Source: Bradyrhizobium sp. CB2312
GTDB taxonomy: Bacteria; Pseudomonadota; Alphaproteobacteria; Rhizobiales; Xanthobacteraceae
Reading direction: 5' to 3'
Length of the DNA: 64,000 nucleotides
NCBI RefSeq assembly: GCF_029714425.1
Contig: NZ_CP121668.1
Coordinates: 1,819,501-1,883,500, forward strand
The notes below the pieces were generated by a model, which did not search any database, was not told the DNA's origin, and saw only the letters and a list, made by a program, of their open reading frames with translations. This document shows, piece by piece, positions 1 through 64,000 of this stretch; position 1 is the stretch's first letter, and each line of letters begins with the position of its first letter. Made by a program: the position numbers and the translations under genes.

Positions 1-3000
1 GCCGACGATCTCGCTGACGCGATTGCCGTTAGCAAAGATCCGGTTGAGAGCCTGCCGAGCTTTCTCCAGATCTGCCGGTTCTTTGCTTAGCCAGTGCAAC
101 GCCGCTGAGGCATTGTTGAGCGTTGCACCGATCGGCTGATTGACTTCATGGGCAATCGAAGCAGAGAGCTGCCCCATTGTTGCGACCCGATTCGCGTGCA
201 CGAGCTCCATCTGCACCTCGCTGTAACGCCGCTCGCTTTCGCGAATTTCCTCCTCTGCCCGCTTGCGCTGGGTTAAGTCTACCACGAAGGCAACGCCCTG
301 GTCGTGTCGCCCGCCGAACGTCGCTGCCCCGACCAGCACCGGCACGCGGCTGCCGTTTTTCAGGAAGTACTCCTTCTCATAGGGTTGCACGGTTCCGGTC
401 GCCTCCAGCTCGGCCACGCGTCGGTCGTCGGCATCGCGCCATTCGGTGGGCGTTAGATCCCGCCAGCGCAGTCGACCGGAGACGAGATCGTCGCGGTCGT
501 ATCCGACGATGCGGAGAAAAGCTTCGTTGGCATCGATGATCCGATCGTCACGATCCCAGACGAAGATGCCGATGATGTTGGCATCCACTAGTCGTCGGAT
601 CCTGGCCTCCCGCTCGGCTAGCTCGCGGTACAGGCTGGCATTCTCTATTGAGATAGCCGCCTGGGAAGCGAGCAGTGTGAGCACCACCATTCGAGTAGGA
701 GTAAATGCGGCAGTCGCAAAGTTGTTCTCCAAGTACAGCATTCCAATCAACCTGGTCTGCTTAAGTATCGGGAGGCAGAGCACTGATCGTGAGCGATGGT
801 CGCGAATATAGGCATCTGCTGAAAACGAGCTCTGACTGGACGCATCGTGCAGGAGAACGCTTTCTTTTGTCCGAAGGACGTAGTGAAACACAGACTCCGG
901 GAGATCAGCGGCCGTGACGCGTGCCTGTTTCAGGACCACGTTCACATTGTCACTGCTGGTTGTCGCTTCTGCTTCAATTTGATATTTGTCGTCCCGCGAA
1001 AGTATCAAGAGGCCTCGATCGGCGCCCGCGTGTTCGATTGCTGAACTCATGAGGGTGTTGATTAACTTCTCGAAGACGATCTCGCCTGACACTGCTTCCG
1101 ACACTCTGAGTACGGTAGCCAAGTCGAGTTGTTCGATGGGTGTCACTATCGTCGCCGCGGAATCCCGGATCGACTTGTCCACCTTGAGGTGCGGATAAAG
1201 CTCCTCGAGTTGGCGGACCTTTCCGTCGGCTCCCCAGCGCAGGTAGCAGGCCCGCGCCGCCCGCAAATAGGTCGCTGCGATCTTCTCGTAGCCGCGCTCT
1301 GCGTAGAAGCGCCCGGCGATCTCGTTGGCAATTGCCTGGTTGTGCACGAATCCCTGTTTGTGAGCCTCGCGGATGGCCTTGTCGTACAGCTCCTGAGCGT
1401 TCTGCACCTGGCCCTCGAGGCGGGCGATTTCGGCGCCGACCAACGTGGCGCGATCTTCGAAGGTTTCGGGGTTGGCCTCCGTCCACATTTGGAGCTGCCG
1501 GTAGTGGTCCAGCACAGAGTCGAAATGCCTCGGTCTCTCCTCCGGTGTGGCGTGATCCCAGACCGCCGCATGCGCCAGCGCGCCATAGAGTCGATACTCC
1601 GCTGACTCGAACATTGCCGCCGACGTCCAAAGCAGCGGTTCGGCGTGTAGCGAGGCGTCAACCGCCGACGCAAGGTCTCCGGCGAAAAAGTGCGCCTGCA
1701 GCTTTCGCGTCCAGTAATAGAACTCGGCGAGCACTAAGTCGGGGCTCTTGGCTAAGCGGCGTTCGGTATCGATTTCACTGTATCCCTCGTGATCCAGGCA
1801 TCCGAAAGTTGCAGTTAGCCCGCGCAAGGTGAGGATCAAACCGAGTTGTGCTTCGCAGCGCTCGATGGCCAGGCCGAAACGCGCCCGCCTAGCGGATGCC
1901 AGGCCGTTCTCGCATTCCTTTTGCACTTCGGCGAGTGGATCCCCGGCGGCGAGGCAAACCGTGACAGTGAGCAACTCGCACTCGGCTGTCAGATACTCGA
2001 TCGAGAAGATGAGCTGGTGATTACGTTTCCAAGTCCCTTCTTCAAGAAGGGCTCTGCCGGCTCTGAGATACTTGAGCGCCGAATCGTATGCTGTCGAGAG
2101 CTTCGCGCGCCGGCCGGCGATCAGATTAAGTTCCGCGACGCGCTCGCGATCCTCGACTAAGGTGATGAGATGGGAGCCCCGGTTGAGTTGATTGACGATC
2201 TCAAATATCGCCTCCTCACGTTTTTCAGCGGGCGTGTGCTCGGCGAGGAGCATTCCGATGCGCAGGTGAGCCTCGGCACGTAGTTCCTTCGGAATCAGCG
2301 AGTAGGCGGCTTCCTGCACGCGGTCGTGCAGGAAACGGTAGGAATTGTCCGCACGGAAGATGAGGCCCGATCGCACGGCTTCCCAGAGATGGTCGTGGAT
2401 GTGCTCGACTGAGCCCTGATACCCAATCCGCAGCATCTCGAACTCTGCACTGTTGCCCATGCAGGCGAACTGCTGGAGTACCTTCTGGGTTTCTGGCGGA
2501 AGGCGCTTCAACTTCTCGACCATCAGCTCTACAACATTGTCCGTGAAACCTTTGTCACGAATGCGGAGCAGGTCCCATACCCAACGGCGCTCGCGATAAT
2601 CGAATTTCAGTAGGCGATCGTCCGCCAGAGTAGAAATGAACTGGATTGCGAAGAACGGGTTGCCCGAGGTCTTTTCGTGGATCAAGTCTGCCAGTGGGGC
2701 GCCGCGCTCCAGTTGACAGTGAAGGGAGTCCACAATCAGTTTGCCTAGATCGTCGCGACTGAGTGGTGTGAGAACGATGTCCTGCACTGCCGCTCCGGCC
2801 TGACGGATCGCTTCCAGCTTACGCAGGAGCGGGTGGGTGGCATTGACCTCGTTGTCCCGGTACGCACCAATGATCAGCAAGTGCTGCAAATCGTTGCGGG
2901 TCAACAGGTCTTCGAGGAGGTCGAGTGTGGCGACATCTAGCCATTGCATGTCATCGAGGAAGAGCGCGAGCGGATGTTCGGGTCGCGCAAATACGCCGAT

Positions 3001-4338
3001 GAACCGTCGAAATACGATCTGAAAACGTCTCTGCGCTTCCTGCGGCGGCAATTCGGGCACTCGCGGCTGTTCGCCAATGACATGCCTTAATTCCGGGACC
3101 AGATCGACGAGGAGCAGTCCGTTGGGACCCAGCGCCTCACGAAGTGCGTCCTGCCATTTGCGCAGGTCTTCCTCGTTCTGGCTGAGGAGCCGCCGGACGA
3201 GGCTCTGAAACGCCTGGGCCAGCGAGGCGTGCGGAATGTCGCGCTTGTACTGGTCGGATTTGCCTGATGCAAACAAGCCGCGTGGCGGCACGAGCGGCTT
3301 GTGGAGCTCATTGACGACTGCGGATTTTCCGATGCCGGAGTATCCAGAGACCAGCACCAGTTCTACTCGGCCACCGCCAACGATGCGGTCGAAGGCGGTC
3401 AGCAGAGCGTCCACCTCGCGGACCCTCCCGTACAGCTTCTCGGGGATCATAAGGCGATCTGGGGTGTCGTGAGCGCCAGGAGTGAAGTCATCGATCGACC
3501 CCTGGGACTCCCATTGGGACAGGCAGCGCCGAAGATCGCTCTCAACTCCCGCCGCTGTCTGATACCTCTCCTCCGCCGTCTTGGAGAGCAACTTCATCGT
3601 GATCGCGGAGACCGAGGCCGGTACGGTTCCTACGCGCTCGCTGGGTGCGGCTGGTTGTTTCGCGATGTGACAGTGCACCCATTCCATCGGGTCGGAGGCC
3701 GCGAATGGGAGACTCCCGGTCAGCATCTCGTAAAAGGTCACCCCAAGCGAGTAAAGGTCGCTCCGAGAATCGACCGAACGGTTCATTCGTCCCGTCTGCT
3801 CGGGTGCCATGTAGGCGAGCGTTCCCGCGATGAACTCTGGAGGTTCGGGCGACTGGCGCTCGCGCGTAAGTTTGGAGGCAATCCCGAATCCCGTGAGCCA
3901 CGCGTTGCCGGTGTCGTCGACGAGGACATTCGCAGGCTTGATATCCTTATGTATGAGGCCCTGCTGATGGACTTGACCGAGTGTTCTTGCCAACCCAATG
4001 GCGGTGCTAAGGAAACGAGTCAAGTCGAGCGGTTGCCCCTGGTCACGCTTAAGAATCCGATCCAGCGGCTGACCGCCAGGGTCCTTGAGCAAGAGGATCG
4101 TCCGCCCTTCGTGACGAGTAATGGCCAGAGGCTTGGCAGCCCACGCGGGATCGAGTTCGGCTCCGAGCGAGTATTCGTGCATGAGCCGCCTGATACTCTG
4201 AGGCGACGGCTGTTCGAAGAGTGCGATCGCTAGGACCGGCGAAGAGGCGTCATGCTTTCGGCCGCGGTAAAGGGTAAAGTCCGCGCTTTCCCGCAGGGGC
4301 ACCAGCACGTACCCCGAGAGCCCCGGGATAGGTGACAT
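1..4338 (-). CDS. Trifunctional Ser/Thr kinase / ATPase / sensor histidine kinase (3' end outside window)
   Basis: The frame is open from an ATG at 4338 to the left edge, about 1446 codons, so the C-terminus is missing. Order of domains read from the translation: protein kinase (HKDIKPANV catalytic loop near residue 131, LTGFGIAS in place of DFG, APEQTGRMN activation segment), AAA-type ATPase with Walker A GYSGIGKS near residue 330 and LFLDDMQWLD Walker B, a long helical repeat region, GAF near 1040-1180, PAS near 1215-1320, and a histidine kinase H box SIAHEVNQPI near 1394. The N and G boxes lie beyond the edge. GFG for DFG is, to my knowledge, common in this family. It is probably a cytoplasmic multi-input sensor. 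An in-frame GTG 12 bases upstream is an alternative start. Plus-strand frames inside it, including one of 310 codons, are antisense shadows. Confidence 0.93.
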   Translation of the reverse strand, partial: MSPIPGLSGYVLVPLRESADFTLYRGRKHDASSPVLAIALFEQPSPQSIRRLMHEYSLGAELDPAWAAKPLAITRHEGRTILLLKDPGGQPLDRILKRDQGQPLDLTRFLSTAIGLARTLGQVHQQGLIHKDIKPANVLVDDTGNAWLTGFGIASKLTRERQSPEPPEFIAGTLAYMAPEQTGRMNRSVDSRSDLYSLGVTFYEMLTGSLPFAASDPMEWVHCHIAKQPAAPSERVGTVPASVSAITMKLLSKTAEERYQTAAGVESDLRRCLSQWESQGSIDDFTPGAHDTPDRLMIPEKLYGRVREVDALLTAFDRIVGGGRVELVLVSGYSGIGKSAVVNELHKPLVPPRGLFASGKSDQYKRDIPHASLAQAFQSLVRRLLSQNEEDLRKWQDALREALGPNGLLLVDLVPELRHVIGEQPRVPELPPQEAQRRFQIVFRRFIGVFARPEHPLALFLDDMQWLDVATLDLLEDLLTRNDLQHLLIIGAYRDNEVNATHPLLRKLEAIRQAGAAVQDIVLTPLSRDDLGKLIVDSLHCQLERGAPLADLIHEKTSGNPFFAIQFISTLADDRLLKFDYRERRWVWDLLRIRDKGFTDNVVELMVEKLKRLPPETQKVLQQFACMGNSAEFEMLRIGYQGSVEHIHDHLWEAVRSGLIFRADNSYRFLHDRVQEAAYSLIPKELRAEAHLRIGMLLAEHTPAEKREEAIFEIVNQLNRGSHLITLVEDRERVAELNLIAGRRAKLSTAYDSALKYLRAGRALLEEGTWKRNHQLIFSIEYLTAECELLTVTVCLAAGDPLAEVQKECENGLASARRARFGLAIERCEAQLGLILTLRGLTATFGCLDHEGYSEIDTERRLAKSPDLVLAEFYYWTRKLQAHFFAGDLASAVDASLHAEPLLWTSAAMFESAEYRLYGALAHAAVWDHATPEERPRHFDSVLDHYRQLQMWTEANPETFEDRATLVGAEIARLEGQVQNAQELYDKAIREAHKQGFVHNQAIANEIAGRFYAERGYEKIAATYLRAARACYLRWGADGKVRQLEELYPHLKVDKSIRDSAATIVTPIEQLDLATVLRVSEAVSGEIVFEKLINTLMSSAIEHAGADRGLLILSRDDKYQIEAEATTSSDNVNVVLKQARVTAADLPESVFHYVLRTKESVLLHDASSQSSFSADAYIRDHRSRSVLCLPILKQTRLIGMLYLENNFATAAFTPTRMVVLTLLASQAAISIENASLYRELAEREARIRRLVDANIIGIFVWDRDDRIIDANEAFLRIVGYDRDDLVSGRLRWRDLTPTEWRDADDRRVAELEATGTVQPYEKEYFLKNGSRVPVLVGAATFGGRHDQGVAFVVDLTQRKRAEEEIRESERRYSEVQMELVHANRVATMGQLSASIAHEVNQPIGATLNNASAALHWLSKEPADLEKARQALNRIFANGNRVSEIVG

Positions 4339-4454
4339 TCTTGTTGCCACAGCATCACCACTTTACCAAGCTGCCTAACCTTCACGCAGCGCTATCATAG
4401 CGCTACCCGGTTCTCGCGCGCATGCGTCAATCAGGCGGTCTTCGTCCTATGCGT

Positions 4455-4632
4455 GCGATGCGCAATACGCCGGATCAACAGATATCGCTGACCGATCCGG
4501 ATGCCCGTTCGATGGCCACCAGCGGACGTGGATCGGGTGTCGTCGGCTAAAATGTCCAGGTCGCGGTGGACACCGCGACACCATCTGATTGTTACGCACG
4601 AGGTCATAAACGTCGGTCGACAACGGCCGCGG
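4455..4632 (+). pseudogene. IS1182-type transposase remnant
   Basis: The plus-strand translation matches the middle of the intact transposase at 34031-35467: PDQQISLTDPD, RSMATSGRGSGVVG, NVQVAVDT, then after a frameshift HLIVTHEV. A stop replaces the Tyr after GVVG and both ends of the gene are missing. It is therefore a short scar of an old insertion of the same IS family, lying upstream of the giant kinase gene and downstream of the globin gene. Confidence 0.85.
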
Positions 4633-4710
4633 GCCGATCCTATCCGTTTGCACACAACCAACACCCGGAAAGGACATATCGGGATCACCGCTTCCAGAGA
4701 GGAAAAAGGC

Positions 4711-4733
4711 GCTTAGTGCCAGGCGGGAGATCG
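4711..4733. repeat. Partial copy of the globin-promoter repeat
   Basis: The stretch gcttagtgccaggcgggaga closely matches atttagcgccaagcgggaga at about 5324-5343. Together they flank the globin gene as imperfect direct repeats. The downstream copy could be a duplication scar or a trace of an inserted cassette. Confidence 0.5.
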
Positions 4734-4737
4734 TAAA

Positions 4738-5145
4738 TCAGACGCCGGCCGCTGCTTTCATTTCACCCGCGAGTTCATCGTAGCAGACCGTCCACGCCTC
4801 ACGAACAGCTGGCGTGAGATCCTCTCCAAGCGCCTGTTCGAGCGTCCAGAGCAACGCTTCCCGCACCGCGTCGTAGTCGGCGAGCTTAACCCCGTACTCG
4901 ACATGGCGGACGGCAAGGTCATGGATCGCAGGCGAAAGTTGATCCAGCGCGGGTAGATTGTAGACGACCATAGCGAGCATGCTCATTAGCTTGACGCCCT
5001 GAATACGCATGTTGTTTCTGAAGAGCGGCCGGAAATTCGGATTGGTGGCGAATAGCCGCTCGTAGAACAACGCCCCGGCGACCTCAGGCATCGCCGCCAG
5101 CCGGGCGAAGGTGGTCTGAACGAGCTCCTGCTGCACAGCATCCAC
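4738..5145 (-). CDS. Single-domain globin (bacterial haemoglobin type)
   Basis: Predicted 135-residue globin that would bind one heme b and act in the cytoplasm on O2 or NO. The F-helix block VRHVEYGVK supplies the proximal His at about residue 81. MRIQGVKLMSML holds a Gln at about 49 in the E7 region, as in Vitreoscilla-type globins. The length fits a lone globin domain with no FAD or NAD reductase part, so it is not a flavohaemoglobin. The start is a GTG at 5145 with AAGGA nine bases upstream. An AraC gene lies upstream on the same strand and a tandem 20-base repeat sits in the spacer between them, which suggests dedicated control. Confidence 0.9.
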   Translation of the reverse strand: MDAVQQELVQTTFARLAAMPEVAGALFYERLFATNPNFRPLFRNNMRIQGVKLMSMLAMVVYNLPALDQLSPAIHDLAVRHVEYGVKLADYDAVREALLWTLEQALGEDLTPAVREAWTVCYDELAGEMKAAAGV

Positions 5146-5295
5146 GATGTCATTTCCTTTGCGTGCAGGCGCGGCTCACTCGGCTGCGCGCGACACATAA
5201 AAGCAATCGGATGCGACACCTCAGGCGCATGCGTCGTGCAACCTGACGCATCTCCGTGGGTCGCGACATCATTCACACGGAAGCCGTCGCGAGGT

Positions 5296-5337
5296 CGTCT
5301 CATTTAGCGCCAAGCAACGTCTCATTTAGCGCCAAGC
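5296..5337 (-). promoter_or_regulatory. Tandem 20-bp direct repeat, candidate AraC operator
   Basis: Two perfect copies of cgtctcatttagcgccaagc (5296-5315 and 5318-5337), 22 bp apart start to start, lie about 150 bp upstream of the globin start and just beyond the 3' end of the AraC gene. AraC-family proteins commonly bind two direct repeats about two helical turns apart. The spacing and the neighbouring regulator make this a candidate operator for the globin promoter. Confidence 0.55.
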
Positions 5338-5356
5338 GGGAGATCGCCCCGAGCAT

Positions 5357-6367
5357 TCACGATGTGTCCTTTCCTGTCGTGCGCTGGCCATTCTCTCGTC
5401 CTTGCGACGCCGCACGCAGCATGGTGGGCGGGCTACCGAACTCGCTTGCGAACGCGCGATAAAACGTCGCCATACTGTTGAACCCCCAGCCAAAAGCTAT
5501 ATCGATCACCGATCGGCCGGTTCCCGTCGCGTCGGCGACAGCGTCGCGGCACCGGAGCAGTCGCTCGCGCGAAACGTATCGGGCGAAACTGACATTGTTT
5601 GCTTCGAACAGGCGATGCAACTGGCGCGCCGAGATGCCGAGTGCGGCCGCGGCGCTGGCGGCGGTCAGGGAAGGATCGGCGAGATGCAGGTCGACGTAAC
5701 GCTTGGCGGCCGCGAGCCGCGCCGATTGTAGCGAATCCCGCCCCCCATTGATGCCTTCGTTGGAGATGTTACAGCTCAGTGCCACGAGACCGCAGAGATT
5801 GCGCAGCACGGCTTCACCGTGTTCGCTGGAGAGCAGCGGGGCTTGCCCCTTCACCGCATCAATAGCTGCGCCGAGCAGCGAGCCGAGCGGCGAGGCACCG
5901 GCCAACCGAAACGGGCGTTCCAGTCGACCCCCGGTTATAAGCGGCGAGAGTGCAGCCCACGGGATGACCAGCATGTCGAACGACTCTGGGCCCTTCCATT
6001 CCGCGTTGAATTGCCATTCAGTCGAGCTTATGCAGAAATCGCCGGGCTCATGAATCAGGTCGACTGGCGTGCTGCGTGCCGCGGCCCTCCAGATGACGGG
6101 CGCGCGAAATCGGCGGACGAAGAACGCTTCAATCTTGTCCCTGGCAACGTCGGCCGCCGTCCGTTGGACCCTCTCAAGTCCCGAACTTATCTCCAGCAGC
6201 GCAAATTCGCCTGCAATCGATCCACTCGCTTCCGCGCGAAAGGCAGCGGGATCCAGAATCTCGCCCGGCGTGATGCTATGGGCCTGCTTCGCGAAATAGT
6301 CGCACCAGAACCTCACGCGGTCGCGCGGCGCAATATGGTCCGTAGAAAAATGGACTTGCATGATCAT
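5357..6367 (-). CDS. AraC-family transcriptional regulator
   Basis: 336 codons. The N-terminal ~170 residues resemble the AraC-binding-like domain (RDRVRFWCDYF near the start). The C-terminal ~110 residues form the double helix-turn-helix: LADPSLTAASAAAALGIS, RQLHRLFEANNVSFARYV, and second HTH VIDIAFGWGFNSMATFYRAF. A second ATG six bases downstream (6361) is an equally good start. The gene is upstream of the globin gene on the same strand. Its effector is unknown. Confidence 0.92.
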   Translation of the reverse strand: MIMQVHFSTDHIAPRDRVRFWCDYFAKQAHSITPGEILDPAAFRAEASGSIAGEFALLEISSGLERVQRTAADVARDKIEAFFVRRFRAPVIWRAAARSTPVDLIHEPGDFCISSTEWQFNAEWKGPESFDMLVIPWAALSPLITGGRLERPFRLAGASPLGSLLGAAIDAVKGQAPLLSSEHGEAVLRNLCGLVALSCNISNEGINGGRDSLQSARLAAAKRYVDLHLADPSLTAASAAAALGISARQLHRLFEANNVSFARYVSRERLLRCRDAVADATGTGRSVIDIAFGWGFNSMATFYRAFASEFGSPPTMLRAASQGRENGQRTTGKDTS

Positions 6368-6692
6368 CCCGTGGGCCGACCAAATGCCTTGGAACCTAAC
6401 TTAGACCGGTTACATGGGCAAAGCGAGGGTACCAGACTTTGGGGCTGCCACTTTTTAAGAGCGGATGTGGAGAGTTCCTTTGCGTCTCGGTTCCAGCGGG
6501 CGAGCTGATCGCCGCACCCGCCTCTCCGCGGCCTTAACTGAACAACAACCGAATGGCGATCGGCGCAAAATGAGACATCGTGCGGCGCACGGTGAGACGA
6601 CGGTAGTGACCTGCGAGACTATGCTTACTCAAATTCGAGTGTAAGGCCGAGTAGGTCCTATGAACAAGGTGGGTACACAAAGGAGGTTGAAA

Positions 6693-7229
6693 ATGGCAAC
6701 CAACGCAACAAGCACGATGATTTTGGATGGCGACTTCGACAAAATGGACTTCCGAGGAGAAGTCGTCGACGGGCACCTCGTCACAAAAGGAATTCTTGCA
6801 GACCAAGCGGCAATAGATTCTATCCCAGTAGGGATATACGTTCTCGAAAAGGATGCCACTGTCGTCAAGTGCAACAAAGCTGCAATCGCGGGTTGGGGAC
6901 GCACGCCGTCTCTGGGAGCCTCGGAGAAGTATTGCGGGTCACACCTTCTGCGTTACCCTTCAGGAGAAGTGATGCCGCACGAACTTGCACCACCATCCGT
7001 GGTGATCAACAACGGCGCCACCGTTCGCAACGCCGATGTGATTTGCGAGCATCCCAACGGCAATCGTCTCCTGGCGCTCGTTAATGTCTTTCCGATTCGT
7101 GACAACGACGACGAAGTGATCGGAGCCGTCAACATTTTCCGTCACAATACCAGCAAGACTGTCCCTGGCTTACTCTCCGAGTCTGCAAATAATTCCGATT
7201 CCGAGATCGGTGAGGGGGAGGAGCAGTGA
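6693..7229 (+). CDS. PAS-domain protein
   Basis: 178 residues. The start is the ATG at 6693, because aggagg ends six bases before it; an in-frame ATG at 6660 has no such site. A single PAS-like fold spans about residues 40-155 (IPVGIYVLEKDATVVKCNKA, then PIRDNDDEVIGAVNIFR), with an acidic tail. No output domain is present, so it is probably a cytoplasmic ligand or redox sensor that works with a partner. The orphan kinase and response regulators nearby are candidates, but the sequence does not show which. Confidence 0.82.
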   Translation: MATNATSTMILDGDFDKMDFRGEVVDGHLVTKGILADQAAIDSIPVGIYVLEKDATVVKCNKAAIAGWGRTPSLGASEKYCGSHLLRYPSGEVMPHELAPPSVVINNGATVRNADVICEHPNGNRLLALVNVFPIRDNDDEVIGAVNIFRHNTSKTVPGLLSESANNSDSEIGEGEEQ

Positions 7230-7368
7230 GGCTCCCTTCGCCGCTTCGGGTTCCGTAGTTCTTCATAGGGACCTTCTCGGCATGTGGCGTACCGGGAGCT
7301 CAAAGTTTGTCCGCCGCACCCGGCTGACCGCGTTTTCGGGCCCTGGAAATTACAAGGTACGCTAACTA

Positions 7369-7393
7369 GGCGCGCGGTGCTTTTGCGCGCGCC
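7369..7393 (+). terminator. GC-rich hairpin after the PAS gene
   Basis: ggcgcgcg (7369-7376) and cgcgcgcc (7386-7393) form an 8-bp perfect stem with a 9-base loop, followed by a short T run (ctttt). It lies 140 bases after the PAS gene and ends about a dozen bases before the molybdoenzyme start. It could terminate the first gene or modulate translation of the second. Confidence 0.45.
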
Positions 7394-7416
7394 ATACTTT
7401 TCCGATGGAGCTAGCT

Positions 7417-8019
7417 GTGCGATCGAACGAGCGACGTGAACGAGAGCGTGAGTTGCGTGCCGCTGGGCGGCTGCCCCCAGGACAGTCGCTTACGCTCGAG
7501 TGGCCGGTGAAGCATGTGGGCCCGGTGCCGGTCTTTCGTCCCAGGACGTGGGATTTTCGAGTGTTCGGCCTGGTAGAGGAGCAACTGCGGCTTTCGTGGG
7601 AGGAACTTTCCAATCTGCCGCAGAGCGAAGTATTTGCGGACATGCACTGCGTAGTGCACTGGAGTCGGTTCGACAACCATTGGGAAGGATTGCTCGCCAC
7701 AGAATTAATGAAGCGAGTGAAGCTGCGGCCAGAGGCGCGGCATGTGATGGTCCATGGCGAGAATAACCACACGGCAAACCTGCCAATCTCGGATTTTCTG
7801 CGCCCGACGACGATCTTCGCCCTACGGCATAACGGCGAACTCCTTACGGCCGAGCATGGCTACCCGTTGCGCCTCGTGGTGCCAAACCTCTATGCGTATA
7901 AAAGCGTGAAGTGGGTACGCGGGATCGAGTTTTTGGATCGCGAATCGCCGGGCTTATGGGAATTTAACGGATATCACATCCACGGCGACCCATTCAAAGA
8001 GCAACGATCTTCGAGCTGA
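7417..8019 (+). CDS. Sulfite oxidase-like molybdopterin-binding oxidoreductase
   Basis: About 200 residues covering the molybdopterin-binding domain of the sulfite oxidase family, without a heme or dimerisation domain and without a Tat or Sec signal. DMHCVVHWSRFDN carries the Cys expected to ligate molybdenum. The C-terminal blocks VKWVRGIEFLD and GYHIHGDPF are typical of the small YedY-like cytoplasmic group. The preferred start is GTG 7417, with GGAG six bases before it; the ATG at 7405 has no ribosome site because a hairpin sits directly upstream. The substrate is unknown. Confidence 0.88.
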   Translation: MRSNERRERERELRAAGRLPPGQSLTLEWPVKHVGPVPVFRPRTWDFRVFGLVEEQLRLSWEELSNLPQSEVFADMHCVVHWSRFDNHWEGLLATELMKRVKLRPEARHVMVHGENNHTANLPISDFLRPTTIFALRHNGELLTAEHGYPLRLVVPNLYAYKSVKWVRGIEFLDRESPGLWEFNGYHIHGDPFKEQRSSS

Positions 8020-8083
8020 AACTCGGGACCGAACCTGGAGCGCCGGCAGCTGATATTTTTACACGAAGTTGGGAGAGTATCTC

Positions 8084-8740
8084 GTGGCGCAGCATTCTAT
8101 TCAAAAACGCGCAGTAGCCGAGGAGCCAACTATAGCCGTCGTTGACGATGACAGGGACTTCCGCGACTCACTCGGAGATCTGTTCAACTCGGTCGGCTTC
8201 AAGGTCAAGTTGTTTGGGTCGGCCGCGGAGCTGCTCGAAGGCGAATTATTACCCGACGTGGTGAGCTGCCTTGTACTTGACGTTAGATTGCCGGGCTTGG
8301 GCGGTCTCGACTTCCAAACCGAGCTGTCGAAAATGAACGCTTCCATTCCCGTCATCTTCATGACCGGCCACGGCGACATTCCGATGTCGGTTAAGGCGAT
8401 GAAGGCAGGCGCTGTCGATTTTCTGACGAAGCCGTTCCGCGATCAGGACATGCTGGATGCGGTGACGATCGCACTGGAGCGCGATCGGACGCGGCGAAAG
8501 GTCGAGCAGCGGCTTACGGACCTGAAATCGCGTCTCGAACGTTTAAGCCCGCGCGAGCGAGAGGTGCTGGCTCTCGTGACCTCTGGATTAAAGAACAAGC
8601 AGATCGCTTTCCAGCTAGGCGTAGCTGAGATCACTGTGAAGGCGCACCGCGGCCACGTGATGCAGAAGATGGGTGCGCAATCGCTAGCCGAGCTTGTCAG
8701 AATAGCGGAGACGCTCGGTATAAAGTCGCCACGGTCCTAA
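8084..8740 (+). CDS. FixJ-family response regulator (receiver + LuxR HTH)
   Basis: 218 residues from a GTG preceded at 6 bases by gggagag; the frame also has a TTG at 8069 without a site. The receiver has the acidic pair at residues 21-22, phospho-Asp66 in CLVLDVRLPG and Lys106 in FLTKPF. A LuxR/NarL DNA-binding domain follows (LSPREREVLALVTSG, KQIAFQLGVAEITVKAHR). It is a DNA-binding two-component output protein of the FixJ type. No cognate kinase is adjacent, but a receiver-only protein follows, so a phosphorelay is possible. Confidence 0.93.
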   Translation: MAQHSIQKRAVAEEPTIAVVDDDRDFRDSLGDLFNSVGFKVKLFGSAAELLEGELLPDVVSCLVLDVRLPGLGGLDFQTELSKMNASIPVIFMTGHGDIPMSVKAMKAGAVDFLTKPFRDQDMLDAVTIALERDRTRRKVEQRLTDLKSRLERLSPREREVLALVTSGLKNKQIAFQLGVAEITVKAHRGHVMQKMGAQSLAELVRIAETLGIKSPRS

Positions 8741-9081
8741 TCGATTCGTGGTGGCTCCATCAGCGAAAATTGTTTAGGCGCAAACCAACTGAAGCTTTTG
8801 ATGCCGGAAGTGCCCCCCTGACGCGTCGAGCGCAATGACCTGGCATCAGCGCAAGCGTTCGGAAGTGGCCCAAATCGGGTTGACCTATTCAGAAGTTCTG
8901 GATCAATTATTCCAAAGTATAGCATCGATTATTCCGAGGTCTGGCATGGGCCGTCCACAATATAATCGCGGCTCCAAACGCTTGTCGTTACAGTACGATG
9001 ATTGGATAGCCCGCGGTGCGCTTCTTGAGATACGGAACGCGAAATGCGGCGGTCCGCGTCCCCAGCATAGAAGGCGGGGAT

Positions 9082-9474
9082 ATGTCTAGCGAGACTCAGA
9101 TTTCGATCATCGATGATGATGAGCAATCTCGCGAGGCGTTAGCGGGTCTCATGCAGGCAGTGGGCTTCACGACTGAGGTCTTTGCATCCGCAATGGATTT
9201 CTTGGCGTCTCCTAACGTCCGTCATACCTCCTGTTTGATCGTTGATGTCCACATGCCGCGCATGACTGGGACTGAGTTGCATAGCCGCTTGGTAGGATCT
9301 GGCTACGACATACCAACAATTCTGATCACGGCTTACCTCGATGACGGCGCGCGAACTCGAGCTCTGGGTCAGGGCGTCGTTGGCTACCTGACCAAACCCA
9401 TTGACGAAGAGGTTCTGCTCGGATGCGTCGAATCGGCTCTGCAGCGCGCAAAATCGGATGAAAACCCATCATGA
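9082..9474 (+). CDS. Single-domain response regulator (receiver only)
   Basis: 130 residues beginning at ATG 9082 after aaggcggg. Acidic residues 11-13, phospho-Asp55 in CLIVDVHMPR and Lys105 in YLTKPI are all present. There is no output domain, so it probably passes or drains phosphate in a relay, like other FixJ-type lone receivers. It follows the FixJ-like gene on the same strand after a 340-bp gap. Confidence 0.9.
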   Translation: MSSETQISIIDDDEQSREALAGLMQAVGFTTEVFASAMDFLASPNVRHTSCLIVDVHMPRMTGTELHSRLVGSGYDIPTILITAYLDDGARTRALGQGVVGYLTKPIDEEVLLGCVESALQRAKSDENPS

Positions 9475-10055
9475 CCGCAAAATCATCTCCACCAAGGCAG
9501 TTCAACAAATGAGAGGGTTCCAGCGTGGAACGCGGTGGGCCACGAGAAGTTCGCCAGTTTGATGTCCTCACCTCCATGCTGTAGCCGCCCGATGAATGTC
9601 AGCTCACCTTCACGCTCCGTTAGCAGCGACGGATTTAGGGAACCCGGGATCACTCGGTGGCGTTTGGGCGGGGCGGTCCCCTTTGCGCCGCTTCAGCTTT
9701 CGGTCGCTTTGCTGAGCTCCCACGGCGGGGTTTCTGCGTTCTGTTCGCCACGAGTCTTCCGGCTCAGCCGGTTGCTTGCGGTCTATGGGGGAGCATCGAG
9801 TGCGGGAGGTCTCCGATTTGCGGCGTGTTAACCGGTTCGGCGGATTAAGACCGAAATGACCCGTTTACGTGGGATACCGTGCTCACCGTTACGTCGCGCG
9901 AACGGATACTGCTAGGCCACCACTCGTAGATGCAGGTCTTCTTCCGGCTCATGAGCTGCGTTCCTAAAGCGCCGAAAGCCAGACCGACCTCGACGCAATG
10001 AGAGGCCGAGATGCCTCCACATTCCGAATACCAAACTTGGTCGCGACGTCGCAGG
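9475..10055. other. Intergenic, no gene seen
   Basis: Between the receiver gene and an AraC gene that ends toward it. Short frames on both strands lack ribosome sites and recognisable motifs. I see no RNA gene or clear terminator. Confidence 0.5.
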
Positions 10056-11183
10056 TCATTCATATGTCAAAGGAGGAGCCACGCTTCGGCGGTAATCCGC
10101 CGGGGCAATTCCCGTCGCCTTCCGGAACGCCGTGGCGAACGCGCTACGACTGCTGAAGCCTACCGCCCGACCGATTTCCGTCATCGAGCCCGCTCGTTTT
10201 TCCAGCAGCAACTTGGCGTGCTCAACACGATGCTTAGTTTGGTACCGATGTGGCGGCATTCCGACAGATTGCTTGAATACCCTGCAGAAATGATATGGGC
10301 TCAGACGAACGAGCTGCGCCAACGTACCAATCGGTATCCGCTCATTGAGATGTTCCTGGATATAGGCGCTGACGAGTCGTTGCTGCCACGGTGCAAGGCC
10401 GCCTTGGAGTTGAGGTTGAATGCTGGGCATCCCGCAAGTGAAACGCACGATTTCATGTATGAGCAGAGTACCGAGGCTCCCGAAGTACATCGGGTCTCCT
10501 GCACGGCTCTCGACGAACGCCTTCAGCTTGAGCGCGGTGTGCCAGAGCGCTTCGTCTTCAAATAGTATACGTGGAGCGTTCGGTAGGTCGGTGATGCCAC
10601 GCTTAGAAAGAACCTTCAGGTTCTCAGGTTCGAAGTAGAAGTACATGAGCCGCATCTGCGACCCGCGCAGCTCGTGCCAATCGTGAAATTCGCGGCCAGC
10701 CGGCACGAATGTCAGTTTCCGCTCGAGGTTTCGGAGCGCAGATCGCGGCAGACCTTCCACGAATGTCTCTCCTTCACTGCGCTCTCCCTTCTCGTACATC
10801 ACGAGCATATGGACTGGAGCCCGAAAATGATTCTGGATTCTACCTCGTCCGGTGAATCGCAAGGATTCGGCCGTCATGCCATGCCCATTTACCTTGAAGC
10901 GTGCCACAGTGTCGGAAGGAGAGATTTCAACGACAGGATGGATCACGTCCGCCACGAGGTGACCATCTGATTGGCGAATTGTATCAAAAATGGAGCAGTC
11001 ATGGTCGCCTTCAAAGTTTCGGGACGGGGTTATCGGAAGCAACGCTTGCGATCTTGAAAGCTGGTGCCGATCGTTAGGGCCACGCGGCGAACGGCGTAGC
11101 GTCGTCGAATTCTCCCGTAAACGGACTTGGTGGAGTTCGGCTCCCAGTTTGGAGGTCGGAAGCAGTAGGGGGCCTTCTGGCAT
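10056..11183 (-). CDS. AraC-family transcriptional regulator
   Basis: 375 residues from the ATG at 11183, which has AGGAG five bases upstream; the frame extends to 11246 without a better site. The N-terminal ~250 residues are a poorly conserved sensing domain. The C-terminal AraC DNA-binding region is clear: RIPIGTLAQLVRLSPYHFCR, FKQSVGMPPHRY, then MTEIGRAVGFSSRSAFATAF and RKATGIAPADYRR. No gene is close enough to suggest a target. Confidence 0.92.
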   Translation of the reverse strand: MPEGPLLLPTSKLGAELHQVRLRENSTTLRRSPRGPNDRHQLSRSQALLPITPSRNFEGDHDCSIFDTIRQSDGHLVADVIHPVVEISPSDTVARFKVNGHGMTAESLRFTGRGRIQNHFRAPVHMLVMYEKGERSEGETFVEGLPRSALRNLERKLTFVPAGREFHDWHELRGSQMRLMYFYFEPENLKVLSKRGITDLPNAPRILFEDEALWHTALKLKAFVESRAGDPMYFGSLGTLLIHEIVRFTCGMPSIQPQLQGGLAPWQQRLVSAYIQEHLNERIPIGTLAQLVRLSPYHFCRVFKQSVGMPPHRYQTKHRVEHAKLLLEKRAGSMTEIGRAVGFSSRSAFATAFRKATGIAPADYRRSVAPPLTYE

Positions 11184-13216
11184 GGCTTCTCCTGTTCGCT
11201 CAAAGTGGGTTCGTGCTGTCAACTGACCGTCATTTGCTAGACACATGGGGTCGACCTCCGGGTGCCTATTCAGGACTCTTTAATTCCGTTGTCGCGGTGT
11301 TTCTGCGTGGGCACTAGGCCGAGCGCCGGCTTTCTTCACCCGAATCCGCGACGAACGGGTCGAGGTGAGCATGCCGTGTGATACCTTGGTCCTCAATTGC
11401 ACTCGCATTTGCGCGTCTGACAGGAAGGGCCAAACGGGGATAGACTTTCGCGGAGCCGAGCTGCGACTTTCGTATATCCAGGCTTCGACTTAATTCACGC
11501 GGAGCTTCACATGGCCAACTCGGAGTCCTGAACCGTCGGGCGCGCCGCCGAGTTGGTTGGATGTCCCTCAGGATCCCGCGCATGCTACGGAGAAGCACAA
11601 GACCAGAAATACCGGGCGGCGGGTCCTAACCTGGAACGACTGTTCTTCAAGCGCCTATTGTTTCGCCTGGACCCAATTTTGGTGCAGCTCTAGTTTGCCG
11701 CGCCGGCTAGTCAGGCCTGTAGCAAATCAATAATTCCGTACGCCCTACTCGGAGGCAAACTATGCAGTCGCCGAGCAAACTCGTCAGACGCGGCAAATTA
11801 GTCGTTCGGAGGTGGTAGATCATCGCGTCCGCCCGAGCTTGCGACTTTGTGGCGAGTGCAATCGAAATGCGTACCTAATCTTCGCGGTCACAACACCATA
11901 GGCCACTATGCGCTCATCGTGATTGGTGCGAGATAGTTCTCACGAGTTCGGTCACGGGTTTGATTTTGAAGATGCGTGGCCGATTCTCGAAGGATGCACT
12001 GGTACCGCGATGGCCGTTTGGAAACGTACCGCTTGATAGCGCTCCCCGTGGCCCGCATTTTCTATCCCGGCCCCTGAGACCCGCGAAAGCGATTGCTACG
12101 CGGACACCCCTAACTCCCTCCGTACTGGTCTTGATCGTAGGCCTGCAAGATGCGGACAAAATCGGCCATGCTGGATTGGTCTCGATTTTCGGCCATAGCC
12201 CCAAGTTGTGTGTTGGGCGCGGGCGGGCTCCCTCGCCAAAACCAGATTAGGAGATCCACGATGTTTTTCATGGTCGGCTCTCCGCAGCGAACCGTCGAAC
12301 TAAGGGCTTGCGGGATCGGCGAAGCACGTTTCGGTCAGGGGAAGGGTCGGTCGGGCGCTACGCCGCCGACCTTATCCTGCAACTGCCTGCTCGCGGGCCG
12401 GTTCCGTTGCGTTTCATTCCGTATCAACAGCTAGCACGGTGCGCGTGATTGACGCCATTGGGCGCAGGTATCAAGTGACAGTGCAGAGGTATTGGTTGAA
12501 TAGAACGCTGGTCTATCCGGAATGAGAGTACGCAAAAGAAGGGCCGCCTGCGTTGCCACAAGCGGCCCAAGTCTAGGGAGGCGCCCAAGGTGGGCAGCGA
12601 TGGCGGGGGGAGAGGAGGACCATCGCGGCCTCATACATACGATGATCGCGATAGGCGGCTCAATTGAACGCCAGTACGGACCAGTCATCCAAATGGAGCA
12701 AGGGTCCTATACGTAAGCTTAAGGCGCTCCACACGACGAACGGCTTCTGCTGCCTTAAGCCGCCACCTTTACCGCACTCGACTATCCGCCTGGCCATAAC
12801 TGCCCCTCCGAGTCGAGCGCCGCGAGCGAGAGTGCGAATAGCTACTGCATGCTTCGATCGTTAACACGATATGCATGCGTCAGACGCGAGACTGTTTCTC
12901 CAGGTGATCACGGATTCCGCCCGCTATCCACATCCTCCTTGTCAGCTGGATGACTACACAACACCGAGGCTCAGAGTGGCTAAATCCACTTCGCGCAAAA
13001 TCTGCGTGGTGGACTAAGGCGGACCACTCGATAGAAATGTCTAGTCGCCGATCTTCGGGCATCGAAATGATAACCGGGGGTAATTTGCGACCCCGTGCCT
13101 CGTGTGATGCAATGCTCATCGGCTTTGCAGGCGAAAAGAGAGCAGAGTCCCTACGCGAGCCGCGTTAGGAAGCGAGCGATTCCCCGCCTACTGGTTGGCT
13201 TCGAGGAGATCGAGAG
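11184..13216. other. 2-kb spacer without a convincing gene
   Basis: All frames are short (under 100 codons), overlap on both strands, and show no family motif. A GC-rich inverted repeat, ggccgcc...gcggccc, lies near 12542-12568. The region upstream of ccmC presumably contains its promoter, but I could not assign one. Old decayed genes are possible. Confidence 0.5.
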
Positions 13217-13990
13217 TTGAAGCAGAGCTTTAGCGCCTACAGCAACCCAGGCAATTTCGTGCGCGTCGCCGCAAAGCTGCTGCCTTTGCTTTGGGGTTCG
13301 ACAGCAGTCGCCTTCGCGATTGGTCTATTTGGAACGTTCGACGCGCCCTCCGACTACCAGCAAGGTGAGACTGCGCGAATTATGTACATCCACGTCCCCG
13401 CCGCCTGGACCGCAATGCTTGCCTATACATTCATGGCGATGTCTGCGTTCGGATCCTTGGTATGGCGTCATCCACTCGCCGATGCGGCTCAAAAGGCGGC
13501 AGCGCCCCTCGGCGCAGCTTTCACTTTCATTTGCCTCGTCACGGGCTCGCTATGGGGCAAACCAATGTGGGGTACTTATTGGGTCTGGGACGCACGGCTC
13601 ACCTCCATGCTGGTTCTGCTACTCATTTATCTCGGTCTCATCGCGCTTTGGCAGACAATCGAGGACCCGAGTAGGGCGGCTCGAGCAGTTTCGATTATGA
13701 CCCTGGTAGGTCTTATCGACATTCCGATTGTGAAGTTCTCGGTTGATTGGTGGAACACGCTTCACCAACCCGCGTCGGTGTTCCGGATGGAGGGCTCGGC
13801 GATTGCTGGCTCGATGCTATGGCCGCTGATCGCTATGGCGCTCGCATACTCGCTCTTGTTCGTGACGCTCCACGCTATGTCAGTTCGCAACGAGATCCTG
13901 CGACGCCGAGCCCGGCGGCTTGCGATCACGCGGGCGGCTAGTGGCGAAACGGCGCTGGCGCGCATGCCGACTGCCGAATTGGGTTCCTGA
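13217..13990 (+). CDS. ccmC: Heme exporter/heme-handling protein CcmC
   Basis: 257-residue inner-membrane protein with six predicted membrane spans. The tryptophan-rich WWD motif WGTYWVWDARLTSML binds heme and presents it to CcmE, with flanking His residues in IMYIHVPAAW and WWNTLHQPAS. Start is TTG 13217 with GAGGAG eight bases before. It is the first gene of ccmC-D-G-I-E-F-H. Its ABC partners ccmA and ccmB are on the opposite strand at the far end of the cluster, an uncommon split. Confidence 0.96.
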   Translation: MKQSFSAYSNPGNFVRVAAKLLPLLWGSTAVAFAIGLFGTFDAPSDYQQGETARIMYIHVPAAWTAMLAYTFMAMSAFGSLVWRHPLADAAQKAAAPLGAAFTFICLVTGSLWGKPMWGTYWVWDARLTSMLVLLLIYLGLIALWQTIEDPSRAARAVSIMTLVGLIDIPIVKFSVDWWNTLHQPASVFRMEGSAIAGSMLWPLIAMALAYSLLFVTLHAMSVRNEILRRRARRLAITRAASGETALARMPTAELGS

Positions 13991-13994
13991 ACCT

Positions 13995-14147
13995 ATGTTG
14001 CGGCATGACTCATTCATAATTGCGGCATTTCTGGTGACGGGCACCGTCCTGGCGGGAATGATCGTGGCGATTCTTATCGACTATGGTCTTCAGCGTCGTA
14101 CCTTGGCCCGCCTTCTCGATCACTCGGATCGGCGCGGTCGCGCATGA
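13995..14147 (+). CDS. ccmD: Heme exporter protein CcmD
   Basis: 50 residues: one membrane span (IIAAFLVTGTVLAGMIVAIL) followed by a basic tail with RRTLARLL, the usual CcmD layout. It would link CcmC, CcmE and CcmAB in the heme-loading complex. It starts 4 bases after ccmC and its stop overlaps the ccmG start (ATGA), so translation is probably coupled. Confidence 0.88.
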   Translation: MLRHDSFIIAAFLVTGTVLAGMIVAILIDYGLQRRTLARLLDHSDRRGRA

Positions 14148-14767
14148 GCAACATCCCGGCCTCAACTCACCTATCATTGAGCGCGTCGACGCGCCGAAGC
14201 GCACTGGCCCGCTTGTGGGTGGTTATCCCTTTATTGGTCTTCTGCGGAATTGCGACACTGCTTTTAGTGCGGCTCGGGGCCGGTGACCCCTCACTCGTGC
14301 CCTCTGCTCTGATCGGCAGGTCAGTGCCGCAATTTGCGCTGATGCCGCTCGAAGGGCTTTCAACATCCGGTCCACCTGGCTTGTCGAGCGCAGATTTGCG
14401 GAGAGGGCACGTGACGATCTTGAACGTGTTCGCATCATGGTGTGTTGAGTGTCGGGAAGAACAACCGGCCCTGATGGCGTTGGCAAGCGACCCTACGCTG
14501 CAACGACTGGGTGTGAAACTGTCCGGCATTGTCTACAAAGACGATCCCAGAAATGCGCTGGCCTATCTTGCCGCTCACGGCAACCCGTTCGCACAGGTCG
14601 GCACTGACCGCTCAGGCCGAACGGGGATCGATTTCGGTGTTTATGGCGTTCCCGAGACGTACGTGATCAAGGGCGATGGCACAATTGTGTACAAGCTGGT
14701 TGGTGGCATCTCGGACGCAAGCCGGCCTGGTTTGGTGGACGCCATTGCCGAGGCTGAGCGTCCATGA
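14144..14767 (+). CDS. ccmG: Thiol:disulfide interchange protein CcmG/DsbE with CVEC active site
   Basis: 207 residues: N-terminal membrane anchor (about 24-43) and a periplasmic thioredoxin-like domain. It would reduce apocytochrome CxxCH cysteines. The active site is ASWCVECREEQP (Cys100, Cys103), with YGVPETYV supplying the cis-Pro loop. The usual dipeptide in this family is VP or PT; Glu102 in place of Pro should change the redox potential or partner choice. Overlaps ccmD by four bases. Confidence 0.93.
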   Translation: MSNIPASTHLSLSASTRRSALARLWVVIPLLVFCGIATLLLVRLGAGDPSLVPSALIGRSVPQFALMPLEGLSTSGPPGLSSADLRRGHVTILNVFASWCVECREEQPALMALASDPTLQRLGVKLSGIVYKDDPRNALAYLAAHGNPFAQVGTDRSGRTGIDFGVYGVPETYVIKGDGTIVYKLVGGISDASRPGLVDAIAEAERP

Positions 14768-14979
14768 CGGCTGCATTGCACGCTCTCCATCCTTCCGGGA
14801 TTGATGCAAGAAGGATCGTTTCTTGCCTCAGCGTTGTAGTGCTCCGTCCGCTACGTTGTTCGGGAATTCCGAGTTGGCAATGAAAGCGGAACAGTCAGGT
14901 GGCCCGAGCCTCACTGGCGGCGCATGCCGGCGGACGGTGCGCTGTGCGGTGGCGAGGACGAACGGAGGTCTTTGAAAAC

Positions 14980-15678
14980 GTGCTGTGGGTCATTTTTGCA
15001 ATGATGACGTCGTCAGTCGTGCTGGCGCTGGCCCGGTCGCTCTCTGAGCGGCGCGAGGCTGTTCGCGCTCGTGATCTGGATGTGACGTTCTATCGCGATC
15101 TTCTGACCGAAGCGGATGAGGACGTGCGCAGCGGAATGCTAGCACCTGAGGAGTCCGTGACGACTCGCGCCGAAATCGAGCGCCGGCTGCTCGCGTCACT
15201 CAACTCGGCCTCCGAGGGCTGGTCGCATACGTCGCGCCGCGGAGGTCAGCGACGCGCTGCAGCGGCTTTTGCGATCGCCTTAGTCCTGCCGCTCGTCGCG
15301 CTCGCGTCGTACCTCAAGGTCGGCGCTCCCAGCCAGCCTGACATGCCGATCGCATCGAGGCGGTCCAATGCAGATTTTAGCCTCGCTGCCGCAGTTCCTG
15401 ACATCCACGCCGGCCAAGCCGGAGCTGACATTGAAGGGCTCCCTCCAGAGCAACGGAGCAACGCGATCCGGGGAATGGTAGCGGAGCTCGCCGAGAAGCT
15501 CTCGAAGGACGGCCATCACCTTCAAGGATGGCTACAACTTATCAGGTCTTACGCGGCATTGGGTGAGCGCAAAAGGGCCGAGGCGGCTGTCGCAAGCGCA
15601 CGTGCTCAGCTAGCAGGCGATGCGCAAGCGTCGGCTCGCGTGGATGAACTCGTCAGACAGCTTCGTTTAGAGGAGTAG
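14980..15678 (+). CDS. ccmI: Cytochrome c biogenesis protein CcmI
   Basis: About 232 residues from GTG 14980, with ggagg 11 bases before; the frame runs further upstream but the N-terminus then lacks a membrane start. Two membrane segments (LWVIFAMMTSSVVLALA and FAIALVLPLVALASYL) bracket a cytoplasmic loop with DVTFYRDLLTEADEDVRSG. A periplasmic TPR-like part follows (GWLQLIRSYAALGERKRAE). It holds apocytochrome c for heme ligation with CcmF and CcmH. Only three bases separate it from ccmE. Confidence 0.88.
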   Translation: MLWVIFAMMTSSVVLALARSLSERREAVRARDLDVTFYRDLLTEADEDVRSGMLAPEESVTTRAEIERRLLASLNSASEGWSHTSRRGGQRRAAAAFAIALVLPLVALASYLKVGAPSQPDMPIASRRSNADFSLAAAVPDIHAGQAGADIEGLPPEQRSNAIRGMVAELAEKLSKDGHHLQGWLQLIRSYAALGERKRAEAAVASARAQLAGDAQASARVDELVRQLRLEE

Positions 15679-15681
15679 ATA

Positions 15682-16134
15682 TTGACACGAAAGGGTAGGC
15701 GCCTCGCCATCATCAGCGCAGCTGGCGTCACTTTGACGATCGCGATAGGGCTCATCCTGTTCGCGTTGCGAGACAGTATTGTCTTCTTTTATGGGCCGAG
15801 CGAGCTGGCCGCAAAGGCGCCGCCGCCGGGCACCCGGTTGCGCATCGGCGGCCTAGTGAAACGTGGCTCACTCACTCATGAGGGGTCGTCGACTGTCATC
15901 TTCGCGGTGACAGACCTAAAGCACGATGTCGAAGTCAGCTACACCGGATTGTTGCCGGATCTCTTCCGTGAAGGACAGGGCGTCGTCGCCGAGGGCACCG
16001 TGGAAGGACCGAGCCTTCTTCATGCGGACACCGTGCTAGCAAAACACGACGAGCGATATATGCCCAAGGGGGTAGCTGACAAGCTCAAGCAAGAAGGCAC
16101 TTGGCGCAGCGAAAGATCTGCGCGAGCGCAATAG
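15682..16134 (+). CDS. ccmE: Heme chaperone CcmE
   Basis: 150 residues: N-terminal membrane anchor then an OB-fold periplasmic domain (GTRLRIGGLVKRGSL, FAVTDLKHDVEVSYTG). LAKHDERYMPKG contains the His that attaches heme covalently and the following Tyr ligand. Start is TTG 15682, three bases after ccmI. It takes heme from CcmC and delivers it to CcmF. Confidence 0.96.
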   Translation: MTRKGRRLAIISAAGVTLTIAIGLILFALRDSIVFFYGPSELAAKAPPPGTRLRIGGLVKRGSLTHEGSSTVIFAVTDLKHDVEVSYTGLLPDLFREGQGVVAEGTVEGPSLLHADTVLAKHDERYMPKGVADKLKQEGTWRSERSARAQ

Positions 16135-16174
16135 CGCCGCTCCCACGAAACATCCCCGCTGATGGGACCACAAG

Positions 16175-18172
16175 ATGATCATTGAAACTGGACATTACGC
16201 GCTCGCTTTGGCTCTCGCTGTCGCGCTGCTTCAATCAATTCTGCCACTCTGGGGAACCCGGACTAGGGATTCGGCACTTACTTCAATCGCGGTCCCTGCC
16301 GCAATCACCCAGTTCCTGCTCTTAGCTTATGCCTTCGCAGCACTGACCTACGCCCATGTGGCGTCTGACTTCAGTCTCGTGACAGTCGCCGAGAACTCAC
16401 TCACCACCAAACCGCTTATATACAAAATCGCGGGCGTCTGGGGCAATCACGAAGGATCCATGCTGCTTTGGGTTTTGATTCTTGCGGCTTTTGGAGCGGC
16501 TGTAGCGATTTTTGAACGCGCTATGGCGAACGAACTACGCGCGAATACCCTGGCGGTCCAAGGCTGGATCTCCCTTGCCTTCCTCTGTTTCATTCTGTTC
16601 ACCTCCGATCCCTTCTTGCGACGATTTCCTGCGCCGTTTGAGGGGCAGGACCTTAATCCGCTTCTTCAAGACCCGGGCCTTGCCATACACCCGCCGCTCC
16701 TTTACGTCGGCTATGTCGGTTCTTCGATCGTGTTCTCCTTCGCGGTAGCCGCGCTGATCAGTGGCCGACTAGACGCCGCTTGGGCCCGCTACGTTCGGCC
16801 TTGGATACTGATCTCCTGGATCTTTTTGACGCTTGGCATCGCCATGGGGTCGTACTGGGCTTATTACACCCTAGGCTGGGGCGGATTCTGGTTCTGGGAT
16901 CCGGTCGAAAACGCGTCACTGATGCCCTGGCTTGCGGGCACCGCGCTCCTCCATTCGGCTGCTGTCATGGAGAAGCGTGAAGCCCTCAAGATTTGGACAC
17001 TGTTCCTGGCGATACTTACGTTCTCGCTGTCGCTGCTGGGTACGTTCCTCGTGCGCTCCGGAGTACTGACCTCCGTCCATTCGTTCGCCAGTGACCCGGC
17101 TCGCGGCGTCTTCATCTTGGTCATACTGACCGTATTCATCGGCGGGCCACTCGCGCTCTACGCGTGGCGCGCGCCGTCCCTGAGCGAGCGGAGCGTGTTC
17201 GCACCTTTTTCACGCGAGAGCGCGCTGGCAGTCAACAACCTGCTGCTGACCACCTGCTGTGTTACGGTTCTAACCGGCACGCTCTATCCGCTCGCGCTTG
17301 AGGCGCTGACGGGAGACAAGATCTCGGTCGGCGCGCCGTTTTTCAATTTAACGCTCGGCCCGCTCGTAGCGCCTATCGTTCTGCTGATGCCGCTCGGTCA
17401 GTCGATCGCCTGGAAGCGCGGCGACCTGCTCGGCGCAGCGCAACGGGTGACGGTCGCGGCCTTGGGTGGTCTTGTAGTCTCCATTGTGCTCGTTGCCGTC
17501 ATCCGGGGCGGCCCCGTCTTCGCCGCAGCCGGTCTCGGCATCGCCGTCTACCTCATCGTTGGTTCGTTCACCGATGTGGCGTCGCGTATCTGGGCACGAG
17601 GGCAAGGCGGCCGGGTTATGCTAGCCCGCGCGATCGGGCTGCCGCGCTCCGCGTGGGGGGCGGCGATCGCTCACGCCGGCCTTGGCTTGACGCTCATGGG
17701 CTTGGCGGCGACGGGTTGGGGTGTGGAGCGGATCGCGACCGTCAAGTTAGGCCAGAGGATCGATCTCGGCCCTTATCAGGCCACCATCGAGAATTTTCGA
17801 TTGCAGCAGGGCCCGAACTACTCCGAACTCGTTGGCCATACGGTCATCAGCCAGGGCGGCACATACGTGACCGCCGTCGAGCCAGCCAAGCGCAGCTTTC
17901 CCACACGACAGACAACCGTCACCGAGGCGGGGATCGTAACGCTGAATTTTGGGCAGATCTACATTTCGCTTGGGGACCGCCACGCGGATGGTTCGATTGA
18001 TGCGCGCCTGTTCTGGAAGCCGCTCGTGACGAGCATCTGGATCGGTGCGATCATTATGGCGTTTGGAGGAATCGTGTCGTTGTCCGATAGACGCCTCCGA
18101 ATTGGCTTCGCGCGCCGCGCGGCTCGCCTCCGCGTCGCCGACAGCCGCGCAGCGCCGGAGCCCGCCGAATGA
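16175..18172 (+). CDS. ccmF: Heme lyase subunit CcmF
   Basis: 665-residue polytopic membrane protein of normal family length. It carries the WWD motif [20 protein letters not shown] and conserved blocks [11 protein letters not shown] and [11 protein letters not shown]. It forms the heme lyase that joins heme to CxxCH cysteines, with CcmH and CcmI. The stop overlaps the ccmH start (ATGA). Confidence 0.97.
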
Positions 18173-18645
18173 CGTGGCTTCGTCGCATTCTTCTGCTTTC
18201 GATCGTACTCGCAAGCGTGGCCCCTAGCTTGGCAAGGGCGGTTCAGCCGGATGAGATCCTGACCAATTCGAAACTTGAGGCACGCGCGCGCGCTATTTCC
18301 GCCGGACTGCGCTGTCTGGTCTGTCAAAACCAGTCGATCGACGATTCCAAGGCAGAGCTCGCGCGGGACCTTCGCCTGCTCGTGCGCGAGCGCCTTAAGC
18401 TCGGAGAGAGTGACGAGCAGGTCCGCGCTTTTCTGGTGAAGCGTTACGGAAACTTTATCCTGCTAAAACCGCCACTCGACTTGGAAACCGCTCTCCTTTG
18501 GGGAACGCCGGCTTTCGTGCTCGTAGCGGGCGCCATCGCTCTCCTGTTCAGATTGCGCCGCCAGCAGTCCACGCCAGCCGCACCATTGAGCCAAGCCGAG
18601 CGGGATCGGCTTGCCGCTGTGTTTGACTCCGATACCCCGCTATAG
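18169..18645 (+). CDS. ccmH: Cytochrome c-type biogenesis protein CcmH
   Basis: 158 residues with a signal peptide (about 1-24), the redox motif [11 protein letters not shown] and a single C-terminal membrane span ([19 protein letters not shown]). It keeps apocytochrome thiols reduced for heme ligation. It closes the plus-strand operon and faces the 3' end of ccmB 91 bp away. Confidence 0.96.
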
Positions 18646-18736
18646 GCTCCTCCTGAGGTCAAGCGGTCTTGGCTTCAGGCCGAAGTCGTTCCACGTAGAG
18701 TGCCCTGAAAGAAAACTCAATCGTTGTATGCCCTCA

Positions 18737-19408
18737 TTATTCTGCCGCGCTACGAAGTGCTGCGGCCGCAGCTATCGGAGCGAGCGCGATGGACGCGAGT
18801 CCAAGCGCGCAGAGGACCAGGAACGGTGTCAAAAAGGGCATTGTGGCGCTTTGCGCCGCGGAGACACCGAAGATCAGCACCGGTACGGCTAGTGGCACGA
18901 CGAGGATCGATAGCAATAGACCGCCGCGCCGCAGGGTGACAGTAACGGCCGCCCCGATCGCCCCCAGAAAGGTGAAGGCCGGCGTGCCAACCAACAACGT
19001 TGCTGCTACCGATCGGAGGGCGGGACCATCCAAATCCAACATCAAGCCAAATAGAGGCGAGAGCATAACGAGCGGCAGCCCCGTTACAAGCCAGTGAGCC
19101 ATGCACTTCACAAGAACAATGAGTTCTAGGGGCGCCGGCGACAAAAACATTTGGTCCAGCGAGCCGTCCTCTTGATCCGCCTGAAACAGACGGTCGAGGC
19201 CCAATAGGCTCGCGAGAAGTGCAGCTATCCATAGAATTGCTGGGCCGATGCGCGACAGCAAACGCATGTCAGGCCCGATGGCGAAGGGTACGACCGTCAC
19301 AAGACTGAGGAAAAAGAACAGACCGAGCATCCCGCCGCCACCGATGCGGCGGGCTAGCATGAGGTCGCGAAGAAAAACGATGAGGAGAATACGGGTCATG
19401 GTGCCCAT
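18737..19408 (-). CDS. ccmB: Heme exporter permease CcmB
   Basis: 223 residues with six predicted membrane spans. Typical CcmB features are FLRDLMLARR near the start and the loop LDRLFQADQEDGSLDQMFLSP. It is the membrane part of the CcmAB ABC complex that frees holo-CcmE. An ATG at 19399 is an alternative start. It follows ccmA on the same strand after 121 bp. Confidence 0.94.
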   Translation of the reverse strand: MGTMTRILLIVFLRDLMLARRIGGGGMLGLFFFLSLVTVVPFAIGPDMRLLSRIGPAILWIAALLASLLGLDRLFQADQEDGSLDQMFLSPAPLELIVLVKCMAHWLVTGLPLVMLSPLFGLMLDLDGPALRSVAATLLVGTPAFTFLGAIGAAVTVTLRRGGLLLSILVVPLAVPVLIFGVSAAQSATMPFLTPFLVLCALGLASIALAPIAAAAALRSAAE

Positions 19409-19529
19409 CCGGTATCGCTATTACGTCGAGACCGCTGGACTGAAATCGGAAGAGCAGCTTGATCCCTTCTTTCCCGACCTCGAGACAGACAGCTACTTGG
19501 GGTGCGACCGCTCTTCGGCGAAATGGCCA

Positions 19530-20156
19530 TCACCGGGCTCCAAGCCTGACTTCGATTGTCCCTGGTAGACCAAGAGGTTCGTGGGTCGCGGCCAGCGTCA
19601 ATCCTCCGCTTCCGAGATGGCTCGCGACGATAGCCTTCAGTAAGGCGCGCGCGTGCCGGTCGAGCGCAGTTAGCGGTTCGTCGAGCAGCCATAGAGGGCG
19701 ATCGACGATTAAGAGCCGAGCTAATGCGACGCGGCGACGTTGCCCGGCGGAAAGATAACCGACTGGCAGATCGAGAACGTGGGCCAACTCCATGTGGTCC
19801 AGCGCCTGTAACGCGGTTCGCCGGTCTCGCCCCAAAAATCCCAGGCCAATCTCGAGGTTTTCGCGGGCGGTCAACGCCGATTTCAGCCCGTCGAGATGGC
19901 CCACGTAGTGGAGGCGTTCTGCCAGGGGCGCCGGATCCGCGGCTTCGGACTCCACCCACGACATGCGGCCGGATCTCAGTGGAAAAAAACCGGCGATCGC
20001 ACGCAAGAGCGTAGATTTGCCCACTCCGTTGGGACCCGTCACTTCGGCGATTTGACCCGAGCCTAGTCGCAAAGATATCCCGCCAAGCAGGATGCGCTCG
20101 CCGCGCGCCACGGACAGATCTTCGATCAGCAGATGGGACCGCTCCGTGATATCCAT
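19530..20156 (-). CDS. ccmA: Heme exporter ATP-binding protein CcmA
   Basis: 208-residue ABC ATPase: Walker A GPNGVGKST, signature YLSAGQRRRVALAR, Walker B PLWLLDEPLTALD, H-loop AATHEP. ATP hydrolysis by CcmAB releases heme-loaded CcmE from CcmCD. It lies between hemA and ccmB on the minus strand, so heme synthesis and heme delivery may be co-transcribed. Confidence 0.95.
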   Translation of the reverse strand: MDITERSHLLIEDLSVARGERILLGGISLRLGSGQIAEVTGPNGVGKSTLLRAIAGFFPLRSGRMSWVESEAADPAPLAERLHYVGHLDGLKSALTARENLEIGLGFLGRDRRTALQALDHMELAHVLDLPVGYLSAGQRRRVALARLLIVDRPLWLLDEPLTALDRHARALLKAIVASHLGSGGLTLAATHEPLGLPGTIEVRLGAR

Positions 20157-20219
20157 TTTCAGTTCTCGTTGTCCGTTGTTTCGCTGTGATCGTTTTCAAG
20201 GAACCCTCGTTTGGAGGGC

Positions 20220-20408
20220 TTATCGAAATGAACGACAATTTTGGACAAACGTGTTCGAGTGGGTTCGTGGGGGAGAACAGTCCAGGACGCTGAGGAGGTC
20301 CGCTCTTCGGGGCTGCCCATTACGGATGCGAGCACCGATTATGAACGCCGACAGCAAGATGTGCCACGCGATCGCCCATACACACGTGAAAGGGATTGTC
20401 TGTCCCAT
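20220..20408 (-). CDS. Possible small membrane protein between hemA and ccmA
   Basis: 62 codons from an ATG with AAGG seven bases upstream. One hydrophobic segment, CVWAIAWHILLSAFIIGARI, is followed by a basic tail. I recognise no family. Its position inside the hemA-ccmAB string makes a small accessory membrane protein conceivable, but it could be a chance frame. Confidence 0.25.
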   Translation of the reverse strand: MGQTIPFTCVWAIAWHILLSAFIIGARIRNGQPRRADLLSVLDCSPPRTHSNTFVQNCRSFR

Positions 20409-20534
20409 CTTGCTGCCTTGCTGCACGACCGGGGACGCCCGACGCCCTCAGAGTGTACTCTGCACCGTCGGTGAAAGCCCAGCCGATGAGGCCGCGGAAG
20501 GTGGTCGCGAAAGGAGCGCTGCCGATCACGGCTC

Positions 20535-21911
20535 TCAGGAAAGAGAAAGGGCGTCCCAGGTCTCAGCCAGCGCAGCTGCGAGTTCAGCTATGTGGGTATC
20601 TGCGTGATATGGCGACGGCGTGATGCGCAGCCGCTCCGTCCCACGCGGGACCGTCGGATAGTTAATCGGCTGGATATAGATGGCGTGACGCTGTAGAAGG
20701 CGATCGGCTGCCGCCTTACACAACTCCGCATCGCCGACAATCACAGGCACGATGTGGGTTCCGGTCGGGAGAACCGGAAGCCCGGCGGCTTGGAGCGCCT
20801 CTTTCGTTGCAGCGGCCTGTCGTTGGTGTGCTTCGCGCTCGGCAGACGAGTGTTTCAGGTAGCGAACAGATGCACGCGCTGCGGCGGCAATCGGTGGAGG
20901 GAGGGCGGTCGTGAAGATGAATCCGGGCGCGAAGCTGCGCACCGCATCGCAAATAGATCGCGACGCCGATATATAGCCGCCAATGCAGCCAAATCCCTTG
21001 GCGAGAGTACCCTCGATCACTGTCAAGCGGTGCATCACACCCTCGCGCTCGCTAATTCCGCCGCCGCGAGCGCCGTAGAGGCCGACAGCGTGAACCTCGT
21101 CAAGGTAGGTCATTGCCCCATACCGCTCGGCAATGTCGCAGATTGCGCCGATCGGCGCCACATCGCCGTCCATTGAGTAGACGGATTCGAACACGACGAG
21201 CTTGGGGCGGCTTCCCGCTTCGCGCAGCAAGGCCTCAAGGTGACTAAGATCGTTGTGGCGAAAAATCCGCTTTTCGCAGCCTGATTGACGGATGCCTTCG
21301 ATAATCGAATTGTGGTTGAATGCATCAGAAAAGATTACGCACTCTGGAATCAGCTTACCGATCGTGGATATGCTGGCCTGGTTCGATATGTAGCCAGATG
21401 TGAAGACGAGACTTGCCTCCTTGCCGTGCAGATCAGCAAGTTCGTCCTCTAAATCAACCAAAGGCGAACTATTTCCCGCGATGTTGCGAGTTCCACCCGC
21501 TCCTGCACCGCAGCGGCGTGCCGTGGCGGTCAGCGCGCCCACGACCTCCGGGTGTTGTCCCATGCCCAGATAATCATTCGAGCACCAAACCGTGATTTCA
21601 GTAACGGACCCGTCAGGGCGTCGCCATCTGGCGGTTGGGAAGCGACCGGAGACGCGTTCGATGTTAGCGAAGACGCGATAACGTTGTTCCCCGCGCAGGC
21701 GCTCAAGAGAAGCGTGGAAGTGACGTTCGTATGTTTCGGGCGAAAAATTGACGGCGCCCTTGAAGAAGGTCGCTGTGGGCCTCGTCAACGCTCTTTTCAT
21801 GCACAACATGTCCGCACACGAATGTGTGTCCGTACACGAATGTCCATTACCTGAGCTTCCGTGCGCAGGATCCTTCGCTTGACGCTCAGTCGATATGTCC
21901 AGATCTTCCAT
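20535..21911 (-). CDS. hemA: 5-aminolevulinate synthase with Cys/His-rich N-terminal extension
   Basis: 458 residues from the ATG at 21911 (GGGAAGG upstream). It condenses glycine and succinyl-CoA to 5-aminolevulinate, the first step of the C4 heme pathway. Family blocks: [42 protein letters not shown], the [10 protein letters not shown] region, and the PLP lysine in [12 protein letters not shown]. The synthase core begins near residue 54. The extension before it contains a tandem repeat ([11 protein letters not shown], residues 24-34) plus Cys37, not normal for rhizobial HemA and possibly binding metal or heme. The gene heads the hemA-ccmA-ccmB string. Confidence 0.95.
21801..21842 (-). repeat. 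18-bp tandem repeat encoding HSC(T/A)D in hemA
   Basis: On the plus strand tgtccgcacacgaatg is followed by tgtgtccgtacacgaatg. The repeat unit keeps the hemA frame and encodes HSC-T/A-D twice. It is a local duplication that doubles a Cys/His motif in the ALAS extension. Confidence 0.7.
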
Positions 21912-22838
21912 GTCAACCTTCCCTATCCGTCTCTCGAGCATAGGTCGACCATAGCCCAACACGCAGAGCACTTCGCACTCGTCTCAGTTATGATTTTAAA
22001 ACCCTCCGGTTATGATCGAGCGCCGCTGCCTGAGGCAGCTCAGACCTAAGCTAAGCTCCTGCCGTTTTGAATGGTGGCGCACGCTGCCCGGGCGCAAAAT
22101 CCCTCTGGTCCCGACTTGGTCCCGAAAGCTAAGTCAACTGTACGGCCAGATCAGTAAGATCAGCGAGATGGTTCGTCGCTCACCGCACTCTAAGATGCCG
22201 CTCAGATTATAGTTCAAGCCGCTCGATGGCTGCCACCAGTGAAGAGTGGGGCGATCGTGTCATGCACCAATTTTGACGTAGGAGGCCTCTTCAGCGGTGG
22301 CGCGGCGAGGTGTGCCAGTCGAGACACTATGCCTTCTCGAAGCGGAGTGCCTTTGCCAACACGATGGACATTAGCTCGTAAGCTGCGGCGACACGACATT
22401 CGCTCAGAATAGGCAGAGGCAAGCCGCGAGCGAGCGGACGGCGCTAAAAGGGATTGAGTGATCGGAGCTCAGTATCGGCCGAGAAACTGCACTGGCCCCT
22501 TCCGTCGGATCACGTACGACATTTGGAATAACAAGAATTGGATACTCAATGGCCCAATCTGCAGATGAGCAACGCGTCTAGCTCATCAGCACCGACTGGA
22601 CATGGTCGTTAGTCGCAACTCACTCCGCCGCTCTGCGAAAGAACAGTAAGAGTCGATGATCAAACATCGAAAGTTCGAGTGCGTCATTTCCATCGGGCAT
22701 CGATTTTATGCCCCTTTGTTGCTTTCGCACTTGGGGATCCACGCCTAGTCTAATCAGCGCGTAGTTAACGAGACCACCTGCGCAGAAAATGCAGTCATTG
22801 CCTCATCGGCAATATCGAGCTGTCATAGGAGAGAGATT
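21912..22838. other. Divergent spacer hemA / P460, no gene seen
   Basis: This 0.9-kb spacer lies between hemA (leftward) and the first P460 gene (rightward), so it must hold both promoters. I looked for FixK/FNR-type TTGAT-N4-ATCAA boxes and found none. Short frames here have no motif. Confidence 0.5.
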
Positions 22839-23513
22839 ATGAGACGCACCGTACTGGCACTTTCCGCGGTCCTTGGCGTTGGCGCTCTAGCAACCGCAGC
22901 CTTCGCGCAGCAACCACAGCTTCCGCCACCCGACGATTGGCACGCCACCGGCCGCTATCTTCCTGAATACACGAAAGACGGGGACCTTATTCTGCCAAAA
23001 AACTTTCACGAATGGGTTTACGTTGGATCGCCACTGACGCCCAACTTTTTGAATCCGCCTCAAGCAAACTTCCCGGAATTTCATAACGTGTATATCGAGC
23101 CCGGTTCTTACGATATTTACAAGAAAACGGGCGTCTTCCCTGAAGGAACAATCTTCGTGAAGGAATTGCAGCTCATGCAGCCTGCCACCAATCCGGACGG
23201 TTCGAGTACCGCGCCATCGGGGAAAGGATTTTTCCCGGGGGCTTTCAACGGAGCTGATGTGACCGTCAAGGACACCGAGAGATATAAGGCAAGCGACGGT
23301 TGGGGCTATTTCAACTTCAATCACCATGAACCAAAAGCGGCCAGTGCTAAAGTCCGGCCGGTCGAGGAATGCGGCTACTGCCACATCGCAAGCGCGAAGC
23401 GAGATGACGTATGGACGCAGTTCTACGCGTTGCTCGACCAGGTGCCGCTACCGCCCGGCCAGAGTGGCTCCAAGAAAATGCCGCCCAGCGAGAATCCGTC
23501 TATCAAAAAGTAG
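22839..23513 (+). CDS. Cytochrome P460-family protein, copy 1
   Basis: 224 residues: signal peptide (about 1-23, ending AAFA-QQ), then a P460-type fold and one heme c site ECGYCH (Cys178, Cys181, His182). The block FPEGTIFVKEL holds Lys108, a candidate for the Lys-heme cross-link known in P460. That link is inferred, not shown. Family members oxidise hydroxylamine or bind NO in the periplasm. ATG 22839 follows ggagagag. The next gene encodes a paralogue 10 bp downstream. Confidence 0.9.
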   Translation: MRRTVLALSAVLGVGALATAAFAQQPQLPPPDDWHATGRYLPEYTKDGDLILPKNFHEWVYVGSPLTPNFLNPPQANFPEFHNVYIEPGSYDIYKKTGVFPEGTIFVKELQLMQPATNPDGSSTAPSGKGFFPGAFNGADVTVKDTERYKASDGWGYFNFNHHEPKAASAKVRPVEECGYCHIASAKRDDVWTQFYALLDQVPLPPGQSGSKKMPPSENPSIKK

Positions 23514-23523
23514 GACACCCGTA

Positions 23524-24093
23524 ATGAAAAGTCTCAGAAGTGCGGCCCTGGCGTCCGCATCGTTCATCGCTGTGGCCGCCGGGTGCCTCGTAACGCAACT
23601 CGTACCGAGCCAGGCCGCTCCTGCGCAGGAGCAACTCGTTGACGGGTCAGGCAACATGCATATTCCGAAGGACTATCGAACGACCTACGAATTCCTCGGG
23701 AGCTGGTCTGTTGCAGGTGACAAAGGCGCTAAGGAGATGCACGTGGTCTACGCGTCGCCCGGAACTGCGGCGGCCTATCGGGCGAGTGGCAAATTTCCCG
23801 ATGGTTCGATCCTGGTGAAGGAAGTGTACGCCGCGGCCACGTCGGATATGACGACTGGGACCGTTAGCCATCAACAAAGCCTCAAAGGATGGTTCATGAT
23901 GGTGAAGGACGGCAAGAACAGCCACCCCGATAATAAGTTGTGGGGCAATGGTTGGGGCTGGTCCTGGTTTAATGCGGATGACCGGATGAAAACGAGCTCA
24001 ACGAACTTCCAATCAGACTGTCTAGGTTGCCACATCCCTGCCAAAGCGACCGACTGGATCTATGTTCAAGGCTATCCCGGCCTCAAAAAGTGA
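23524..24093 (+). CDS. Cytochrome P460-family protein, copy 2
   Basis: 189 residues starting at ATG 23524; the open frame extends upstream into copy 1, but the signal peptide begins here. Heme c site DCLGCH (Cys156, Cys159, His160). FPDGSILVKEV with Lys99 aligns with the equivalent block of copy 1. Both copies share the DGWGYFNF / NGWGWSWF block. The two differ strongly elsewhere, so the duplication is old. Probably a periplasmic partner of, or alternative to, copy 1. Confidence 0.9.
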   Translation: MKSLRSAALASASFIAVAAGCLVTQLVPSQAAPAQEQLVDGSGNMHIPKDYRTTYEFLGSWSVAGDKGAKEMHVVYASPGTAAAYRASGKFPDGSILVKEVYAAATSDMTTGTVSHQQSLKGWFMMVKDGKNSHPDNKLWGNGWGWSWFNADDRMKTSSTNFQSDCLGCHIPAKATDWIYVQGYPGLKK

Positions 24094-24161
24094 CAGGCTG
24101 TCGGCGAACCTGCTTCAATATCACCTGTGCAAAACCAAACTGAATGCAAAGAGGTAGCGTC

Positions 24162-25256
24162 ATGAAGCCCAGCGAGAGGCTCGTCAGATGCGTTTGCGGA
24201 TCGATGGTGATGTTTGTGACGGCATTTTCGACACCTCATGTAAGTCTAGCGGCTGATACAGCCGCTGGCAAAATGATCACGAAGCAATTTCTTACGTCGG
24301 GCCAGGTGGACCTGGTACGAGAGGTGGTGACGCTACCGCTCCATCGCGGCCGTCTTGCGTCGGGAGAGACCGTTTGGTTCGTGCTCACCGACGTAAGCGA
24401 TTACGCTACTTCGAAAGAGATGGGGCTTACGTGGGCGCCGAGTCTCGCTGATGCCAAGGACCTGAAGAGCACACGGGTTGCGGAAATGGACGATTCGGGT
24501 AACTTCAGATTTGAATCAGGGCGGGTCGATTTCTCGCCTTCGCAGAAGTTGGTCGGAGGGGACGCGCCCAACTATTTTCCTCCTAAGACAGCCCGAGCCG
24601 GATCTGTTGGGGATGCGAACTACAGCCCACTGGTGCGGGTGGCCAATCGTATGAATATTGTTTTCAATGCGCCGATCATCGCGTTCGATGTCGGGCCGGA
24701 TAAAATTTCATTCTGCAACGGCAGCCCTGACTACTCCGTGGTGACAGACTCCGTAGCAAGCATCTGTCCTGATAAGGGCACTGTCGACTTGAAACTCCGG
24801 TCTGGATTCGCGAACGGAAAACACCTGCGTTATCTTAGTTTTGACGCAAATTCCGAGGAGTCCGCGACCCTTGAGGCGTCCACCTTTGCGCCTGCGGAAA
24901 GCGACATTCTTCAGAGCGGTGCGATTGAGGTGATCTATACGATTTTGAATGGCAGCATGGGGACGAAAGATCCCAATCGCCAGGGACTCAACAGTGCCAT
25001 CAGGGGAGAGGGGCCTTCGCTCGACATCCTCGCGCACTTCACTGAGATCAGCGCCGGATACTCCCCGATGTGGGACGTACGACTAGCCGAGTGGACCAAT
25101 GAAGCTATCGCGAAGGATCAAAGGAAACTGATCACTGACGGCGACGATCTTGAATCCAAAAGTGCGGCGGGCTTACTGGTGAGCCCTGCGGGAGGGCCGG
25201 TGAAGACGACGGGAAATCTAGTGAATTGTCCGGTTGTAGGCTTCACCAATGAATAG
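24162..25256 (+). CDS. Secreted protein of unknown function
   Basis: 364 residues from ATG 24162 with agaggt six bases before; the frame begins 18 bases earlier. A signal peptide (about 1-31, ending VSLA-AD) precedes a mostly beta-predicted body. I do not recognise a family. Motifs seen: VREVVTLPLHRGRL, ETVWFVLTDVSD, NIVFNAPIIAFDV. It follows the P460 pair by 68 bp on the same strand, so a periplasmic role with them is plausible. Confidence 0.8.
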   Translation: MKPSERLVRCVCGSMVMFVTAFSTPHVSLAADTAAGKMITKQFLTSGQVDLVREVVTLPLHRGRLASGETVWFVLTDVSDYATSKEMGLTWAPSLADAKDLKSTRVAEMDDSGNFRFESGRVDFSPSQKLVGGDAPNYFPPKTARAGSVGDANYSPLVRVANRMNIVFNAPIIAFDVGPDKISFCNGSPDYSVVTDSVASICPDKGTVDLKLRSGFANGKHLRYLSFDANSEESATLEASTFAPAESDILQSGAIEVIYTILNGSMGTKDPNRQGLNSAIRGEGPSLDILAHFTEISAGYSPMWDVRLAEWTNEAIAKDQRKLITDGDDLESKSAAGLLVSPAGGPVKTTGNLVNCPVVGFTNE

Positions 25257-25950
25257 CCGCCCGACCGCATAATTGCGGCTCCCCTGCGAATGCGAGGAGC
25301 GCAATGTCTCTTCGCCACTGAGGCTTCCCTTCCAATCGCCGCGCGCCACGGCCATGCCATACTGCAGGGTTTATGCTCCGGCGGGCCTCGCGACTGGTGG
25401 CTCGCGAAAGACGGGTGCCGTTGATCTCGGTCCACGCATAGCTAGGCATAAGCGCCAGCAGCTCGATACCAACGGACGCTGCGGGGTCGGTCGGCAGTCG
25501 GGGCGGCGACGCGTGTGGCGCCGTCGCTCCGGCCTCGCCAGTCACAGAGGACCGCGGGGCGACGACTCAAGAGCCGTTTTAGCGCCACATGCCGCAGGCG
25601 AGGTCCGTATCGCTCCGGAGCCCGATGAGCCCTGTCGATCGTTTCGACCCTGGTCTGTGGTGATGCCGGTCGCTGAACAGGCCGCGCCCGAGAATGTCTT
25701 AGTAAGAACCGGATGGAACGTGCAGGGTTCATCGAAAAGGCTGTAGCCCTTCAGGTCGCCTCAAGTGAGCAGGCTAGGATGCTCTAATTGCCAGTCCGCG
25801 AGGCTCGCATCTCTCGCATCGATGCACGTACGTTCGCGCTGCGAAGGAGGTTGGTCCAGCCTCTCGCCCGTTTGCTGGACCTGGGCTCGCGGCGACATCA
25901 CGCGGCCGCGGCGAGAGCGCGTACGAACAGCTGCGGTGTGGCGCGAAAGT
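25257..25950. other. Intergenic, no gene seen
   Basis: A GC-rich 0.7-kb region between the secreted-protein gene and bacterioferritin, which ends toward it. Overlapping frames on both strands show no domain and no ribosome sites. A decayed gene is possible. Confidence 0.45.
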
Positions 25951-26439
25951 TCAGTGCTCTTCGGTCTTGAGCTCACCGACATGCTTCTGGGTGTAAAGTT
26001 CGAGCCCGATGCGGTTGATCAAATCAAGCTGTGTCTCGAGGAAATCGATATGGTGGTCCTCGTCCGTCGTCAGGTTCTCGAACAGGTCGCGGGTGACATA
26101 ATCCTTCACGGAATGACAATGCGTCGCCGCCTCTTGGTACAGCGCCCGCGCGCTCATCTCGGTGGCGAGATAGCAATCGACGATTTCCTTGCCGTTCTGG
26201 CCGATCCGCAACGGATCGAGCACCTGCATGTTGGGAAAGCCTTCGAGGAAGATTATCCGGTCGGCGATGCGGTCAGCGTGATGCATCTCCTCGATCGATT
26301 CTTTGCGCCAAACATTGGCCATCTCCAAGAGGCCCCAATTGGCCAGCAGGCGGTAATGCAGCCAGTACTGGTTGAGGGCGGTGAGCTCGTGACGCAGCCC
26401 CTTGTTAAGATACTCGATGACTCTGGGGTCGCCCTGCAT
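25951..26439 (-). CDS. bfr: Bacterioferritin
   Basis: 162 residues from ATG 26439 with GAGG six bases before; the longer frame to 26544 lacks a site. The protein starts MQGDPRVIEYLNKGL as in known Bfr. Ferroxidase ligands Glu18, Glu51, His54, Glu94, Glu127 and His130 and the inter-subunit heme ligand Met52 are all present. It stores iron as a 24-mer with heme b in the cytoplasm. Its place next to heme and cytochrome genes fits an iron buffer for the module. Confidence 0.97.
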   Translation of the reverse strand: MQGDPRVIEYLNKGLRHELTALNQYWLHYRLLANWGLLEMANVWRKESIEEMHHADRIADRIIFLEGFPNMQVLDPLRIGQNGKEIVDCYLATEMSARALYQEAATHCHSVKDYVTRDLFENLTTDEDHHIDFLETQLDLINRIGLELYTQKHVGELKTEEH

Positions 26440-26850
26440 GATGGCCTCGAAGGCTTGACGGGGTCTCGGCCATTTTAGCTTAGAGCGCTCCTGAGTAAAA
26501 TCGAGCGAGCAGGTATCCGCCCAGGGCACGAGACTAAGAGGCATCTGTCCCGCAAATCCAGGGAACTTTGGCTCTGCGGGCGCGATTGTCGCTCATCCAG
26601 CGGTCATCCATGATCTTTGCGGGCAGCCGGCCTGGCAGGCCGTGCGCGTTCTGTAAGCCGCAAGGATGATGGTTTTAAGGGGGCGCACTGAGAGACCGCA
26701 TTCGGAGCGGCAGCCGGGGTAGCAGGATCTATTCGGCATCGCGGTGCATCCTCGTCAAAAGTTTCAAAGAAGCTGGCGGCCATTGAACGGCGCCCTCCAT
26801 GGGAAGAGAGCCTTGAGCGCTAATGTCTGGAATCAGCTGAATCTGTATGG
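26440..26850. other. Intergenic upstream of bfr, no gene seen
   Basis: Contains the bfr promoter region and the 3' side of the pseudo-caspase gene. I found no obvious Irr/ICE or Fur box by eye. Confidence 0.45.
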
Positions 26851-27714
26851 TCACTGGTGACCACTAGCCGCAGAGCCGACGGAGTACGCCGGAGCGCCGC
26901 TCTGCGCCGGCGAAAGATGGAAACTCTCGGTTAGCGTAGATGACACGACTGGAGTCTGTTGGCCCTGAGTAGCAGCCACCACAGCGTTTCGAGCATCATT
27001 GAAGACCTCCTTGATCTCCCTCGAGGCTTTCATCTGCATAAGAAGAGCATTCATCAGCTGACTATGCAGTCCTTTAGGGTCTTCAACTACTTCTCCAGGA
27101 CCGGCTGAGCTCAGGACAAGCGCGTTCTCGGCCGGTGGAATGGGTGCTAGCCCATGTGAATAAGTCCTAAAGCGTCGCTCGTACGGATTGCGGCGTGAGG
27201 CTTCAATGACTGCGAGCCTGACGCGTGCTCCCGAAGTTCTGAGTTGTGAAAGGAGGCGGTCGATGCTTACGCCTTGTCGACGAACATCCTCTTCACTCCA
27301 AATCGTCGCATCGATAGGGATTAGGTAATTCTGTCCGTCAGACTGGATGCCGTAACCTCCGAAATAAACCAACACAACTGAGTTCGAATGCAGTCGTTTT
27401 CTTAGATGATCGATTGCGCGGGTCATTCCGAGACGCGTCGTATTCTCAAGTGCATAGACAAAAAAGCCGTCCTCGCGAAGAGCATTTGTCAAGGCATCCG
27501 CATCGCGTGTTATTTGGGGAAGAGGAAAGTCCGCATCGGGATAGGCTGAATTGCCAATCACCAACGCCAGTCGACTAGTATCGGGGGGCGTGGCGTCGCC
27601 CGGCTGGATGGACTCGCTCATGGACCGAGGTGTCTGCGGCCGCATTGCCCCGTCGGAAGCGGCTGAGAGCAAGCTAAGCAGGACGGCAACGCTAGCTAGT
27701 TTGGGAGATCTCAT
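26851..27714 (-). CDS. Secreted caspase-like protein lacking the catalytic dyad
   Basis: 287 residues with a signal peptide (about 1-23). The p20-like fold of peptidase family C14 is clear: LALVIGNSAYPDADFPLPQ, RDADALTNALREDGFFV, and the strand VLVYFGGYGIQSDGQNYLIP. The catalytic His of the usual AGHG motif is Tyr121 (GGYG). The catalytic Cys of the usual DACRNNP motif is Ser173 (EASRRNP). Both dyad residues are lost while the scaffold and length are kept, so it is likely a pseudoenzyme rather than a decayed gene. It probably acts in the periplasm by binding. Confidence 0.88.
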   Translation of the reverse strand: MRSPKLASVAVLLSLLSAASDGAMRPQTPRSMSESIQPGDATPPDTSRLALVIGNSAYPDADFPLPQITRDADALTNALREDGFFVYALENTTRLGMTRAIDHLRKRLHSNSVVLVYFGGYGIQSDGQNYLIPIDATIWSEEDVRRQGVSIDRLLSQLRTSGARVRLAVIEASRRNPYERRFRTYSHGLAPIPPAENALVLSSAGPGEVVEDPKGLHSQLMNALLMQMKASREIKEVFNDARNAVVAATQGQQTPVVSSTLTESFHLSPAQSGAPAYSVGSAASGHQ

Positions 27715-27819
27715 TCCATTATGGTCTCCGGCTCACCGAAGAACATTCGTCCGGTAAGATGGCATAGCGGCAATAGCGTTCCGGCCAGAGTCGAGTAGGC
27801 GCGTGGCGAGATTGCGTCT

Positions 27820-28299
27820 TCAATTACGTTGTGCCGACCAGTAGCCTGAGCAGCGCGCTGATCCTGAGTGGCCGCTCCAGGTTCCTCGACCGGTGGTCGC
27901 GAACAGTTTGCCAGTACCCGCGGCATATTTGTCGTGGACTGTCACGGAGGCGCGAACTGCGCCCGACTTCGCGACGTAACCCCGAAGCTTCACGAGATTT
28001 GGATGAGTAACAATCCCGTTGGTCACGTCGACAGTAAAACCGTAGCTGGAATCGCAGGTTCCTCGTTGCGTCACAAAGACGAGGTCCCAGGAGCCGTCGT
28101 AGGCCGAGCGACCGTATGCTGCCGGTTCAAGAGGATGACCAGGCCGCACCCTTAAGCGCTCATCCGTCGTCAATGGCGGTATGGCCGCTTTGATGGACGT
28201 ACTAACAATTGGGGCAGCTGACGATTTGGACGACGCGGCAATTGCGATCGGAATCACAAGTGCGAGCGCAGACGTGCAAATGCGAAATCGAGCGTTCAT
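27820..28299 (-). CDS. Small secreted protein of unknown function
   Basis: 159 residues from ATG 28299. Signal peptide about 1-28, then a Cys-containing beta-rich domain with YDGSWDLVFVTQRGTCDSSYGF and GRGTWSGHSGSARCSGYWSA (a Cys pair). I think this family recurs in Bradyrhizobium and relatives, with no assigned role. The OxyR-type box at 28360-28396 lies directly upstream, and its conserved CATTCT element leaves a leader of only about 24 bases. Confidence 0.82.
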   Translation of the reverse strand: MNARFRICTSALALVIPIAIAASSKSSAAPIVSTSIKAAIPPLTTDERLRVRPGHPLEPAAYGRSAYDGSWDLVFVTQRGTCDSSYGFTVDVTNGIVTHPNLVKLRGYVAKSGAVRASVTVHDKYAAGTGKLFATTGRGTWSGHSGSARCSGYWSAQRN

Positions 28300-28359
28300 G
28301 GCAAATCCTATTAGAGTTGAACTCTGCGGGAGAATGACATTGCAGCTCGGGCCAGTGAA

Positions 28360-28396
28360 ATCACCTCTCGCCATGAAGTCGATAGACGACCATTAT
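28360..28396 (-). promoter_or_regulatory. OxyR-type four-half-site box (copy a)
   Basis: Read on the minus strand: ATAA-N7-CTAT-N7-ATGG-N7-TGAT, the exact 4-7-4-7-4-7-4 spacing of a full OxyR site. A conserved CATTCT follows 23 bases later (28331-28336 on the complement) as a candidate -10. It is upstream of the secreted-protein gene at 27820-28299. Confidence 0.65.
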
Positions 28397-28798
28397 TGGC
28401 GGACCGCTAGAGTCCAAGGGAGCCCAGCGCGATGGCGCCGCTAGCTGAGGAAATTTGTCGCGCGCATTGGCATTGGTCCCTGGTCGCGGTCGGGCTTCTG
28501 CTTCGCCCGATGTCATCGGCCTCCTTATATTCGTGCGAGTGGGGAACCGCGAAGTAAGGGTAGGTCGCCGCAAATGCTCTGCCGCACTGGCAATCGCGCT
28601 TCCGACCGCGGCGGGGACGGGCGGGCGCTTTTTGGCTAACGAGACGCCCACGGCACCATTGCTATTGCTGAGACTCGGAACCCGCGGCAAAGGATCGTCG
28701 CGTGAACACCCCTTCTTGGTCGCGAAGAGTTCTACCGGACCGAGGCGACTAGGTGCAGCTGGCGCCCGCCGCACGCCGCACGCTTCTGAGCTATTCCG

Positions 28799-28835
28799 AT
28801 AACACTCGGCTATCGACTTTATGGCGAGAGGTGAT
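28799..28835 (+). promoter_or_regulatory. OxyR-type four-half-site box (copy b)
   Basis: ATAA-N7-CTAT-N7-ATGG-N7-TGAT, identical to copy a at every half-site. CAATCT at 28859-28864 takes the place of CATTCT. It precedes the orphan histidine kinase, divergent from copy a. The 400 bases between the two boxes hold no gene. Confidence 0.65.
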
Positions 28836-28944
28836 TTTAGTTTCCGCCGTCGTTGGCCCAATCTAGATGCATCGTCGCCCGTCCCCGGCTGCGACTGGAG
28901 TTGCCGACGTTATCTCGAACGATCCGATGCCAGGAGATCCCGAA

Positions 28945-29976
28945 ATGCACATCGGCGAGACAATCCCCGGCGCCGTCGAGCGCCCGCCGCTGGAGGACGT
29001 GGTCGTGCTCGTGGACGGATGCGGTGTTGCGGTTGGAGTGGAGCGTGCGGTCAGAAGGATGAGCTGCGTGCACGATGATGGTGGCGGCCGCTCATTTAGA
29101 TGTGTGGAGATCCAAGTCGTCGGGTCCGACGGCGAGGTATCGGGGATTTTGCGCCATACCGATCCGCCGTGCGAGGCGCGAGGCGCCGTCGGGGGGACAA
29201 TGGCGGAGACGATAGCGGACGTGAGGCAGTTCGTTCACGACATTAATAATCTTCTCACCGTCATCGGGAGCGGTCTGCGGGAAATCGAGCGTCAGAGCGA
29301 TGCTGCATACCGGAGGGCCATCGTCGATAAAATGCAGGATGCGATCACACGAAGCGCGTCGCTTAGCCGGCAGCTCCTTGACGCAGCGAGGCCGCGCCCA
29401 AAGTCTAATGGTACAACAGGCAGTCAGCTCGCAGTGATAGCGGGGACGCTTGACGGGGTATTGCATCCAGACGTTTCCGTCCGCACGGAAATCGTCCCTG
29501 CGTTATGGACCTTCAATGCCGACGCGGAAGAGCTGTACTTCGCCTTGCTCAATCTCTGCCGAAACTCGGCCGATGCAATGCCAACCGGCGGCGTGATTAC
29601 TGTCGCGGCGCGGAATTTCGAGCCTTCCACCGACACTGCCGGAGAGTTTGTCGAGATTGTCGTCGCCGACCATGGAGAGGGCATGCCCGAGAATGTCCTT
29701 TCGCAGGCCTTCACCCCATACTTCACGACAAAGCTCAAAGGTAGCGGGACCGGACTCGGACTCCCACAGGTCCGGCACTTCGCTGAGAGACAAGGTGGCG
29801 CGGTCTGGATAGAGAGCGAGCCTGGTGCCGGAACGGTGGTGCGCCTCTTCCTGCCGCGCGTGCAGCCAACTGGGCTCTCCTGCAGCGTCGTCGAAACAAG
29901 GATTTTATACACACCGTCAACCGGTGGTGGCGTATTCCGAACCTTCAACACCGCGACGGCCGCGCCAAGGTCGTAG
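28945..29976 (+). CDS. Orphan histidine kinase
   Basis: 343 residues from ATG 28945 (AGGAG eight bases before). The in-frame ATG at 28867 has no site and would fall at or before the predicted transcript start. The variable N-terminus (~85 residues) has no recognised sensor. The kinase core has an H box with FVHDINNLLTVI, N box LLNLCRNSADAMP, G1 VADHGEGMP and G2 SGTGLGL. No membrane span is seen, so it is cytoplasmic. No response regulator is adjacent. Confidence 0.9.
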   Translation: MHIGETIPGAVERPPLEDVVVLVDGCGVAVGVERAVRRMSCVHDDGGGRSFRCVEIQVVGSDGEVSGILRHTDPPCEARGAVGGTMAETIADVRQFVHDINNLLTVIGSGLREIERQSDAAYRRAIVDKMQDAITRSASLSRQLLDAARPRPKSNGTTGSQLAVIAGTLDGVLHPDVSVRTEIVPALWTFNADAEELYFALLNLCRNSADAMPTGGVITVAARNFEPSTDTAGEFVEIVVADHGEGMPENVLSQAFTPYFTTKLKGSGTGLGLPQVRHFAERQGGAVWIESEPGAGTVVRLFLPRVQPTGLSCSVVETRILYTPSTGGGVFRTFNTATAAPRS

Positions 29977-30006
29977 CCAGGCGCGAACACTCGGGACCGC
30001 GCAGCG

Positions 30007-31872
30007 ATGAGGCTCATATTTCTGTCAGGCCGACTTGATCGACCGGTCGATCACGATACGGAACATGTGCTCGGCCCTCCCGACGCCGAGATCTCGCTGG
30101 TCGAGTACGGCAGCTACGCGTGTCCGCACTGCAGGGCTGCCAACGATCGCATCGCGCAGGCGCGCGATCAACTCGGCGACCGCATCTGCTATGTGTTCCG
30201 TCACAAGCCGCTTGCGAACAACAGTCTTTCATTCTGGGCTGCACAGATCGTTGAGCTCGCTCGGACGCCCGAAGCGTTCTGGTCCGCGCACATGAAGCTA
30301 ATGACGAGATCGGCGCAGCTCACGGAAGACGATCTCTTCGCGGTGGCCGCAGACCTCGGTGTGAACGCGGACCTCTCGCTTGGCGAGAGCGAAGCCGTAC
30401 GGCGGGCGAGGTCGAGAGTGGAGTCGGACATCGCAAGCGCGCGTGCGAGCGGAGTGAGATTCACGCCAAGTTTCTACATCAACCGTCGGCGCTACGACGG
30501 GCCGTGGGACGAGAGTTCCTTCGTTGATGCGATGCTTGGCACGCTCGGTCACCGCGTTCGTACGGCTGCCTTGGACTTTGCGAGCTGGGGCCCGTCAGCC
30601 GGCATTCTGCTCGTCCTCGCGGCCGTGGCGGCAATCATCTTGACGAACTCGCCCATCGGGCCGCACTTCGAGGCGCTCTGGCTCCGCGAGTTCGGCGTGA
30701 GCTTGGGCAACATAACCTTTCGGAAGCCCATCTTCGATTGGGTCAATGACGGGCTGTTAACAGTGTTCTTCGTGGTCGTTGGATTGGAAGTCAAGCGCGA
30801 GATGACGGTGGGCCATCTCGCAAGCCGTCGTTCGGCCGCGCTTCCGATCGTGGCCGCGCTCGGCGGCATAGTCGGACCGGCGCTTCTGTATGCGCTGATA
30901 ATCCCAGCGGGGCCGTGGTCGCACGGATGGGGTGTCCCGATGGCGACCGATACCGCGTTCGCGGTTGCGTTGATTGCGGTGATGGGCTCCCGGGTCCCTG
31001 TGGAGCTGCGTATCTTCCTCACTGCGGCCGCCATCGTTGACGACATCGGCGCGATCGTCGTCGTCGCTCTGTGTTACTCTGGTGAGATCCATCTGGCTTA
31101 CCTTGCTGCGGCCGCCACAGTTGTAGTTGCGCTAGTGCTGCTGAGCCGATCTGGAGTCTACTTTCTGTCGCCCTACATCCTGTTGGGGGTTGCGCTGTGG
31201 GCGTCCGTATACGCTGGCGGCCTTCAGCCTACATTGGCCGGGGTGGTACTTGCGTTGTTTATTCCGACGCGACCGCCCGCCAACTTAGAAGCCCTGCTGA
31301 CGCAGGCGAGCATCATCATCGCGTCCGAGGCTCGGCACGAGGGTGAAGTTCTTAGGAACGGCCCCTCTACTTCGGCTCTGCACGCGCTCGAGGCAATCTA
31401 CGAGAGACTTGAGTCGCCCGCCGATCGGTTGCTGCGACATGCCGGCGCGCGATCGAGCTACGCTATCCTCCCAATCTTCGCATTGGCGAATGCGGGAGTG
31501 ATGATCAACCCAGGCGTCTTCGTCGGCCATGGCCGGCTCATGGCCGCGATCGTCGTTGGTCTCGCTTTAGGAAAACCGCTCGGCGTCTTCCTCGCGGCCG
31601 CCGCGGCTGTGCGCACAGGCCTAGCCGTCAAGCCAGACGAGTACTCGTGGCGACAGTTGGGCGGAGCAGGAGCCTTCGCTGGGATTGGCTTCACGATGTC
31701 GCTCTTCATCGCCGGTCAGGCATTTCCAAACGCCACCGACTTCTCGGCCGCAAAAATTGCTGTGTTCGCCGCCTCGATTCTCTCTGCCGCCGTTGGGACT
31801 GTCGTCCTCTGGGGAGCTTCGCACCGGGAGCTTATCGGAGATGCGTCGCGGAGCCTCGGCATGAAATCATAA
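30007..31872 (+). CDS. nhaA: DsbA-like thioredoxin domain fused to Na+/H+ antiporter NhaA
   Basis: 621 residues. Residues 1 to ~175 are a DsbA-like domain with active site YACPHCRA (Cys39, Cys42) and FTPSFYIN carrying the cis-Pro. Residues ~190-610 are a full NhaA antiporter (DGLLTVFFVVVGLEVKRE, ATDTAFAVALI, and the essential Asp pair in AAIVDDIGAIVV near 345). No signal peptide precedes the DsbA-like part, so its side of the membrane is uncertain. Such fusions exist in some bacteria. Redox control of ion exchange is an inference. Confidence 0.93.
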   Translation: MRLIFLSGRLDRPVDHDTEHVLGPPDAEISLVEYGSYACPHCRAANDRIAQARDQLGDRICYVFRHKPLANNSLSFWAAQIVELARTPEAFWSAHMKLMTRSAQLTEDDLFAVAADLGVNADLSLGESEAVRRARSRVESDIASARASGVRFTPSFYINRRRYDGPWDESSFVDAMLGTLGHRVRTAALDFASWGPSAGILLVLAAVAAIILTNSPIGPHFEALWLREFGVSLGNITFRKPIFDWVNDGLLTVFFVVVGLEVKREMTVGHLASRRSAALPIVAALGGIVGPALLYALIIPAGPWSHGWGVPMATDTAFAVALIAVMGSRVPVELRIFLTAAAIVDDIGAIVVVALCYSGEIHLAYLAAAATVVVALVLLSRSGVYFLSPYILLGVALWASVYAGGLQPTLAGVVLALFIPTRPPANLEALLTQASIIIASEARHEGEVLRNGPSTSALHALEAIYERLESPADRLLRHAGARSSYAILPIFALANAGVMINPGVFVGHGRLMAAIVVGLALGKPLGVFLAAAAAVRTGLAVKPDEYSWRQLGGAGAFAGIGFTMSLFIAGQAFPNATDFSAAKIAVFAASILSAAVGTVVLWGASHRELIGDASRSLGMKS

Positions 31873-32059
31873 TAGCAAGCCGGACAATGGAAAGGAGATG
31901 GTTCTTTCCTGCCCATCAGTGGCACGAGGCTGTCCCCCAGATTCACAACCACGCGTGAAACCTGGGGTGCACTTAACCGAAATCTCCTGGCATCCCATCA
32001 TCAATGAAACCAGCAACGCTGAAGTATCTTGGCAAACCGTCGCGTTTGAAGGAGCCGAA

Positions 32060-32293
32060 ATGACGCACGTATATTTCCACTGTTCGAACACCAAGAAGGT
32101 TTTCGTCGATCGCCGCGGCGCAGTGGTGGAAGATATTGCTGATGCGAGGGATCATGCGAACCGTATCGTACAATCTCTCACTAGAGAGAGCAGCCTCGAG
32201 GATTGGCGTGACTGGATTTTGCATGTCAGTGATGATCAGGGCGATGAACTCTTCGTTGTGCCCTTCACGTTCGTGCTCGGCGAGCCGAATTAA
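32060..32293 (+). CDS. Small DUF6894-like protein
   Basis: 77 residues from ATG 32060, with aaggag upstream. The pattern VYFHCSNTKKVFVDRRGAVV then DARDHANRIV matches the small rhizobial family I know as DUF6894. Function unknown, cytoplasmic. It stands alone after nhaA. Confidence 0.75.
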   Translation: MTHVYFHCSNTKKVFVDRRGAVVEDIADARDHANRIVQSLTRESSLEDWRDWILHVSDDQGDELFVVPFTFVLGEPN

Positions 32294-32770
32294 GGTCCCC
32301 GTGTTCCGGGCGACCCTCGGACCAAGGCGCGTAAGTCCCACCTGAAATGCAAGCAGCTGGAACCTGACAAGGTTAACTTCAGCGTCAGCGCAGCCAGATC
32401 AAGATTTGATTTAACCTGCCGACACAAAATGAGGAGTTCTCGCGCGCGCTGGGCAACAAACGCGGTCGCCAGCTTTGAGGTTTAGGCCGCGTGCTCATAA
32501 ACTCGGCGACGTGATGCGACGAAAGCCACGAAGGCCTTGGCGTCAGCAATGCTGGCGACCACAAGCTGTTGCCACCGTGGCCAGACGCCGGGAATCGCGT
32601 TCAGTTGTTTGCTCGTCGCGCTTGATAGATGCCGAGCGATGGTGCTGCTGATAGATGCGGACATTATGGGCCAAGTACGATGTGCTTGCGCGAGCATCGT
32701 TGCAGCGATACGGATACGGCACTGATTTGATTTCGATTAGGATCCAGGTAGCTCGACCTCTGCCATCGAG
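32294..32770. other. Intergenic, no convincing gene
   Basis: A 71-codon minus-strand frame (32482-32697) has no family motif and no clear ribosome site. I would not call it a gene. Confidence 0.45.
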
Positions 32771-33823
32771 CTATTGCGACTTTATGTGACGCACCAAGGA
32801 TTGGACATGCTCGGGGCGTGTGGTCTTCAGAATCCCATGACCGAGATTGAAAATGAACGGTCCCCGGCCCAAGGCCGCCAGGATGCGGTCGGTTTCTGCA
32901 TACATCGCTGCGCCTCCCGCCGCCAGTAGTTGGTTGTCCAGGCTGCCCTGCACGCAGCACCCAAGGGCGCCCTGTATTCTGTCGGCAGCCCAAGCGAGCG
33001 GGACGGTGCTGTCCAGGCCTACACAATTGACCCCGGTCGCCTCGGCGTAGCCAACGTAAAGCAGACCGGCGCCGCGCGGAAAGGCAATGATCGGGGTGTC
33101 GGGATATTTGGCGCGAAGGGCGCTGACGATCGCGGCTACCGGCTGCACGCACCAGCGCTGGAAGAAAGGTTCAGGGAGGATACCCGCCGAGCTCTCAAAT
33201 AGCTGGATGGCTTCTGCGCCCGACTCGATCTGTCGTGCCAGGAACTGAGTGATGGCTTCGGTCAAAAGGTCGATCAGCGGCTGAAACTCCTCTGGGTCGC
33301 TCAACGCCCATCGCTTGATAGTGGCATGGTCGGTGGCACCTCCGCCGCGACCCTCAACCATGTAAGTAGCCACTGTCCAGGGCGCCCCCGCGTAGCCAAT
33401 CAAGGCCACGTTTGGAGGGAGGGCGACGGTGAGTCGTCGCACCGTCTCATAGATCGGCGCCAATTTCTGGTGCAACCAAGTAAGAGTAAGGCGCGCCACA
33501 TCCGCAGCCGAACGGATCGGGGGCGACAGAACCGGCCCATCGCCCTCCTTGTATTCGAGCACTTGGCCAAGGGCTGCGGCAATCTGCGGAAGGTCCGCGA
33601 ATAGAATGGCCGCATCGAATCCAAATCGCCGGATCGGCTGAAGCGTGACTTCTACCGCGTGGTCCGGCGAGTTGCACAGCTCCAGCATTCCGCCGGCTGC
33701 GGCCCGCGTTACAAGATACTCAGGCAGGTACCGGCCAGCTTGTCTCATAAGCCAGATTGGCGGTCGTTCCGTACGTTCGCCGGCAAGCGCACGCAGAAGC
33801 AACTTTCTTGGCTCGTAAACCAC
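32771..33823 (-). CDS. hemE: Uroporphyrinogen decarboxylase HemE (divergent copy)
   Basis: 350 residues, normal length, from a GTG. It converts uroporphyrinogen III to coproporphyrinogen III in the cytoplasm. The hallmark PPIWLMRQAGRYLPEY carries the substrate-binding Arg pair. Asp77 in AILFADLPQ corresponds to the catalytic Asp. GYAGAPWTVATYMVEG is the Tyr region, and GHGILKTTRPEHV the C-terminal His block. Some blocks differ from housekeeping HemE (FADLP for FSDIL, ESSAG for the usual WAG), so this looks like an accessory paralogue. hemC lies beyond the IS element on the same strand. Confidence 0.93.
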   Translation of the reverse strand: MVYEPRKLLLRALAGERTERPPIWLMRQAGRYLPEYLVTRAAAGGMLELCNSPDHAVEVTLQPIRRFGFDAAILFADLPQIAAALGQVLEYKEGDGPVLSPPIRSAADVARLTLTWLHQKLAPIYETVRRLTVALPPNVALIGYAGAPWTVATYMVEGRGGGATDHATIKRWALSDPEEFQPLIDLLTEAITQFLARQIESGAEAIQLFESSAGILPEPFFQRWCVQPVAAIVSALRAKYPDTPIIAFPRGAGLLYVGYAEATGVNCVGLDSTVPLAWAADRIQGALGCCVQGSLDNQLLAAGGAAMYAETDRILAALGRGPFIFNLGHGILKTTRPEHVQSLVRHIKSQ

Positions 33824-33969
33824 TATGGAAGCACTCCCTGTACAGCTTCAGAAGCGGAAATACCATTTGCCGCCATCAGGACCACACCGCAAAGCGCGCT
33901 TACATTGGTTGGCGCGGTCATAGCACACTGACAATCATCACGATCATGGACGAACGTCCGCTGTGGGTC

Positions 33970-35531
33970 TTGGCCGTGTAAAAACGATCTCAAAGGGCGT
34001 CGGTCCCGGAAGCGGGGAGCCGCGTGTGTCTCAGGCCCCGATCGCAGCGATCAGCGGCTTGATCCCGACGATGTTCATGACCCGTGTCAGATTATAGGCC
34101 AGCACCGAGAGTGCCATTTCGGCGGCTACTTTTGGAAGCGTTTTGGTGAGGAAGTGTGTCGCTCCCATGCGGGCCTTCATCGTGCCGAACGGATGCTCGA
34201 CTGTCTCTCGACGCTGGCGCATGGCTTGTGGGTTTGCATCGAGACGCTGCTGCACAGCCTCGAGCAGATGCTCATGCTCCCATCGTGGAATCCGCCGCTC
34301 TGGCCCTGTCGTGCACTGCGATTTAAGCGAACAATTTTGACAGGCCGTGGTCCAGTAGCGCCGTAGCCGCTTCCCGTCTTCCTCGCTCGTGAAGCGATAA
34401 GGCAGTTGCTCTCCAGCTGGGCAGCGATAGGCGTCCTCTTCAGGCAAATAGACAAAATCCTGCTTGCCGAAGCGCCCATCTGACTTGGCACCCGACGTCT
34501 GTGGCTTGGGCAGAGTTACCGTGATGCCGGCCTCGTGGCACGCGAGGATCTCCACGCTGCTGAAGTAGCCGCGATCGGCAACGGCCTCGAGCGCATCGGT
34601 CTGGAGCACTTCTTTCGCCTGCTTTGCCATATTGGCCAGTTGAGCCCGATCTGAGCCGCTGTTCGTTACCTCATGCGTCACAATCAGATGGTGCTCGGTA
34701 TCCACGGCGACCTGCACATTGTAGCCGACGACGCCGGAGCCGCGGCCGCTCGTCGCCATCGAGCGGCTATCGGGATCAGTCAAGGAGATTTGCTGGTCAG
34801 GCGATGCAAGCATCTGCTTCTCGTAAGCGGCAAGCTTGCCCATTTCCTCCTTCAGCTTCGTCAGCTTTTCAGTAAGCCTCGTCACCTTCGTGGCCAGGGC
34901 CTCCGTCGGCTCCTGCCGGTCGGCCGTGTCAAGTTGGCCTAGATACCGCGCGACGCTCTCCTCCAGCTGGGAGCGTCGCCGCTCCACCTTCGCCCGGGTG
35001 AAGTTCCTGTCCCGGTTGTTCACCGCTTTGAACTTGCTGCCGTCGATGGCAACGCTCGCCGTCGTCAGGAGACCCATCCCACGGCAGAGTTCAACGAAGC
35101 GCGCACACACCCTGCGCAGCGCCAGGCCATTGTCCTTGCGGAAGTCGGCAATCGTCTTGTGATCGGGAGTGAGCCGACCCAGCAGCCACATCAGTTCGAC
35201 ATTGCGTCCGGCTTCTCGTTCGAGCCGCCGGCTCGACTGCACCCGGTTCAGATAGCCATAGATGTAGAGCTTCAAGAGAACCGAGGGATGGTACGATGGC
35301 CGACCGGTCGCCGCCGGCTCAACCTCGAAGCTCATCTCGGCCAAATCGAGCGCATCGACAAACGCATCGATCACACGGACAGGATTACTCTCGTCAATGA
35401 AATCATCGAGGCATTCCGGCAACAGCGTGCATTGCCCACGATCCGCCTCCTCAACGAAGCGCCTCATCGATTCCCCAAAAAAGAATCACCGGAGAATCAT
35501 AGCAGCGGCACAGCGTTTTCACACAGCCAGG
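33970..35531 (-). mobile_element. IS1182-family insertion sequence
   Basis: A complete element of about 1.56 kb. Terminal inverted repeats tggccgtgtaaaaacg (33971-33986) and its near complement cgttttcacacagcca (35516-35531) match at 14 of 16 positions. A gggtc on both flanks (33965-33969 and 35532-35536) may be the target duplication. It is inserted between hemE and hemC. Confidence 0.8.
34031..35467 (-). CDS. IS1182-family transposase
   Basis: 478 residues, intact. The N-terminal region GRPSYHPSVLLKLYIYGYLN and LMWLLGRLTPDHKTIADFRK is the DUF772-type domain of this family. The DDE core includes ASVAIDGSKFKAVN, AVADRGYFSSVEI and a C-terminal Glu in RQRRETVEHPFGTMKARMG. It is probably active or recently active, since no stop or shift is seen. 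A second, decayed copy lies at 4455-4632. Confidence 0.95.
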   Translation of the reverse strand: MRRFVEEADRGQCTLLPECLDDFIDESNPVRVIDAFVDALDLAEMSFEVEPAATGRPSYHPSVLLKLYIYGYLNRVQSSRRLEREAGRNVELMWLLGRLTPDHKTIADFRKDNGLALRRVCARFVELCRGMGLLTTASVAIDGSKFKAVNNRDRNFTRAKVERRRSQLEESVARYLGQLDTADRQEPTEALATKVTRLTEKLTKLKEEMGKLAAYEKQMLASPDQQISLTDPDSRSMATSGRGSGVVGYNVQVAVDTEHHLIVTHEVTNSGSDRAQLANMAKQAKEVLQTDALEAVADRGYFSSVEILACHEAGITVTLPKPQTSGAKSDGRFGKQDFVYLPEEDAYRCPAGEQLPYRFTSEEDGKRLRRYWTTACQNCSLKSQCTTGPERRIPRWEHEHLLEAVQQRLDANPQAMRQRRETVEHPFGTMKARMGATHFLTKTLPKVAAEMALSVLAYNLTRVMNIVGIKPLIAAIGA

Positions 35532-35639
35532 GTCATTTCGACGGGTTCTGCAGGATTGTCGGCAGGATGACATCTACTTCTGCTTGTAAGCGCCGAACCG
35601 AGTTTGGGCGGCCCCTGTGATTCAAACTCGCCAACGAGG

Positions 35640-35876
35640 GCTCGAATCAAGCGCTACGAACTCGCCGACTATGAATGGACCGCCATCAAGCCAATGCTGC
35701 CGAACAAGCCGCGTGGCGTTCCTCAGGTGAACGACAGACGGGTCCTCAATGGCATCTTCTGGGTCCTCCGATCATGAGCGCCCTGGCGTGATCTGCCGGC
35801 GGCGTTTGGCCCATACACCACTTGCTACAACCGCTTCGTTAGGTGGCGGCGGGCCGGTGTTTGGAGCCGCATCTAG
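35640..35876 (+). pseudogene. IS5-type transposase N-terminal remnant
   Basis: Translates RYELADYEWTAIKPMLPNK, RVLNGIFWVLRS, a stop, APWRDLPAAFGPYTTCYNRF and VRWRRAGVW, the start of an IS5-family transposase. One internal TGA replaces the usual Gly, and the reading ends at 35876 with the catalytic region missing. It abuts the IS1182 element, so this spot has been hit repeatedly. Confidence 0.88.
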
Positions 35877-35968
35877 TGTAGTCGGCCAAGTTCCAGGCTC
35901 TGCACTACGTGCTAAAGTCGCATGCTGTATCCCAGATCCTGAGTCCATCATCATGCTAGGTATCGAAT

Positions 35969-36904
35969 TCAGATTGCCCTTTGCTCTTCCATCATACGAT
36001 GCACGGCCTTCAGTATCTCGCCTGCACCTTGCTGAAGAAGCTTGTGCCCGAGACGTCGGCCGATTGCCTCGGCCTGATCGGCCGGACCAACGCATTCATC
36101 AGCAATCTTCGATTGCCCATCTGGATGAGTCACCTGTCCTCGAAGCGTTAGTGTCCCGGCGACCCACGTGGCGGAAACGCCGATGGGTAGGCTGCATCCC
36201 GCATCGAGACTTCTCATCAGGGCGCGCTCTGCATCTACTTCAATGCGCGATTTCCGATCTTCTATCTTATGAAGCAATGCTATGAGTTCCGTATCCTCTT
36301 CGCGAGCTTCGGCCGCGAGAGCGCCTTGGCCGGGTGCATACGGAAAGACATTCGCGTCCAGAACCTGTGAGGCCTCATGTAACAGCCCTAGCCGGGACAG
36401 TCCTGCCGCTGCCAATAGAGTAGCGTCTATTCCGTCCCGGATCTTTGCCTTACGAAGCCTTGGAGAAACGTTCCCGCGAATGGGTCGAACATCGAGACCT
36501 CTGCATAGAGCGAGAAGTTGCGCTTTGCGGCGAATTGATCCGGTGCCGACGCGTAGCCCCGGTCGTAGCTGATCCAGTGTAACGCCACAGATGGCGTCAC
36601 GAGCATCCTCTCTCTTGGGAACAGCCGCTAATACCAAGCCTTGCCGCAATCTAGTCGGAAGATCCTTGAGAGAATGAACGACCAGGTCAACTTCCTTTCG
36701 CATAAGCGTGTCTTCTCCCTCCTTCGTGAATGCTCCGACGCCCCCAAACTGATGAAAGGACGACCTTCGATCTCTATCGCCAACCGAACTTGTGAAAATA
36801 ATCCTTACTTCAGCGGCCGGCTCGACGCCGCGAATAAGATTGGCGACGTGACTGGCTTGCCAGCGGGCCAGGTCACTTCGCCTGGTGCCGAGGCGAATTT
36901 CCAT
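35969..36904 (-). CDS. hemC: Hydroxymethylbilane synthase (porphobilinogen deaminase)
   Basis: 311 residues from ATG 36904 with AAGAGG seven bases before. It joins four porphobilinogens into hydroxymethylbilane. GGVGAFTKEGED and VVHSLKDLPT (catalytic Asp81) are conserved. LDAGCSLPIG carries Cys237, which binds the dipyrromethane cofactor. The start overlaps the preceding small gene by about 30 bases, so it is translated in an operon. It differs at several usual positions (GGVG for GGKG), which fits an accessory copy. Confidence 0.95.
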   Translation of the reverse strand: MEIRLGTRRSDLARWQASHVANLIRGVEPAAEVRIIFTSSVGDRDRRSSFHQFGGVGAFTKEGEDTLMRKEVDLVVHSLKDLPTRLRQGLVLAAVPKREDARDAICGVTLDQLRPGLRVGTGSIRRKAQLLALCRGLDVRPIRGNVSPRLRKAKIRDGIDATLLAAAGLSRLGLLHEASQVLDANVFPYAPGQGALAAEAREEDTELIALLHKIEDRKSRIEVDAERALMRSLDAGCSLPIGVSATWVAGTLTLRGQVTHPDGQSKIADECVGPADQAEAIGRRLGHKLLQQGAGEILKAVHRMMEEQRAI

Positions 36905-37160
36905 GATCAAACCTCTTACTTGTTGGGTAGCTCGTCGCAGGACGCTGACCGGTAGTTCCTGGACGATGTGGCGATGAGTTTTCGGCCTTCATTCGTTGAT
37001 ATTCCGAAGCGGCCTCTTCGGCTGTCGCGAAGTTCTTGCTATAAATGAAGGTTTCGCAACCAGTGCTGATGCGGGCGTAGTAGGGCTTTCGCCGCCTAGC
37101 ATAGTCCGAGCGCTTCCTGACGCCGGGGAAGCCGTGTTTGTTGACTATGATGCGTGGCAT
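36873..37160 (-). CDS. Small AP2-like basic protein
   Basis: 95 residues. GFPGVRKRSDYARRRKPYYARI followed by FIYSKNFATAEEAASEYQRMK resembles the AP2 DNA-binding fold (GVR...Y.ARI...F.TAEEAA.AY), here alone without an integrase. The tail is Pro/Ser-rich. It overlaps hemC, so coupling is likely. It may bind DNA; no target is visible. Confidence 0.7.
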   Translation of the reverse strand: MPRIIVNKHGFPGVRKRSDYARRRKPYYARISTGCETFIYSKNFATAEEAASEYQRMKAENSSPHRPGTTGQRPATSYPTSKRFDHGNSPRHQAK

Positions 37161-37209
37161 GTGAACTTGATCCCGGCTTAGGCCCTTATCGTTAGTTGCC
37201 TCGGGCGCG

Positions 37210-37683
37210 CTATTTGAAGGGATTCATGGACGTGGAGTAGGTTGGCGATTTGGCGTAGTCCGTCGGAACGTTCCAAAGCGTTGCAACATACCAGGCGGTC
37301 CAAGCAACGATGAGGAGGCTCAGCACCCACACCCAAACAGGGATTGGCGAGGGCGATTCCGCCCGGTGCGGCTCAAATGGCTCTTCGGCTCCAAACGCGT
37401 TGACTATGAAGCGGAGCGTACCGTGAACGAGGGCCCCATCCCCAAGCCCGCTAATTGTGATCCCAGGGCCGTTGCGAACCTGGAATTGGAGGCGTCGGAT
37501 GCCAACCTGGCCGGTGGCGTCCTGGGCTTCGATGCGCAGGGCGTGCTCGCCGTCGGCGAGGCTCTTTGTGTCGAGCGATATCTGCGCCGGCGGCCGCTGA
37601 TCGGTCACTGGATCGGCCGCTTCGTCGAGATAGATTCGGATGCGCGGATCGGGCACGTGCTGCATTCCTTTAACGGTCGGCAT
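37210..37683 (-). CDS. Ig-like, membrane-anchored protein of the oxidase operon
   Basis: 157 residues. An N-terminal beta-sandwich-like part (DGEHALRIEAQDATGQVG, then RRLQFQVRNGPGITI) resembles Ig or FixG-tail domains. One membrane span follows near residues 113-134 (VWVWVLSLLIVAWTAWYVATLW). It overlaps the upstream gene by 14 bases. No copper or heme motif is visible. It probably assembles or stabilises the cbb3-like oxidase. Confidence 0.75.
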   Translation of the reverse strand: MPTVKGMQHVPDPRIRIYLDEAADPVTDQRPPAQISLDTKSLADGEHALRIEAQDATGQVGIRRLQFQVRNGPGITISGLGDGALVHGTLRFIVNAFGAEEPFEPHRAESPSPIPVWVWVLSLLIVAWTAWYVATLWNVPTDYAKSPTYSTSMNPFK

Positions 37684-37912
37684 GCAGGACGCGATATTTT
37701 GGATGTTCGGGGTCTCGTTCGCCCGGGGCGATAAGCATCGACACGGCCGCCACGATGCAACTAACTGTCACGAGCCCGGCTCCGCCCGCCACTAGCACGT
37801 TGCCGAGCAGTGGTCCGGCAAGGTTCGGACCGCCAGCACCACCAGCGGTCGCAGGCGAGGTGCAGAGGTAGCCAAGCGCCGAGAGAATCCAGGCGGTAAT
37901 CGTATCGGTCAT
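37670..37912 (-). CDS. Small membrane protein of the oxidase operon
   Basis: 80 residues from ATG 37912, five bases after a perfect AGGAGG. Two hydrophobic segments flank a Gly-rich stretch (ITAWILSALGYL, then VLVAGGAGLVTVSCIVAAVSMLIAP). It sits in the place where ccoQ-type small subunits are found but has no sequence likeness I can name. Confidence 0.75.
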   Translation of the reverse strand: MTDTITAWILSALGYLCTSPATAGGAGGPNLAGPLLGNVLVAGGAGLVTVSCIVAAVSMLIAPGERDPEHPKYRVLHADR

Positions 37913-37921
37913 CGTCACCTC

Positions 37922-39250
37922 CTATTTTTTGCTGCGGAGCTTCGTGACCTCGGCAGGCGTCACCAACGCCCCGTGGTTACCCCAGGACGTGCGCTCGTGA
38001 TTGATGATATCGGCGATCTGCTGATCAGAGAGCCGGTCAGCGAACGGTGGCATCTCCACTTCGTACTTCTGGCCGTCGATTACCTTGCCGCTGAGGCCGC
38101 GCAGCATGGTGACGATGTGTTCGGCAGGATCAGTGGCATTAACGACCGGATCGCCCGCAAGTGGCGGAAATGTGCCAGGAACGCCTTTGCCCTCCGCACC
38201 GTGACAGACGCCGCAGTTGTCGGCGAAGAGCTTCGATCCTTCCGCAGCATCGAACGTCGATGCCGGGGCCGCTACCGGTGAGGCCTCTTTCGGCGTCGCT
38301 GCTTGCTTTTGCAATGGTTCATTGGCACGGGCCGCGACGACATCAGCCGCACTGATTAAGGCACCACGATTGCCCCACGAGGATCGTTCGTGATCGATGA
38401 TGTCAGCAATCTGCTGATCAGACAGTTGATCGGCAAACCCCGGCATTTGCGCTTCATAGCTCTGACCGTTGATTACGCGCCCGCTAAGTCCATGCAGCAC
38501 GGCGCCAATGTGTGCAGTGGGATTGGCGTCGTTCACCACCGCATCTCCAGCAAGCGGCGGAAACGTTCCCGGCACACCCATGCCTTCCGCGCCATGGCAG
38601 GATGCGCAGTTGTCGGCGAACAATGCAGCGCCCTTGGTGGCTTCAAACCCCAGGGATCCAGTCGAAGAGCTCTTAGTCGCGGCGCGGGTCTGTGCCGGAG
38701 CGAGTGGGGGCTGCTTCAGTGATAACAGATAGGCAACTAGCGCCTTGCCGTCGTCGCTGGGGATGACCATATCGCCTGGCGCGAATTGGGGCGGCAATGG
38801 CACCGCTTTCTCTCCTGGTGGCAGTCTGCCCACAGTCCTAAACAGCCAGGGGAAGGCTGGCATGATCGATTGTGGTACAACTGCACGCGGTTGATAGAGA
38901 TGGATGTACTGCCATATGCTACTCGATTGCCGCGCGCCGATATTGCTCAAGTCTGGACCAGTGCGCTCCGAACCTAGCAATTCCGTAGTCTGGTAGGCGT
39001 AATCGCCCGGCGCAGACGGGCGGCCAAACGGCTTATCTCCGGAGAGCGGGCGTACTTGCTGGGTATGGCAATAGAAGCAGCCTTCGGAGACATAGACGTC
39101 TCGACCCCGCGCCTCAATCGGGGTTAGTGGCTTAAGGCCTGGCGTCGGCGGCACCTTCGACAGCCAGATCCCCGGCAGCACGCCCATAAGAACCGCCAAA
39201 CCAGTGTAGATCAGCGTTGAGCCGCCAGAAATGGCAAATGTCCTGTTCAT
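37922..39250 (-). CDS. CcoO-like subunit fused to two cytochrome c domains
   Basis: 442 residues. Residues 1 to ~180 are CcoO-like: one membrane anchor, then GCFYCHTQQVRP (Cys58, Cys61, His62) and GPDLSNIGARQSS. Two cytochrome c domains follow, with CASCH (215-219) and CGVCH (346-350). They are near copies of each other (FPPLAGD, LSDQQIADII, HER-S/T-SWGN shared), each with a Met ligand in QMPGFA or EMPPFA. In standard cbb3 the extra hemes sit on a separate CcoP, which is absent here. The ATG overlaps the end of the CcoN-like gene, so the fusion probably replaces CcoO plus CcoP. Confidence 0.92.
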   Translation of the reverse strand: MNRTFAISGGSTLIYTGLAVLMGVLPGIWLSKVPPTPGLKPLTPIEARGRDVYVSEGCFYCHTQQVRPLSGDKPFGRPSAPGDYAYQTTELLGSERTGPDLSNIGARQSSSIWQYIHLYQPRAVVPQSIMPAFPWLFRTVGRLPPGEKAVPLPPQFAPGDMVIPSDDGKALVAYLLSLKQPPLAPAQTRAATKSSSTGSLGFEATKGAALFADNCASCHGAEGMGVPGTFPPLAGDAVVNDANPTAHIGAVLHGLSGRVINGQSYEAQMPGFADQLSDQQIADIIDHERSSWGNRGALISAADVVAARANEPLQKQAATPKEASPVAAPASTFDAAEGSKLFADNCGVCHGAEGKGVPGTFPPLAGDPVVNATDPAEHIVTMLRGLSGKVIDGQKYEVEMPPFADRLSDQQIADIINHERTSWGNHGALVTPAEVTKLRSKK

Positions 39251-40647
39251 GCTGGCACCGTCTTGGCTGCGGCAAGCTCGGCGCGGGACCTACCGTAGGT
39301 CATCGTCCAGACGTTGAAAGCGAAGACTAGATGGCCGGCAAACATCAGGGAGCCGCCGACGGAGCGCCACATCCAGTATGGCGCGGCATCTTCGATCGAC
39401 TGGATGAAGGTGAGTCCTCTGAACCAGTCGAGCCCCTGAATGGTGCCGGCGGCCGACAGCGCCGCAACATAGATGACTACACCTACGGCAGACAGCCAAA
39501 AATGAATGCCCATCGCTAGATTATAGGGATACTTCCCGGTTGCGCGCGGCAACAGTCCATAGATGCCGCCCCAGATCGCGAAGGTGACGAAGCCATACAT
39601 CGTGAGGTGCGAGTGCCCTACCGTGTAATTCGTCAGATGCCAAAGCTGCTGCAGCGACCGAAACGCCTCGAATGTGCCTTGCGCTGATCCCAGTAAATAG
39701 CCGTAGACGCCGACGAGGATGAAAACCGCGGGCGAGCGATATACCCATTCGTGAGTCCCCCGGAAGGTGAGAAGGAAGTTTGCTGAGCCGCTCAACACTG
39801 GAACGAGCATGGCCACACTGAAGACGATGGCCGTAGTCTGCAGCCACCATGGTAGTGGACTGAATTCAAAATGATGAGCCCCGATGATTGGATAAAAGAT
39901 GAGATTGGTCCAGAATGCAAAGACGCCGAGAGAATATGAATAGATCGGCCGATTCAGGAGTTTCGGCAGCGCATAGTACGACACACCAAGCGATAGAGGC
40001 GTGAACCATAGTCCGACGGCGTTATGCATGAAGAATGCCTGTACCGCGACCTGACCCAGGCCGTACTGATACCAGGGCAACATCGACACCACGACCATAA
40101 CAATCGTCCACAGCGTGCCCCCGATAGTATACCAATTGGAAATATAGATATGCTCACCATCCCGGCGCTCGACAGTGGCGATCATATTCAGGGCCGCGGT
40201 GATCAAGCCAAGTCCAAGGATTACGCGAATCCACCACAGCCATTCGCGATACTCCTGGCCGTAGGTGAACCCGAGATCGAGCGTGACTGTGCCCAGTACC
40301 GCGGCAAGATTAAGGAGCGCCAGACTGATCCATGCGAGGCGCTCGCTGTAGAGCCTTACGCCAGAACTGCGAGCAGCGACGAACAGCGCAAGCCCAATCA
40401 GCGCCTGGCTCGCCCAGGCATAAAATGTTCCGCTGGTGTGTATCGCGCGCAAGCGACCGAACGACAGCGCCGGCGTGGTCGCGAAATCGGGGTAAGCGAA
40501 TTTGAAGCTGACAAGGAGCCCCACGGCCGTGGCGAATACAAGCCAGATTGTGGCCGACGCCACGTACGCCGCGAGCACCCGCGCCAAAACGCGGTCATCC
40601 GGAGGGAGCGCGCGAAGTGGAATTGCTGCAGGGCCACCTGACATCAT
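39247..40647 (-). CDS. CcoN-like catalytic subunit of a cbb3-type oxidase
   Basis: 466 residues, about 12 membrane spans. Heme and copper ligands are all visible: His70 and His347 (low-spin heme b), His208, His258 and His259 (CuB), His345 (heme b3). Tyr252 lies six residues before the His pair, the position of the cross-linked Tyr of cbb3 oxidases; this argues for O2 reduction rather than NO reduction. YGQEYREWLWW and LLNRPIYSYSLGVFAFW are CcoN-like. Start ATG 40647 has GAGGAG upstream and overlaps the previous stop. Confidence 0.93.
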   Translation of the reverse strand: MMSGGPAAIPLRALPPDDRVLARVLAAYVASATIWLVFATAVGLLVSFKFAYPDFATTPALSFGRLRAIHTSGTFYAWASQALIGLALFVAARSSGVRLYSERLAWISLALLNLAAVLGTVTLDLGFTYGQEYREWLWWIRVILGLGLITAALNMIATVERRDGEHIYISNWYTIGGTLWTIVMVVVSMLPWYQYGLGQVAVQAFFMHNAVGLWFTPLSLGVSYYALPKLLNRPIYSYSLGVFAFWTNLIFYPIIGAHHFEFSPLPWWLQTTAIVFSVAMLVPVLSGSANFLLTFRGTHEWVYRSPAVFILVGVYGYLLGSAQGTFEAFRSLQQLWHLTNYTVGHSHLTMYGFVTFAIWGGIYGLLPRATGKYPYNLAMGIHFWLSAVGVVIYVAALSAAGTIQGLDWFRGLTFIQSIEDAAPYWMWRSVGGSLMFAGHLVFAFNVWTMTYGRSRAELAAAKTVPA

Positions 40648-40907
40648 CCGTCTCCTCGACGAAATTGTTCAGCGTTGCCCTGAGGGGCACCAAAAGCGTG
40701 ACGCCAGCGGCGCTGCAACCGGGCGGCTTGATCGAGAAAATCCGGCGCGATCAAGTTGTACACTTCTTTGTGGCTGGGCTGGCCGAAGGCATGGAGCGTC
40801 TCGCCAATCTTGATCGCCGTTGCGTACCGATCGCCATCTTTCCGTGGCCTACCGAAATAGGCGACCTTACCAGCTACTGAGGTCGGTGTTACGCCGTTGC
40901 TTTGCAT
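40644..40907 (-). CDS. Small protein opening the oxidase operon
   Basis: 87 residues from ATG 40907 with GGGAGG six bases before. No membrane span; a basic C-terminal half (AARLQRRWRHAFG). I do not recognise it. Its TGA overlaps the ATG of the CcoN-like gene, so the two are co-translated. The OxyR-type box (copy c) lies about 105 bases upstream. Confidence 0.75.
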   Translation of the reverse strand: MQSNGVTPTSVAGKVAYFGRPRKDGDRYATAIKIGETLHAFGQPSHKEVYNLIAPDFLDQAARLQRRWRHAFGAPQGNAEQFRRGDG

Positions 40908-41012
40908 ATCGAGCCTCCCGGCTTCTCGATCCGACCGCGTGTTGGTGACGCACTTTGAAGGCTGCGGTACGACGATGCGTTGGAGAATGAGCTTGCAAGA
41001 CCGCCAAAGGAA

Positions 41013-41049
41013 ATCACCTTTCGACATAGAGTCGATAGACGACCGTTAT
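41013..41049 (-). promoter_or_regulatory. OxyR-type four-half-site box (copy c)
   Basis: Minus strand: ATAA-N7-CTAT-N7-ATGT-N7-TGAT, with the conserved CATTCT on the complement of 40984-40989. This predicts a leader of about 70 bases for the cbb3-like oxidase operon. Confidence 0.65.
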
Positions 41050-41255
41050 TGGCGACCGACGGCGTCGTGGCGAGGAATGCCACCCGTCGCGTCTCCAGAG
41101 ATCCAGGTTGCCGTATGCCGATCGCCTTGTTGGCGACACGGTGAGCGAGCGGCGTCGTGGAACGAGCCAAGTCGAGTTGTCCGAAGGCGCGAGCGCGGGT
41201 CTCTTGGGCCTGCAGGCATTCCACGCTATGGCGTCGCCACGCCGCGGAGGCGGCA

Positions 41256-41292
41256 ATAACGATTGCCTATCGAATCTATGGCTAAAGGTGAG
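41256..41292 (+). promoter_or_regulatory. OxyR-type four-half-site box (copy d)
   Basis: ATAA-N7-CTAT-N7-ATGG-N7-TGAG with CATTCT at 41316-41321. It points at the cytochrome b561 gene and is divergent from copy c, 200 bp away. Confidence 0.6.
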
Positions 41293-41491
41293 TTCACGCG
41301 CCGCAGTTGCGGGGTCATTCTTCAACCAGCGTGTTCAAATGCTAAATGCCGCCAACGGGACGCGACCAAGCGGAAGGCAACGAGTTGTCCGCCGGCATTA
41401 TTGAACCAGAGGTAATCCGCGCTCACATCTCTCGCGACGCGCCGCAACAGTTCATCAAATGCCGCGGCGCCCTTAAAGTTAGGTAATCGCT

Positions 41492-42025
41492 TTGCGCAGC
41501 ACTTCTTCTCGCTACGGCGCCGGCGCCCGATTGTTCCATTGGTTGACGGTCATGCTGGTTCTTGTTGCTTATGTGCTGAGCAGTGGCGATGGCTACTCGC
41601 TCTATTCCGCCTCCGCGGACGGGCTCCGAAGGATACACGAGGCGCTCGGGGTTCTTGTCTTCGGTGTCGTCGCACTGCGGTTGATATGGCGCCTGATCGG
41701 CGGCGCGCCAGTGAAGCAGCCGATGCCGCGATGGATGACTCTAACCGCGCAGCTCGTCCATTTCGCTCTTTATGCGTTGCTCATTGCGATTCCTACTACG
41801 GCCGTGCTTGGTACCTGGCTTGAGGGGATCCCCGTCACCCTTCCGGGATTCGACATCGCTCCCCAGATCACGAAGGCGCGTAGTCTTGGTCATCTGATCA
41901 TGGGAATACATACCACGCTGGGTTACACCATTCTCTGGGTTGCCTGCGTGCATACAGCCGCGGCTCTCTTCCACTACTTTTATCTGCGCGATGACGTGCT
42001 TCAGTCTATGGTTCCCGGCGCATGA
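41492..42025 (+). CDS. Cytochrome b561
   Basis: 177 residues with four membrane spans. His ligands are visible in RLFHWLTVMLV, LRRIHEALGVLVFG and the C-terminal region (GIHTTLGYTILWVACVHTAA). This di-heme b protein shuttles electrons at the inner membrane; the bacterial type can oxidise superoxide and reduce quinone. Start is TTG 41492, with aggt just upstream. It is divergent from the oxidase operon and shares its promoter element. Confidence 0.92.
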   Translation: MRSTSSRYGAGARLFHWLTVMLVLVAYVLSSGDGYSLYSASADGLRRIHEALGVLVFGVVALRLIWRLIGGAPVKQPMPRWMTLTAQLVHFALYALLIAIPTTAVLGTWLEGIPVTLPGFDIAPQITKARSLGHLIMGIHTTLGYTILWVACVHTAAALFHYFYLRDDVLQSMVPGA

Positions 42026-42523
42026 ATGATTAGTCCGAGCACCGCGGAGAGCTGTGTTCTCTCTGAACTTTGCGATGTATGCTTGCAAACTCGCTTAATC
42101 CAATGCGCCGTCGCTCCAGCCGACGGGACCTCCTTGAGACGGTGCACTGACACAAATACGGTAGATGTTGTCAAAGTCCGTGCAGTCTTGCAGGATGCCG
42201 AAGCCTCCTCAGACCGCCGTTGTTAGCTGGCGCACTTTGAGTGACCGAATTGCTGGCTATCAACAAGTATAGCAATATTGAGGTTCGTTGGTTCTGAGTC
42301 GCGCAAGTAGTTTAAGCAATCGACGCAAATGAAGATCTGGGTTGGGGTTATCAATATTACCGCAAATAGCCTCGACGGCGTGGGCAGTTGGCTTTCCGTG
42401 AATGTGCAGGCGGTGTGGCCAAGATCGTTAATGCGACGCAGGCTGGGTGAACCGAAGTGAACTCTTGCACTCGTCTATTTGTGGCTCCTTGAGAACCGTC
42501 GTTGTCTCACTGCGCCTAAAGCG
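42026..42523. other. Intergenic, no gene seen
   Basis: Between the cytochrome b561 gene and the cupin gene, which converge. Short frames only. Confidence 0.5.
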
Positions 42524-42934
42524 TCAGTTGCTAGGCGTTGTGAGCCGGCTGTCATTGGTGTCAAGGACGAACACAGCGAGCAGCTTCGCCGGCTCGGTCT
42601 TGCTTGCGTTGCGGCTGATCGAGTGGAGCGCACCCGGAGATTCAGACCAGCTCTCGCCGGCCCGATAGATGCGCGTCCCGCTATCATTTACTTTCGACTC
42701 GATCGCGCCTGAGATCACATAGGCATAAATAAAAGCCGATTTCGCATGGGTGTGGGGCGGAGAGGCCGCACCCGGCGCGTAATCGACTTCCACAGCAATC
42801 AGCGACTTGCCAGAAATATTGGGAATAGTCGCCTCGAAGTTCTTCGTGACGGTCTGCGCCCGGCTATCATGGGCGCAAATAAGGCCGGGCAATGAGAAGA
42901 CTAGAGCGGCGCTGATGATGGTGCGGATCTTCAT
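42524..42934 (-). CDS. Secreted cupin-domain protein
   Basis: 136 residues with a signal peptide (about 1-26) and a single cupin barrel: SPPHTHAKSAFIYAYVISG gives the His-x-His and Glu-less first motif, GESWSESPGALHSISRN the second. It likely binds a metal in the periplasm. A copy with the middle deleted lies at 61360-61506. An imperfect inverted repeat (acgtgccgcacgc / gcgtgccacgt, 43119-43155) lies 185 bp upstream. Confidence 0.88.
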   Translation of the reverse strand: MKIRTIISAALVFSLPGLICAHDSRAQTVTKNFEATIPNISGKSLIAVEVDYAPGAASPPHTHAKSAFIYAYVISGAIESKVNDSGTRIYRAGESWSESPGALHSISRNASKTEPAKLLAVFVLDTNDSRLTTPSN

Positions 42935-43300
42935 GAGCTTAATCCTTGCTTTGCGCGCCTCGGGGTGGCTCGTTTGGCTCGAGCGATGCTAAGCTGGCGT
43001 CATCTCACGGGGAAATGTCTGACTGTTATGGTTTCCATTCCAACGCGACAATCGTGTTTATGAGGTCGAAAGTGCGCGGAGAGGCGGCTCCTTTCTGATC
43101 GTTCGGCGGGAGGGACCCACGTGCCGCACGCACCTGTTGATTAGGCGTGCCACGTCAACGCCACGCACGACATCATTGACGTGCCGCGATGTCAGTGCGG
43201 AATGATAGGCGGCCGTTTCTTGCAGGCTGGGACGGTGACCGATTGCCGAGGCGGTGAGTTTCTGCAGACGCGGACACTCGCATCTGGCTCGGAGTGGGCA

Positions 43301-43337
43301 ATAACTATCGTTTATTGACTTTATGGCGACAAGCGAT
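43301..43337 (+). promoter_or_regulatory. OxyR-type four-half-site box (copy e)
   Basis: ATAA-N7-TTAT-N7-ATGG-N7-CGAT with CATTCT at 43362-43367, one base further away than in the other copies. It lies upstream of the peroxiredoxin gene, the target class expected for OxyR. Confidence 0.65.
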
Positions 43338-43580
43338 TTTGCGTCCCCGGCGTTCTGGGATCATTCTCCAAGCCAACATCGTAGAATTTGATTCTGAGAC
43401 CGTCATGCAATGTCGGCCTGAGAAGTTAGAAGGCTCGATATGCCAGACAACCGCCTCTCCAAATCGGCGCGCCGGAGATTGGATCAGCGAGTCGACGTGG
43501 TCGTTGGATGCGCGGGCCGTTCTTGACGAAGCCGCGGGCGGTTTGAGCGCCATGCGGTTCAAACAGTGAGACCGATAGTG

Positions 43581-44057
43581 ATGCTACAGAACGGCGACAG
43601 TTTTCCCTCTCTTACCTTTGCTCGCGTCGGGGGCGGCAGAATCAACTTGCCTGCCGATCTAGCAGGTTGGTTCGGCGTGGTTATATTCCACCGTGGTTCC
43701 TGGTGCCCGTACTGCAACGCTCAGCTGGCCGCTTTCGCGCGAGCGGCGGACAAATTCGCCGATGAAGGCATCAAGGTCGTCTCGGTATCGGTAGACGACC
43801 GGGAAAAGTCGGAGATGCTCGTCGAAAAGCACGAAATTGGTTTCCCTGTCGCGTACGGTGCTGACGCGCGAGCGGTTTCCGCGGTGACCGGCGCCTTCGT
43901 CAATGACGATCCCGTCTGCCTCCAGGCCACCGGCTTCGTCCTGAACCCCGAAGGTCGGGTGGTGACGGCCGTCTATTCGACCCGCGCGATCGGCCGTCTG
44001 ATGCCTGACGATGTGCTCGGCTTTGTCCGCCACCTCAAATCTTTAGCAAAAAAATGA
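43581..44057 (+). CDS. Peroxiredoxin (AhpC/TSA type)
   Basis: 158 residues. It reduces peroxides in the cytoplasm. The peroxidatic motif region is FHRGSWCPYCNAQLAAF (Cys42 and Cys45), so the Cys pair is close, as in BCP/PrxQ-like enzymes with CxxC. The frame opens at GTG 43566; ATG 43581 is preferred because relatives begin with a short ML-x-x-GDSFP. It follows promoter box e. Confidence 0.9.
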   Translation: MLQNGDSFPSLTFARVGGGRINLPADLAGWFGVVIFHRGSWCPYCNAQLAAFARAADKFADEGIKVVSVSVDDREKSEMLVEKHEIGFPVAYGADARAVSAVTGAFVNDDPVCLQATGFVLNPEGRVVTAVYSTRAIGRLMPDDVLGFVRHLKSLAKK

Positions 44058-44216
44058 AAGCCAGCGGAGGATTAGCTGGGAGATAGATAAATGCGCAACT
44101 GTCTGGATGGTGCTCGGCTCGGGGCATGATCTGGGGTCCCACCACGCGGTCTACCGCGGCTCACCGCCTAGATAACCGCAACACAACTTCGACGAGGTGC
44201 GGCATTCCGCGTTTGA

Positions 44217-45534
44217 CTATTTGAGTTGGCGAACGCTGCTGGTAGCAGCTCCCATCAGAGCAAACGTCATTCCTGCAACCAAACAAAGGACCGCGCTATG
44301 ATCTCCGCCTACGCCGAAGATAAGCGAAATCAAGGCGGAGCCCAGCGACCATCCGACGTAGCGAGCCGCAGCATTCATCCCACTTGCGGCCCCGCTACGT
44401 CCGATTGGTCCAGCCGTCATCATCGCAGTGTTGTTCGGGGTCTGGAAAAGACCGAAACCGATACCACAAAGGGCTAATCGCCACGCCATATCCGACTTTG
44501 CCGGATTTGTTGGCAAGAAGACCATCAGAAGCAAGCCGGCCGCCAATAACGTCAAACCGATGCTGCAAATCAATGAGGTTGGGAAGCGGTTTGTCAAGCG
44601 ACCGGCGATCGGGGCCGTGACGGCAGTCATAAACGGCCAAGGCGTCAAGAGCAAACCTGTTTCTACAGCAGAAAGATGCATCCGCGTCTCAAATAGGAAA
44701 GGTAAAGAGACGTAGGCCAGGATTTGTGCGGCATATGAGCAGACAGATGTCCACACCGATAAGCTAAATTGGCAGCATTGGCATGGGATGCTTCTGTTGT
44801 TGTCGAATGAAGAGACCAAAACAGAAAAGACCTGCGACGATCTCTCCGATCCCAATGGGCGCGTCGCTGCTACCCAGCGTACCGACGCCGATGACAAAAA
44901 GCCCGAATCCAAGGGTGTTGAGACCGCTCCCGGTCAGAACGAGGGCGCGAGGGAATCGAACGTCTGGTGGTGCGGCGTTGATAAAGAGCGGTACCGCGAG
45001 GCCGAATGGCAAATTCACCAGAAACAACCACGGCCATTTTGCAACGGCAAGTATTGCAGCGGCGATGGTGGGTCCCAATGCACCTGGTATCGCAACCGCC
45101 AACGCAACCAGTGCAAGGCCTTTACTGACCATGCCGCGCGAATAGACCACGCGTACGAGGGCAACGCCGGCGACAGAAAGCCCAGCCGCTCCAGCTCCCT
45201 GAATCAAGCGGGCACCCACCAGCACAGGCAATGTTGGAGCGAACGCGCAGGCCAAAGACGCGAGAACAAAAATGGTCAGACTGGCGGCATAGATGCGTTT
45301 TAGGCCGAGCGATTCAACCATACTTGAGACGGGCAGCAAGCAGACTGTTGCCGAAAGCTGATACGCATTTACGACCCAAACGGTCGCCGCGTCATTGCCT
45401 GCAAAAGAACGTGAGATATTCGGCAGGGCGATATTCACGATTGCGCTTCCGAGGGAGCTTAGACCAAGTCCAAGCAAGATGCAGAACATTGTCCTGCATC
45501 GTTTTGATGGCGCTAAACATTCCGCTCCGCCCAT
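44217..45534 (-). pseudogene. MFS multidrug exporter (DHA2 type), broken by a small deletion
   Basis: Two frames make one 14-span transporter. The first (45534-44764) runs from ALPNISRSFAGNDAATVWVV to QKHPMPMLPI and a stop. The second (from about 44770) continues with FSLSVWTSVCSYAAQILAYV. Between them about 7-8 codons seem lost, with a frameshift, at the usual loop-to-helix junction. Both halves are otherwise clean, so the break is recent or a sequencing error. Confidence 0.88.
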
Positions 45535-45925
45535 CAGTAAGCAATCCCCTGCAAGAGCTTTGAAGAGTCGACTTTGCGCGGACTCTCAGCAGCGGGCTCC
45601 TTGGATCGAAACTTGATGTCGATCAGTCGTTTCGGCCAAAATTGCGAACTTTCAACACTACGATCTGTCGCCAAATGACCTACATGACTCGGCAAAGGTT
45701 CTTTGCAGGGGGGTTCTCCGAGGTGAGACCGTCGGATTGCATGCGCATCAAGATCGCAAGTGATCTTTGCTGCTTCGAGAAGGCTGCAGGTCTACACCTC
45801 ATCAGCGGTGGCCGGATCGTAGTCATCGTTTGGCGGCGCCACACTAAGAATGGTTCGCTTGGAAGCATCGACAGGAGAGCAAATCAATGCGTTGTCCAAA
45901 AGACGTATGCCAGAGCTGACGAAAC
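45535..45925. other. Intergenic, no gene seen
   Basis: Between the MFS gene start and the 3' end of the membrane cytochrome gene; short frames only. Confidence 0.45.
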
Positions 45926-46963
45926 TCACGAGGCGAATGCACCGATCCTGACTCCAGACATTCCCGCGATGATTGCTGACGCTACGACCGCGCTTATAGC
46001 GAGGCAGGTACCCCAAAGACGACCGGCAACACGTTGATCAACACCGTGTGCGATCAGCACCAGCCTTAATCCTGAAGCGAGATGGCTCAGGACAAAGAAG
46101 ACGCCGAGCGCGTAGTGAGGCACTAGACGGATGTTCCAAGCGTCATGAATGAGGCCGGTCGGAGCTCCGATTGCGAAATTCCAATCCGTGGGTATGCCGA
46201 GAAAGCTTCGAGCGTAGACGAAAACTGAATTCATGTGGCCGAGAATAAAGACTGAAAGGTAGACTCCCGAAGCTACCTGATAGGTCCTCTGGAAGTTATG
46301 CGCCGAAGCGCTCCAGCGCCACGCCAGATGGATGCCGGTGCCGATCTGGAAAAGCATCGTTGCCACCAACAACGGTTCACCTACGTTAGAGCGATAAACT
46401 ATGCGTCCGATCTTCATTACTGCGGCGTGCGCGTCAGGACCTATCAAGCCGAACAGATGATTGGCGAGATGAAACACTACATATAGGCTGAGGACCAGGG
46501 CCGTTACTCCGTGGACACTCCGCCAACCTCCGACCACAGGCTCAGCTGATTTAACTGGATCTCGGGCAGGCTGCGACCATTTCGCGATTGCGAGCCAGAT
46601 CGCGCACCAAATGACCTCATCGGGAATAGGGCTCTTGATTAGGGCTTGCACAACGCCGAGAAACACATAGAGCGTCGGCGACACTACGCTCGCATAGGCG
46701 AGGCGTCTTGAAGCGGGACCGGACGTTGGTCGACAAGCCAGGGCGATCCCGAGAAACGGCACCACGAACGCAACAACCAAAACAAAGGTCGCGCTGGCGA
46801 CTGCGAAAGGTGGCAGGCTCACCACTTCCGTACCGACGATAGCATGGAAAGCATCGAGCAGAAATGGATAACAAATCGCCGCCGCCGCCGGTGCAAGAGC
46901 GAGATAGCTGTATCGCTTCTCGAGATGCGTCCTGCGATTTTGCTCGCCAACACTTGCGTCCAT
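45926..46963 (-). CDS. Membrane cytochrome b-like protein (fumarate reductase/SDH-type helices)
   Basis: 345 residues from the second of two adjacent ATGs (46963; 46966 is the alternative), with AGGG upstream. About eight hydrophobic helices. His residues lie where heme b ligands are expected: VHGVTALVLSLYVVFHLANH, GTGIHLAWRW, FILGHMNSVF, VPHYALGVFFVLSHLASG. This resembles succinate dehydrogenase/fumarate reductase membrane anchors. No catalytic subunits are adjacent. Probably an electron-transfer protein; the partner is unknown. Confidence 0.75.
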   Translation of the reverse strand: MDASVGEQNRRTHLEKRYSYLALAPAAAAICYPFLLDAFHAIVGTEVVSLPPFAVASATFVLVVAFVVPFLGIALACRPTSGPASRRLAYASVVSPTLYVFLGVVQALIKSPIPDEVIWCAIWLAIAKWSQPARDPVKSAEPVVGGWRSVHGVTALVLSLYVVFHLANHLFGLIGPDAHAAVMKIGRIVYRSNVGEPLLVATMLFQIGTGIHLAWRWSASAHNFQRTYQVASGVYLSVFILGHMNSVFVYARSFLGIPTDWNFAIGAPTGLIHDAWNIRLVPHYALGVFFVLSHLASGLRLVLIAHGVDQRVAGRLWGTCLAISAVVASAIIAGMSGVRIGAFAS

Positions 46964-46966
46964 CAT

Positions 46967-47618
46967 CAACCCTACAGAGTCACGGCCGAGAAACCGAGTA
47001 CGAGGCGACTTCCGAGGCAGGCAGGTAGTGCAAAGGTTCTGCAGAAGGCAAGTAATGCCCAGATAGAACGGCGCAGCTATCACGCAAGACACCAAACCCG
47101 CTAGCCGGTCGAAATGTATTTGAGTTATTCATGGGCATCATGAATGGCTGAGTTCACAGTTCTCAATGCGTGTCGCTCGCGCAGATTGCGGATGAGCGTC
47201 TCTCTGCGCTTGCGGCCTAAGTAGCGTTTACCTTGTGCGGTCATTACGGCGTTCATTGCGGATTCGCCGACTCAGCCTGGCTAAGAGGTCTCTACTGAAA
47301 CAATACGCCGGGCTAAATGTGCGATATGGTCGTGCATTCCGACTACAAAATCATGCCACTCGGAAAGCACCAATAACAATCGTTTATCAAGTCCATGGCG
47401 AATTGCAATTTCCCTTCGCCGCGCTGCAAGGTCACTCTCTCGTACTGCAACTTTCAGTGCTGAACCGACACGCGGGACACGTTGCTATTGGAGACTCGAC
47501 ATGCAGCGCAGCGGCGCAATTGAGGCTGTCGCTTCTAATGGCGGTGCCGTCAATCGAGTTATCTGCTTCCAAAATATTGGCGAGTTTCCTGCAGTATTTG
47601 CCTTTGGATCGATCAGAA
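46967..47618. other. Divergent spacer upstream of the RND operon
   Basis: 0.65 kb without a gene. It holds promoter box f (47373-47409). The frame that continues upstream of the MFP gene has no ribosome site. Confidence 0.5.
47373..47409 (+). promoter_or_regulatory. OxyR-type four-half-site box (copy f)
   Basis: ATAA-N7-TTAT-N7-ATGG-N7-CAAT with CACTCT at 47433-47438. It is the most divergent of the six and lies 210 bp upstream of the RND adaptor start. Confidence 0.55.
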
Positions 47619-48884
47619 ATGACCGAAAACGTCACGTTGCCGCAAGAAGACACTGCCGACCTGTCTCAGTCAGTCGAGCGTGCGGCTAAGGGAATGGCTG
47701 TGGCGATCCGGTTCATCCGACCTCGATCTCGTCGCTCTCGCCGATGCATCGGCGCATCGATCTGTATGCTGCTTGCGCTTGTGATGGCCGGATGCAACGA
47801 AAAGGCGCAGTCGCAAGCGGCCGCGCCGCCATCGGTGTCGGTGGCACAACCGGTCAAACGGATCGTCACCGACTGGGACGAGTTCACTGGCCGGTTCGAG
47901 GCGATCCAGGAGGTGCAAGTCCGCGCCCGCGTCGGTGGCTTTGTCACTAGTGTCGAGTTCAAAGACGGCGACATGGTGCGCGTTGGCGATCTGCTCTACG
48001 TCATCGATCCTCGTCCATTCGAGGCGGTGGCGACCCAAGCGAACGGTCAGCTTGCCGATGCGCGCGCCAAGACAGAGCTGGCCAAGCGCGAGCTTGAGCG
48101 CGGGCTCACCCTCGTAAAGACCAGTGCTGTCTCCGAGCAAGTTGTCGACCAGCGTCGCGAAGCTTTGGAGGCAGCTCACGCCGCCGAGACTATCGCCCAA
48201 GGCGCGCTGAAGGCCGCCCAGCTTAATGTCGAGTTCACGCATGTGGCGGCGCCGATCACCGGCCGCGTCAGCCGTCATTTCGTGAGCGTCGGTAACCTCG
48301 TGCAGGGGAGCGACAATGGCGGCTCGACGCTGCTTACCACCATCGTGTCAATGGACCCAATGTACATTTATTTCGACGTTGACGAGGCGACCTATCTCAA
48401 GAACAGCAAGCTGTGGTTCGAGGGTAAGCGGCCGAGCTCACGCGATACGCCTAATCCAGTGCAGGTGGCGCTGACCGGCGAAGCCAAACCATCGCATGAA
48501 GGCCGTATGGATTTCATCGACAACCGGCTCGATGTCTCCACCGGCACGCTGCGCAGCCGCGCGATTATTCCGAACCACGATCTATCCATCCTGCCCGGCC
48601 AGTTCGGCCGCGTCCGGCTGATTGGCTCCTCGCCGTATGAGGCGCTTCTTTTGCCGGATGTAGCGATCGCGACCGATCAGTCGCGCAAGATCGTGTTCGT
48701 GGTCAAGGATGACAACACTGTGGAAGCGCGTGCGGTCGAACTTGGCCCGCTGGATCAGGGACTGCGCGTTGTTCGCACAGGCCTGAAGCCGGAGGATCGT
48801 GTCATCATCGACGGCCTCCAGCGAGCACGCGTTGGCGCTAAGGTGAGCCCGCGCAGCGTCGAGATCAGCGGCAGTAAGTCATGA
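47619..48884 (+). CDS. RND efflux membrane fusion lipoprotein
   Basis: 421 residues from ATG 47619; an ATG at 47694 is possible. A basic stretch and hydrophobic segment end in VMAGC, giving lipid-modified Cys59. The HlyD-like body has VQVRARVGGFVTSVEFKDGD, a coiled hairpin (AKTELAKRELERGLTL) and NVEFTHVAAPITGRVS. It bridges the inner-membrane pump and an outer-membrane channel not seen here. Overlaps the pump gene by four bases. Confidence 0.94.
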   Translation: MTENVTLPQEDTADLSQSVERAAKGMAVAIRFIRPRSRRSRRCIGASICMLLALVMAGCNEKAQSQAAAPPSVSVAQPVKRIVTDWDEFTGRFEAIQEVQVRARVGGFVTSVEFKDGDMVRVGDLLYVIDPRPFEAVATQANGQLADARAKTELAKRELERGLTLVKTSAVSEQVVDQRREALEAAHAAETIAQGALKAAQLNVEFTHVAAPITGRVSRHFVSVGNLVQGSDNGGSTLLTTIVSMDPMYIYFDVDEATYLKNSKLWFEGKRPSSRDTPNPVQVALTGEAKPSHEGRMDFIDNRLDVSTGTLRSRAIIPNHDLSILPGQFGRVRLIGSSPYEALLLPDVAIATDQSRKIVFVVKDDNTVEARAVELGPLDQGLRVVRTGLKPEDRVIIDGLQRARVGAKVSPRSVEISGSKS

Positions 48885-51800
48885 ATCTCGGACGTCTTTC
48901 CGTCAATCAGCCCATTCTGGCGATGGTGCTGTCGATCGTGCTCTTGATTGTGGGCGCGATCGCGTACCAGACGCTGCCCGTCTCTGAATATCCGCAGGTA
49001 GTGCCGCCTACGGTTACGGTCACCACGCAATACCCCGGCGCCTCGGCACAGACCGTGTCCGATACGGTCGCAGCTCCCATCGAGCAGGAGATCAATGGGG
49101 TCGAGGACATGCTGTACTTGTACAGCCAGGCGACCTCCAACGGCCAGCTCACGATAACCGTGACTTTCAAGCTTGGCACCGATCTCGACAAGGCCCAAGT
49201 GCTGGTGCAGAACCGCGTCGCGATCGCGCAGCCGCGGCTGCCGGAGGAGGTGCAGCGCAACGGAGTAGTCACCCGTAAGAACTCACCCGACATCCTGATG
49301 GTCGTGTTCATGCTGTCGCCCGACGATAGCTTCGACCAGCTCTACATATCGAATTATACGCTGTTGCAGGTGCGCGACCAGCTTCTGCGGCTCGATGGCA
49401 TTGGCGATATCCAGATGTTTGGCGCGCGCGACTATTCGATGCGGTTGTGGCTCGATCCTGACCGGATCGCCAATCTCGGTATGACCGCAAGCGACGTCAT
49501 TGCCGCGGTCCGGGCCCAAAACCTGCAGATCGCGGGCGGCCAGATCGCAGAGCCACCGATTGCGGATCGCGCATTCCAGCCGAACCTGGTCTTCACTGGG
49601 CGCCTCAAGGATATCAGGCAATTCGAGGACATCGTGGTGAAGGCTGGTTCCGACGGCCGTACCGTACGGCTGCGCGACGTTGCGCGGATCGAGCTTGGCG
49701 CGCTGGCCTACACTACCAACAGCTTCATACTACGAAAGTCAGCCGTTGCGATGGTGGTGACGCAGCGGCCCGGATCGAATGCGCTGGCCACCGCGAAGCA
49801 TATTTCCGAGACGATGGTGAAGCTCAAGGCGAGCTTCCCAAAGGGGCTCGATTACAACATCGGCTACAATCCGACCGAATTCATCGCCCAGTCGGTTCAT
49901 GAGCTGATCAAGACGATTTACGAGGCGATGGCGCTCGTGGTCATCGTGGTGCTGGCGTTCCTTCAAGGTTGGCGGCCTGCGATCATCCCAATTGTTGCGA
50001 TCCCGGTGTCGCTGGTCGGCACATTTGCAGCGATGGCTGTGCTCGGCTTCGGCATCAATAACCTTACGCTGTTCGGCCTCGTACTTGCGGTCGGCATCGT
50101 GGTAGACGACGCCATCGTGGTTGTGGAGAATGTCGAGCGACATCTCCAGGCAGGTATGAGCCGGCGCGAGGCGGCTCTCAAGACGATGGAGGAGGTCGGC
50201 GGCGCGCTGGTCTCGATCGCCCTCGTGCTCTGCGCGGTGTTCGTGCCGACCGCGTTCCTCGGCGGCATTTCCGGGCGATTCTTCCAGCAATTCGCCGTCA
50301 CAATCGCGGTCGCGACCGCGATCTCTTGCTTCTGTTCGCTAACGCTGTCGCCAGCACTGGCCTCCCGGATTCTTACTCCGCATGAGCAGAAACGTCCAAC
50401 GGCGCGCTGGAACATCGTTGCACGTGGTTGGGACGGCTTCACCGCGCTTTTCAATTGCATCTTCGAGCGCCTAGCGCATGGCTACGCGGCCGCCACCGCC
50501 ATCGTGATCCGACACACGGTGGTGATGCTGGCAATCTACCTCGCGCTGATCGGCGGTGCTGGCTGGCTGCTCGCCACCACTTCTCAGGGCTTCATCCCGG
50601 CGCAGGATCGTGGTTATCTGATCATCTCGGTGCAATTGCCGGGCGCCGCGTCGCTGGTGCGGACCACCGCGGTGGTGCGGGAAATCGAGCGAATTGCGCT
50701 GGATACCCCAGGGATCATCCGTGTCGCGGCGTTTGCTGGCTTCTCCGGCGCGACCCGCACGCAGGCGGGCAACGCCGCGGCACTGTTCCCCGTCTTCGAC
50801 GACCCCGAGGCGCGAGTTAGGAAGGGCCTGACTGCCAGCGTGATCACAGCGGATCTGCGAAAGCGGCTGTCGGCGATCCAGGGCGCCTTCATCATCGTCA
50901 TTCCACCGCCTGCGGTGCCAGGGATCGGCACCGGCGGCGGCTTCGCCATCCGCATCCAGGATCGACAGGGGCGCGGTCCCGAGCTGCTCGGAGCTGCCAC
51001 GGACGAACTCGTGGCCGCCGCGCGGAAGTCGCCAAACCTAACGTCGGTGTTCTCGCCGTTCACGGCGAATACGCCGCAGCTATTCGTCGACATCGATCGC
51101 GTGAGGGCGCAGAAGCTCGGTGTTCCCATCGCCAGCATTAACGACACGATCCAAACCTACTTCGGTTCGACCTATGTCAACGATTTCAACCTGTTTGGGC
51201 GCACCTATCATGTCACCGCGCAGGCCGATCTGCCATTCCGAAGAGAGGCCTCTGATTTGGCGCGGCTGCGTACCCGCAACGCGGCCGGTGACATGGTTAT
51301 GCTGGGGAGCGTAGTGGACTTCAAGGATATCTCCGGGCCCGATCGTGTCGCGCGCTACAATCTCTACTCAGCATCCGAGCTGCAGGGCGAGCCGGCGCCA
51401 GGCGTGAGCTCGAAGACCGCGCTCAACACCATCAAGCTATTGGCCAACAAAACATTACCGAGCGGTTTTTCTTTCGAATGGACCGATCTGTCCTATCAAC
51501 AAGTGACGGGTGGCAGTGCCGGGCTCTATGTGTTCCCGATCTGTGTGCTGTTCGTCTATCTGGTGCTGGCGGCGCAGTACGGCAGTTGGACGTTGCCACT
51601 CGCGGTGATCCTGATCGTGCCGATGTGCCTCTTCGCGGCCACCATCGGCGTGCGCATCATGGGCGAGGACATTAATATCCTGACCCAGATCGGCTTCGTG
51701 GTGCTGGTGGGACTTGCGGCCAAAAACGCGATCCTGATTGTCGAGTTCGCGCGGGACATCGAGCTTGAGGGCAAACCGCGCCTGGAGGCGGTGATCGAGG

Positions 51801-52054
51801 CCTGCCGGTTGCGACTGCGGCCGATCCTGATGACCTCGTTCGCCTTCATCCTCGGCGTGCTGCCGCTCGTCGTCTCCACCGGTCCCGGATCGGAGATGCG
51901 CCAGGCCGTCGGCGTCGCCGTGTTCTTCGGTATGCTCGGAGTTACGCTGTTCGGCCTAATCTTCACGCCGATCTTCTACATGGTCGTGCGCAACCTCGCG
52001 GAAGGAAAGGATGAGGGCAAGCCGACCCACGCGATGGCCGCCGCGGCGGAGTGA
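48881..52054 (+). CDS. RND multidrug efflux pump (HAE1/MexF type)
   Basis: 1057 residues, normal length. The start NQPILAMVLSIVLLIVGAIA is the first span. The proton relay Asp pair is in VGIVVDDAIVVVENVERHL. ATTSQGFIPAQDRGYLI and LVGLAAKNAILIVEFARD are typical of AcrB/MexF pumps. It expels hydrophobic drugs by proton antiport. It forms an operon with the adaptor; no TolC-like gene follows. Minus-strand frames inside are shadows. Confidence 0.97.
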   Translation: MNLGRLSVNQPILAMVLSIVLLIVGAIAYQTLPVSEYPQVVPPTVTVTTQYPGASAQTVSDTVAAPIEQEINGVEDMLYLYSQATSNGQLTITVTFKLGTDLDKAQVLVQNRVAIAQPRLPEEVQRNGVVTRKNSPDILMVVFMLSPDDSFDQLYISNYTLLQVRDQLLRLDGIGDIQMFGARDYSMRLWLDPDRIANLGMTASDVIAAVRAQNLQIAGGQIAEPPIADRAFQPNLVFTGRLKDIRQFEDIVVKAGSDGRTVRLRDVARIELGALAYTTNSFILRKSAVAMVVTQRPGSNALATAKHISETMVKLKASFPKGLDYNIGYNPTEFIAQSVHELIKTIYEAMALVVIVVLAFLQGWRPAIIPIVAIPVSLVGTFAAMAVLGFGINNLTLFGLVLAVGIVVDDAIVVVENVERHLQAGMSRREAALKTMEEVGGALVSIALVLCAVFVPTAFLGGISGRFFQQFAVTIAVATAISCFCSLTLSPALASRILTPHEQKRPTARWNIVARGWDGFTALFNCIFERLAHGYAAATAIVIRHTVVMLAIYLALIGGAGWLLATTSQGFIPAQDRGYLIISVQLPGAASLVRTTAVVREIERIALDTPGIIRVAAFAGFSGATRTQAGNAAALFPVFDDPEARVRKGLTASVITADLRKRLSAIQGAFIIVIPPPAVPGIGTGGGFAIRIQDRQGRGPELLGAATDELVAAARKSPNLTSVFSPFTANTPQLFVDIDRVRAQKLGVPIASINDTIQTYFGSTYVNDFNLFGRTYHVTAQADLPFRREASDLARLRTRNAAGDMVMLGSVVDFKDISGPDRVARYNLYSASELQGEPAPGVSSKTALNTIKLLANKTLPSGFSFEWTDLSYQQVTGGSAGLYVFPICVLFVYLVLAAQYGSWTLPLAVILIVPMCLFAATIGVRIMGEDINILTQIGFVVLVGLAAKNAILIVEFARDIELEGKPRLEAVIEACRLRLRPILMTSFAFILGVLPLVVSTGPGSEMRQAVGVAVFFGMLGVTLFGLIFTPIFYMVVRNLAEGKDEGKPTHAMAAAAE

Positions 52055-52129
52055 GTTGCGGTTACGCCGATCGAGATGAAGCCAGAACGGCCGCCGCCGA
52101 AGAGGCAAATGACCGAGGAGAGAATTCCC

Positions 52130-53047
52130 ATGAAGGCGATCATTGTGACGGACCGGGCTGCGGGAACGGCCGGTATGAAGCTGGTGGAGCAGCCCGAGCC
52201 ACAGGCAGCGATAAACGACGTCGTCGTTCAGGTTCGTGCGTCGGGTTTCACGTGGGATGAGCTGACGTGGCCACCGACCTGGACCGATCGCCTCGATCAT
52301 GACCGAACACCGTCGATCCCTGGGCACGAGTTGGCCGGAGTGGTCACCGCGCTCGGCTATGGCACGACGGGGCTGTCGGTGGGACAGCGCGTGTTCGGCC
52401 TCACGGACTGGTATCGCGACGGCACACTGGCTGAGTATGTCGCGGTCGAGGCGCGCAACCTCGCGGCGCTGCCGGGCGATGTCGATTTCACCGTCGGCGC
52501 GAGCCTGCCGATGCCGGGCCTGACCGCGTGGCAGGGACTGTTCGAGCACGGCCGCCTTCAGGCGGGGCAGAGCGTCCTGGCGCACGGCGCGGCTGGCGTA
52601 GTCGGTTCTATGGTAACCCAGCTCGCACGTGAGGCCGGCGCCTACGTCATCGGTACCGGACGCGCTGCGGACCGTCAGAAGACGCTCGACTTCGGCGCGC
52701 AAGAGTTCGTCGACCTCGAGAACGATGTTTTGGAAGACGTCGGTCCAGTCGATCTGGTTTTCGATGTCTTCGGCGGCAACATCGGTAAGCGGTCCGCGGC
52801 CCTGGTTCGAGCCGGAGGAACGTTGGTGACGATCGCCGGGCCGCCCGAGGCACGGCCCGCCAACGGCTTTGCGGTAGATTTCGTCGTCGAGTCCGATCGT
52901 GCCCAACTGCGTGAGATCGTCCAGCGGGTGCGGGACAGACGACTGCGGACGAACGTCGGCGCCATCTCGACCCTCGACGATGCCGTCGCAGCTTTCAACC
53001 GGACCGGGCGGCGCAACGGGAAGACGATCATCCGCGTTCGCCCGTAG
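52130..53047 (+). CDS. Quinone-oxidoreductase-like MDR protein, copy 1
   Basis: 305 residues from ATG 52130 (gaggaga upstream). Medium-chain dehydrogenase fold: GroES-like part with PGHELAGVVTALGYG, then a Rossmann part with LAHGAAGVVGSMVTQLAREA binding NADPH. No catalytic zinc Cys set is seen, so it belongs to the zinc-free quinone oxidoreductase group. A very close paralogue is at 63016-63933. It follows the RND pump by 75 bp. Confidence 0.93.
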   Translation: MKAIIVTDRAAGTAGMKLVEQPEPQAAINDVVVQVRASGFTWDELTWPPTWTDRLDHDRTPSIPGHELAGVVTALGYGTTGLSVGQRVFGLTDWYRDGTLAEYVAVEARNLAALPGDVDFTVGASLPMPGLTAWQGLFEHGRLQAGQSVLAHGAAGVVGSMVTQLAREAGAYVIGTGRAADRQKTLDFGAQEFVDLENDVLEDVGPVDLVFDVFGGNIGKRSAALVRAGGTLVTIAGPPEARPANGFAVDFVVESDRAQLREIVQRVRDRRLRTNVGAISTLDDAVAAFNRTGRRNGKTIIRVRP

Positions 53048-53249
53048 GGACCTGCTGGCGGAAAACGGCGGCCGCGACGGTCTCAATCGTGCGAACCTGC
53101 TGTTCGTCCTCGAGGCGAGGAAGTTAGTTGTGTCACCGCCAAATCGTGTACGGATGTCCTCTCGCAGCGCGGCTAACTACGGCATCCGCCAAACTCGCCT
53201 CGCTGCTTTGAAGGGCCCGGATCGTGCCACGCGCAGCGCCGCCTCTCAC

Positions 53250-53703
53250 GAGTAGTCTCACCGTCACTCTTCTGAGCAAGATTGCCGAGTAGTCGCGCTT
53301 TCCGATTTTCGCTCCGAGCTTCCGGAGGATCGCGTGCGCAACTGAGATATGGAAAAAGAAGTCCCGTAGTACTAGGTGCCGGATGTAGTCGTCGCCGCCC
53401 AACCATCCACGAACGGTAGGCAGCGTAAGTTCGTACGTGTGGGACTGCGCACCGGCAATCTCGTCTGGCTGCACAGTTTTCAGGAAGCTGCGAGTTTCGA
53501 TTAGTCTAATGTTCAACGCCGGATATGACATCGCGATGTCGCGTGGTTCCGGCGGGGCGCCTCGCATTTAATTTTGCAATGTGTGCCTCGACCTTGTTGC
53601 AAATCACGGAGAACTGTTCTCCGAAGGTGATCATGTCTGGCGCGAGCCTCTCGCCAAGAATCGCCCCGGCCTCAAATCCTTTGAAGCTTTCGAGCGCCTC
53701 CAC
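53250..53703 (-). pseudogene. DUF1993-type protein, frameshifted
   Basis: ERLAPDMITFGEQFSVICNK is followed, after a frame change near 53566, by GAPPEPRDIA and DFFFHISVAHAILRKLGAKIGKRD, the recognisable DUF1993 end. A second shift near 53290 restores YLGNLAQ. The N-terminal dozen residues are missing. At least two shifts and a lost start make this a dead gene. Confidence 0.8.
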
Positions 53704-53830
53704 GTGTCGGTTCCCTCGAACATCAGTCGATCGACATAGGACCGCGATTCGGACGCTTGCACAGTCGGCAGTAAGGACGTTTCACATCAAAAACGGGCCG
53801 CACCTTGCTGAGGTCTCGCCTAACGAGCTC

Positions 53831-54208
53831 CTATTTCAGTGTTGCCAGATAGCCGACGAGGTCGGCCCGATCGGCTGAGTTCGTCATCCCCGCGTAGGGC
53901 ATCTTGTTTCCGGGAACCACTTTCTGGGGCGATTCAAGATACGCATCGAGAATCTTGGTGTCCCAAACAATATCGGACTTCTTCATCGCGTCACTGTAGT
54001 GGAATCCCGGGGCGGTACCTGCCTTCCTGCCAATGAGTCCTCCCAGACCGGGTCCAACACGGTTGGTCTGATCCGTAGTGTGGCACGTAGCGCAAGCTTG
54101 GAAGACGATTTTTCCGTGCTCAGCGTTCTGCGCGTAGCCCGGATCGGCAGCTGCTCCCGCAAACAAGAGCGTCGCGAAAAAAGCTCCAACCTTTCCTGCG
54201 TTGTTCAT
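53831..54208 (-). CDS. Soluble class I cytochrome c
   Basis: 125 residues from ATG 54208 (AGGA eight bases before; 54217 also possible). Signal peptide about 1-26, heme site QACATCHTTDQ (Cys39, Cys42, His43), Met ligand in PGNKMPYAGM, and GPGLGGLIGRKAG typical of c550/c2. It is a periplasmic electron carrier and could feed the cbb3-like oxidase. Its maturation would use the ccm genes. Confidence 0.93.
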   Translation of the reverse strand: MNNAGKVGAFFATLLFAGAAADPGYAQNAEHGKIVFQACATCHTTDQTNRVGPGLGGLIGRKAGTAPGFHYSDAMKKSDIVWDTKILDAYLESPQKVVPGNKMPYAGMTNSADRADLVGYLATLK

Positions 54209-55028
54209 TGCGAACATCCTGTTTTACCTAGCTCAAAGTTGGCGCAGCCGCGCAACGAAAGTTGAAATCGTCGTCGAGTTAAAGCATGAGAAGTGCTAGC
54301 CACTTGATATCGGGGGAACGGCGAGCCGATAGCTGGTAATTTCATCGGGACTCCTTTGCCCGCGCGCCGCGCGAATTGGCGCTATTGTCTGCAGTCGCTT
54401 TAGGTCGTTGGCATCCGGTGGCCGGGCCCTCGAGGCCTAGGATCGGATACAGCGGAGGAAATTGAAAATTCCTTTTGGATATGCATTCGATAGGTACGGG
54501 TATCGCAGAGTGCTGTGCGCGTCTGCCCTGGCTTTGTTGCGATCAGCGGTTGAAGACTCTGCTGTCGTCGAGGTGTCGGTCGTCATAGCAGGGCATGAAA
54601 GGGCAGTTTGCGGTCTTACGGTTAGTCGCATAAGTATCGCGGGGCAGACCAAGCAGTGGAGGGTGACAGGACTACCTGCTTGCTCGACACTGTACATCCG
54701 GGCTTGGTTGGTCTCGAACCGCTGCGATTGGGCTGAGGTTCCTGTCGACGCGCGTTGGTGCGCGTTCGCGCGAATTTATGATAGTTCGCAGGTAGGTTGC
54801 GACGCTCAGCCGGATTATTCATGTCGCGGCTGAATATATCTAATTCGGCTGCAACCACTACTCCGTGAGCCGCAACTGGCTATTTCCTCAGCGTTCAGTC
54901 GAACGCAACGAAGACCGAACCAATCAAAATCCTAGATCAGATCAGAGCGCGGAAGGCCCGTTCGCTCGATTTTGATGCTGGCTGCTCGCGTGAGGTGGCG
55001 TTGTCCCGCCGTCCGGAGCTGAGTTCAT
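54209..55028. other. Intergenic, no convincing gene
   Basis: 0.8 kb. A 123-codon plus frame at 54462-54833 and minus-strand frames have no motif and no convincing ribosome site. It should hold the promoters of the cytochrome c and AraC genes. Confidence 0.45.
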
Positions 55029-56063
55029 ATGAATCTGAGCAACAAAAGGTTTTTGGACGTGGCAGGTGAGCCGTTCTGGCGTATATCGCGAAAAGACCTC
55101 GACAAGTTGATGACCACATTGGACATTACCTTCGTGAGGCTGTCGAAATGCTTGCTTGCGGCTGGTGCCCACTTGGCCGTTGCCCGCGTGGACGCGTGCA
55201 CTATCCACTACTGCCTTCGAGGCGTCGGTTTCATCCTGATGGACGGGGAAAGCCCCATCCGTCTGACGCCGCATACATTGGTAATCGTTCCGCCCGGACG
55301 CGCAATGAGTATCGTCGCCACGGAGCGCCCGACCGCACTACGAAATGTCGGCAAGGGCAGCGTAGGCCTTTTCGTGCCCGGCTCGTCGTACCGGCACACT
55401 GTCGGAGATGGCCGACCGACACTCGTACTTGCGTGCGGCACGTTTCGAGCGACTTACGGCCCAGCGCTTGACTTGTTCGCATCCCTTGCAGCGCCGATTG
55501 TTGAGACATTCGACGTAAATGACCAGCTCGACCAGGTGATCGCTTGCGCATTAGCCGAGCTAGTGGCCCAGGATGTCGGTGTGGGGCCAATGTCGGCAGC
55601 GCTGCTGAAGGTCGTATTGCTCGCCCTGCTTCGACGTTGCCTGGTCTCGACGAAAGCCTGGGTGGAGCGCTTCGCGATCTTAAGTGACCCGCCAATCGCA
55701 CGAGCTTTCGCTGAGATGGCCTCGCGTCCCTCCCTTCCGCACACGGTTAAAAGTCTGTCGCACGCCGTCGGTCTGAGCCGCTCAGCTTTCATGTCGCGAT
55801 TCTCCGCTGCCTTCGGAGAGGCACCCATGTCATTGCTGCGCCGCCTAAGGATGCGCCACGCTGCTGATCTCCTCTCGGCCAACGCGCTATCGATCGACCA
55901 AGTCGCCCTAAACGTCGGCTACCAGAGTCGGAGCAGCTTTACGCGCAGCTTTCGTAGATACTACGGGAGCGACCCGTCAGAATACCGGTCCAATGCGCAG
56001 AGCGAACGCTCGCCAAGGGCTGCTCCGGCCAAAGAGGCGATAGAGCAATCCGACGCCGCGTGA
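55029..56063 (+). CDS. AraC-family regulator with cupin-type sensor
   Basis: 344 residues. The N-terminal ~150 residues form a cupin-like domain (IHYCLRGVGFILMDGESPIRL, HTLVIVPPGRAMSI). The C-terminal AraC domain is clear: VKSLSHAVGLSRSAFMSRFS and IDQVALNVGYQSRSSFTRSF. The ATG at 55113 is an alternative start. Probably a cytoplasmic activator for a small-molecule signal. Confidence 0.92.
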   Translation: MNLSNKRFLDVAGEPFWRISRKDLDKLMTTLDITFVRLSKCLLAAGAHLAVARVDACTIHYCLRGVGFILMDGESPIRLTPHTLVIVPPGRAMSIVATERPTALRNVGKGSVGLFVPGSSYRHTVGDGRPTLVLACGTFRATYGPALDLFASLAAPIVETFDVNDQLDQVIACALAELVAQDVGVGPMSAALLKVVLLALLRRCLVSTKAWVERFAILSDPPIARAFAEMASRPSLPHTVKSLSHAVGLSRSAFMSRFSAAFGEAPMSLLRRLRMRHAADLLSANALSIDQVALNVGYQSRSSFTRSFRRYYGSDPSEYRSNAQSERSPRAAPAKEAIEQSDAA

Positions 56064-56503
56064 GGATAGTTCGTTCTGCAAGAGTGTTGGCACGATCTAC
56101 TCAGTGTCCTCCGGGATTGGGCGCGGCGGCCTCGTGAATGTTTGGCGACAGGCCACGAGGTGCGGGGCTGCCTAGCAAGAGATGGAGGGCAACTCGAGAT
56201 CACACGTCTCCGTTCCGCCGCAACGCTTCGAAGGATTCCGATCAACCCAGGGCGGGAAGGCCCGCAAGCAGTGGTCTGGCGGCCCACAGACGTGACGCGG
56301 GTGAGGAGTGCGCGTGGACTAACGACGGCGTGGTTTAGTCGAGATGCCACGGTTGTATCGCGCATCCTGGCGAGAATGCGGCGGCGCTGAAAGCACTCAC
56401 CGGCTCGGATCCCAGCTAGCATCTCATAGGTCTTGGTTGGAACGGGTGAGGCCTCAAGCGATGGGATCGATGCGCTGGAATCGGTTCGTTGTCGACGTGC
56501 GTG
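56064..56503. other. Intergenic, no gene seen
   Basis: Between the convergent AraC and LysR genes. Overlapping frames on both strands have no motif. Confidence 0.45.
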
Positions 56504-57439
56504 TCAGCGCGGGTGAGGTCGGCATCTCCAGGGTCCTTTCGGCGGCATGTCTCCCTGGCGGACTTCAATCGACCAGTCTCGAAGCCGCGCGACCTTGATG
56601 AAAGCGTCCTGTGCCGGCGAGTAGCGGCGCCCCTGCACAGCCAGCAGCCGCACCTCCCGCGAAATCGGGTCCCCCTCGAGGGGAATGGTCTTTAGCGTCG
56701 GAAGGCGTGGCATGTGCTCGGGCGCGAGTATCACGCCGAAGCCAGCTGCGGCCATGTATTGAAGGTGCAAGTCGTGACCGCTGCAGTGGCCCAGATGGGG
56801 AGGTTCCTTGGGGAAATACGACCGTTGGATCTTCGGAGCGACGTCGCATCCTACGCGCTCGAGCAAGACGGTCTCGCGGAGGTCGTCAATCCCAATTGAG
56901 GGGCGATTTGCGAGTTGGTGTGTCGCCGCCACAACCGCGACGTAGCGCTCTTCGAAGAGCAACCAGTCGTCGATGCGCGCGGGTATGTCCTGAACGTCCC
57001 CGACGATTGCGGAGTTGATCTCTCCCTCAAGCAGCAGGTCGATGAGCGTCTCCGCCGCGCCTTCGCGCAGCTCGACGGTAAGTCCTGGGACAAACTTTGC
57101 GATCTCAGCTATCAGATCAAGGACGAGCGAAGCCGAGATGGAGGGGGCGAGGCCGATCTTGAGTGGTGCGACCTCCTTGCGTTGGAATTTATTAGCTCTG
57201 CGACGCGCCGTCTCTGCCGAGGCCAGCGTGCGCGCCAACATCGGAAGAACTTCCTTCCCGAGGTCGGTGAGTTGCGTCAGCTGGCGCTCACGGTAAATCA
57301 ACTGGCCCCCGAGTTCCTGCTCCAGCTTCTGAATCCCCTTAGTCAAAGCGGGCTGTGTTACATTGCACTGCTCGGCCGCGCGGGTGAAGTTAAGCGTGGA
57401 CGCGACCGCGAGGAAATAGCGAATTTGATGAAGTTCCAT
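56504..57439 (-). CDS. LysR-family transcriptional regulator
   Basis: 311 residues. N-terminal HTH is textbook: LHQIRYFLAVASTLNFTRAA, EQCNVTQPALTKGIQKLE, LGGQLIYRE. The effector domain (about 90-300) contains two Cys residues, in ERVGCDVAPK and LGHCSGHDLH. It may sense an aromatic compound or a redox signal; the two cysteines do not match the E. coli OxyR spacing, so I do not call it OxyR. No divergent target gene is intact next to it. Confidence 0.93.
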   Translation of the reverse strand: MELHQIRYFLAVASTLNFTRAAEQCNVTQPALTKGIQKLEQELGGQLIYRERQLTQLTDLGKEVLPMLARTLASAETARRRANKFQRKEVAPLKIGLAPSISASLVLDLIAEIAKFVPGLTVELREGAAETLIDLLLEGEINSAIVGDVQDIPARIDDWLLFEERYVAVVAATHQLANRPSIGIDDLRETVLLERVGCDVAPKIQRSYFPKEPPHLGHCSGHDLHLQYMAAAGFGVILAPEHMPRLPTLKTIPLEGDPISREVRLLAVQGRRYSPAQDAFIKVARLRDWSIEVRQGDMPPKGPWRCRPHPR

Positions 57440-57596
57440 GGGTCTCCGATAACTTGCTCCTGTCTATGCTCTTGACGCCGTGACGGGGGCCGCCGAAATG
57501 ACGGCATATGGATGCCACTTGCATGCACACGTTGGCACGGCTCAGTCTATTGGTTTGGACGCACGGACACGCTTTCTGGAGGCTCTGAGAGCCGGG

Positions 57597-57995
57597 CTAG
57601 TGCACAGCGAGGTGGGCGGAGCTCCCTGACGAGGAAATCGGCAAATGCCCTGCGGCAGGCTTTATGGTCTTTCCCCACACGAAAAGCGCATTCAGTTCTA
57701 TCGAGCCGAAATCCCATTCAGGCAGCACCCGCACGAGCTGCCCAGTCTCCAGCTCTGCCCACACGCTGATTTCGCCCGACGCGGCAATCCTGAGCCCGGC
57801 GGCGGCGCTTGCTGTGGCTCCGTCGCTGGTGGTGGTCGCGAGCTGACTCTCAACGCGCTCGGAGGTGATACGGCCGTCTTTGCGTAAGGAGAAGGTCGGC
57901 GATGAGTGCGCCGGACTGACGATCACCGAGTGGTGCGCGAGGTCCAAGAGCGTGTCGGGCGCGCCGTGCTCTCGTAGGTAGTCTAAAGGGGCCAC
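57597..57995 (-). pseudogene. LysR effector-domain remnant
   Basis: Minus-strand translation gives the C-terminal half of a LysR regulator (GRITSERVESQLATTTSDGA, GQLVRVLPEW, ALFVWGKTIKPAAG). The HTH half is absent. A one-base shift near the end breaks AFADFLVRELRPP. It lies just upstream of the intact LysR gene. Confidence 0.85.
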
Positions 57996-58584
57996 AGTAC
58001 CCCCGGAAGCTGTATGACTGACCCTTCTTCATTTTAGCAAGAATGAGGGATTTGCCCGCCATACTCACCACGGCGACCGCAGCTCAAGGGCGAAAATCCG
58101 CGTCACGAATCTGATCCGAAGGTTCCGTCGAGCCGATCCTCATCGACGAGTGCGCCCTCTCCCCGCGACAAGGCGTGCCTCAGCCCCTCAGCGACGGTCG
58201 GCTGGCAACTCCAAGACGAAATATAGTTTTTCCTCCAACCGGCCTCATCGAAAATATGGAACCTAGCATCGCCCGCTCATCGTGTACGGCCGAAAATTCG
58301 GTTTCGCGCGAAGGTGCGAGCCTGATTGCGAAGCAAATCCCGCATGGATTGTGGGCGTCCGCCGGTTCGAAGCGGACGAACTCTACGATTTGTTCGAGTG
58401 CATTAAACCTTCGGATCGTCGTCCCACGCCCTTTTGGGTGCCCGAGCTCAACCGGCGCTCAATTGAGCCGCTCGTGACAATCGCCTTAGGCTTGGCGCAA
58501 CGGAGATCAAAGAAAGACCTGGATGCGTTATCGCCCGGCCGAAATGTAAGTCCCTCGCAACACCTGCCATTCTGGAGCCTGATC
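57996..58584. other. Intergenic, no gene seen
   Basis: 0.6 kb of short frames. The frame leading into the small secreted-protein gene has no start signal of its own. Confidence 0.45.
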
Positions 58585-58893
58585 ATGAGAAGAATCACTG
58601 TTCTCGTCGCCTCGGCTCTGATCATTGCATCTACTAATGCCGGGCCTGCCGCAGAGTCCAACTTAAACAAGGATGTTAACGCCGCTCGCGCGGCCTTGGC
58701 GACGGTGCACAGCAAACCCGCGAATGCGGCCGACAAAGATGAGGCTTGCCGCGTCTACCTCGCCTCATTCTATCAGTCCGCGATGCTGCGGCAAGCCGCT
58801 GCTGGCGGCGTCGACGGCGCGCGGGTGTTAACTGCGCTCGATTCCGTGATCAATATTTTCAACGATCTGTTGGCGCCGAAATGCGGCGGTTGA
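58585..58893 (+). CDS. Small secreted protein of unknown function
   Basis: 102 residues from ATG 58585 (GGAG seven bases before). Signal peptide about 1-23, then a helical domain with two Cys ([19 protein letters not shown]) that could form a disulfide. I do not recognise it. It precedes the ClpX paralogue by about 90 bp. Confidence 0.7.
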
Positions 58894-58984
58894 CCCTCAC
58901 TGTTCTCTGACAATGACAATGGGCGCGGGGCCGCAGATGATCGTATTCCCGTTTACAACCACCTGGATATGGTTTGAGACCGCC

Positions 58985-60220
58985 ATGGCAATTCACTCAA
59001 TCTCCAACACTACACTCCACAATTTGATCGCAGGTCCCACGATCTTCATCTGCGACGAGTGCGTCGAGCTCTGCATGGACATCATCCGCGAGGAGAACAA
59101 GTCCTCGCTGGTCAAGTCGCGCGACGGCATTCCGACGCCGAAGGAAATCTGCAAGGTGCTTGATGACTACGTCATCGGGCAGAGCCATGCGAAGAAGGTC
59201 CTGTCGGTCGCGGTGCACAACCACTACAAGCGCCTCAATCACCAGACCAAGCACAACGACGTCGAGCTCGCGAAGTCGAACATCCTGCTGATCGGTCCGA
59301 CCGGCTCGGGCAAGACGCTGCTCGCCCAGACGCTCGCCCGCATCCTGGACGTGCCGTTCACCATGGCGGATGCGACCACGCTGACCGAAGCTGGCTATGT
59401 CGGTGAGGACGTCGAGAACATCATCCTGAAGCTGCTCCAGGCTGCCGACTACAATGTCGAGCGCGCTCAGCGCGGCATCGTCTACATCGACGAAATCGAC
59501 AAGATCAGTCGCAAGTCCGACAATCCCTCGATCACGCGCGACGTGTCGGGTGAGGGCGTGCAGCAGGCGCTGCTGAAGATCATGGAAGGCACGGTGGCTT
59601 CGGTCCCGCCGCAGGGCGGCCGCAAGCATCCCCAGCAGGAATTCCTGCAGGTGGATACCACCAACATCCTGTTCATCTGCGGCGGTGCGTTCGCCGGCCT
59701 TGAGAAGATCATCTCGGCGCGTGGCCGGTCCACCTCGATCGGTTTCGCCGCCCAGGTGATGGCGCCGGAAGACCGCCGGACCGGCGAGATCTTCCGTCAC
59801 GTCGAGCCTGAGGATCTCTTGAAGTACGGCCTCATCCCCGAATTCGTCGGCCGTCTGCCGGTCGTGGCGACGCTCGAGGATTTGGACGAGACCTCGCTGA
59901 AGAAGATCCTCACCGAGCCGAAGAACGCGCTGGTGAAACAGTACCAGCGGCTGTTCGAGATGGAGAACATCGAGCTGACCTTCAACGACGAGGCGCTTGG
60001 CGCGGTCGCCCGCAAGGCGATCGAACGCAAGACCGGCGCGCGTGGTCTGCGTTCGATCCTCGAAGCGATCCTGCTCGAGATCATGTTCGACCTGCCGGGC
60101 CTGGAAGGTGTGGAAGAAGTCGTGATTTCCCGCGAAGTTGTGGAAGGCACGGCGCGTCCGCTCTACATCTACGCCGATCGCTCGGGGCGCATGGTGGGAA
60201 GCCGCGCTATAGCGTACTAA
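58985..60220 (+). CDS. clpX: ClpX paralogue lacking half the zinc-binding domain
   Basis: 411 residues from ATG 58985. Standard ClpX AAA+ motifs: Walker [11 protein letters not shown], Walker [31 protein letters not shown], pore GYVGED, sensor region [10 protein letters not shown]. The zinc domain normally has two Cys pairs; here only CDECVELC survives and the first pair is missing, replaced by [10 protein letters not shown]. The C-terminal tail is also short. From IAGPT on it is close to normal rhizobial ClpX. It should still unfold proteins, with altered adaptor or substrate choice. A frame at 58913 adds 24 residues with no ribosome site. Confidence 0.94.
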
Positions 60221-60369
60221 CTCGACCGGGCCAAACGACTGACGCCTACAACATCCGATCCGTTACTTGTTCTTACCCCCTCGTTTGCTAACTGCACCGG
60301 GGCCCAAATCGCCGTCAACGAACCTTAATCGCTAAATAGTACGATAATGTACCATGATAGGAGTGAAAC

Positions 60370-60558
60370 GTGGGTGAGATCATTCGATTTGCACCAAAGT
60401 CAGAGCGAGAGCGAGCTCGACTTGTTCGAGAAGCTCGAGCAATCTATGACAGCGTCTTCCCGCCGTCTGAATTCGCCTGCGACCAGTCGGACAATGCATG
60501 CGCAAGCCACATGCGCGTGGGCGCAGACATCGATCGCGGCGATGGGGGCGTATCATGA
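60370..60558 (+). CDS. Small conserved rhizobial protein
   Basis: 62 residues from GTG 60370, with aggag seven bases before. Basic helix GEIIRFAPKSERERARLVRE then EARAIYDSVFPP. I think it is a small family seen in Bradyrhizobium, with no known role. The stop overlaps the next start (ATGA). Confidence 0.6.
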   Translation: MGEIIRFAPKSERERARLVREARAIYDSVFPPSEFACDQSDNACASHMRVGADIDRGDGGVS

Positions 60559-60764
60559 TCGCGATCATCGCCGTACTCTGCAGCCTTTCTTCTCCAGCAA
60601 ATTGCCACGAGCAGACCGTCACCACCTCGAACTTCGCTGACATCTCGATGCAGTCCTGCCTGATGGGGGCACCGCAGCTTGCCGACTGGATGAATCAGCA
60701 TCCGACCGAGCGCCTCGCGGCATGGCGCTGCGTGCTCGGCAAAAAGGATGGCAGGGGCGCTTAG
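60555..60764 (+). CDS. Small secreted Cys-rich protein
   Basis: 69 residues from ATG 60555. Signal peptide about 1-17 (IAIIAVLCSLSSPANC), then three Cys in HEQTV...MQSCLMGAPQ and AAWRCVLGKK. It overlaps the previous gene by four bases, so the pair is co-translated. Function unknown. Confidence 0.65.
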   Translation: MIAIIAVLCSLSSPANCHEQTVTTSNFADISMQSCLMGAPQLADWMNQHPTERLAAWRCVLGKKDGRGA

Positions 60765-60959
60765 GGTCCCCGGGCCGATTTTGCTCCTCAAATAGGTTCC
60801 GCGACTCCGCGCTCGATCAGCGAGGAGTCAATTTGCTTGGGTCCAGGCGGGCATGAGGAAATCCGCCAGGACTGGGATGAGATAAGCGCGGCCGAGCTCG
60901 ACCAAGGCGGTCATGATCAGTTTTCTGATCGGAGTGAAGTATTCGCCGTAGGCGGCAGC

Positions 60960-61135
60960 TAACCGGTCACGTCAGCGACAGACGTCGATCACCACCTGTG
61001 CGCCGACCGTGGCTCTTTGGCCATCTCCAGTGACGATGTTGATGCACACGACGCCGCGACAATGTCATGCCCCCTGGAGTAGAACGATCTTCGAGCTAAT
61101 GATGCCTCTGCCGCCGATCACTATCTCAACAGGTT
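60960..61135 (-). pseudogene. NAD(P)-binding SDR/NmrA-like remnant
   Basis: Minus-strand reading gives VEIVIGGRGIISSKIVLL, a stop, then VVCINIVTGDGQRATVGAQVVIDV. It matches the start of NmrA-type oxidoreductases (KIVVIGGTGLIG... VNTITGEGL...GAQVVID). Stops and the missing remainder show decay. The rest of 60765-61553 holds no intact gene. Confidence 0.6.
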
Positions 61136-61359
61136 ACTTTCCTTCGACGGTCGCGGGACGTTCACATTGTTTCGATACGCCACCGAGGAGCTGCCGGCTC
61201 TTCCTGGCACGTCCAGTAGAAAGTAAAGAAAACAAACTTCGTAAACGCCCCCATGGAAGCTCCCACCGTCGCGGTTGAGGCGTCGCGGGTAAATTCGATG
61301 GCATGGACCGCTTCCGCCCTACGACGAAAGACCCTCGCTCCTCTTAAGTCCTAAGGGGG

Positions 61360-61506
61360 TTATTTGATGAGCGCGGTAAGCGCCTTGTCATTGGTGTCGA
61401 GGCAGTAGACAGCGAGCAGCCTCGCGCCTGAACTCACATCAGCGTGGGGCGGCCATCGATAAGGCTGCGCTACGCGGCGGTCGAGATAATAGTTCGGATC
61501 TTCGCG
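61360..61506 (-). pseudogene. Cupin gene relic with internal deletion
   Basis: Minus strand keeps KIRTIISTAA, the start of the cupin at 42524-42934, and then ARLLAVYCLDTNDKALTAL, its end. The cupin barrel in between is deleted and stops are present. It is a decayed paralogue 18 kb away. Confidence 0.75.
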
Positions 61507-61553
61507 GGCTTTCTACCTCTGGGTATCGACCGGCCTTTTTTCGGAGCCGGCAC

Positions 61554-62024
61554 TTATGCCCCGATGGGCTTCACACCGTACTTTTGATAGTAGGTACTCC
61601 TGATTTCGTCCTGACTTCGAGGAGGGCGGGCGAAGACATGGGCTGGAGATAGCAACGGGCTGATTGAAGTGGTTTCGATTTTGACAACGTGATCGACAGG
61701 ATACTCTAGGCCATTCGTCGCCCGAACCCAGTCGGCGATCATCAAGGACTCGCCATCTTCTGGCGGCAGTATCAACGCACGGCCCTTGAATCGGTAGCCG
61801 CGCCTCTGGAAGATGTCGACTACGTTAATTTCGACAGCGGGATTGCGCTTCAAGTTCAATATCGTCCGAGGCGAGGCGATGTCGGCGAAGTATAGAACGC
61901 CGTTTTTCACCGTCAAAGACGCCTTCGGGGAAAGATTTGGTGTTCCATCCTCGTTGACTGTCGCCACAAACGACAATATCGCTTGTTTGATGATTGCCTC
62001 CATGTCGGCAGTGATTTCAATCAT
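61554..62024 (-). CDS. Pyridoxamine 5'-phosphate oxidase-like FMN-binding protein
   Basis: 156 residues from ATG 62024 (AAGGAG eight bases before). Split-barrel fold: FVATVNEDGTPNLSPKASL, VLYFADIASPRTILNLKRNP, EINVVDIFQRRGYRFKGRA. It probably binds FMN or F420-like cofactors in the cytoplasm; substrate unknown. It follows GST and oxidoreductase genes on the same strand. Confidence 0.88.
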   Translation of the reverse strand: MIEITADMEAIIKQAILSFVATVNEDGTPNLSPKASLTVKNGVLYFADIASPRTILNLKRNPAVEINVVDIFQRRGYRFKGRALILPPEDGESLMIADWVRATNGLEYPVDHVVKIETTSISPLLSPAHVFARPPRSQDEIRSTYYQKYGVKPIGA

Positions 62025-62055
62025 AGATACCACTCCTTGATCTTCGCGAGCGCTT

Positions 62056-62751
62056 CTAGCCAGCTGTCACTTGTAGCCCGCGTTGCACCGTTGGCCGCGC
62101 GAGGCCACGGGTGAGCCACGCCTGCACATGAAGAAAGCGGTCGAAGCCGACGAGATCGCGTGCTTCGTAGAAGCCGATCAAATTGCGCACCCAGCCGAGC
62201 AGCGAAATGTCGGCGATGCTGTAGTCGGCCCCCATCACCCAGTCCCGGTCCGCGAGCCGTTGGTCCAGGACACCGAGCAACCGCGCTGATTCGTTCGCAT
62301 AGCGGTCGCGCGGGCGCTTGTCTTCATAGGCCTTACCGGCGAATTTGTTGAAGAACCCGACCTGGCCGAACATCGGCCCCACTCCGCCCATCTGCCACAT
62401 CACCCACTGGATCGTTTCATAGCGGGTGTTTGGATCGGCCGAGATGAATTGTCCGGTCTTGTCGGCAAGGTAGAGGAGAATCGCGCCCGATTCGAACAGC
62501 GCGAGCGGTGTTCCGCTAGGCCCATCAGGGTCGTAGATTGCGGGAATCTTTCCGTTGGGGTTGAGCGCGAGAAACGCCGGGTCGTGGGTTTCGTTCGCCA
62601 TGATGTCGATCCGGTGCGGCTCGTAAGGAAGGCTCGTTTCCTCAAGCATGATGCCGACTTTCACTCCGTTGGGCGTGGAAGTGGAAAAGAGTTGCAGCCG
62701 ATCGGGATACTGGGCCGGCCAGCGCGCAAAAATTGGATGATCGACGGTCAC
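62056..62751 (-). CDS. Glutathione S-transferase (YfcG/Ure2-like)
   Basis: 231 residues from GTG 62751, six bases after a perfect AGGAGG. Thioredoxin-like N-domain with LQLFSTSTPNGVKVGIMLEE, NPNGKIPAI and LFESGAILLYLADK; all-helical C-domain with MWQMGGVGPMFGQVGFFNKF. It conjugates or reduces with glutathione in the cytoplasm. Probably forms a short operon with the downstream FMN protein. Confidence 0.93.
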   Translation of the reverse strand: MTVDHPIFARWPAQYPDRLQLFSTSTPNGVKVGIMLEETSLPYEPHRIDIMANETHDPAFLALNPNGKIPAIYDPDGPSGTPLALFESGAILLYLADKTGQFISADPNTRYETIQWVMWQMGGVGPMFGQVGFFNKFAGKAYEDKRPRDRYANESARLLGVLDQRLADRDWVMGADYSIADISLLGWVRNLIGFYEARDLVGFDRFLHVQAWLTRGLARPTVQRGLQVTAG

Positions 62752-63015
62752 TTTCTTCCTCCTAGATAAGCGGGCCGCGCCGGGCCGGGGCAAAGGCGAA
62801 TTCTCCGCCAGGATGCGAGCCGAGCTTGCCCGCTGGTGCATCCAGAAAAGCAGGCAACGATACGGCCGCGGTATGGCATGGGTATCCGGGCACGACCTTG
62901 GAAATCAGCTGAGAGACGACGGGATGGATGGGCACTGCCTGCCCCACGCACAGGCCCGCGGGGAAGCGCTGACAATCCATGGGGGAGGGGAGAACCGCTC
63001 GCCTTCGCTGCTTCC

Positions 63016-63933
63016 TCACGGACGAACTCGGATGATCGTTTTCCCGCTGATCCGTCGCGTCGGATTGAAAGCGGCGACAGCCTCATCAAGGGGCGCGATG
63101 TTTCCGATGTTTGTACGCAGTCGTCCGTCCCGTACCCGCTGGACGATCTCACCCAGTTGCGCGCGATCGGACACCAGAACGAAGTCGATCGTCAAGCCGT
63201 CGGCGGGCCGCGCTTCGGTCGGCCCGGCGATGGTTACCAACGTTCCTCCGGTTCGAACCAGGCCGGCGGACCGCTTACCGATCTCGCCCCCGATGACGTC
63301 GAAAACCAGATGGACACCCCCGGCGCCTTCGAGATCGTCGTTCTCGAGGTCGACGAACTCCTGCGCGCCGAAGTCGATCGCTTTCTGACGGTCGGCGGCA
63401 CGTCCCGTGCCGATGACGTAGGCACCGGCCTCTCGTGCGAGCTGTGTCACCATCGAGCCGACCGCGCCGGCCGCGCCGTGCACGAGAACGCTCTGCCCCG
63501 CCTGAAGGCGACCGTGCACGAACAGTCCCTGCCAAGCAGTCAGGCCCGGCATCGCCACGGCCGCCCCCACCGAGAACTCGACGTCTCCTGGCAGCGGTGC
63601 GAGATTGCGTGCCTCCACTGCCACATACTCGGCCAGAGTGCCGCCGCGATACGAGTCCGAGAGACCGAACACCCGTTGTCCTACCGACAGTCCGGTCGTG
63701 CCATAGCCGAGAGCGGTGACAATACCTGCCAGCTCCTGGCCGGGAATCGTTGGCGACCGGTCACGGTCGAGACGATCGGTCCAGGTCGAAGGCCACGTCA
63801 ACTCGCCCGAGGTGAATCCAGACGCATGAATCTGAACGACGACGTCATTTATCGCTGCCTGCGGCTCGGGTCGCTCCACCAGCTTCATCCCCGCCGTTCC
63901 CGCAGCCTGGTCCGTCACAACGATCGCTTTCAT
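63016..63933 (-). CDS. Quinone-oxidoreductase-like MDR protein, copy 2
   Basis: 305 residues from ATG 63933. It is nearly the same protein as copy 1 at 52130-53047 (MKAIVVTDQAAGTAGMKLVE, PGQELAGIVTALGYG, LVHGAAGAVGSMVTQLAREA) with scattered changes. NADPH-binding Rossmann site present, no zinc set. Copy 1 follows the RND pump; this one leads toward GST and FMN-protein genes. The right window edge begins 67 bases upstream. Confidence 0.94.
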   Translation of the reverse strand: MKAIVVTDQAAGTAGMKLVERPEPQAAINDVVVQIHASGFTSGELTWPSTWTDRLDRDRSPTIPGQELAGIVTALGYGTTGLSVGQRVFGLSDSYRGGTLAEYVAVEARNLAPLPGDVEFSVGAAVAMPGLTAWQGLFVHGRLQAGQSVLVHGAAGAVGSMVTQLAREAGAYVIGTGRAADRQKAIDFGAQEFVDLENDDLEGAGGVHLVFDVIGGEIGKRSAGLVRTGGTLVTIAGPTEARPADGLTIDFVLVSDRAQLGEIVQRVRDGRLRTNIGNIAPLDEAVAAFNPTRRISGKTIIRVRP

Positions 63934-64000
63934 GGGAATGATCTCCTCTGTCATTTGTCTCATTGCTGGGTATGTTGCGGCGATAATCTGCGCTTCAATC

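Follow-up and report, generated by a model that had tools for sequence, protein, structure and literature searches.

In E. coli, the oxyR-oxyS region carries IR1 and IR2 centered at −66 and −44, 22 bp apart, and an excerpt of the same account classes OxyR together with IlvY and CynR as regulators that have paired sites of this kind (PMC5002191). The nod box is given in excerpt as a 47-bp sequence with ATC-N9-GAT (PMC5596368). According to the portions of text available, Pseudomonas MexT is a LysR activator of the RND pump MexEF-OprN, with a dehydrogenase neighbor (MexS) and a redox link through a single regulator cysteine (PMC11432991, PMC6018408), and LsrB is a LysR-type regulator of Rhizobiales at large that answers oxidative stress besides OxyR (PMC11975290). 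BjG30, a genistein-induced efflux locus outside the B. japonicum symbiosis island, also looked similar to the system described here, but its authors suspect a TetR regulator (PMC4070704).

Our analysis concerns a window of 64,000 nucleotides of the Bradyrhizobium sp. CB2312 genome (NZ_CP121668.1, positions 1,819,501 to 1,883,500). The first-pass annotation of this DNA had reported six copies of an OxyR-type promoter element and had proposed that they define a redox regulon. A check of the sequence recovers all six copies (Table 1), each reading ATAA-N7-YTAT-N7-ATGK-N7-four bases; the CAnTCT block follows the 37-bp site after 23 bases in five of the six and after 24 in the 43301 copy, two pairs (28360−/28799+ and 41013−/41256+) are divergent, and every copy faces a start codon, which we place at a distance of 97 to 321 bases counted from the site's first base. 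The regulator is where our reading departs from that annotation. Judging from sequence, we put at roughly 80% the probability that each copy is a LysR-activated promoter, that its regulators are the LysR-A and LysR-B proteins encoded on the same island, and that the whole forms a transferable regulon.

Table 1. Element copies, downstream genes and candidate regulators (window positions unless marked as genome positions)
Feature	Position	Strand	Remarks
Element copy, type I	28360..28396	-	-10-like CATTCT 28331-28336
Element copy, type I	28799..28835	+	-10-like CAATCT 28859-28864; divergent partner of 28360
Element copy, type I	41013..41049	-	-10-like CATTCT 40984-40989
Element copy, type I	41256..41292	+	-10-like CATTCT 41316-41321; divergent partner of 41013
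Element copy, type I	43301..43337	+	-10-like CATTCT 43362-43367, one base farther than in other copies
Element copy, type I	47373..47409	+	-10-like CACTCT 47433-47438
Element variant, weak, type III	54439..54494	-	profile E=6.1e-5
Full site	genome 1791581	+	just left of window
Full site	genome 1805048	-	just left of window
Full site	genome 1811168	-	just left of window
Full site	genome 1816315	-	just left of window
Caspase-domain (Peptidase_C14) protein	26851..27714	-	behind secreted protein gene; possibly driven by 28360 copy
Small secreted-type protein, 159 aa	27820..28299	-	behind 28360 copy; no Pfam match
Histidine kinase-like protein	28945..29976	+	behind 28799 copy; HATPase_c alone above cut-off
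Thioredoxin/DsbA-like domain fused to NhaA-type Na+/H+ antiporter	30007..31872	+	behind 28799 copy
CcoO/FixO-like protein fused with cytochrome c domains	37922..39250	-	behind 41013 copy
CcoN-like (COX1) subunit	39247..40647	-	behind 41013 copy; ccoN model 236 bits, cut-off 583
RidA-like short ORF, 87 aa	40644..40907	-	behind 41013 copy; kin of RidA-type (Ribonuc_L-PSP) protein on other islands
Cytochrome b561 (Ni_hydr_CYTB)	41492..42025	+	behind 41256 copy; TTG start, uncertain
AhpC/TSA-type peroxiredoxin	43581..44057	+	behind 43301 copy; start chosen by us
RND adaptor subunit	47694..48884	+	behind 47373 copy; start chosen by us; best score with MexE model, 372.9 bits against a cut-off of 714
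RND permease	48881..52054	+	behind 47373 copy
Zinc-type dehydrogenase	52076..53047	+	weak quinone oxidoreductase likeness, 124 bits, cut-off 296.8
AraC-type regulator with cupin domain	55029..56063	+	other regulator co-occurring with element
LysR-B, candidate regulator, 311 aa	56504..57439	-	on island, inside window
LysR-A, sister of LysR-B, 369 aa	genome 1817072-1818181	-	just outside window

The conserved unit spans approximately 70 bp and consists of two 15-bp LysR-type dyads 22 bp apart, the second of which abuts a weak -35-like block, with the weak -10-like block (CAnTCT) 17 bp farther on; both blocks match the consensus hexamers poorly. The T-N11-A dyad expected of LysR-type promoters is present as AT-N11-AT, twice and 22 bp apart, at every one of the ten full sites except element 41256, which ends in GAG. 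At two sites (1791581 and 1811143), one dyad has AC instead of the first AT. A search for RNA families does not point to an RNA element, a reading we rejected, as the only Rfam match in the window at the gathering threshold is suhB/mmgR at 12527-12602.

Most of the genes behind the copies are related to redox functions, and the view that an operator-plus-promoter unit is repeated in front of them is supported. The peroxiredoxin that had been listed among the targets is indeed of the AhpC/TSA type, and a redox regulon, as originally proposed, is plausible. For the histidine kinase-like gene we chose the start at 28945, not the ATG at 28867 that directly follows the CAnTCT block. Among the ten full sites, that at 1805048 is not followed by any clear intact gene.

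Two sister LysR-type proteins of the island probably switch this promoter unit, if sequence kinship and co-occurrence are a guide. LysR-A carries both of the Pfam domains expected of this class, HTH_1 and LysR_substrate, and LysR-B, which is 56% identical to LysR-A, is assigned to it by this kinship and by NCBIfam (51 matching families, with many LysR models among the 25 of the 51 listed). The best-scoring solved relatives of both are OxyR proteins; MexT is not among the 60 best solved relatives listed. Against the NCBIfam OxyR model, LysR-A scores 95.7 and LysR-B 88.3 bits, below a cut-off of 329 that the genome's own OxyR (251 bits) also misses. Each has a single conserved cysteine that aligns with the first redox cysteine of OxyR and none at the position of the second. 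By the excerpted descriptions, the MexT-MexS-MexEF-OprN system resembles this arrangement in its LysR regulator, its pump of the MexE kind with an adjoining dehydrogenase and its single-cysteine redox link; it differs in that the RND pump is only one of many targets in the present regulon, the adaptor of which falls below the MexE model cut-off.

The elements are confined to one part of the genome. All eight matches to a strict 26-base pattern in the 9.78-Mb genome lie inside 62 kb, and the same pattern read backwards has no match in the genome. With a tighter pattern and up to three mismatches there are 17 matches; the 10 in the element region have 0 to 2 mismatches and the other 7, which are scattered, have 3. 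The backwards control gives 4. The genome-wide scan that the first-pass annotation had suggested, performed with a 72-position profile on 150 of the 2326 first-look candidates, places the significant sites on one island and none outside it: 11 elements reach E<1e-4 and fall in the interval from 1,791,579 to 1,873,994 (82 kb of 9.78 Mb), followed by a single match elsewhere with E=0.96. The binomial p for 11 of 11 elements in this span is 1.5e-23, for a span that is defined by the matches themselves.

This organization recalls the NodD regulon, in which an island likewise carries several near-identical LysR-type boxes together with its own LysR regulators. A nod-box pattern matches this genome at four places between 8.39 and 8.75 Mb (up to three mismatches), none of them on the island, and these matches have the AT-N11-AT-N7-AT spacing of our element. 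The box sequence is another, however, and nod genes were not found behind the elements in the stretches scanned. We therefore rejected a nod-box reading, as the spacing is alike but the sequence and the genome location are not.

Across genomes, the element and the two regulators co-occur. Among the matches listed in a survey of 195 genomes of the genus, the element occurs in 31, LysR-A or LysR-B in 30 and both in 29 (Fisher p 4e-31, a value that ignores linkage and relatedness). Genomes G134 and G145 each carry a single element and neither LysR, and G192 has LysR-B with the element only as a type III variant; some LysR matches, such as those of G013 and G123, contain stops inside the aligned stretch (all among the matches listed). 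The four genomes with A-type copies alone all carry elements, as do 13 of the 14 with B-type copies alone, and either protein seems sufficient for the regulon. In 347 genomes of the order, LysR-B is present in three, and several elements are present in the same three only, a distribution unlike that of LsrB, which resembles our regulators as a second LysR-type protein for oxidative stress beside OxyR but is, as its excerpted description has it, order-wide. In G248, which belongs to another family, three elements lie within approximately 5 kb of the LysR gene, in front of RND, DUF3788/baeRF12 and molybdopterin-oxidoreductase genes.

With a matrix derived from this genome's ten sites, the element is found at 24 of the 38 loci whose LysR is at least 52% identical and at 1 of the 41 whose LysR is 36-41% identical, the loci being drawn from the best 80 LysR matches and several coming from the same genome. 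In the DNA examined, 9 of the 38 are element-free even by profile R1, including L134, from a Devosia MAG, and the two Caulobacterales loci, L138 and L156. Of 154 sites, 69 were non-redundant; R1 uses 63 of these, six having been excluded by hand, and many of the sites on which it was trained lie in the loci that were scanned with it. At four Mesorhizobium loci (LysRs of 36-37% identity), the LysR gene is itself preceded, at 108-170 bp, by a related core, according to a pattern written post hoc from preceding matches and scanned over 44 distinct loci. In the LysR tree, which omits L123 (stop in sequence), a fork with support of 100/99 unites the Devosia nitrariae protein with those of two Rhizobium and two Bradyrhizobium, in line with transfer.

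Co-occurrence of this kind is also expected of other genes on the island. One possibility is that the element is read by the AraC-type protein or another island regulator, with the LysR genes as passengers. The AraC gene lies near the type III site. AraC matches (E<=1e-70) are found in 32 of the 195 genomes, and 27 of the 31 element-bearing genomes have one. We nevertheless consider this explanation unlikely. AraC occurs without the element in 5 genomes and the element without AraC in 4, whereas the corresponding numbers for the LysRs are 1 and 2. Most AraC matches are just 40-47% identical and therefore do not represent one orthologous gene, and no AraC match is present in the examined DNA of G248 (L212) or Devosia nitrariae (L125), both of which have elements. 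The AT-N11-AT dyads are of the LysR form, and it is before LysR genes that the related core stands in Mesorhizobium.

It is very improbable that the sites belong to OxyR of the cell itself and mark out a peroxide regulon, as the first-pass annotation had it. The annotation was right that the 4-7-4-7-4-7-4 spacing matches OxyR sites, but because IlvY and CynR are grouped with OxyR among regulators with paired sites (PMC5002191, in excerpt), such spacing is not peculiar to OxyR. The presence of a peroxiredoxin gene behind one copy and the OxyR kinship of LysR-A and LysR-B also agree with an OxyR assignment, and the present system shares with the OxyR regulon two 15-bp dyads set 22 bp apart next to the -35, an OxyR-related regulator and redox targets. 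However, the genome's OxyR, encoded at 63274-64131, approximately 1.7 Mb from the island, has a C-X8-C cysteine pair and diverges from a catalase-peroxidase gene whose katG-like identity was confirmed (the gene is partial in the stretch examined). Element hits at katG, which the annotation had named among the findings that would support OxyR, did not appear: the best score at this locus is −9.7, versus 52.9 to 65.8 at the ten sites. Moreover, when one mismatch is allowed, the element is still absent from 164 of the 195 genomes of the genus, and OxyR here is not an island gene. We rejected OxyR as the regulator because the oxyR-katG locus is element-free, because LysR-A and LysR-B lack the second cysteine and because the elements are confined to the island (150 of 2326 profile candidates scored); of the OxyR reading, the spacing and the kinship of the regulators stand. 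What the island carries looks like a self-contained stress regulon that is not part of the ordinary OxyR peroxide response.

Least credible is the idea that a mobile or duplicated repeat accounts for the copies, which would then be alike through recent copying rather than binding: transposases are present on the island and many type I copies have approximately 45 additional upstream bases in common, as with a copied promoter cassette, yet types I, II and III diverge outside the dyads while preserving them, the copies face start codons of unrelated genes, and the upstream stretch alone has one match in the genome within three mismatches, at element 1791581, on which ground we rejected the cassette as an independent repeat. 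The box is also 88-100% conserved in 17 orthologue pairs, compared with 42 to 99% for the stretch 50-150 bases upstream, with flanks conserved almost like the box itself in several orthologous promoters.

If LysR-A and LysR-B act as the regulators, how might the promoters work? The two dyads of each copy would hold two LysR dimers; with a transcription start approximately 7 bases past the -10, the dyad centers would fall near −66 and −44. The signal would most likely be an oxidizing or electrophilic compound, upon which the LysR tetramer may contact RNA polymerase and switch on detoxification, efflux and respiratory genes. The regulon, confined to its island, may move as a unit from one Bradyrhizobium species to another and into Mesorhizobium, Rhizobium and Devosia. 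More tentatively, and with the odds somewhat against it, this portable regulon could enlarge by duplicating its own promoter cassette before new genes on each island, such that the same one-cysteine OxyR-related sensors would govern differing sets of oxidant- and electrophile-defense genes, apart from the OxyR response.

Titles and abstract beginnings in open-licence PubMed Central contained no description of the element or of the LysR-A/LysR-B pair, and these two proteins now gain a defined, testable regulon and an operator specified at the level of single bases. The 4-7-4-7-4-7-4 spacing, by itself, is no mark of OxyR. Finally, an island-bound regulon with at least ten near-identical promoters and its own regulators offers a good case for asking how gene sets that can be transferred carry their own control with them, maintain it and extend it, for which the nod regulon provides a parallel in symbiosis.

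The first-pass annotation described six copies of the element in the window, and inspection of the sequence confirmed them. The genome is a single contig of 9.78 Mb, in which the window spans 1,819,501-1,883,500; its named relatives assign it to Bradyrhizobium. A strict pattern gave eight matches genome-wide, all inside 62 kb, and its backwards control gave none. A tighter pattern allowing up to three mismatches gained two further sites in this region, 1811143 and 1791581, together with seven scattered three-mismatch matches versus four for the backwards control. A 72-position profile, built from 63 sites of many genomes, found 11 elements with E<1e-4 among the 150 of 2326 candidates scored, all between 1,791,579 and 1,873,994; one further match elsewhere had E=0.96.

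The ten full copies resemble one another over about 70 bases, starting 2 bases upstream of ATAA and ending with the CAnTCT block. In the 63 sites, conservation is strongest in two AT-N11-AT dyads that lie 22 bp apart, in the TATCGA-N-T that separates them and in the TTT following the second. Further downstream are a TTCNCT-like block and, after 17 bases, CAnTCT. We interpret these two blocks as weak -35 and -10 hexamers. A transcription start some 7 bases downstream of the -10 would put the dyad centres near -66 and -44. According to PMC5002191, IR1 and IR2 of E. coli oxyR-oxyS are centred at -66 and -44, and OxyR, IlvY and CynR form one group in which activation comes from a pair of dimers on IR1 and IR2 next to the -35 box. 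Nod box matches in this genome likewise run AT-N11-AT-N7-AT, a spacing imposed by the search pattern. The element's spacing marks a LysR-type promoter and not OxyR specifically: IlvY and CynR are grouped with OxyR on paired sites in PMC5002191.

From sequence comparisons, the regulators of the element are most likely the island's own LysR-type pair, LysR-A and LysR-B. In a set of 195 Bradyrhizobium genomes, 31 contain the element (at most one mismatch), 30 the LysRs (E<1e-70) and 29 both; 26 of the 31 carry more than one element copy. Two genomes without LysR-A/B have single elements, before a cupin gene (G134:C1:3046937) and a kinase-like gene (G145:C1:2681485), possibly remnants or later recruits. 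A third exception is G192, which carries LysR-B and whose sole site is of type III. With types taken from match identities, some of the LysR matches containing stops (e.g., G013, G123), four genomes have only an A-type LysR, with 7, 1, 6 and 1 elements, and 14 only a B-type, 13 of them with elements. Because both A-only and B-only genomes have elements, either LysR is compatible with the sites; their DNA-binding regions align as nearly alike. Their effector domains have one cysteine aligned with the first redox cysteine of OxyR and none at the second; the LysRs of L134 (a Devosia MAG) and L138 (Caulobacterales) lack both. Of 347 genomes from across the order, three have LysR-B (E<=1e-70), and a slightly looser element pattern matched in nine (backwards control, two): the three with LysR-B have several copies, the other six one single-mismatch match each. 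In G248, a member of another family, three elements lie no more than about 5 kb from the LysR gene, preceding RND, DUF3788/baeRF12 and molybdopterin-oxidoreductase genes.

The element might instead be read by the island's AraC-type protein. The island genes travel together, with AraC matches in 32 of the 195 genomes and 27 of the 31 bearing the element, but these matches are mostly 40-47% identical and none lies in the stretches examined around the G248 and Devosia nitrariae loci, and we consider this reading improbable. OxyR is not supported as the regulator. The genome's best OxyR match (63274-64131; 250.5 bits, next best 111.3) contains a C-X8-C pair and is transcribed divergently from a catalase-peroxidase gene. 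Its locus, the katG promoter included, has no element: the best score there is -9.7, versus 52.9-65.8 at the ten full sites.

Named relatives supplied 79 loci, some genomes contributing more than one; 38 of these loci have a LysR at least 52% identical to LysR-B and 41 one that is 36-41% identical. A 40-column matrix made from this genome's ten sites found the element in 24 of the 38 versus 1 of the 41; the profile at E<1e-3, partly trained on these loci, found it in 29 and 6. Element-positive loci include Mesorhizobium hawassense, Rhizobium calliandrae, Rhizobium sp. P32RR-XVIII and Devosia nitrariae; scans of L134 and of Caulobacterales loci L138 and L156 found none. The six profile-positive loci of the 36-41% group are all Mesorhizobium. 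In Mesorhizobium loci with LysRs 36-37% identical to LysR-B, a related core stands upstream of a short-chain dehydrogenase and, at L176, also of a DUF2282 - MbnB/TglH/ChrH pair; at L172, L173, L176 and L182 it lies 108-170 bp upstream of the LysR gene itself. The core pattern, composed after matches had been seen, matched 16 times, in 10 of the 44 distinct loci scanned; five Markov-shuffled sets yielded no match. Further Mesorhizobium loci with a related core are L166, L168, L178 and L181. In the LysR tree, sequences from Devosia nitrariae, two Rhizobium and two Bradyrhizobium share one well supported fork (100/99), and that of M. hawassense groups with the B-type LysRs of Bradyrhizobium; this mixing of genera suggests that the LysRs were transferred between them.

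In the stretches examined from many genomes, 154 distinct sites score at least 16. Downstream genes were taken as the longest nearby frame, and some assignments may be wrong frames. Type I (second dyad onward, ATGGCGAGAGGTGATTTC) precedes GMC oxidoreductase, histidine kinase, RND adaptor, peroxiredoxin, RidA-like, b561, DHA2 transporter, NhaA-thioredoxin, baeRF12 and small secreted protein genes. Type II (ATGGCGTGACGTCATTTCCCATTCG) mostly precedes cupin, antibiotic-biosynthesis-monooxygenase-type (ABM) and molybdopterin oxidoreductase genes; type III (GATAYC...CTATCGAATGCATGTCCAAAGGGAATTTCTAATTT) precedes cytochrome P460 and cytochrome c genes. At many type I elements, in this and other genomes, about 45 bases upstream are also alike (GGCATTCCTCGCTACGGCATCACG onward; here L003:7043-7066, genome 1791544-1791567), a hint, counting against the LysR reading, that promoter cassettes were copied. 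On its own, this upstream stretch has one match in the present genome. When 17 pairs of orthologous promoters were compared, conservation was 88-100% in the box and 42-99% in the region 50-150 bases upstream of it; the two differ clearly at the kinase, secreted-protein and GMC promoters but little at others. Three elements are followed by small secreted-type proteins whose starts are similar (genome 1816315, -, and 1805048, -, both with short frames, and window 28299-27820, -). Behind the 1791581 element (L003, genome 1791677-1794501), a cupin coding sequence is split over two frames and followed by an IS21-type transposase pair.

Regulator genes and other features of the island and its flank
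Feature	Position	Strand	Remark
LysR-A	genome 1817072-1818181	-	sister of LysR-B
LysR-B	window 56504-57439	-	56% identical to LysR-A
AraC-type gene	window 55029-56063	+	
Short ORF	window 57597-57995	-	partial LysR_substrate domain; adjoins LysR-B
ClpX-like AAA protein	window 58913-60220	+	C4 zinc finger; near regulator genes
NhaA antiporter fusion	window 30007-31872	+	thioredoxin/DsbA-like domain in front
Caspase-domain protein	window 26851-27714	-	behind element-driven small secreted protein
cbb3-like oxidase	window 37922-40647	-	short CcoN; CcoO-like subunit with fused cytochrome c domains; both under curated cut-offs
hemE-like gene	window 32771-33823	-	island
hemC-like gene	window 35969-36910	-	island
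ccm genes	window 13217-18172		near hemE-/hemC-like genes
Globin gene	window 4738-5145	-	near hemE-/hemC-like genes
Cytochrome P460 gene	window 22839-23513		near hemE-/hemC-like genes
suhB/mmgR small RNA	window 12527-12602	-	47.8 bits

Genes behind elements, here or elsewhere, encode an RND pump followed by a quinone-reductase-like dehydrogenase, peroxiredoxin, the NhaA-thioredoxin fusion, GMC oxidoreductase, cupin, ABM protein, cytochrome P460, cbb3-like oxidase, b561, kinase and a molybdopterin oxidoreductase with weak similarity to MsrP (36 bits; cut-off 207). No element was found directly before the nitroreductase, GST, hemC-/hemE-like, ccm or globin genes of the island and flank. Of the redox regulon first proposed, the regulon itself is plausible; control by OxyR is not supported. 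Judged by titles and abstract starts, the open-licence papers listed by literature searches gave no description of this regulon. The closest functional counterpart is MexT with MexEF-OprN and MexS. Any named inducer would be a guess. No single target is decisive, and together they fit a regulon for defence against oxidants, electrophiles or reactive nitrogen.
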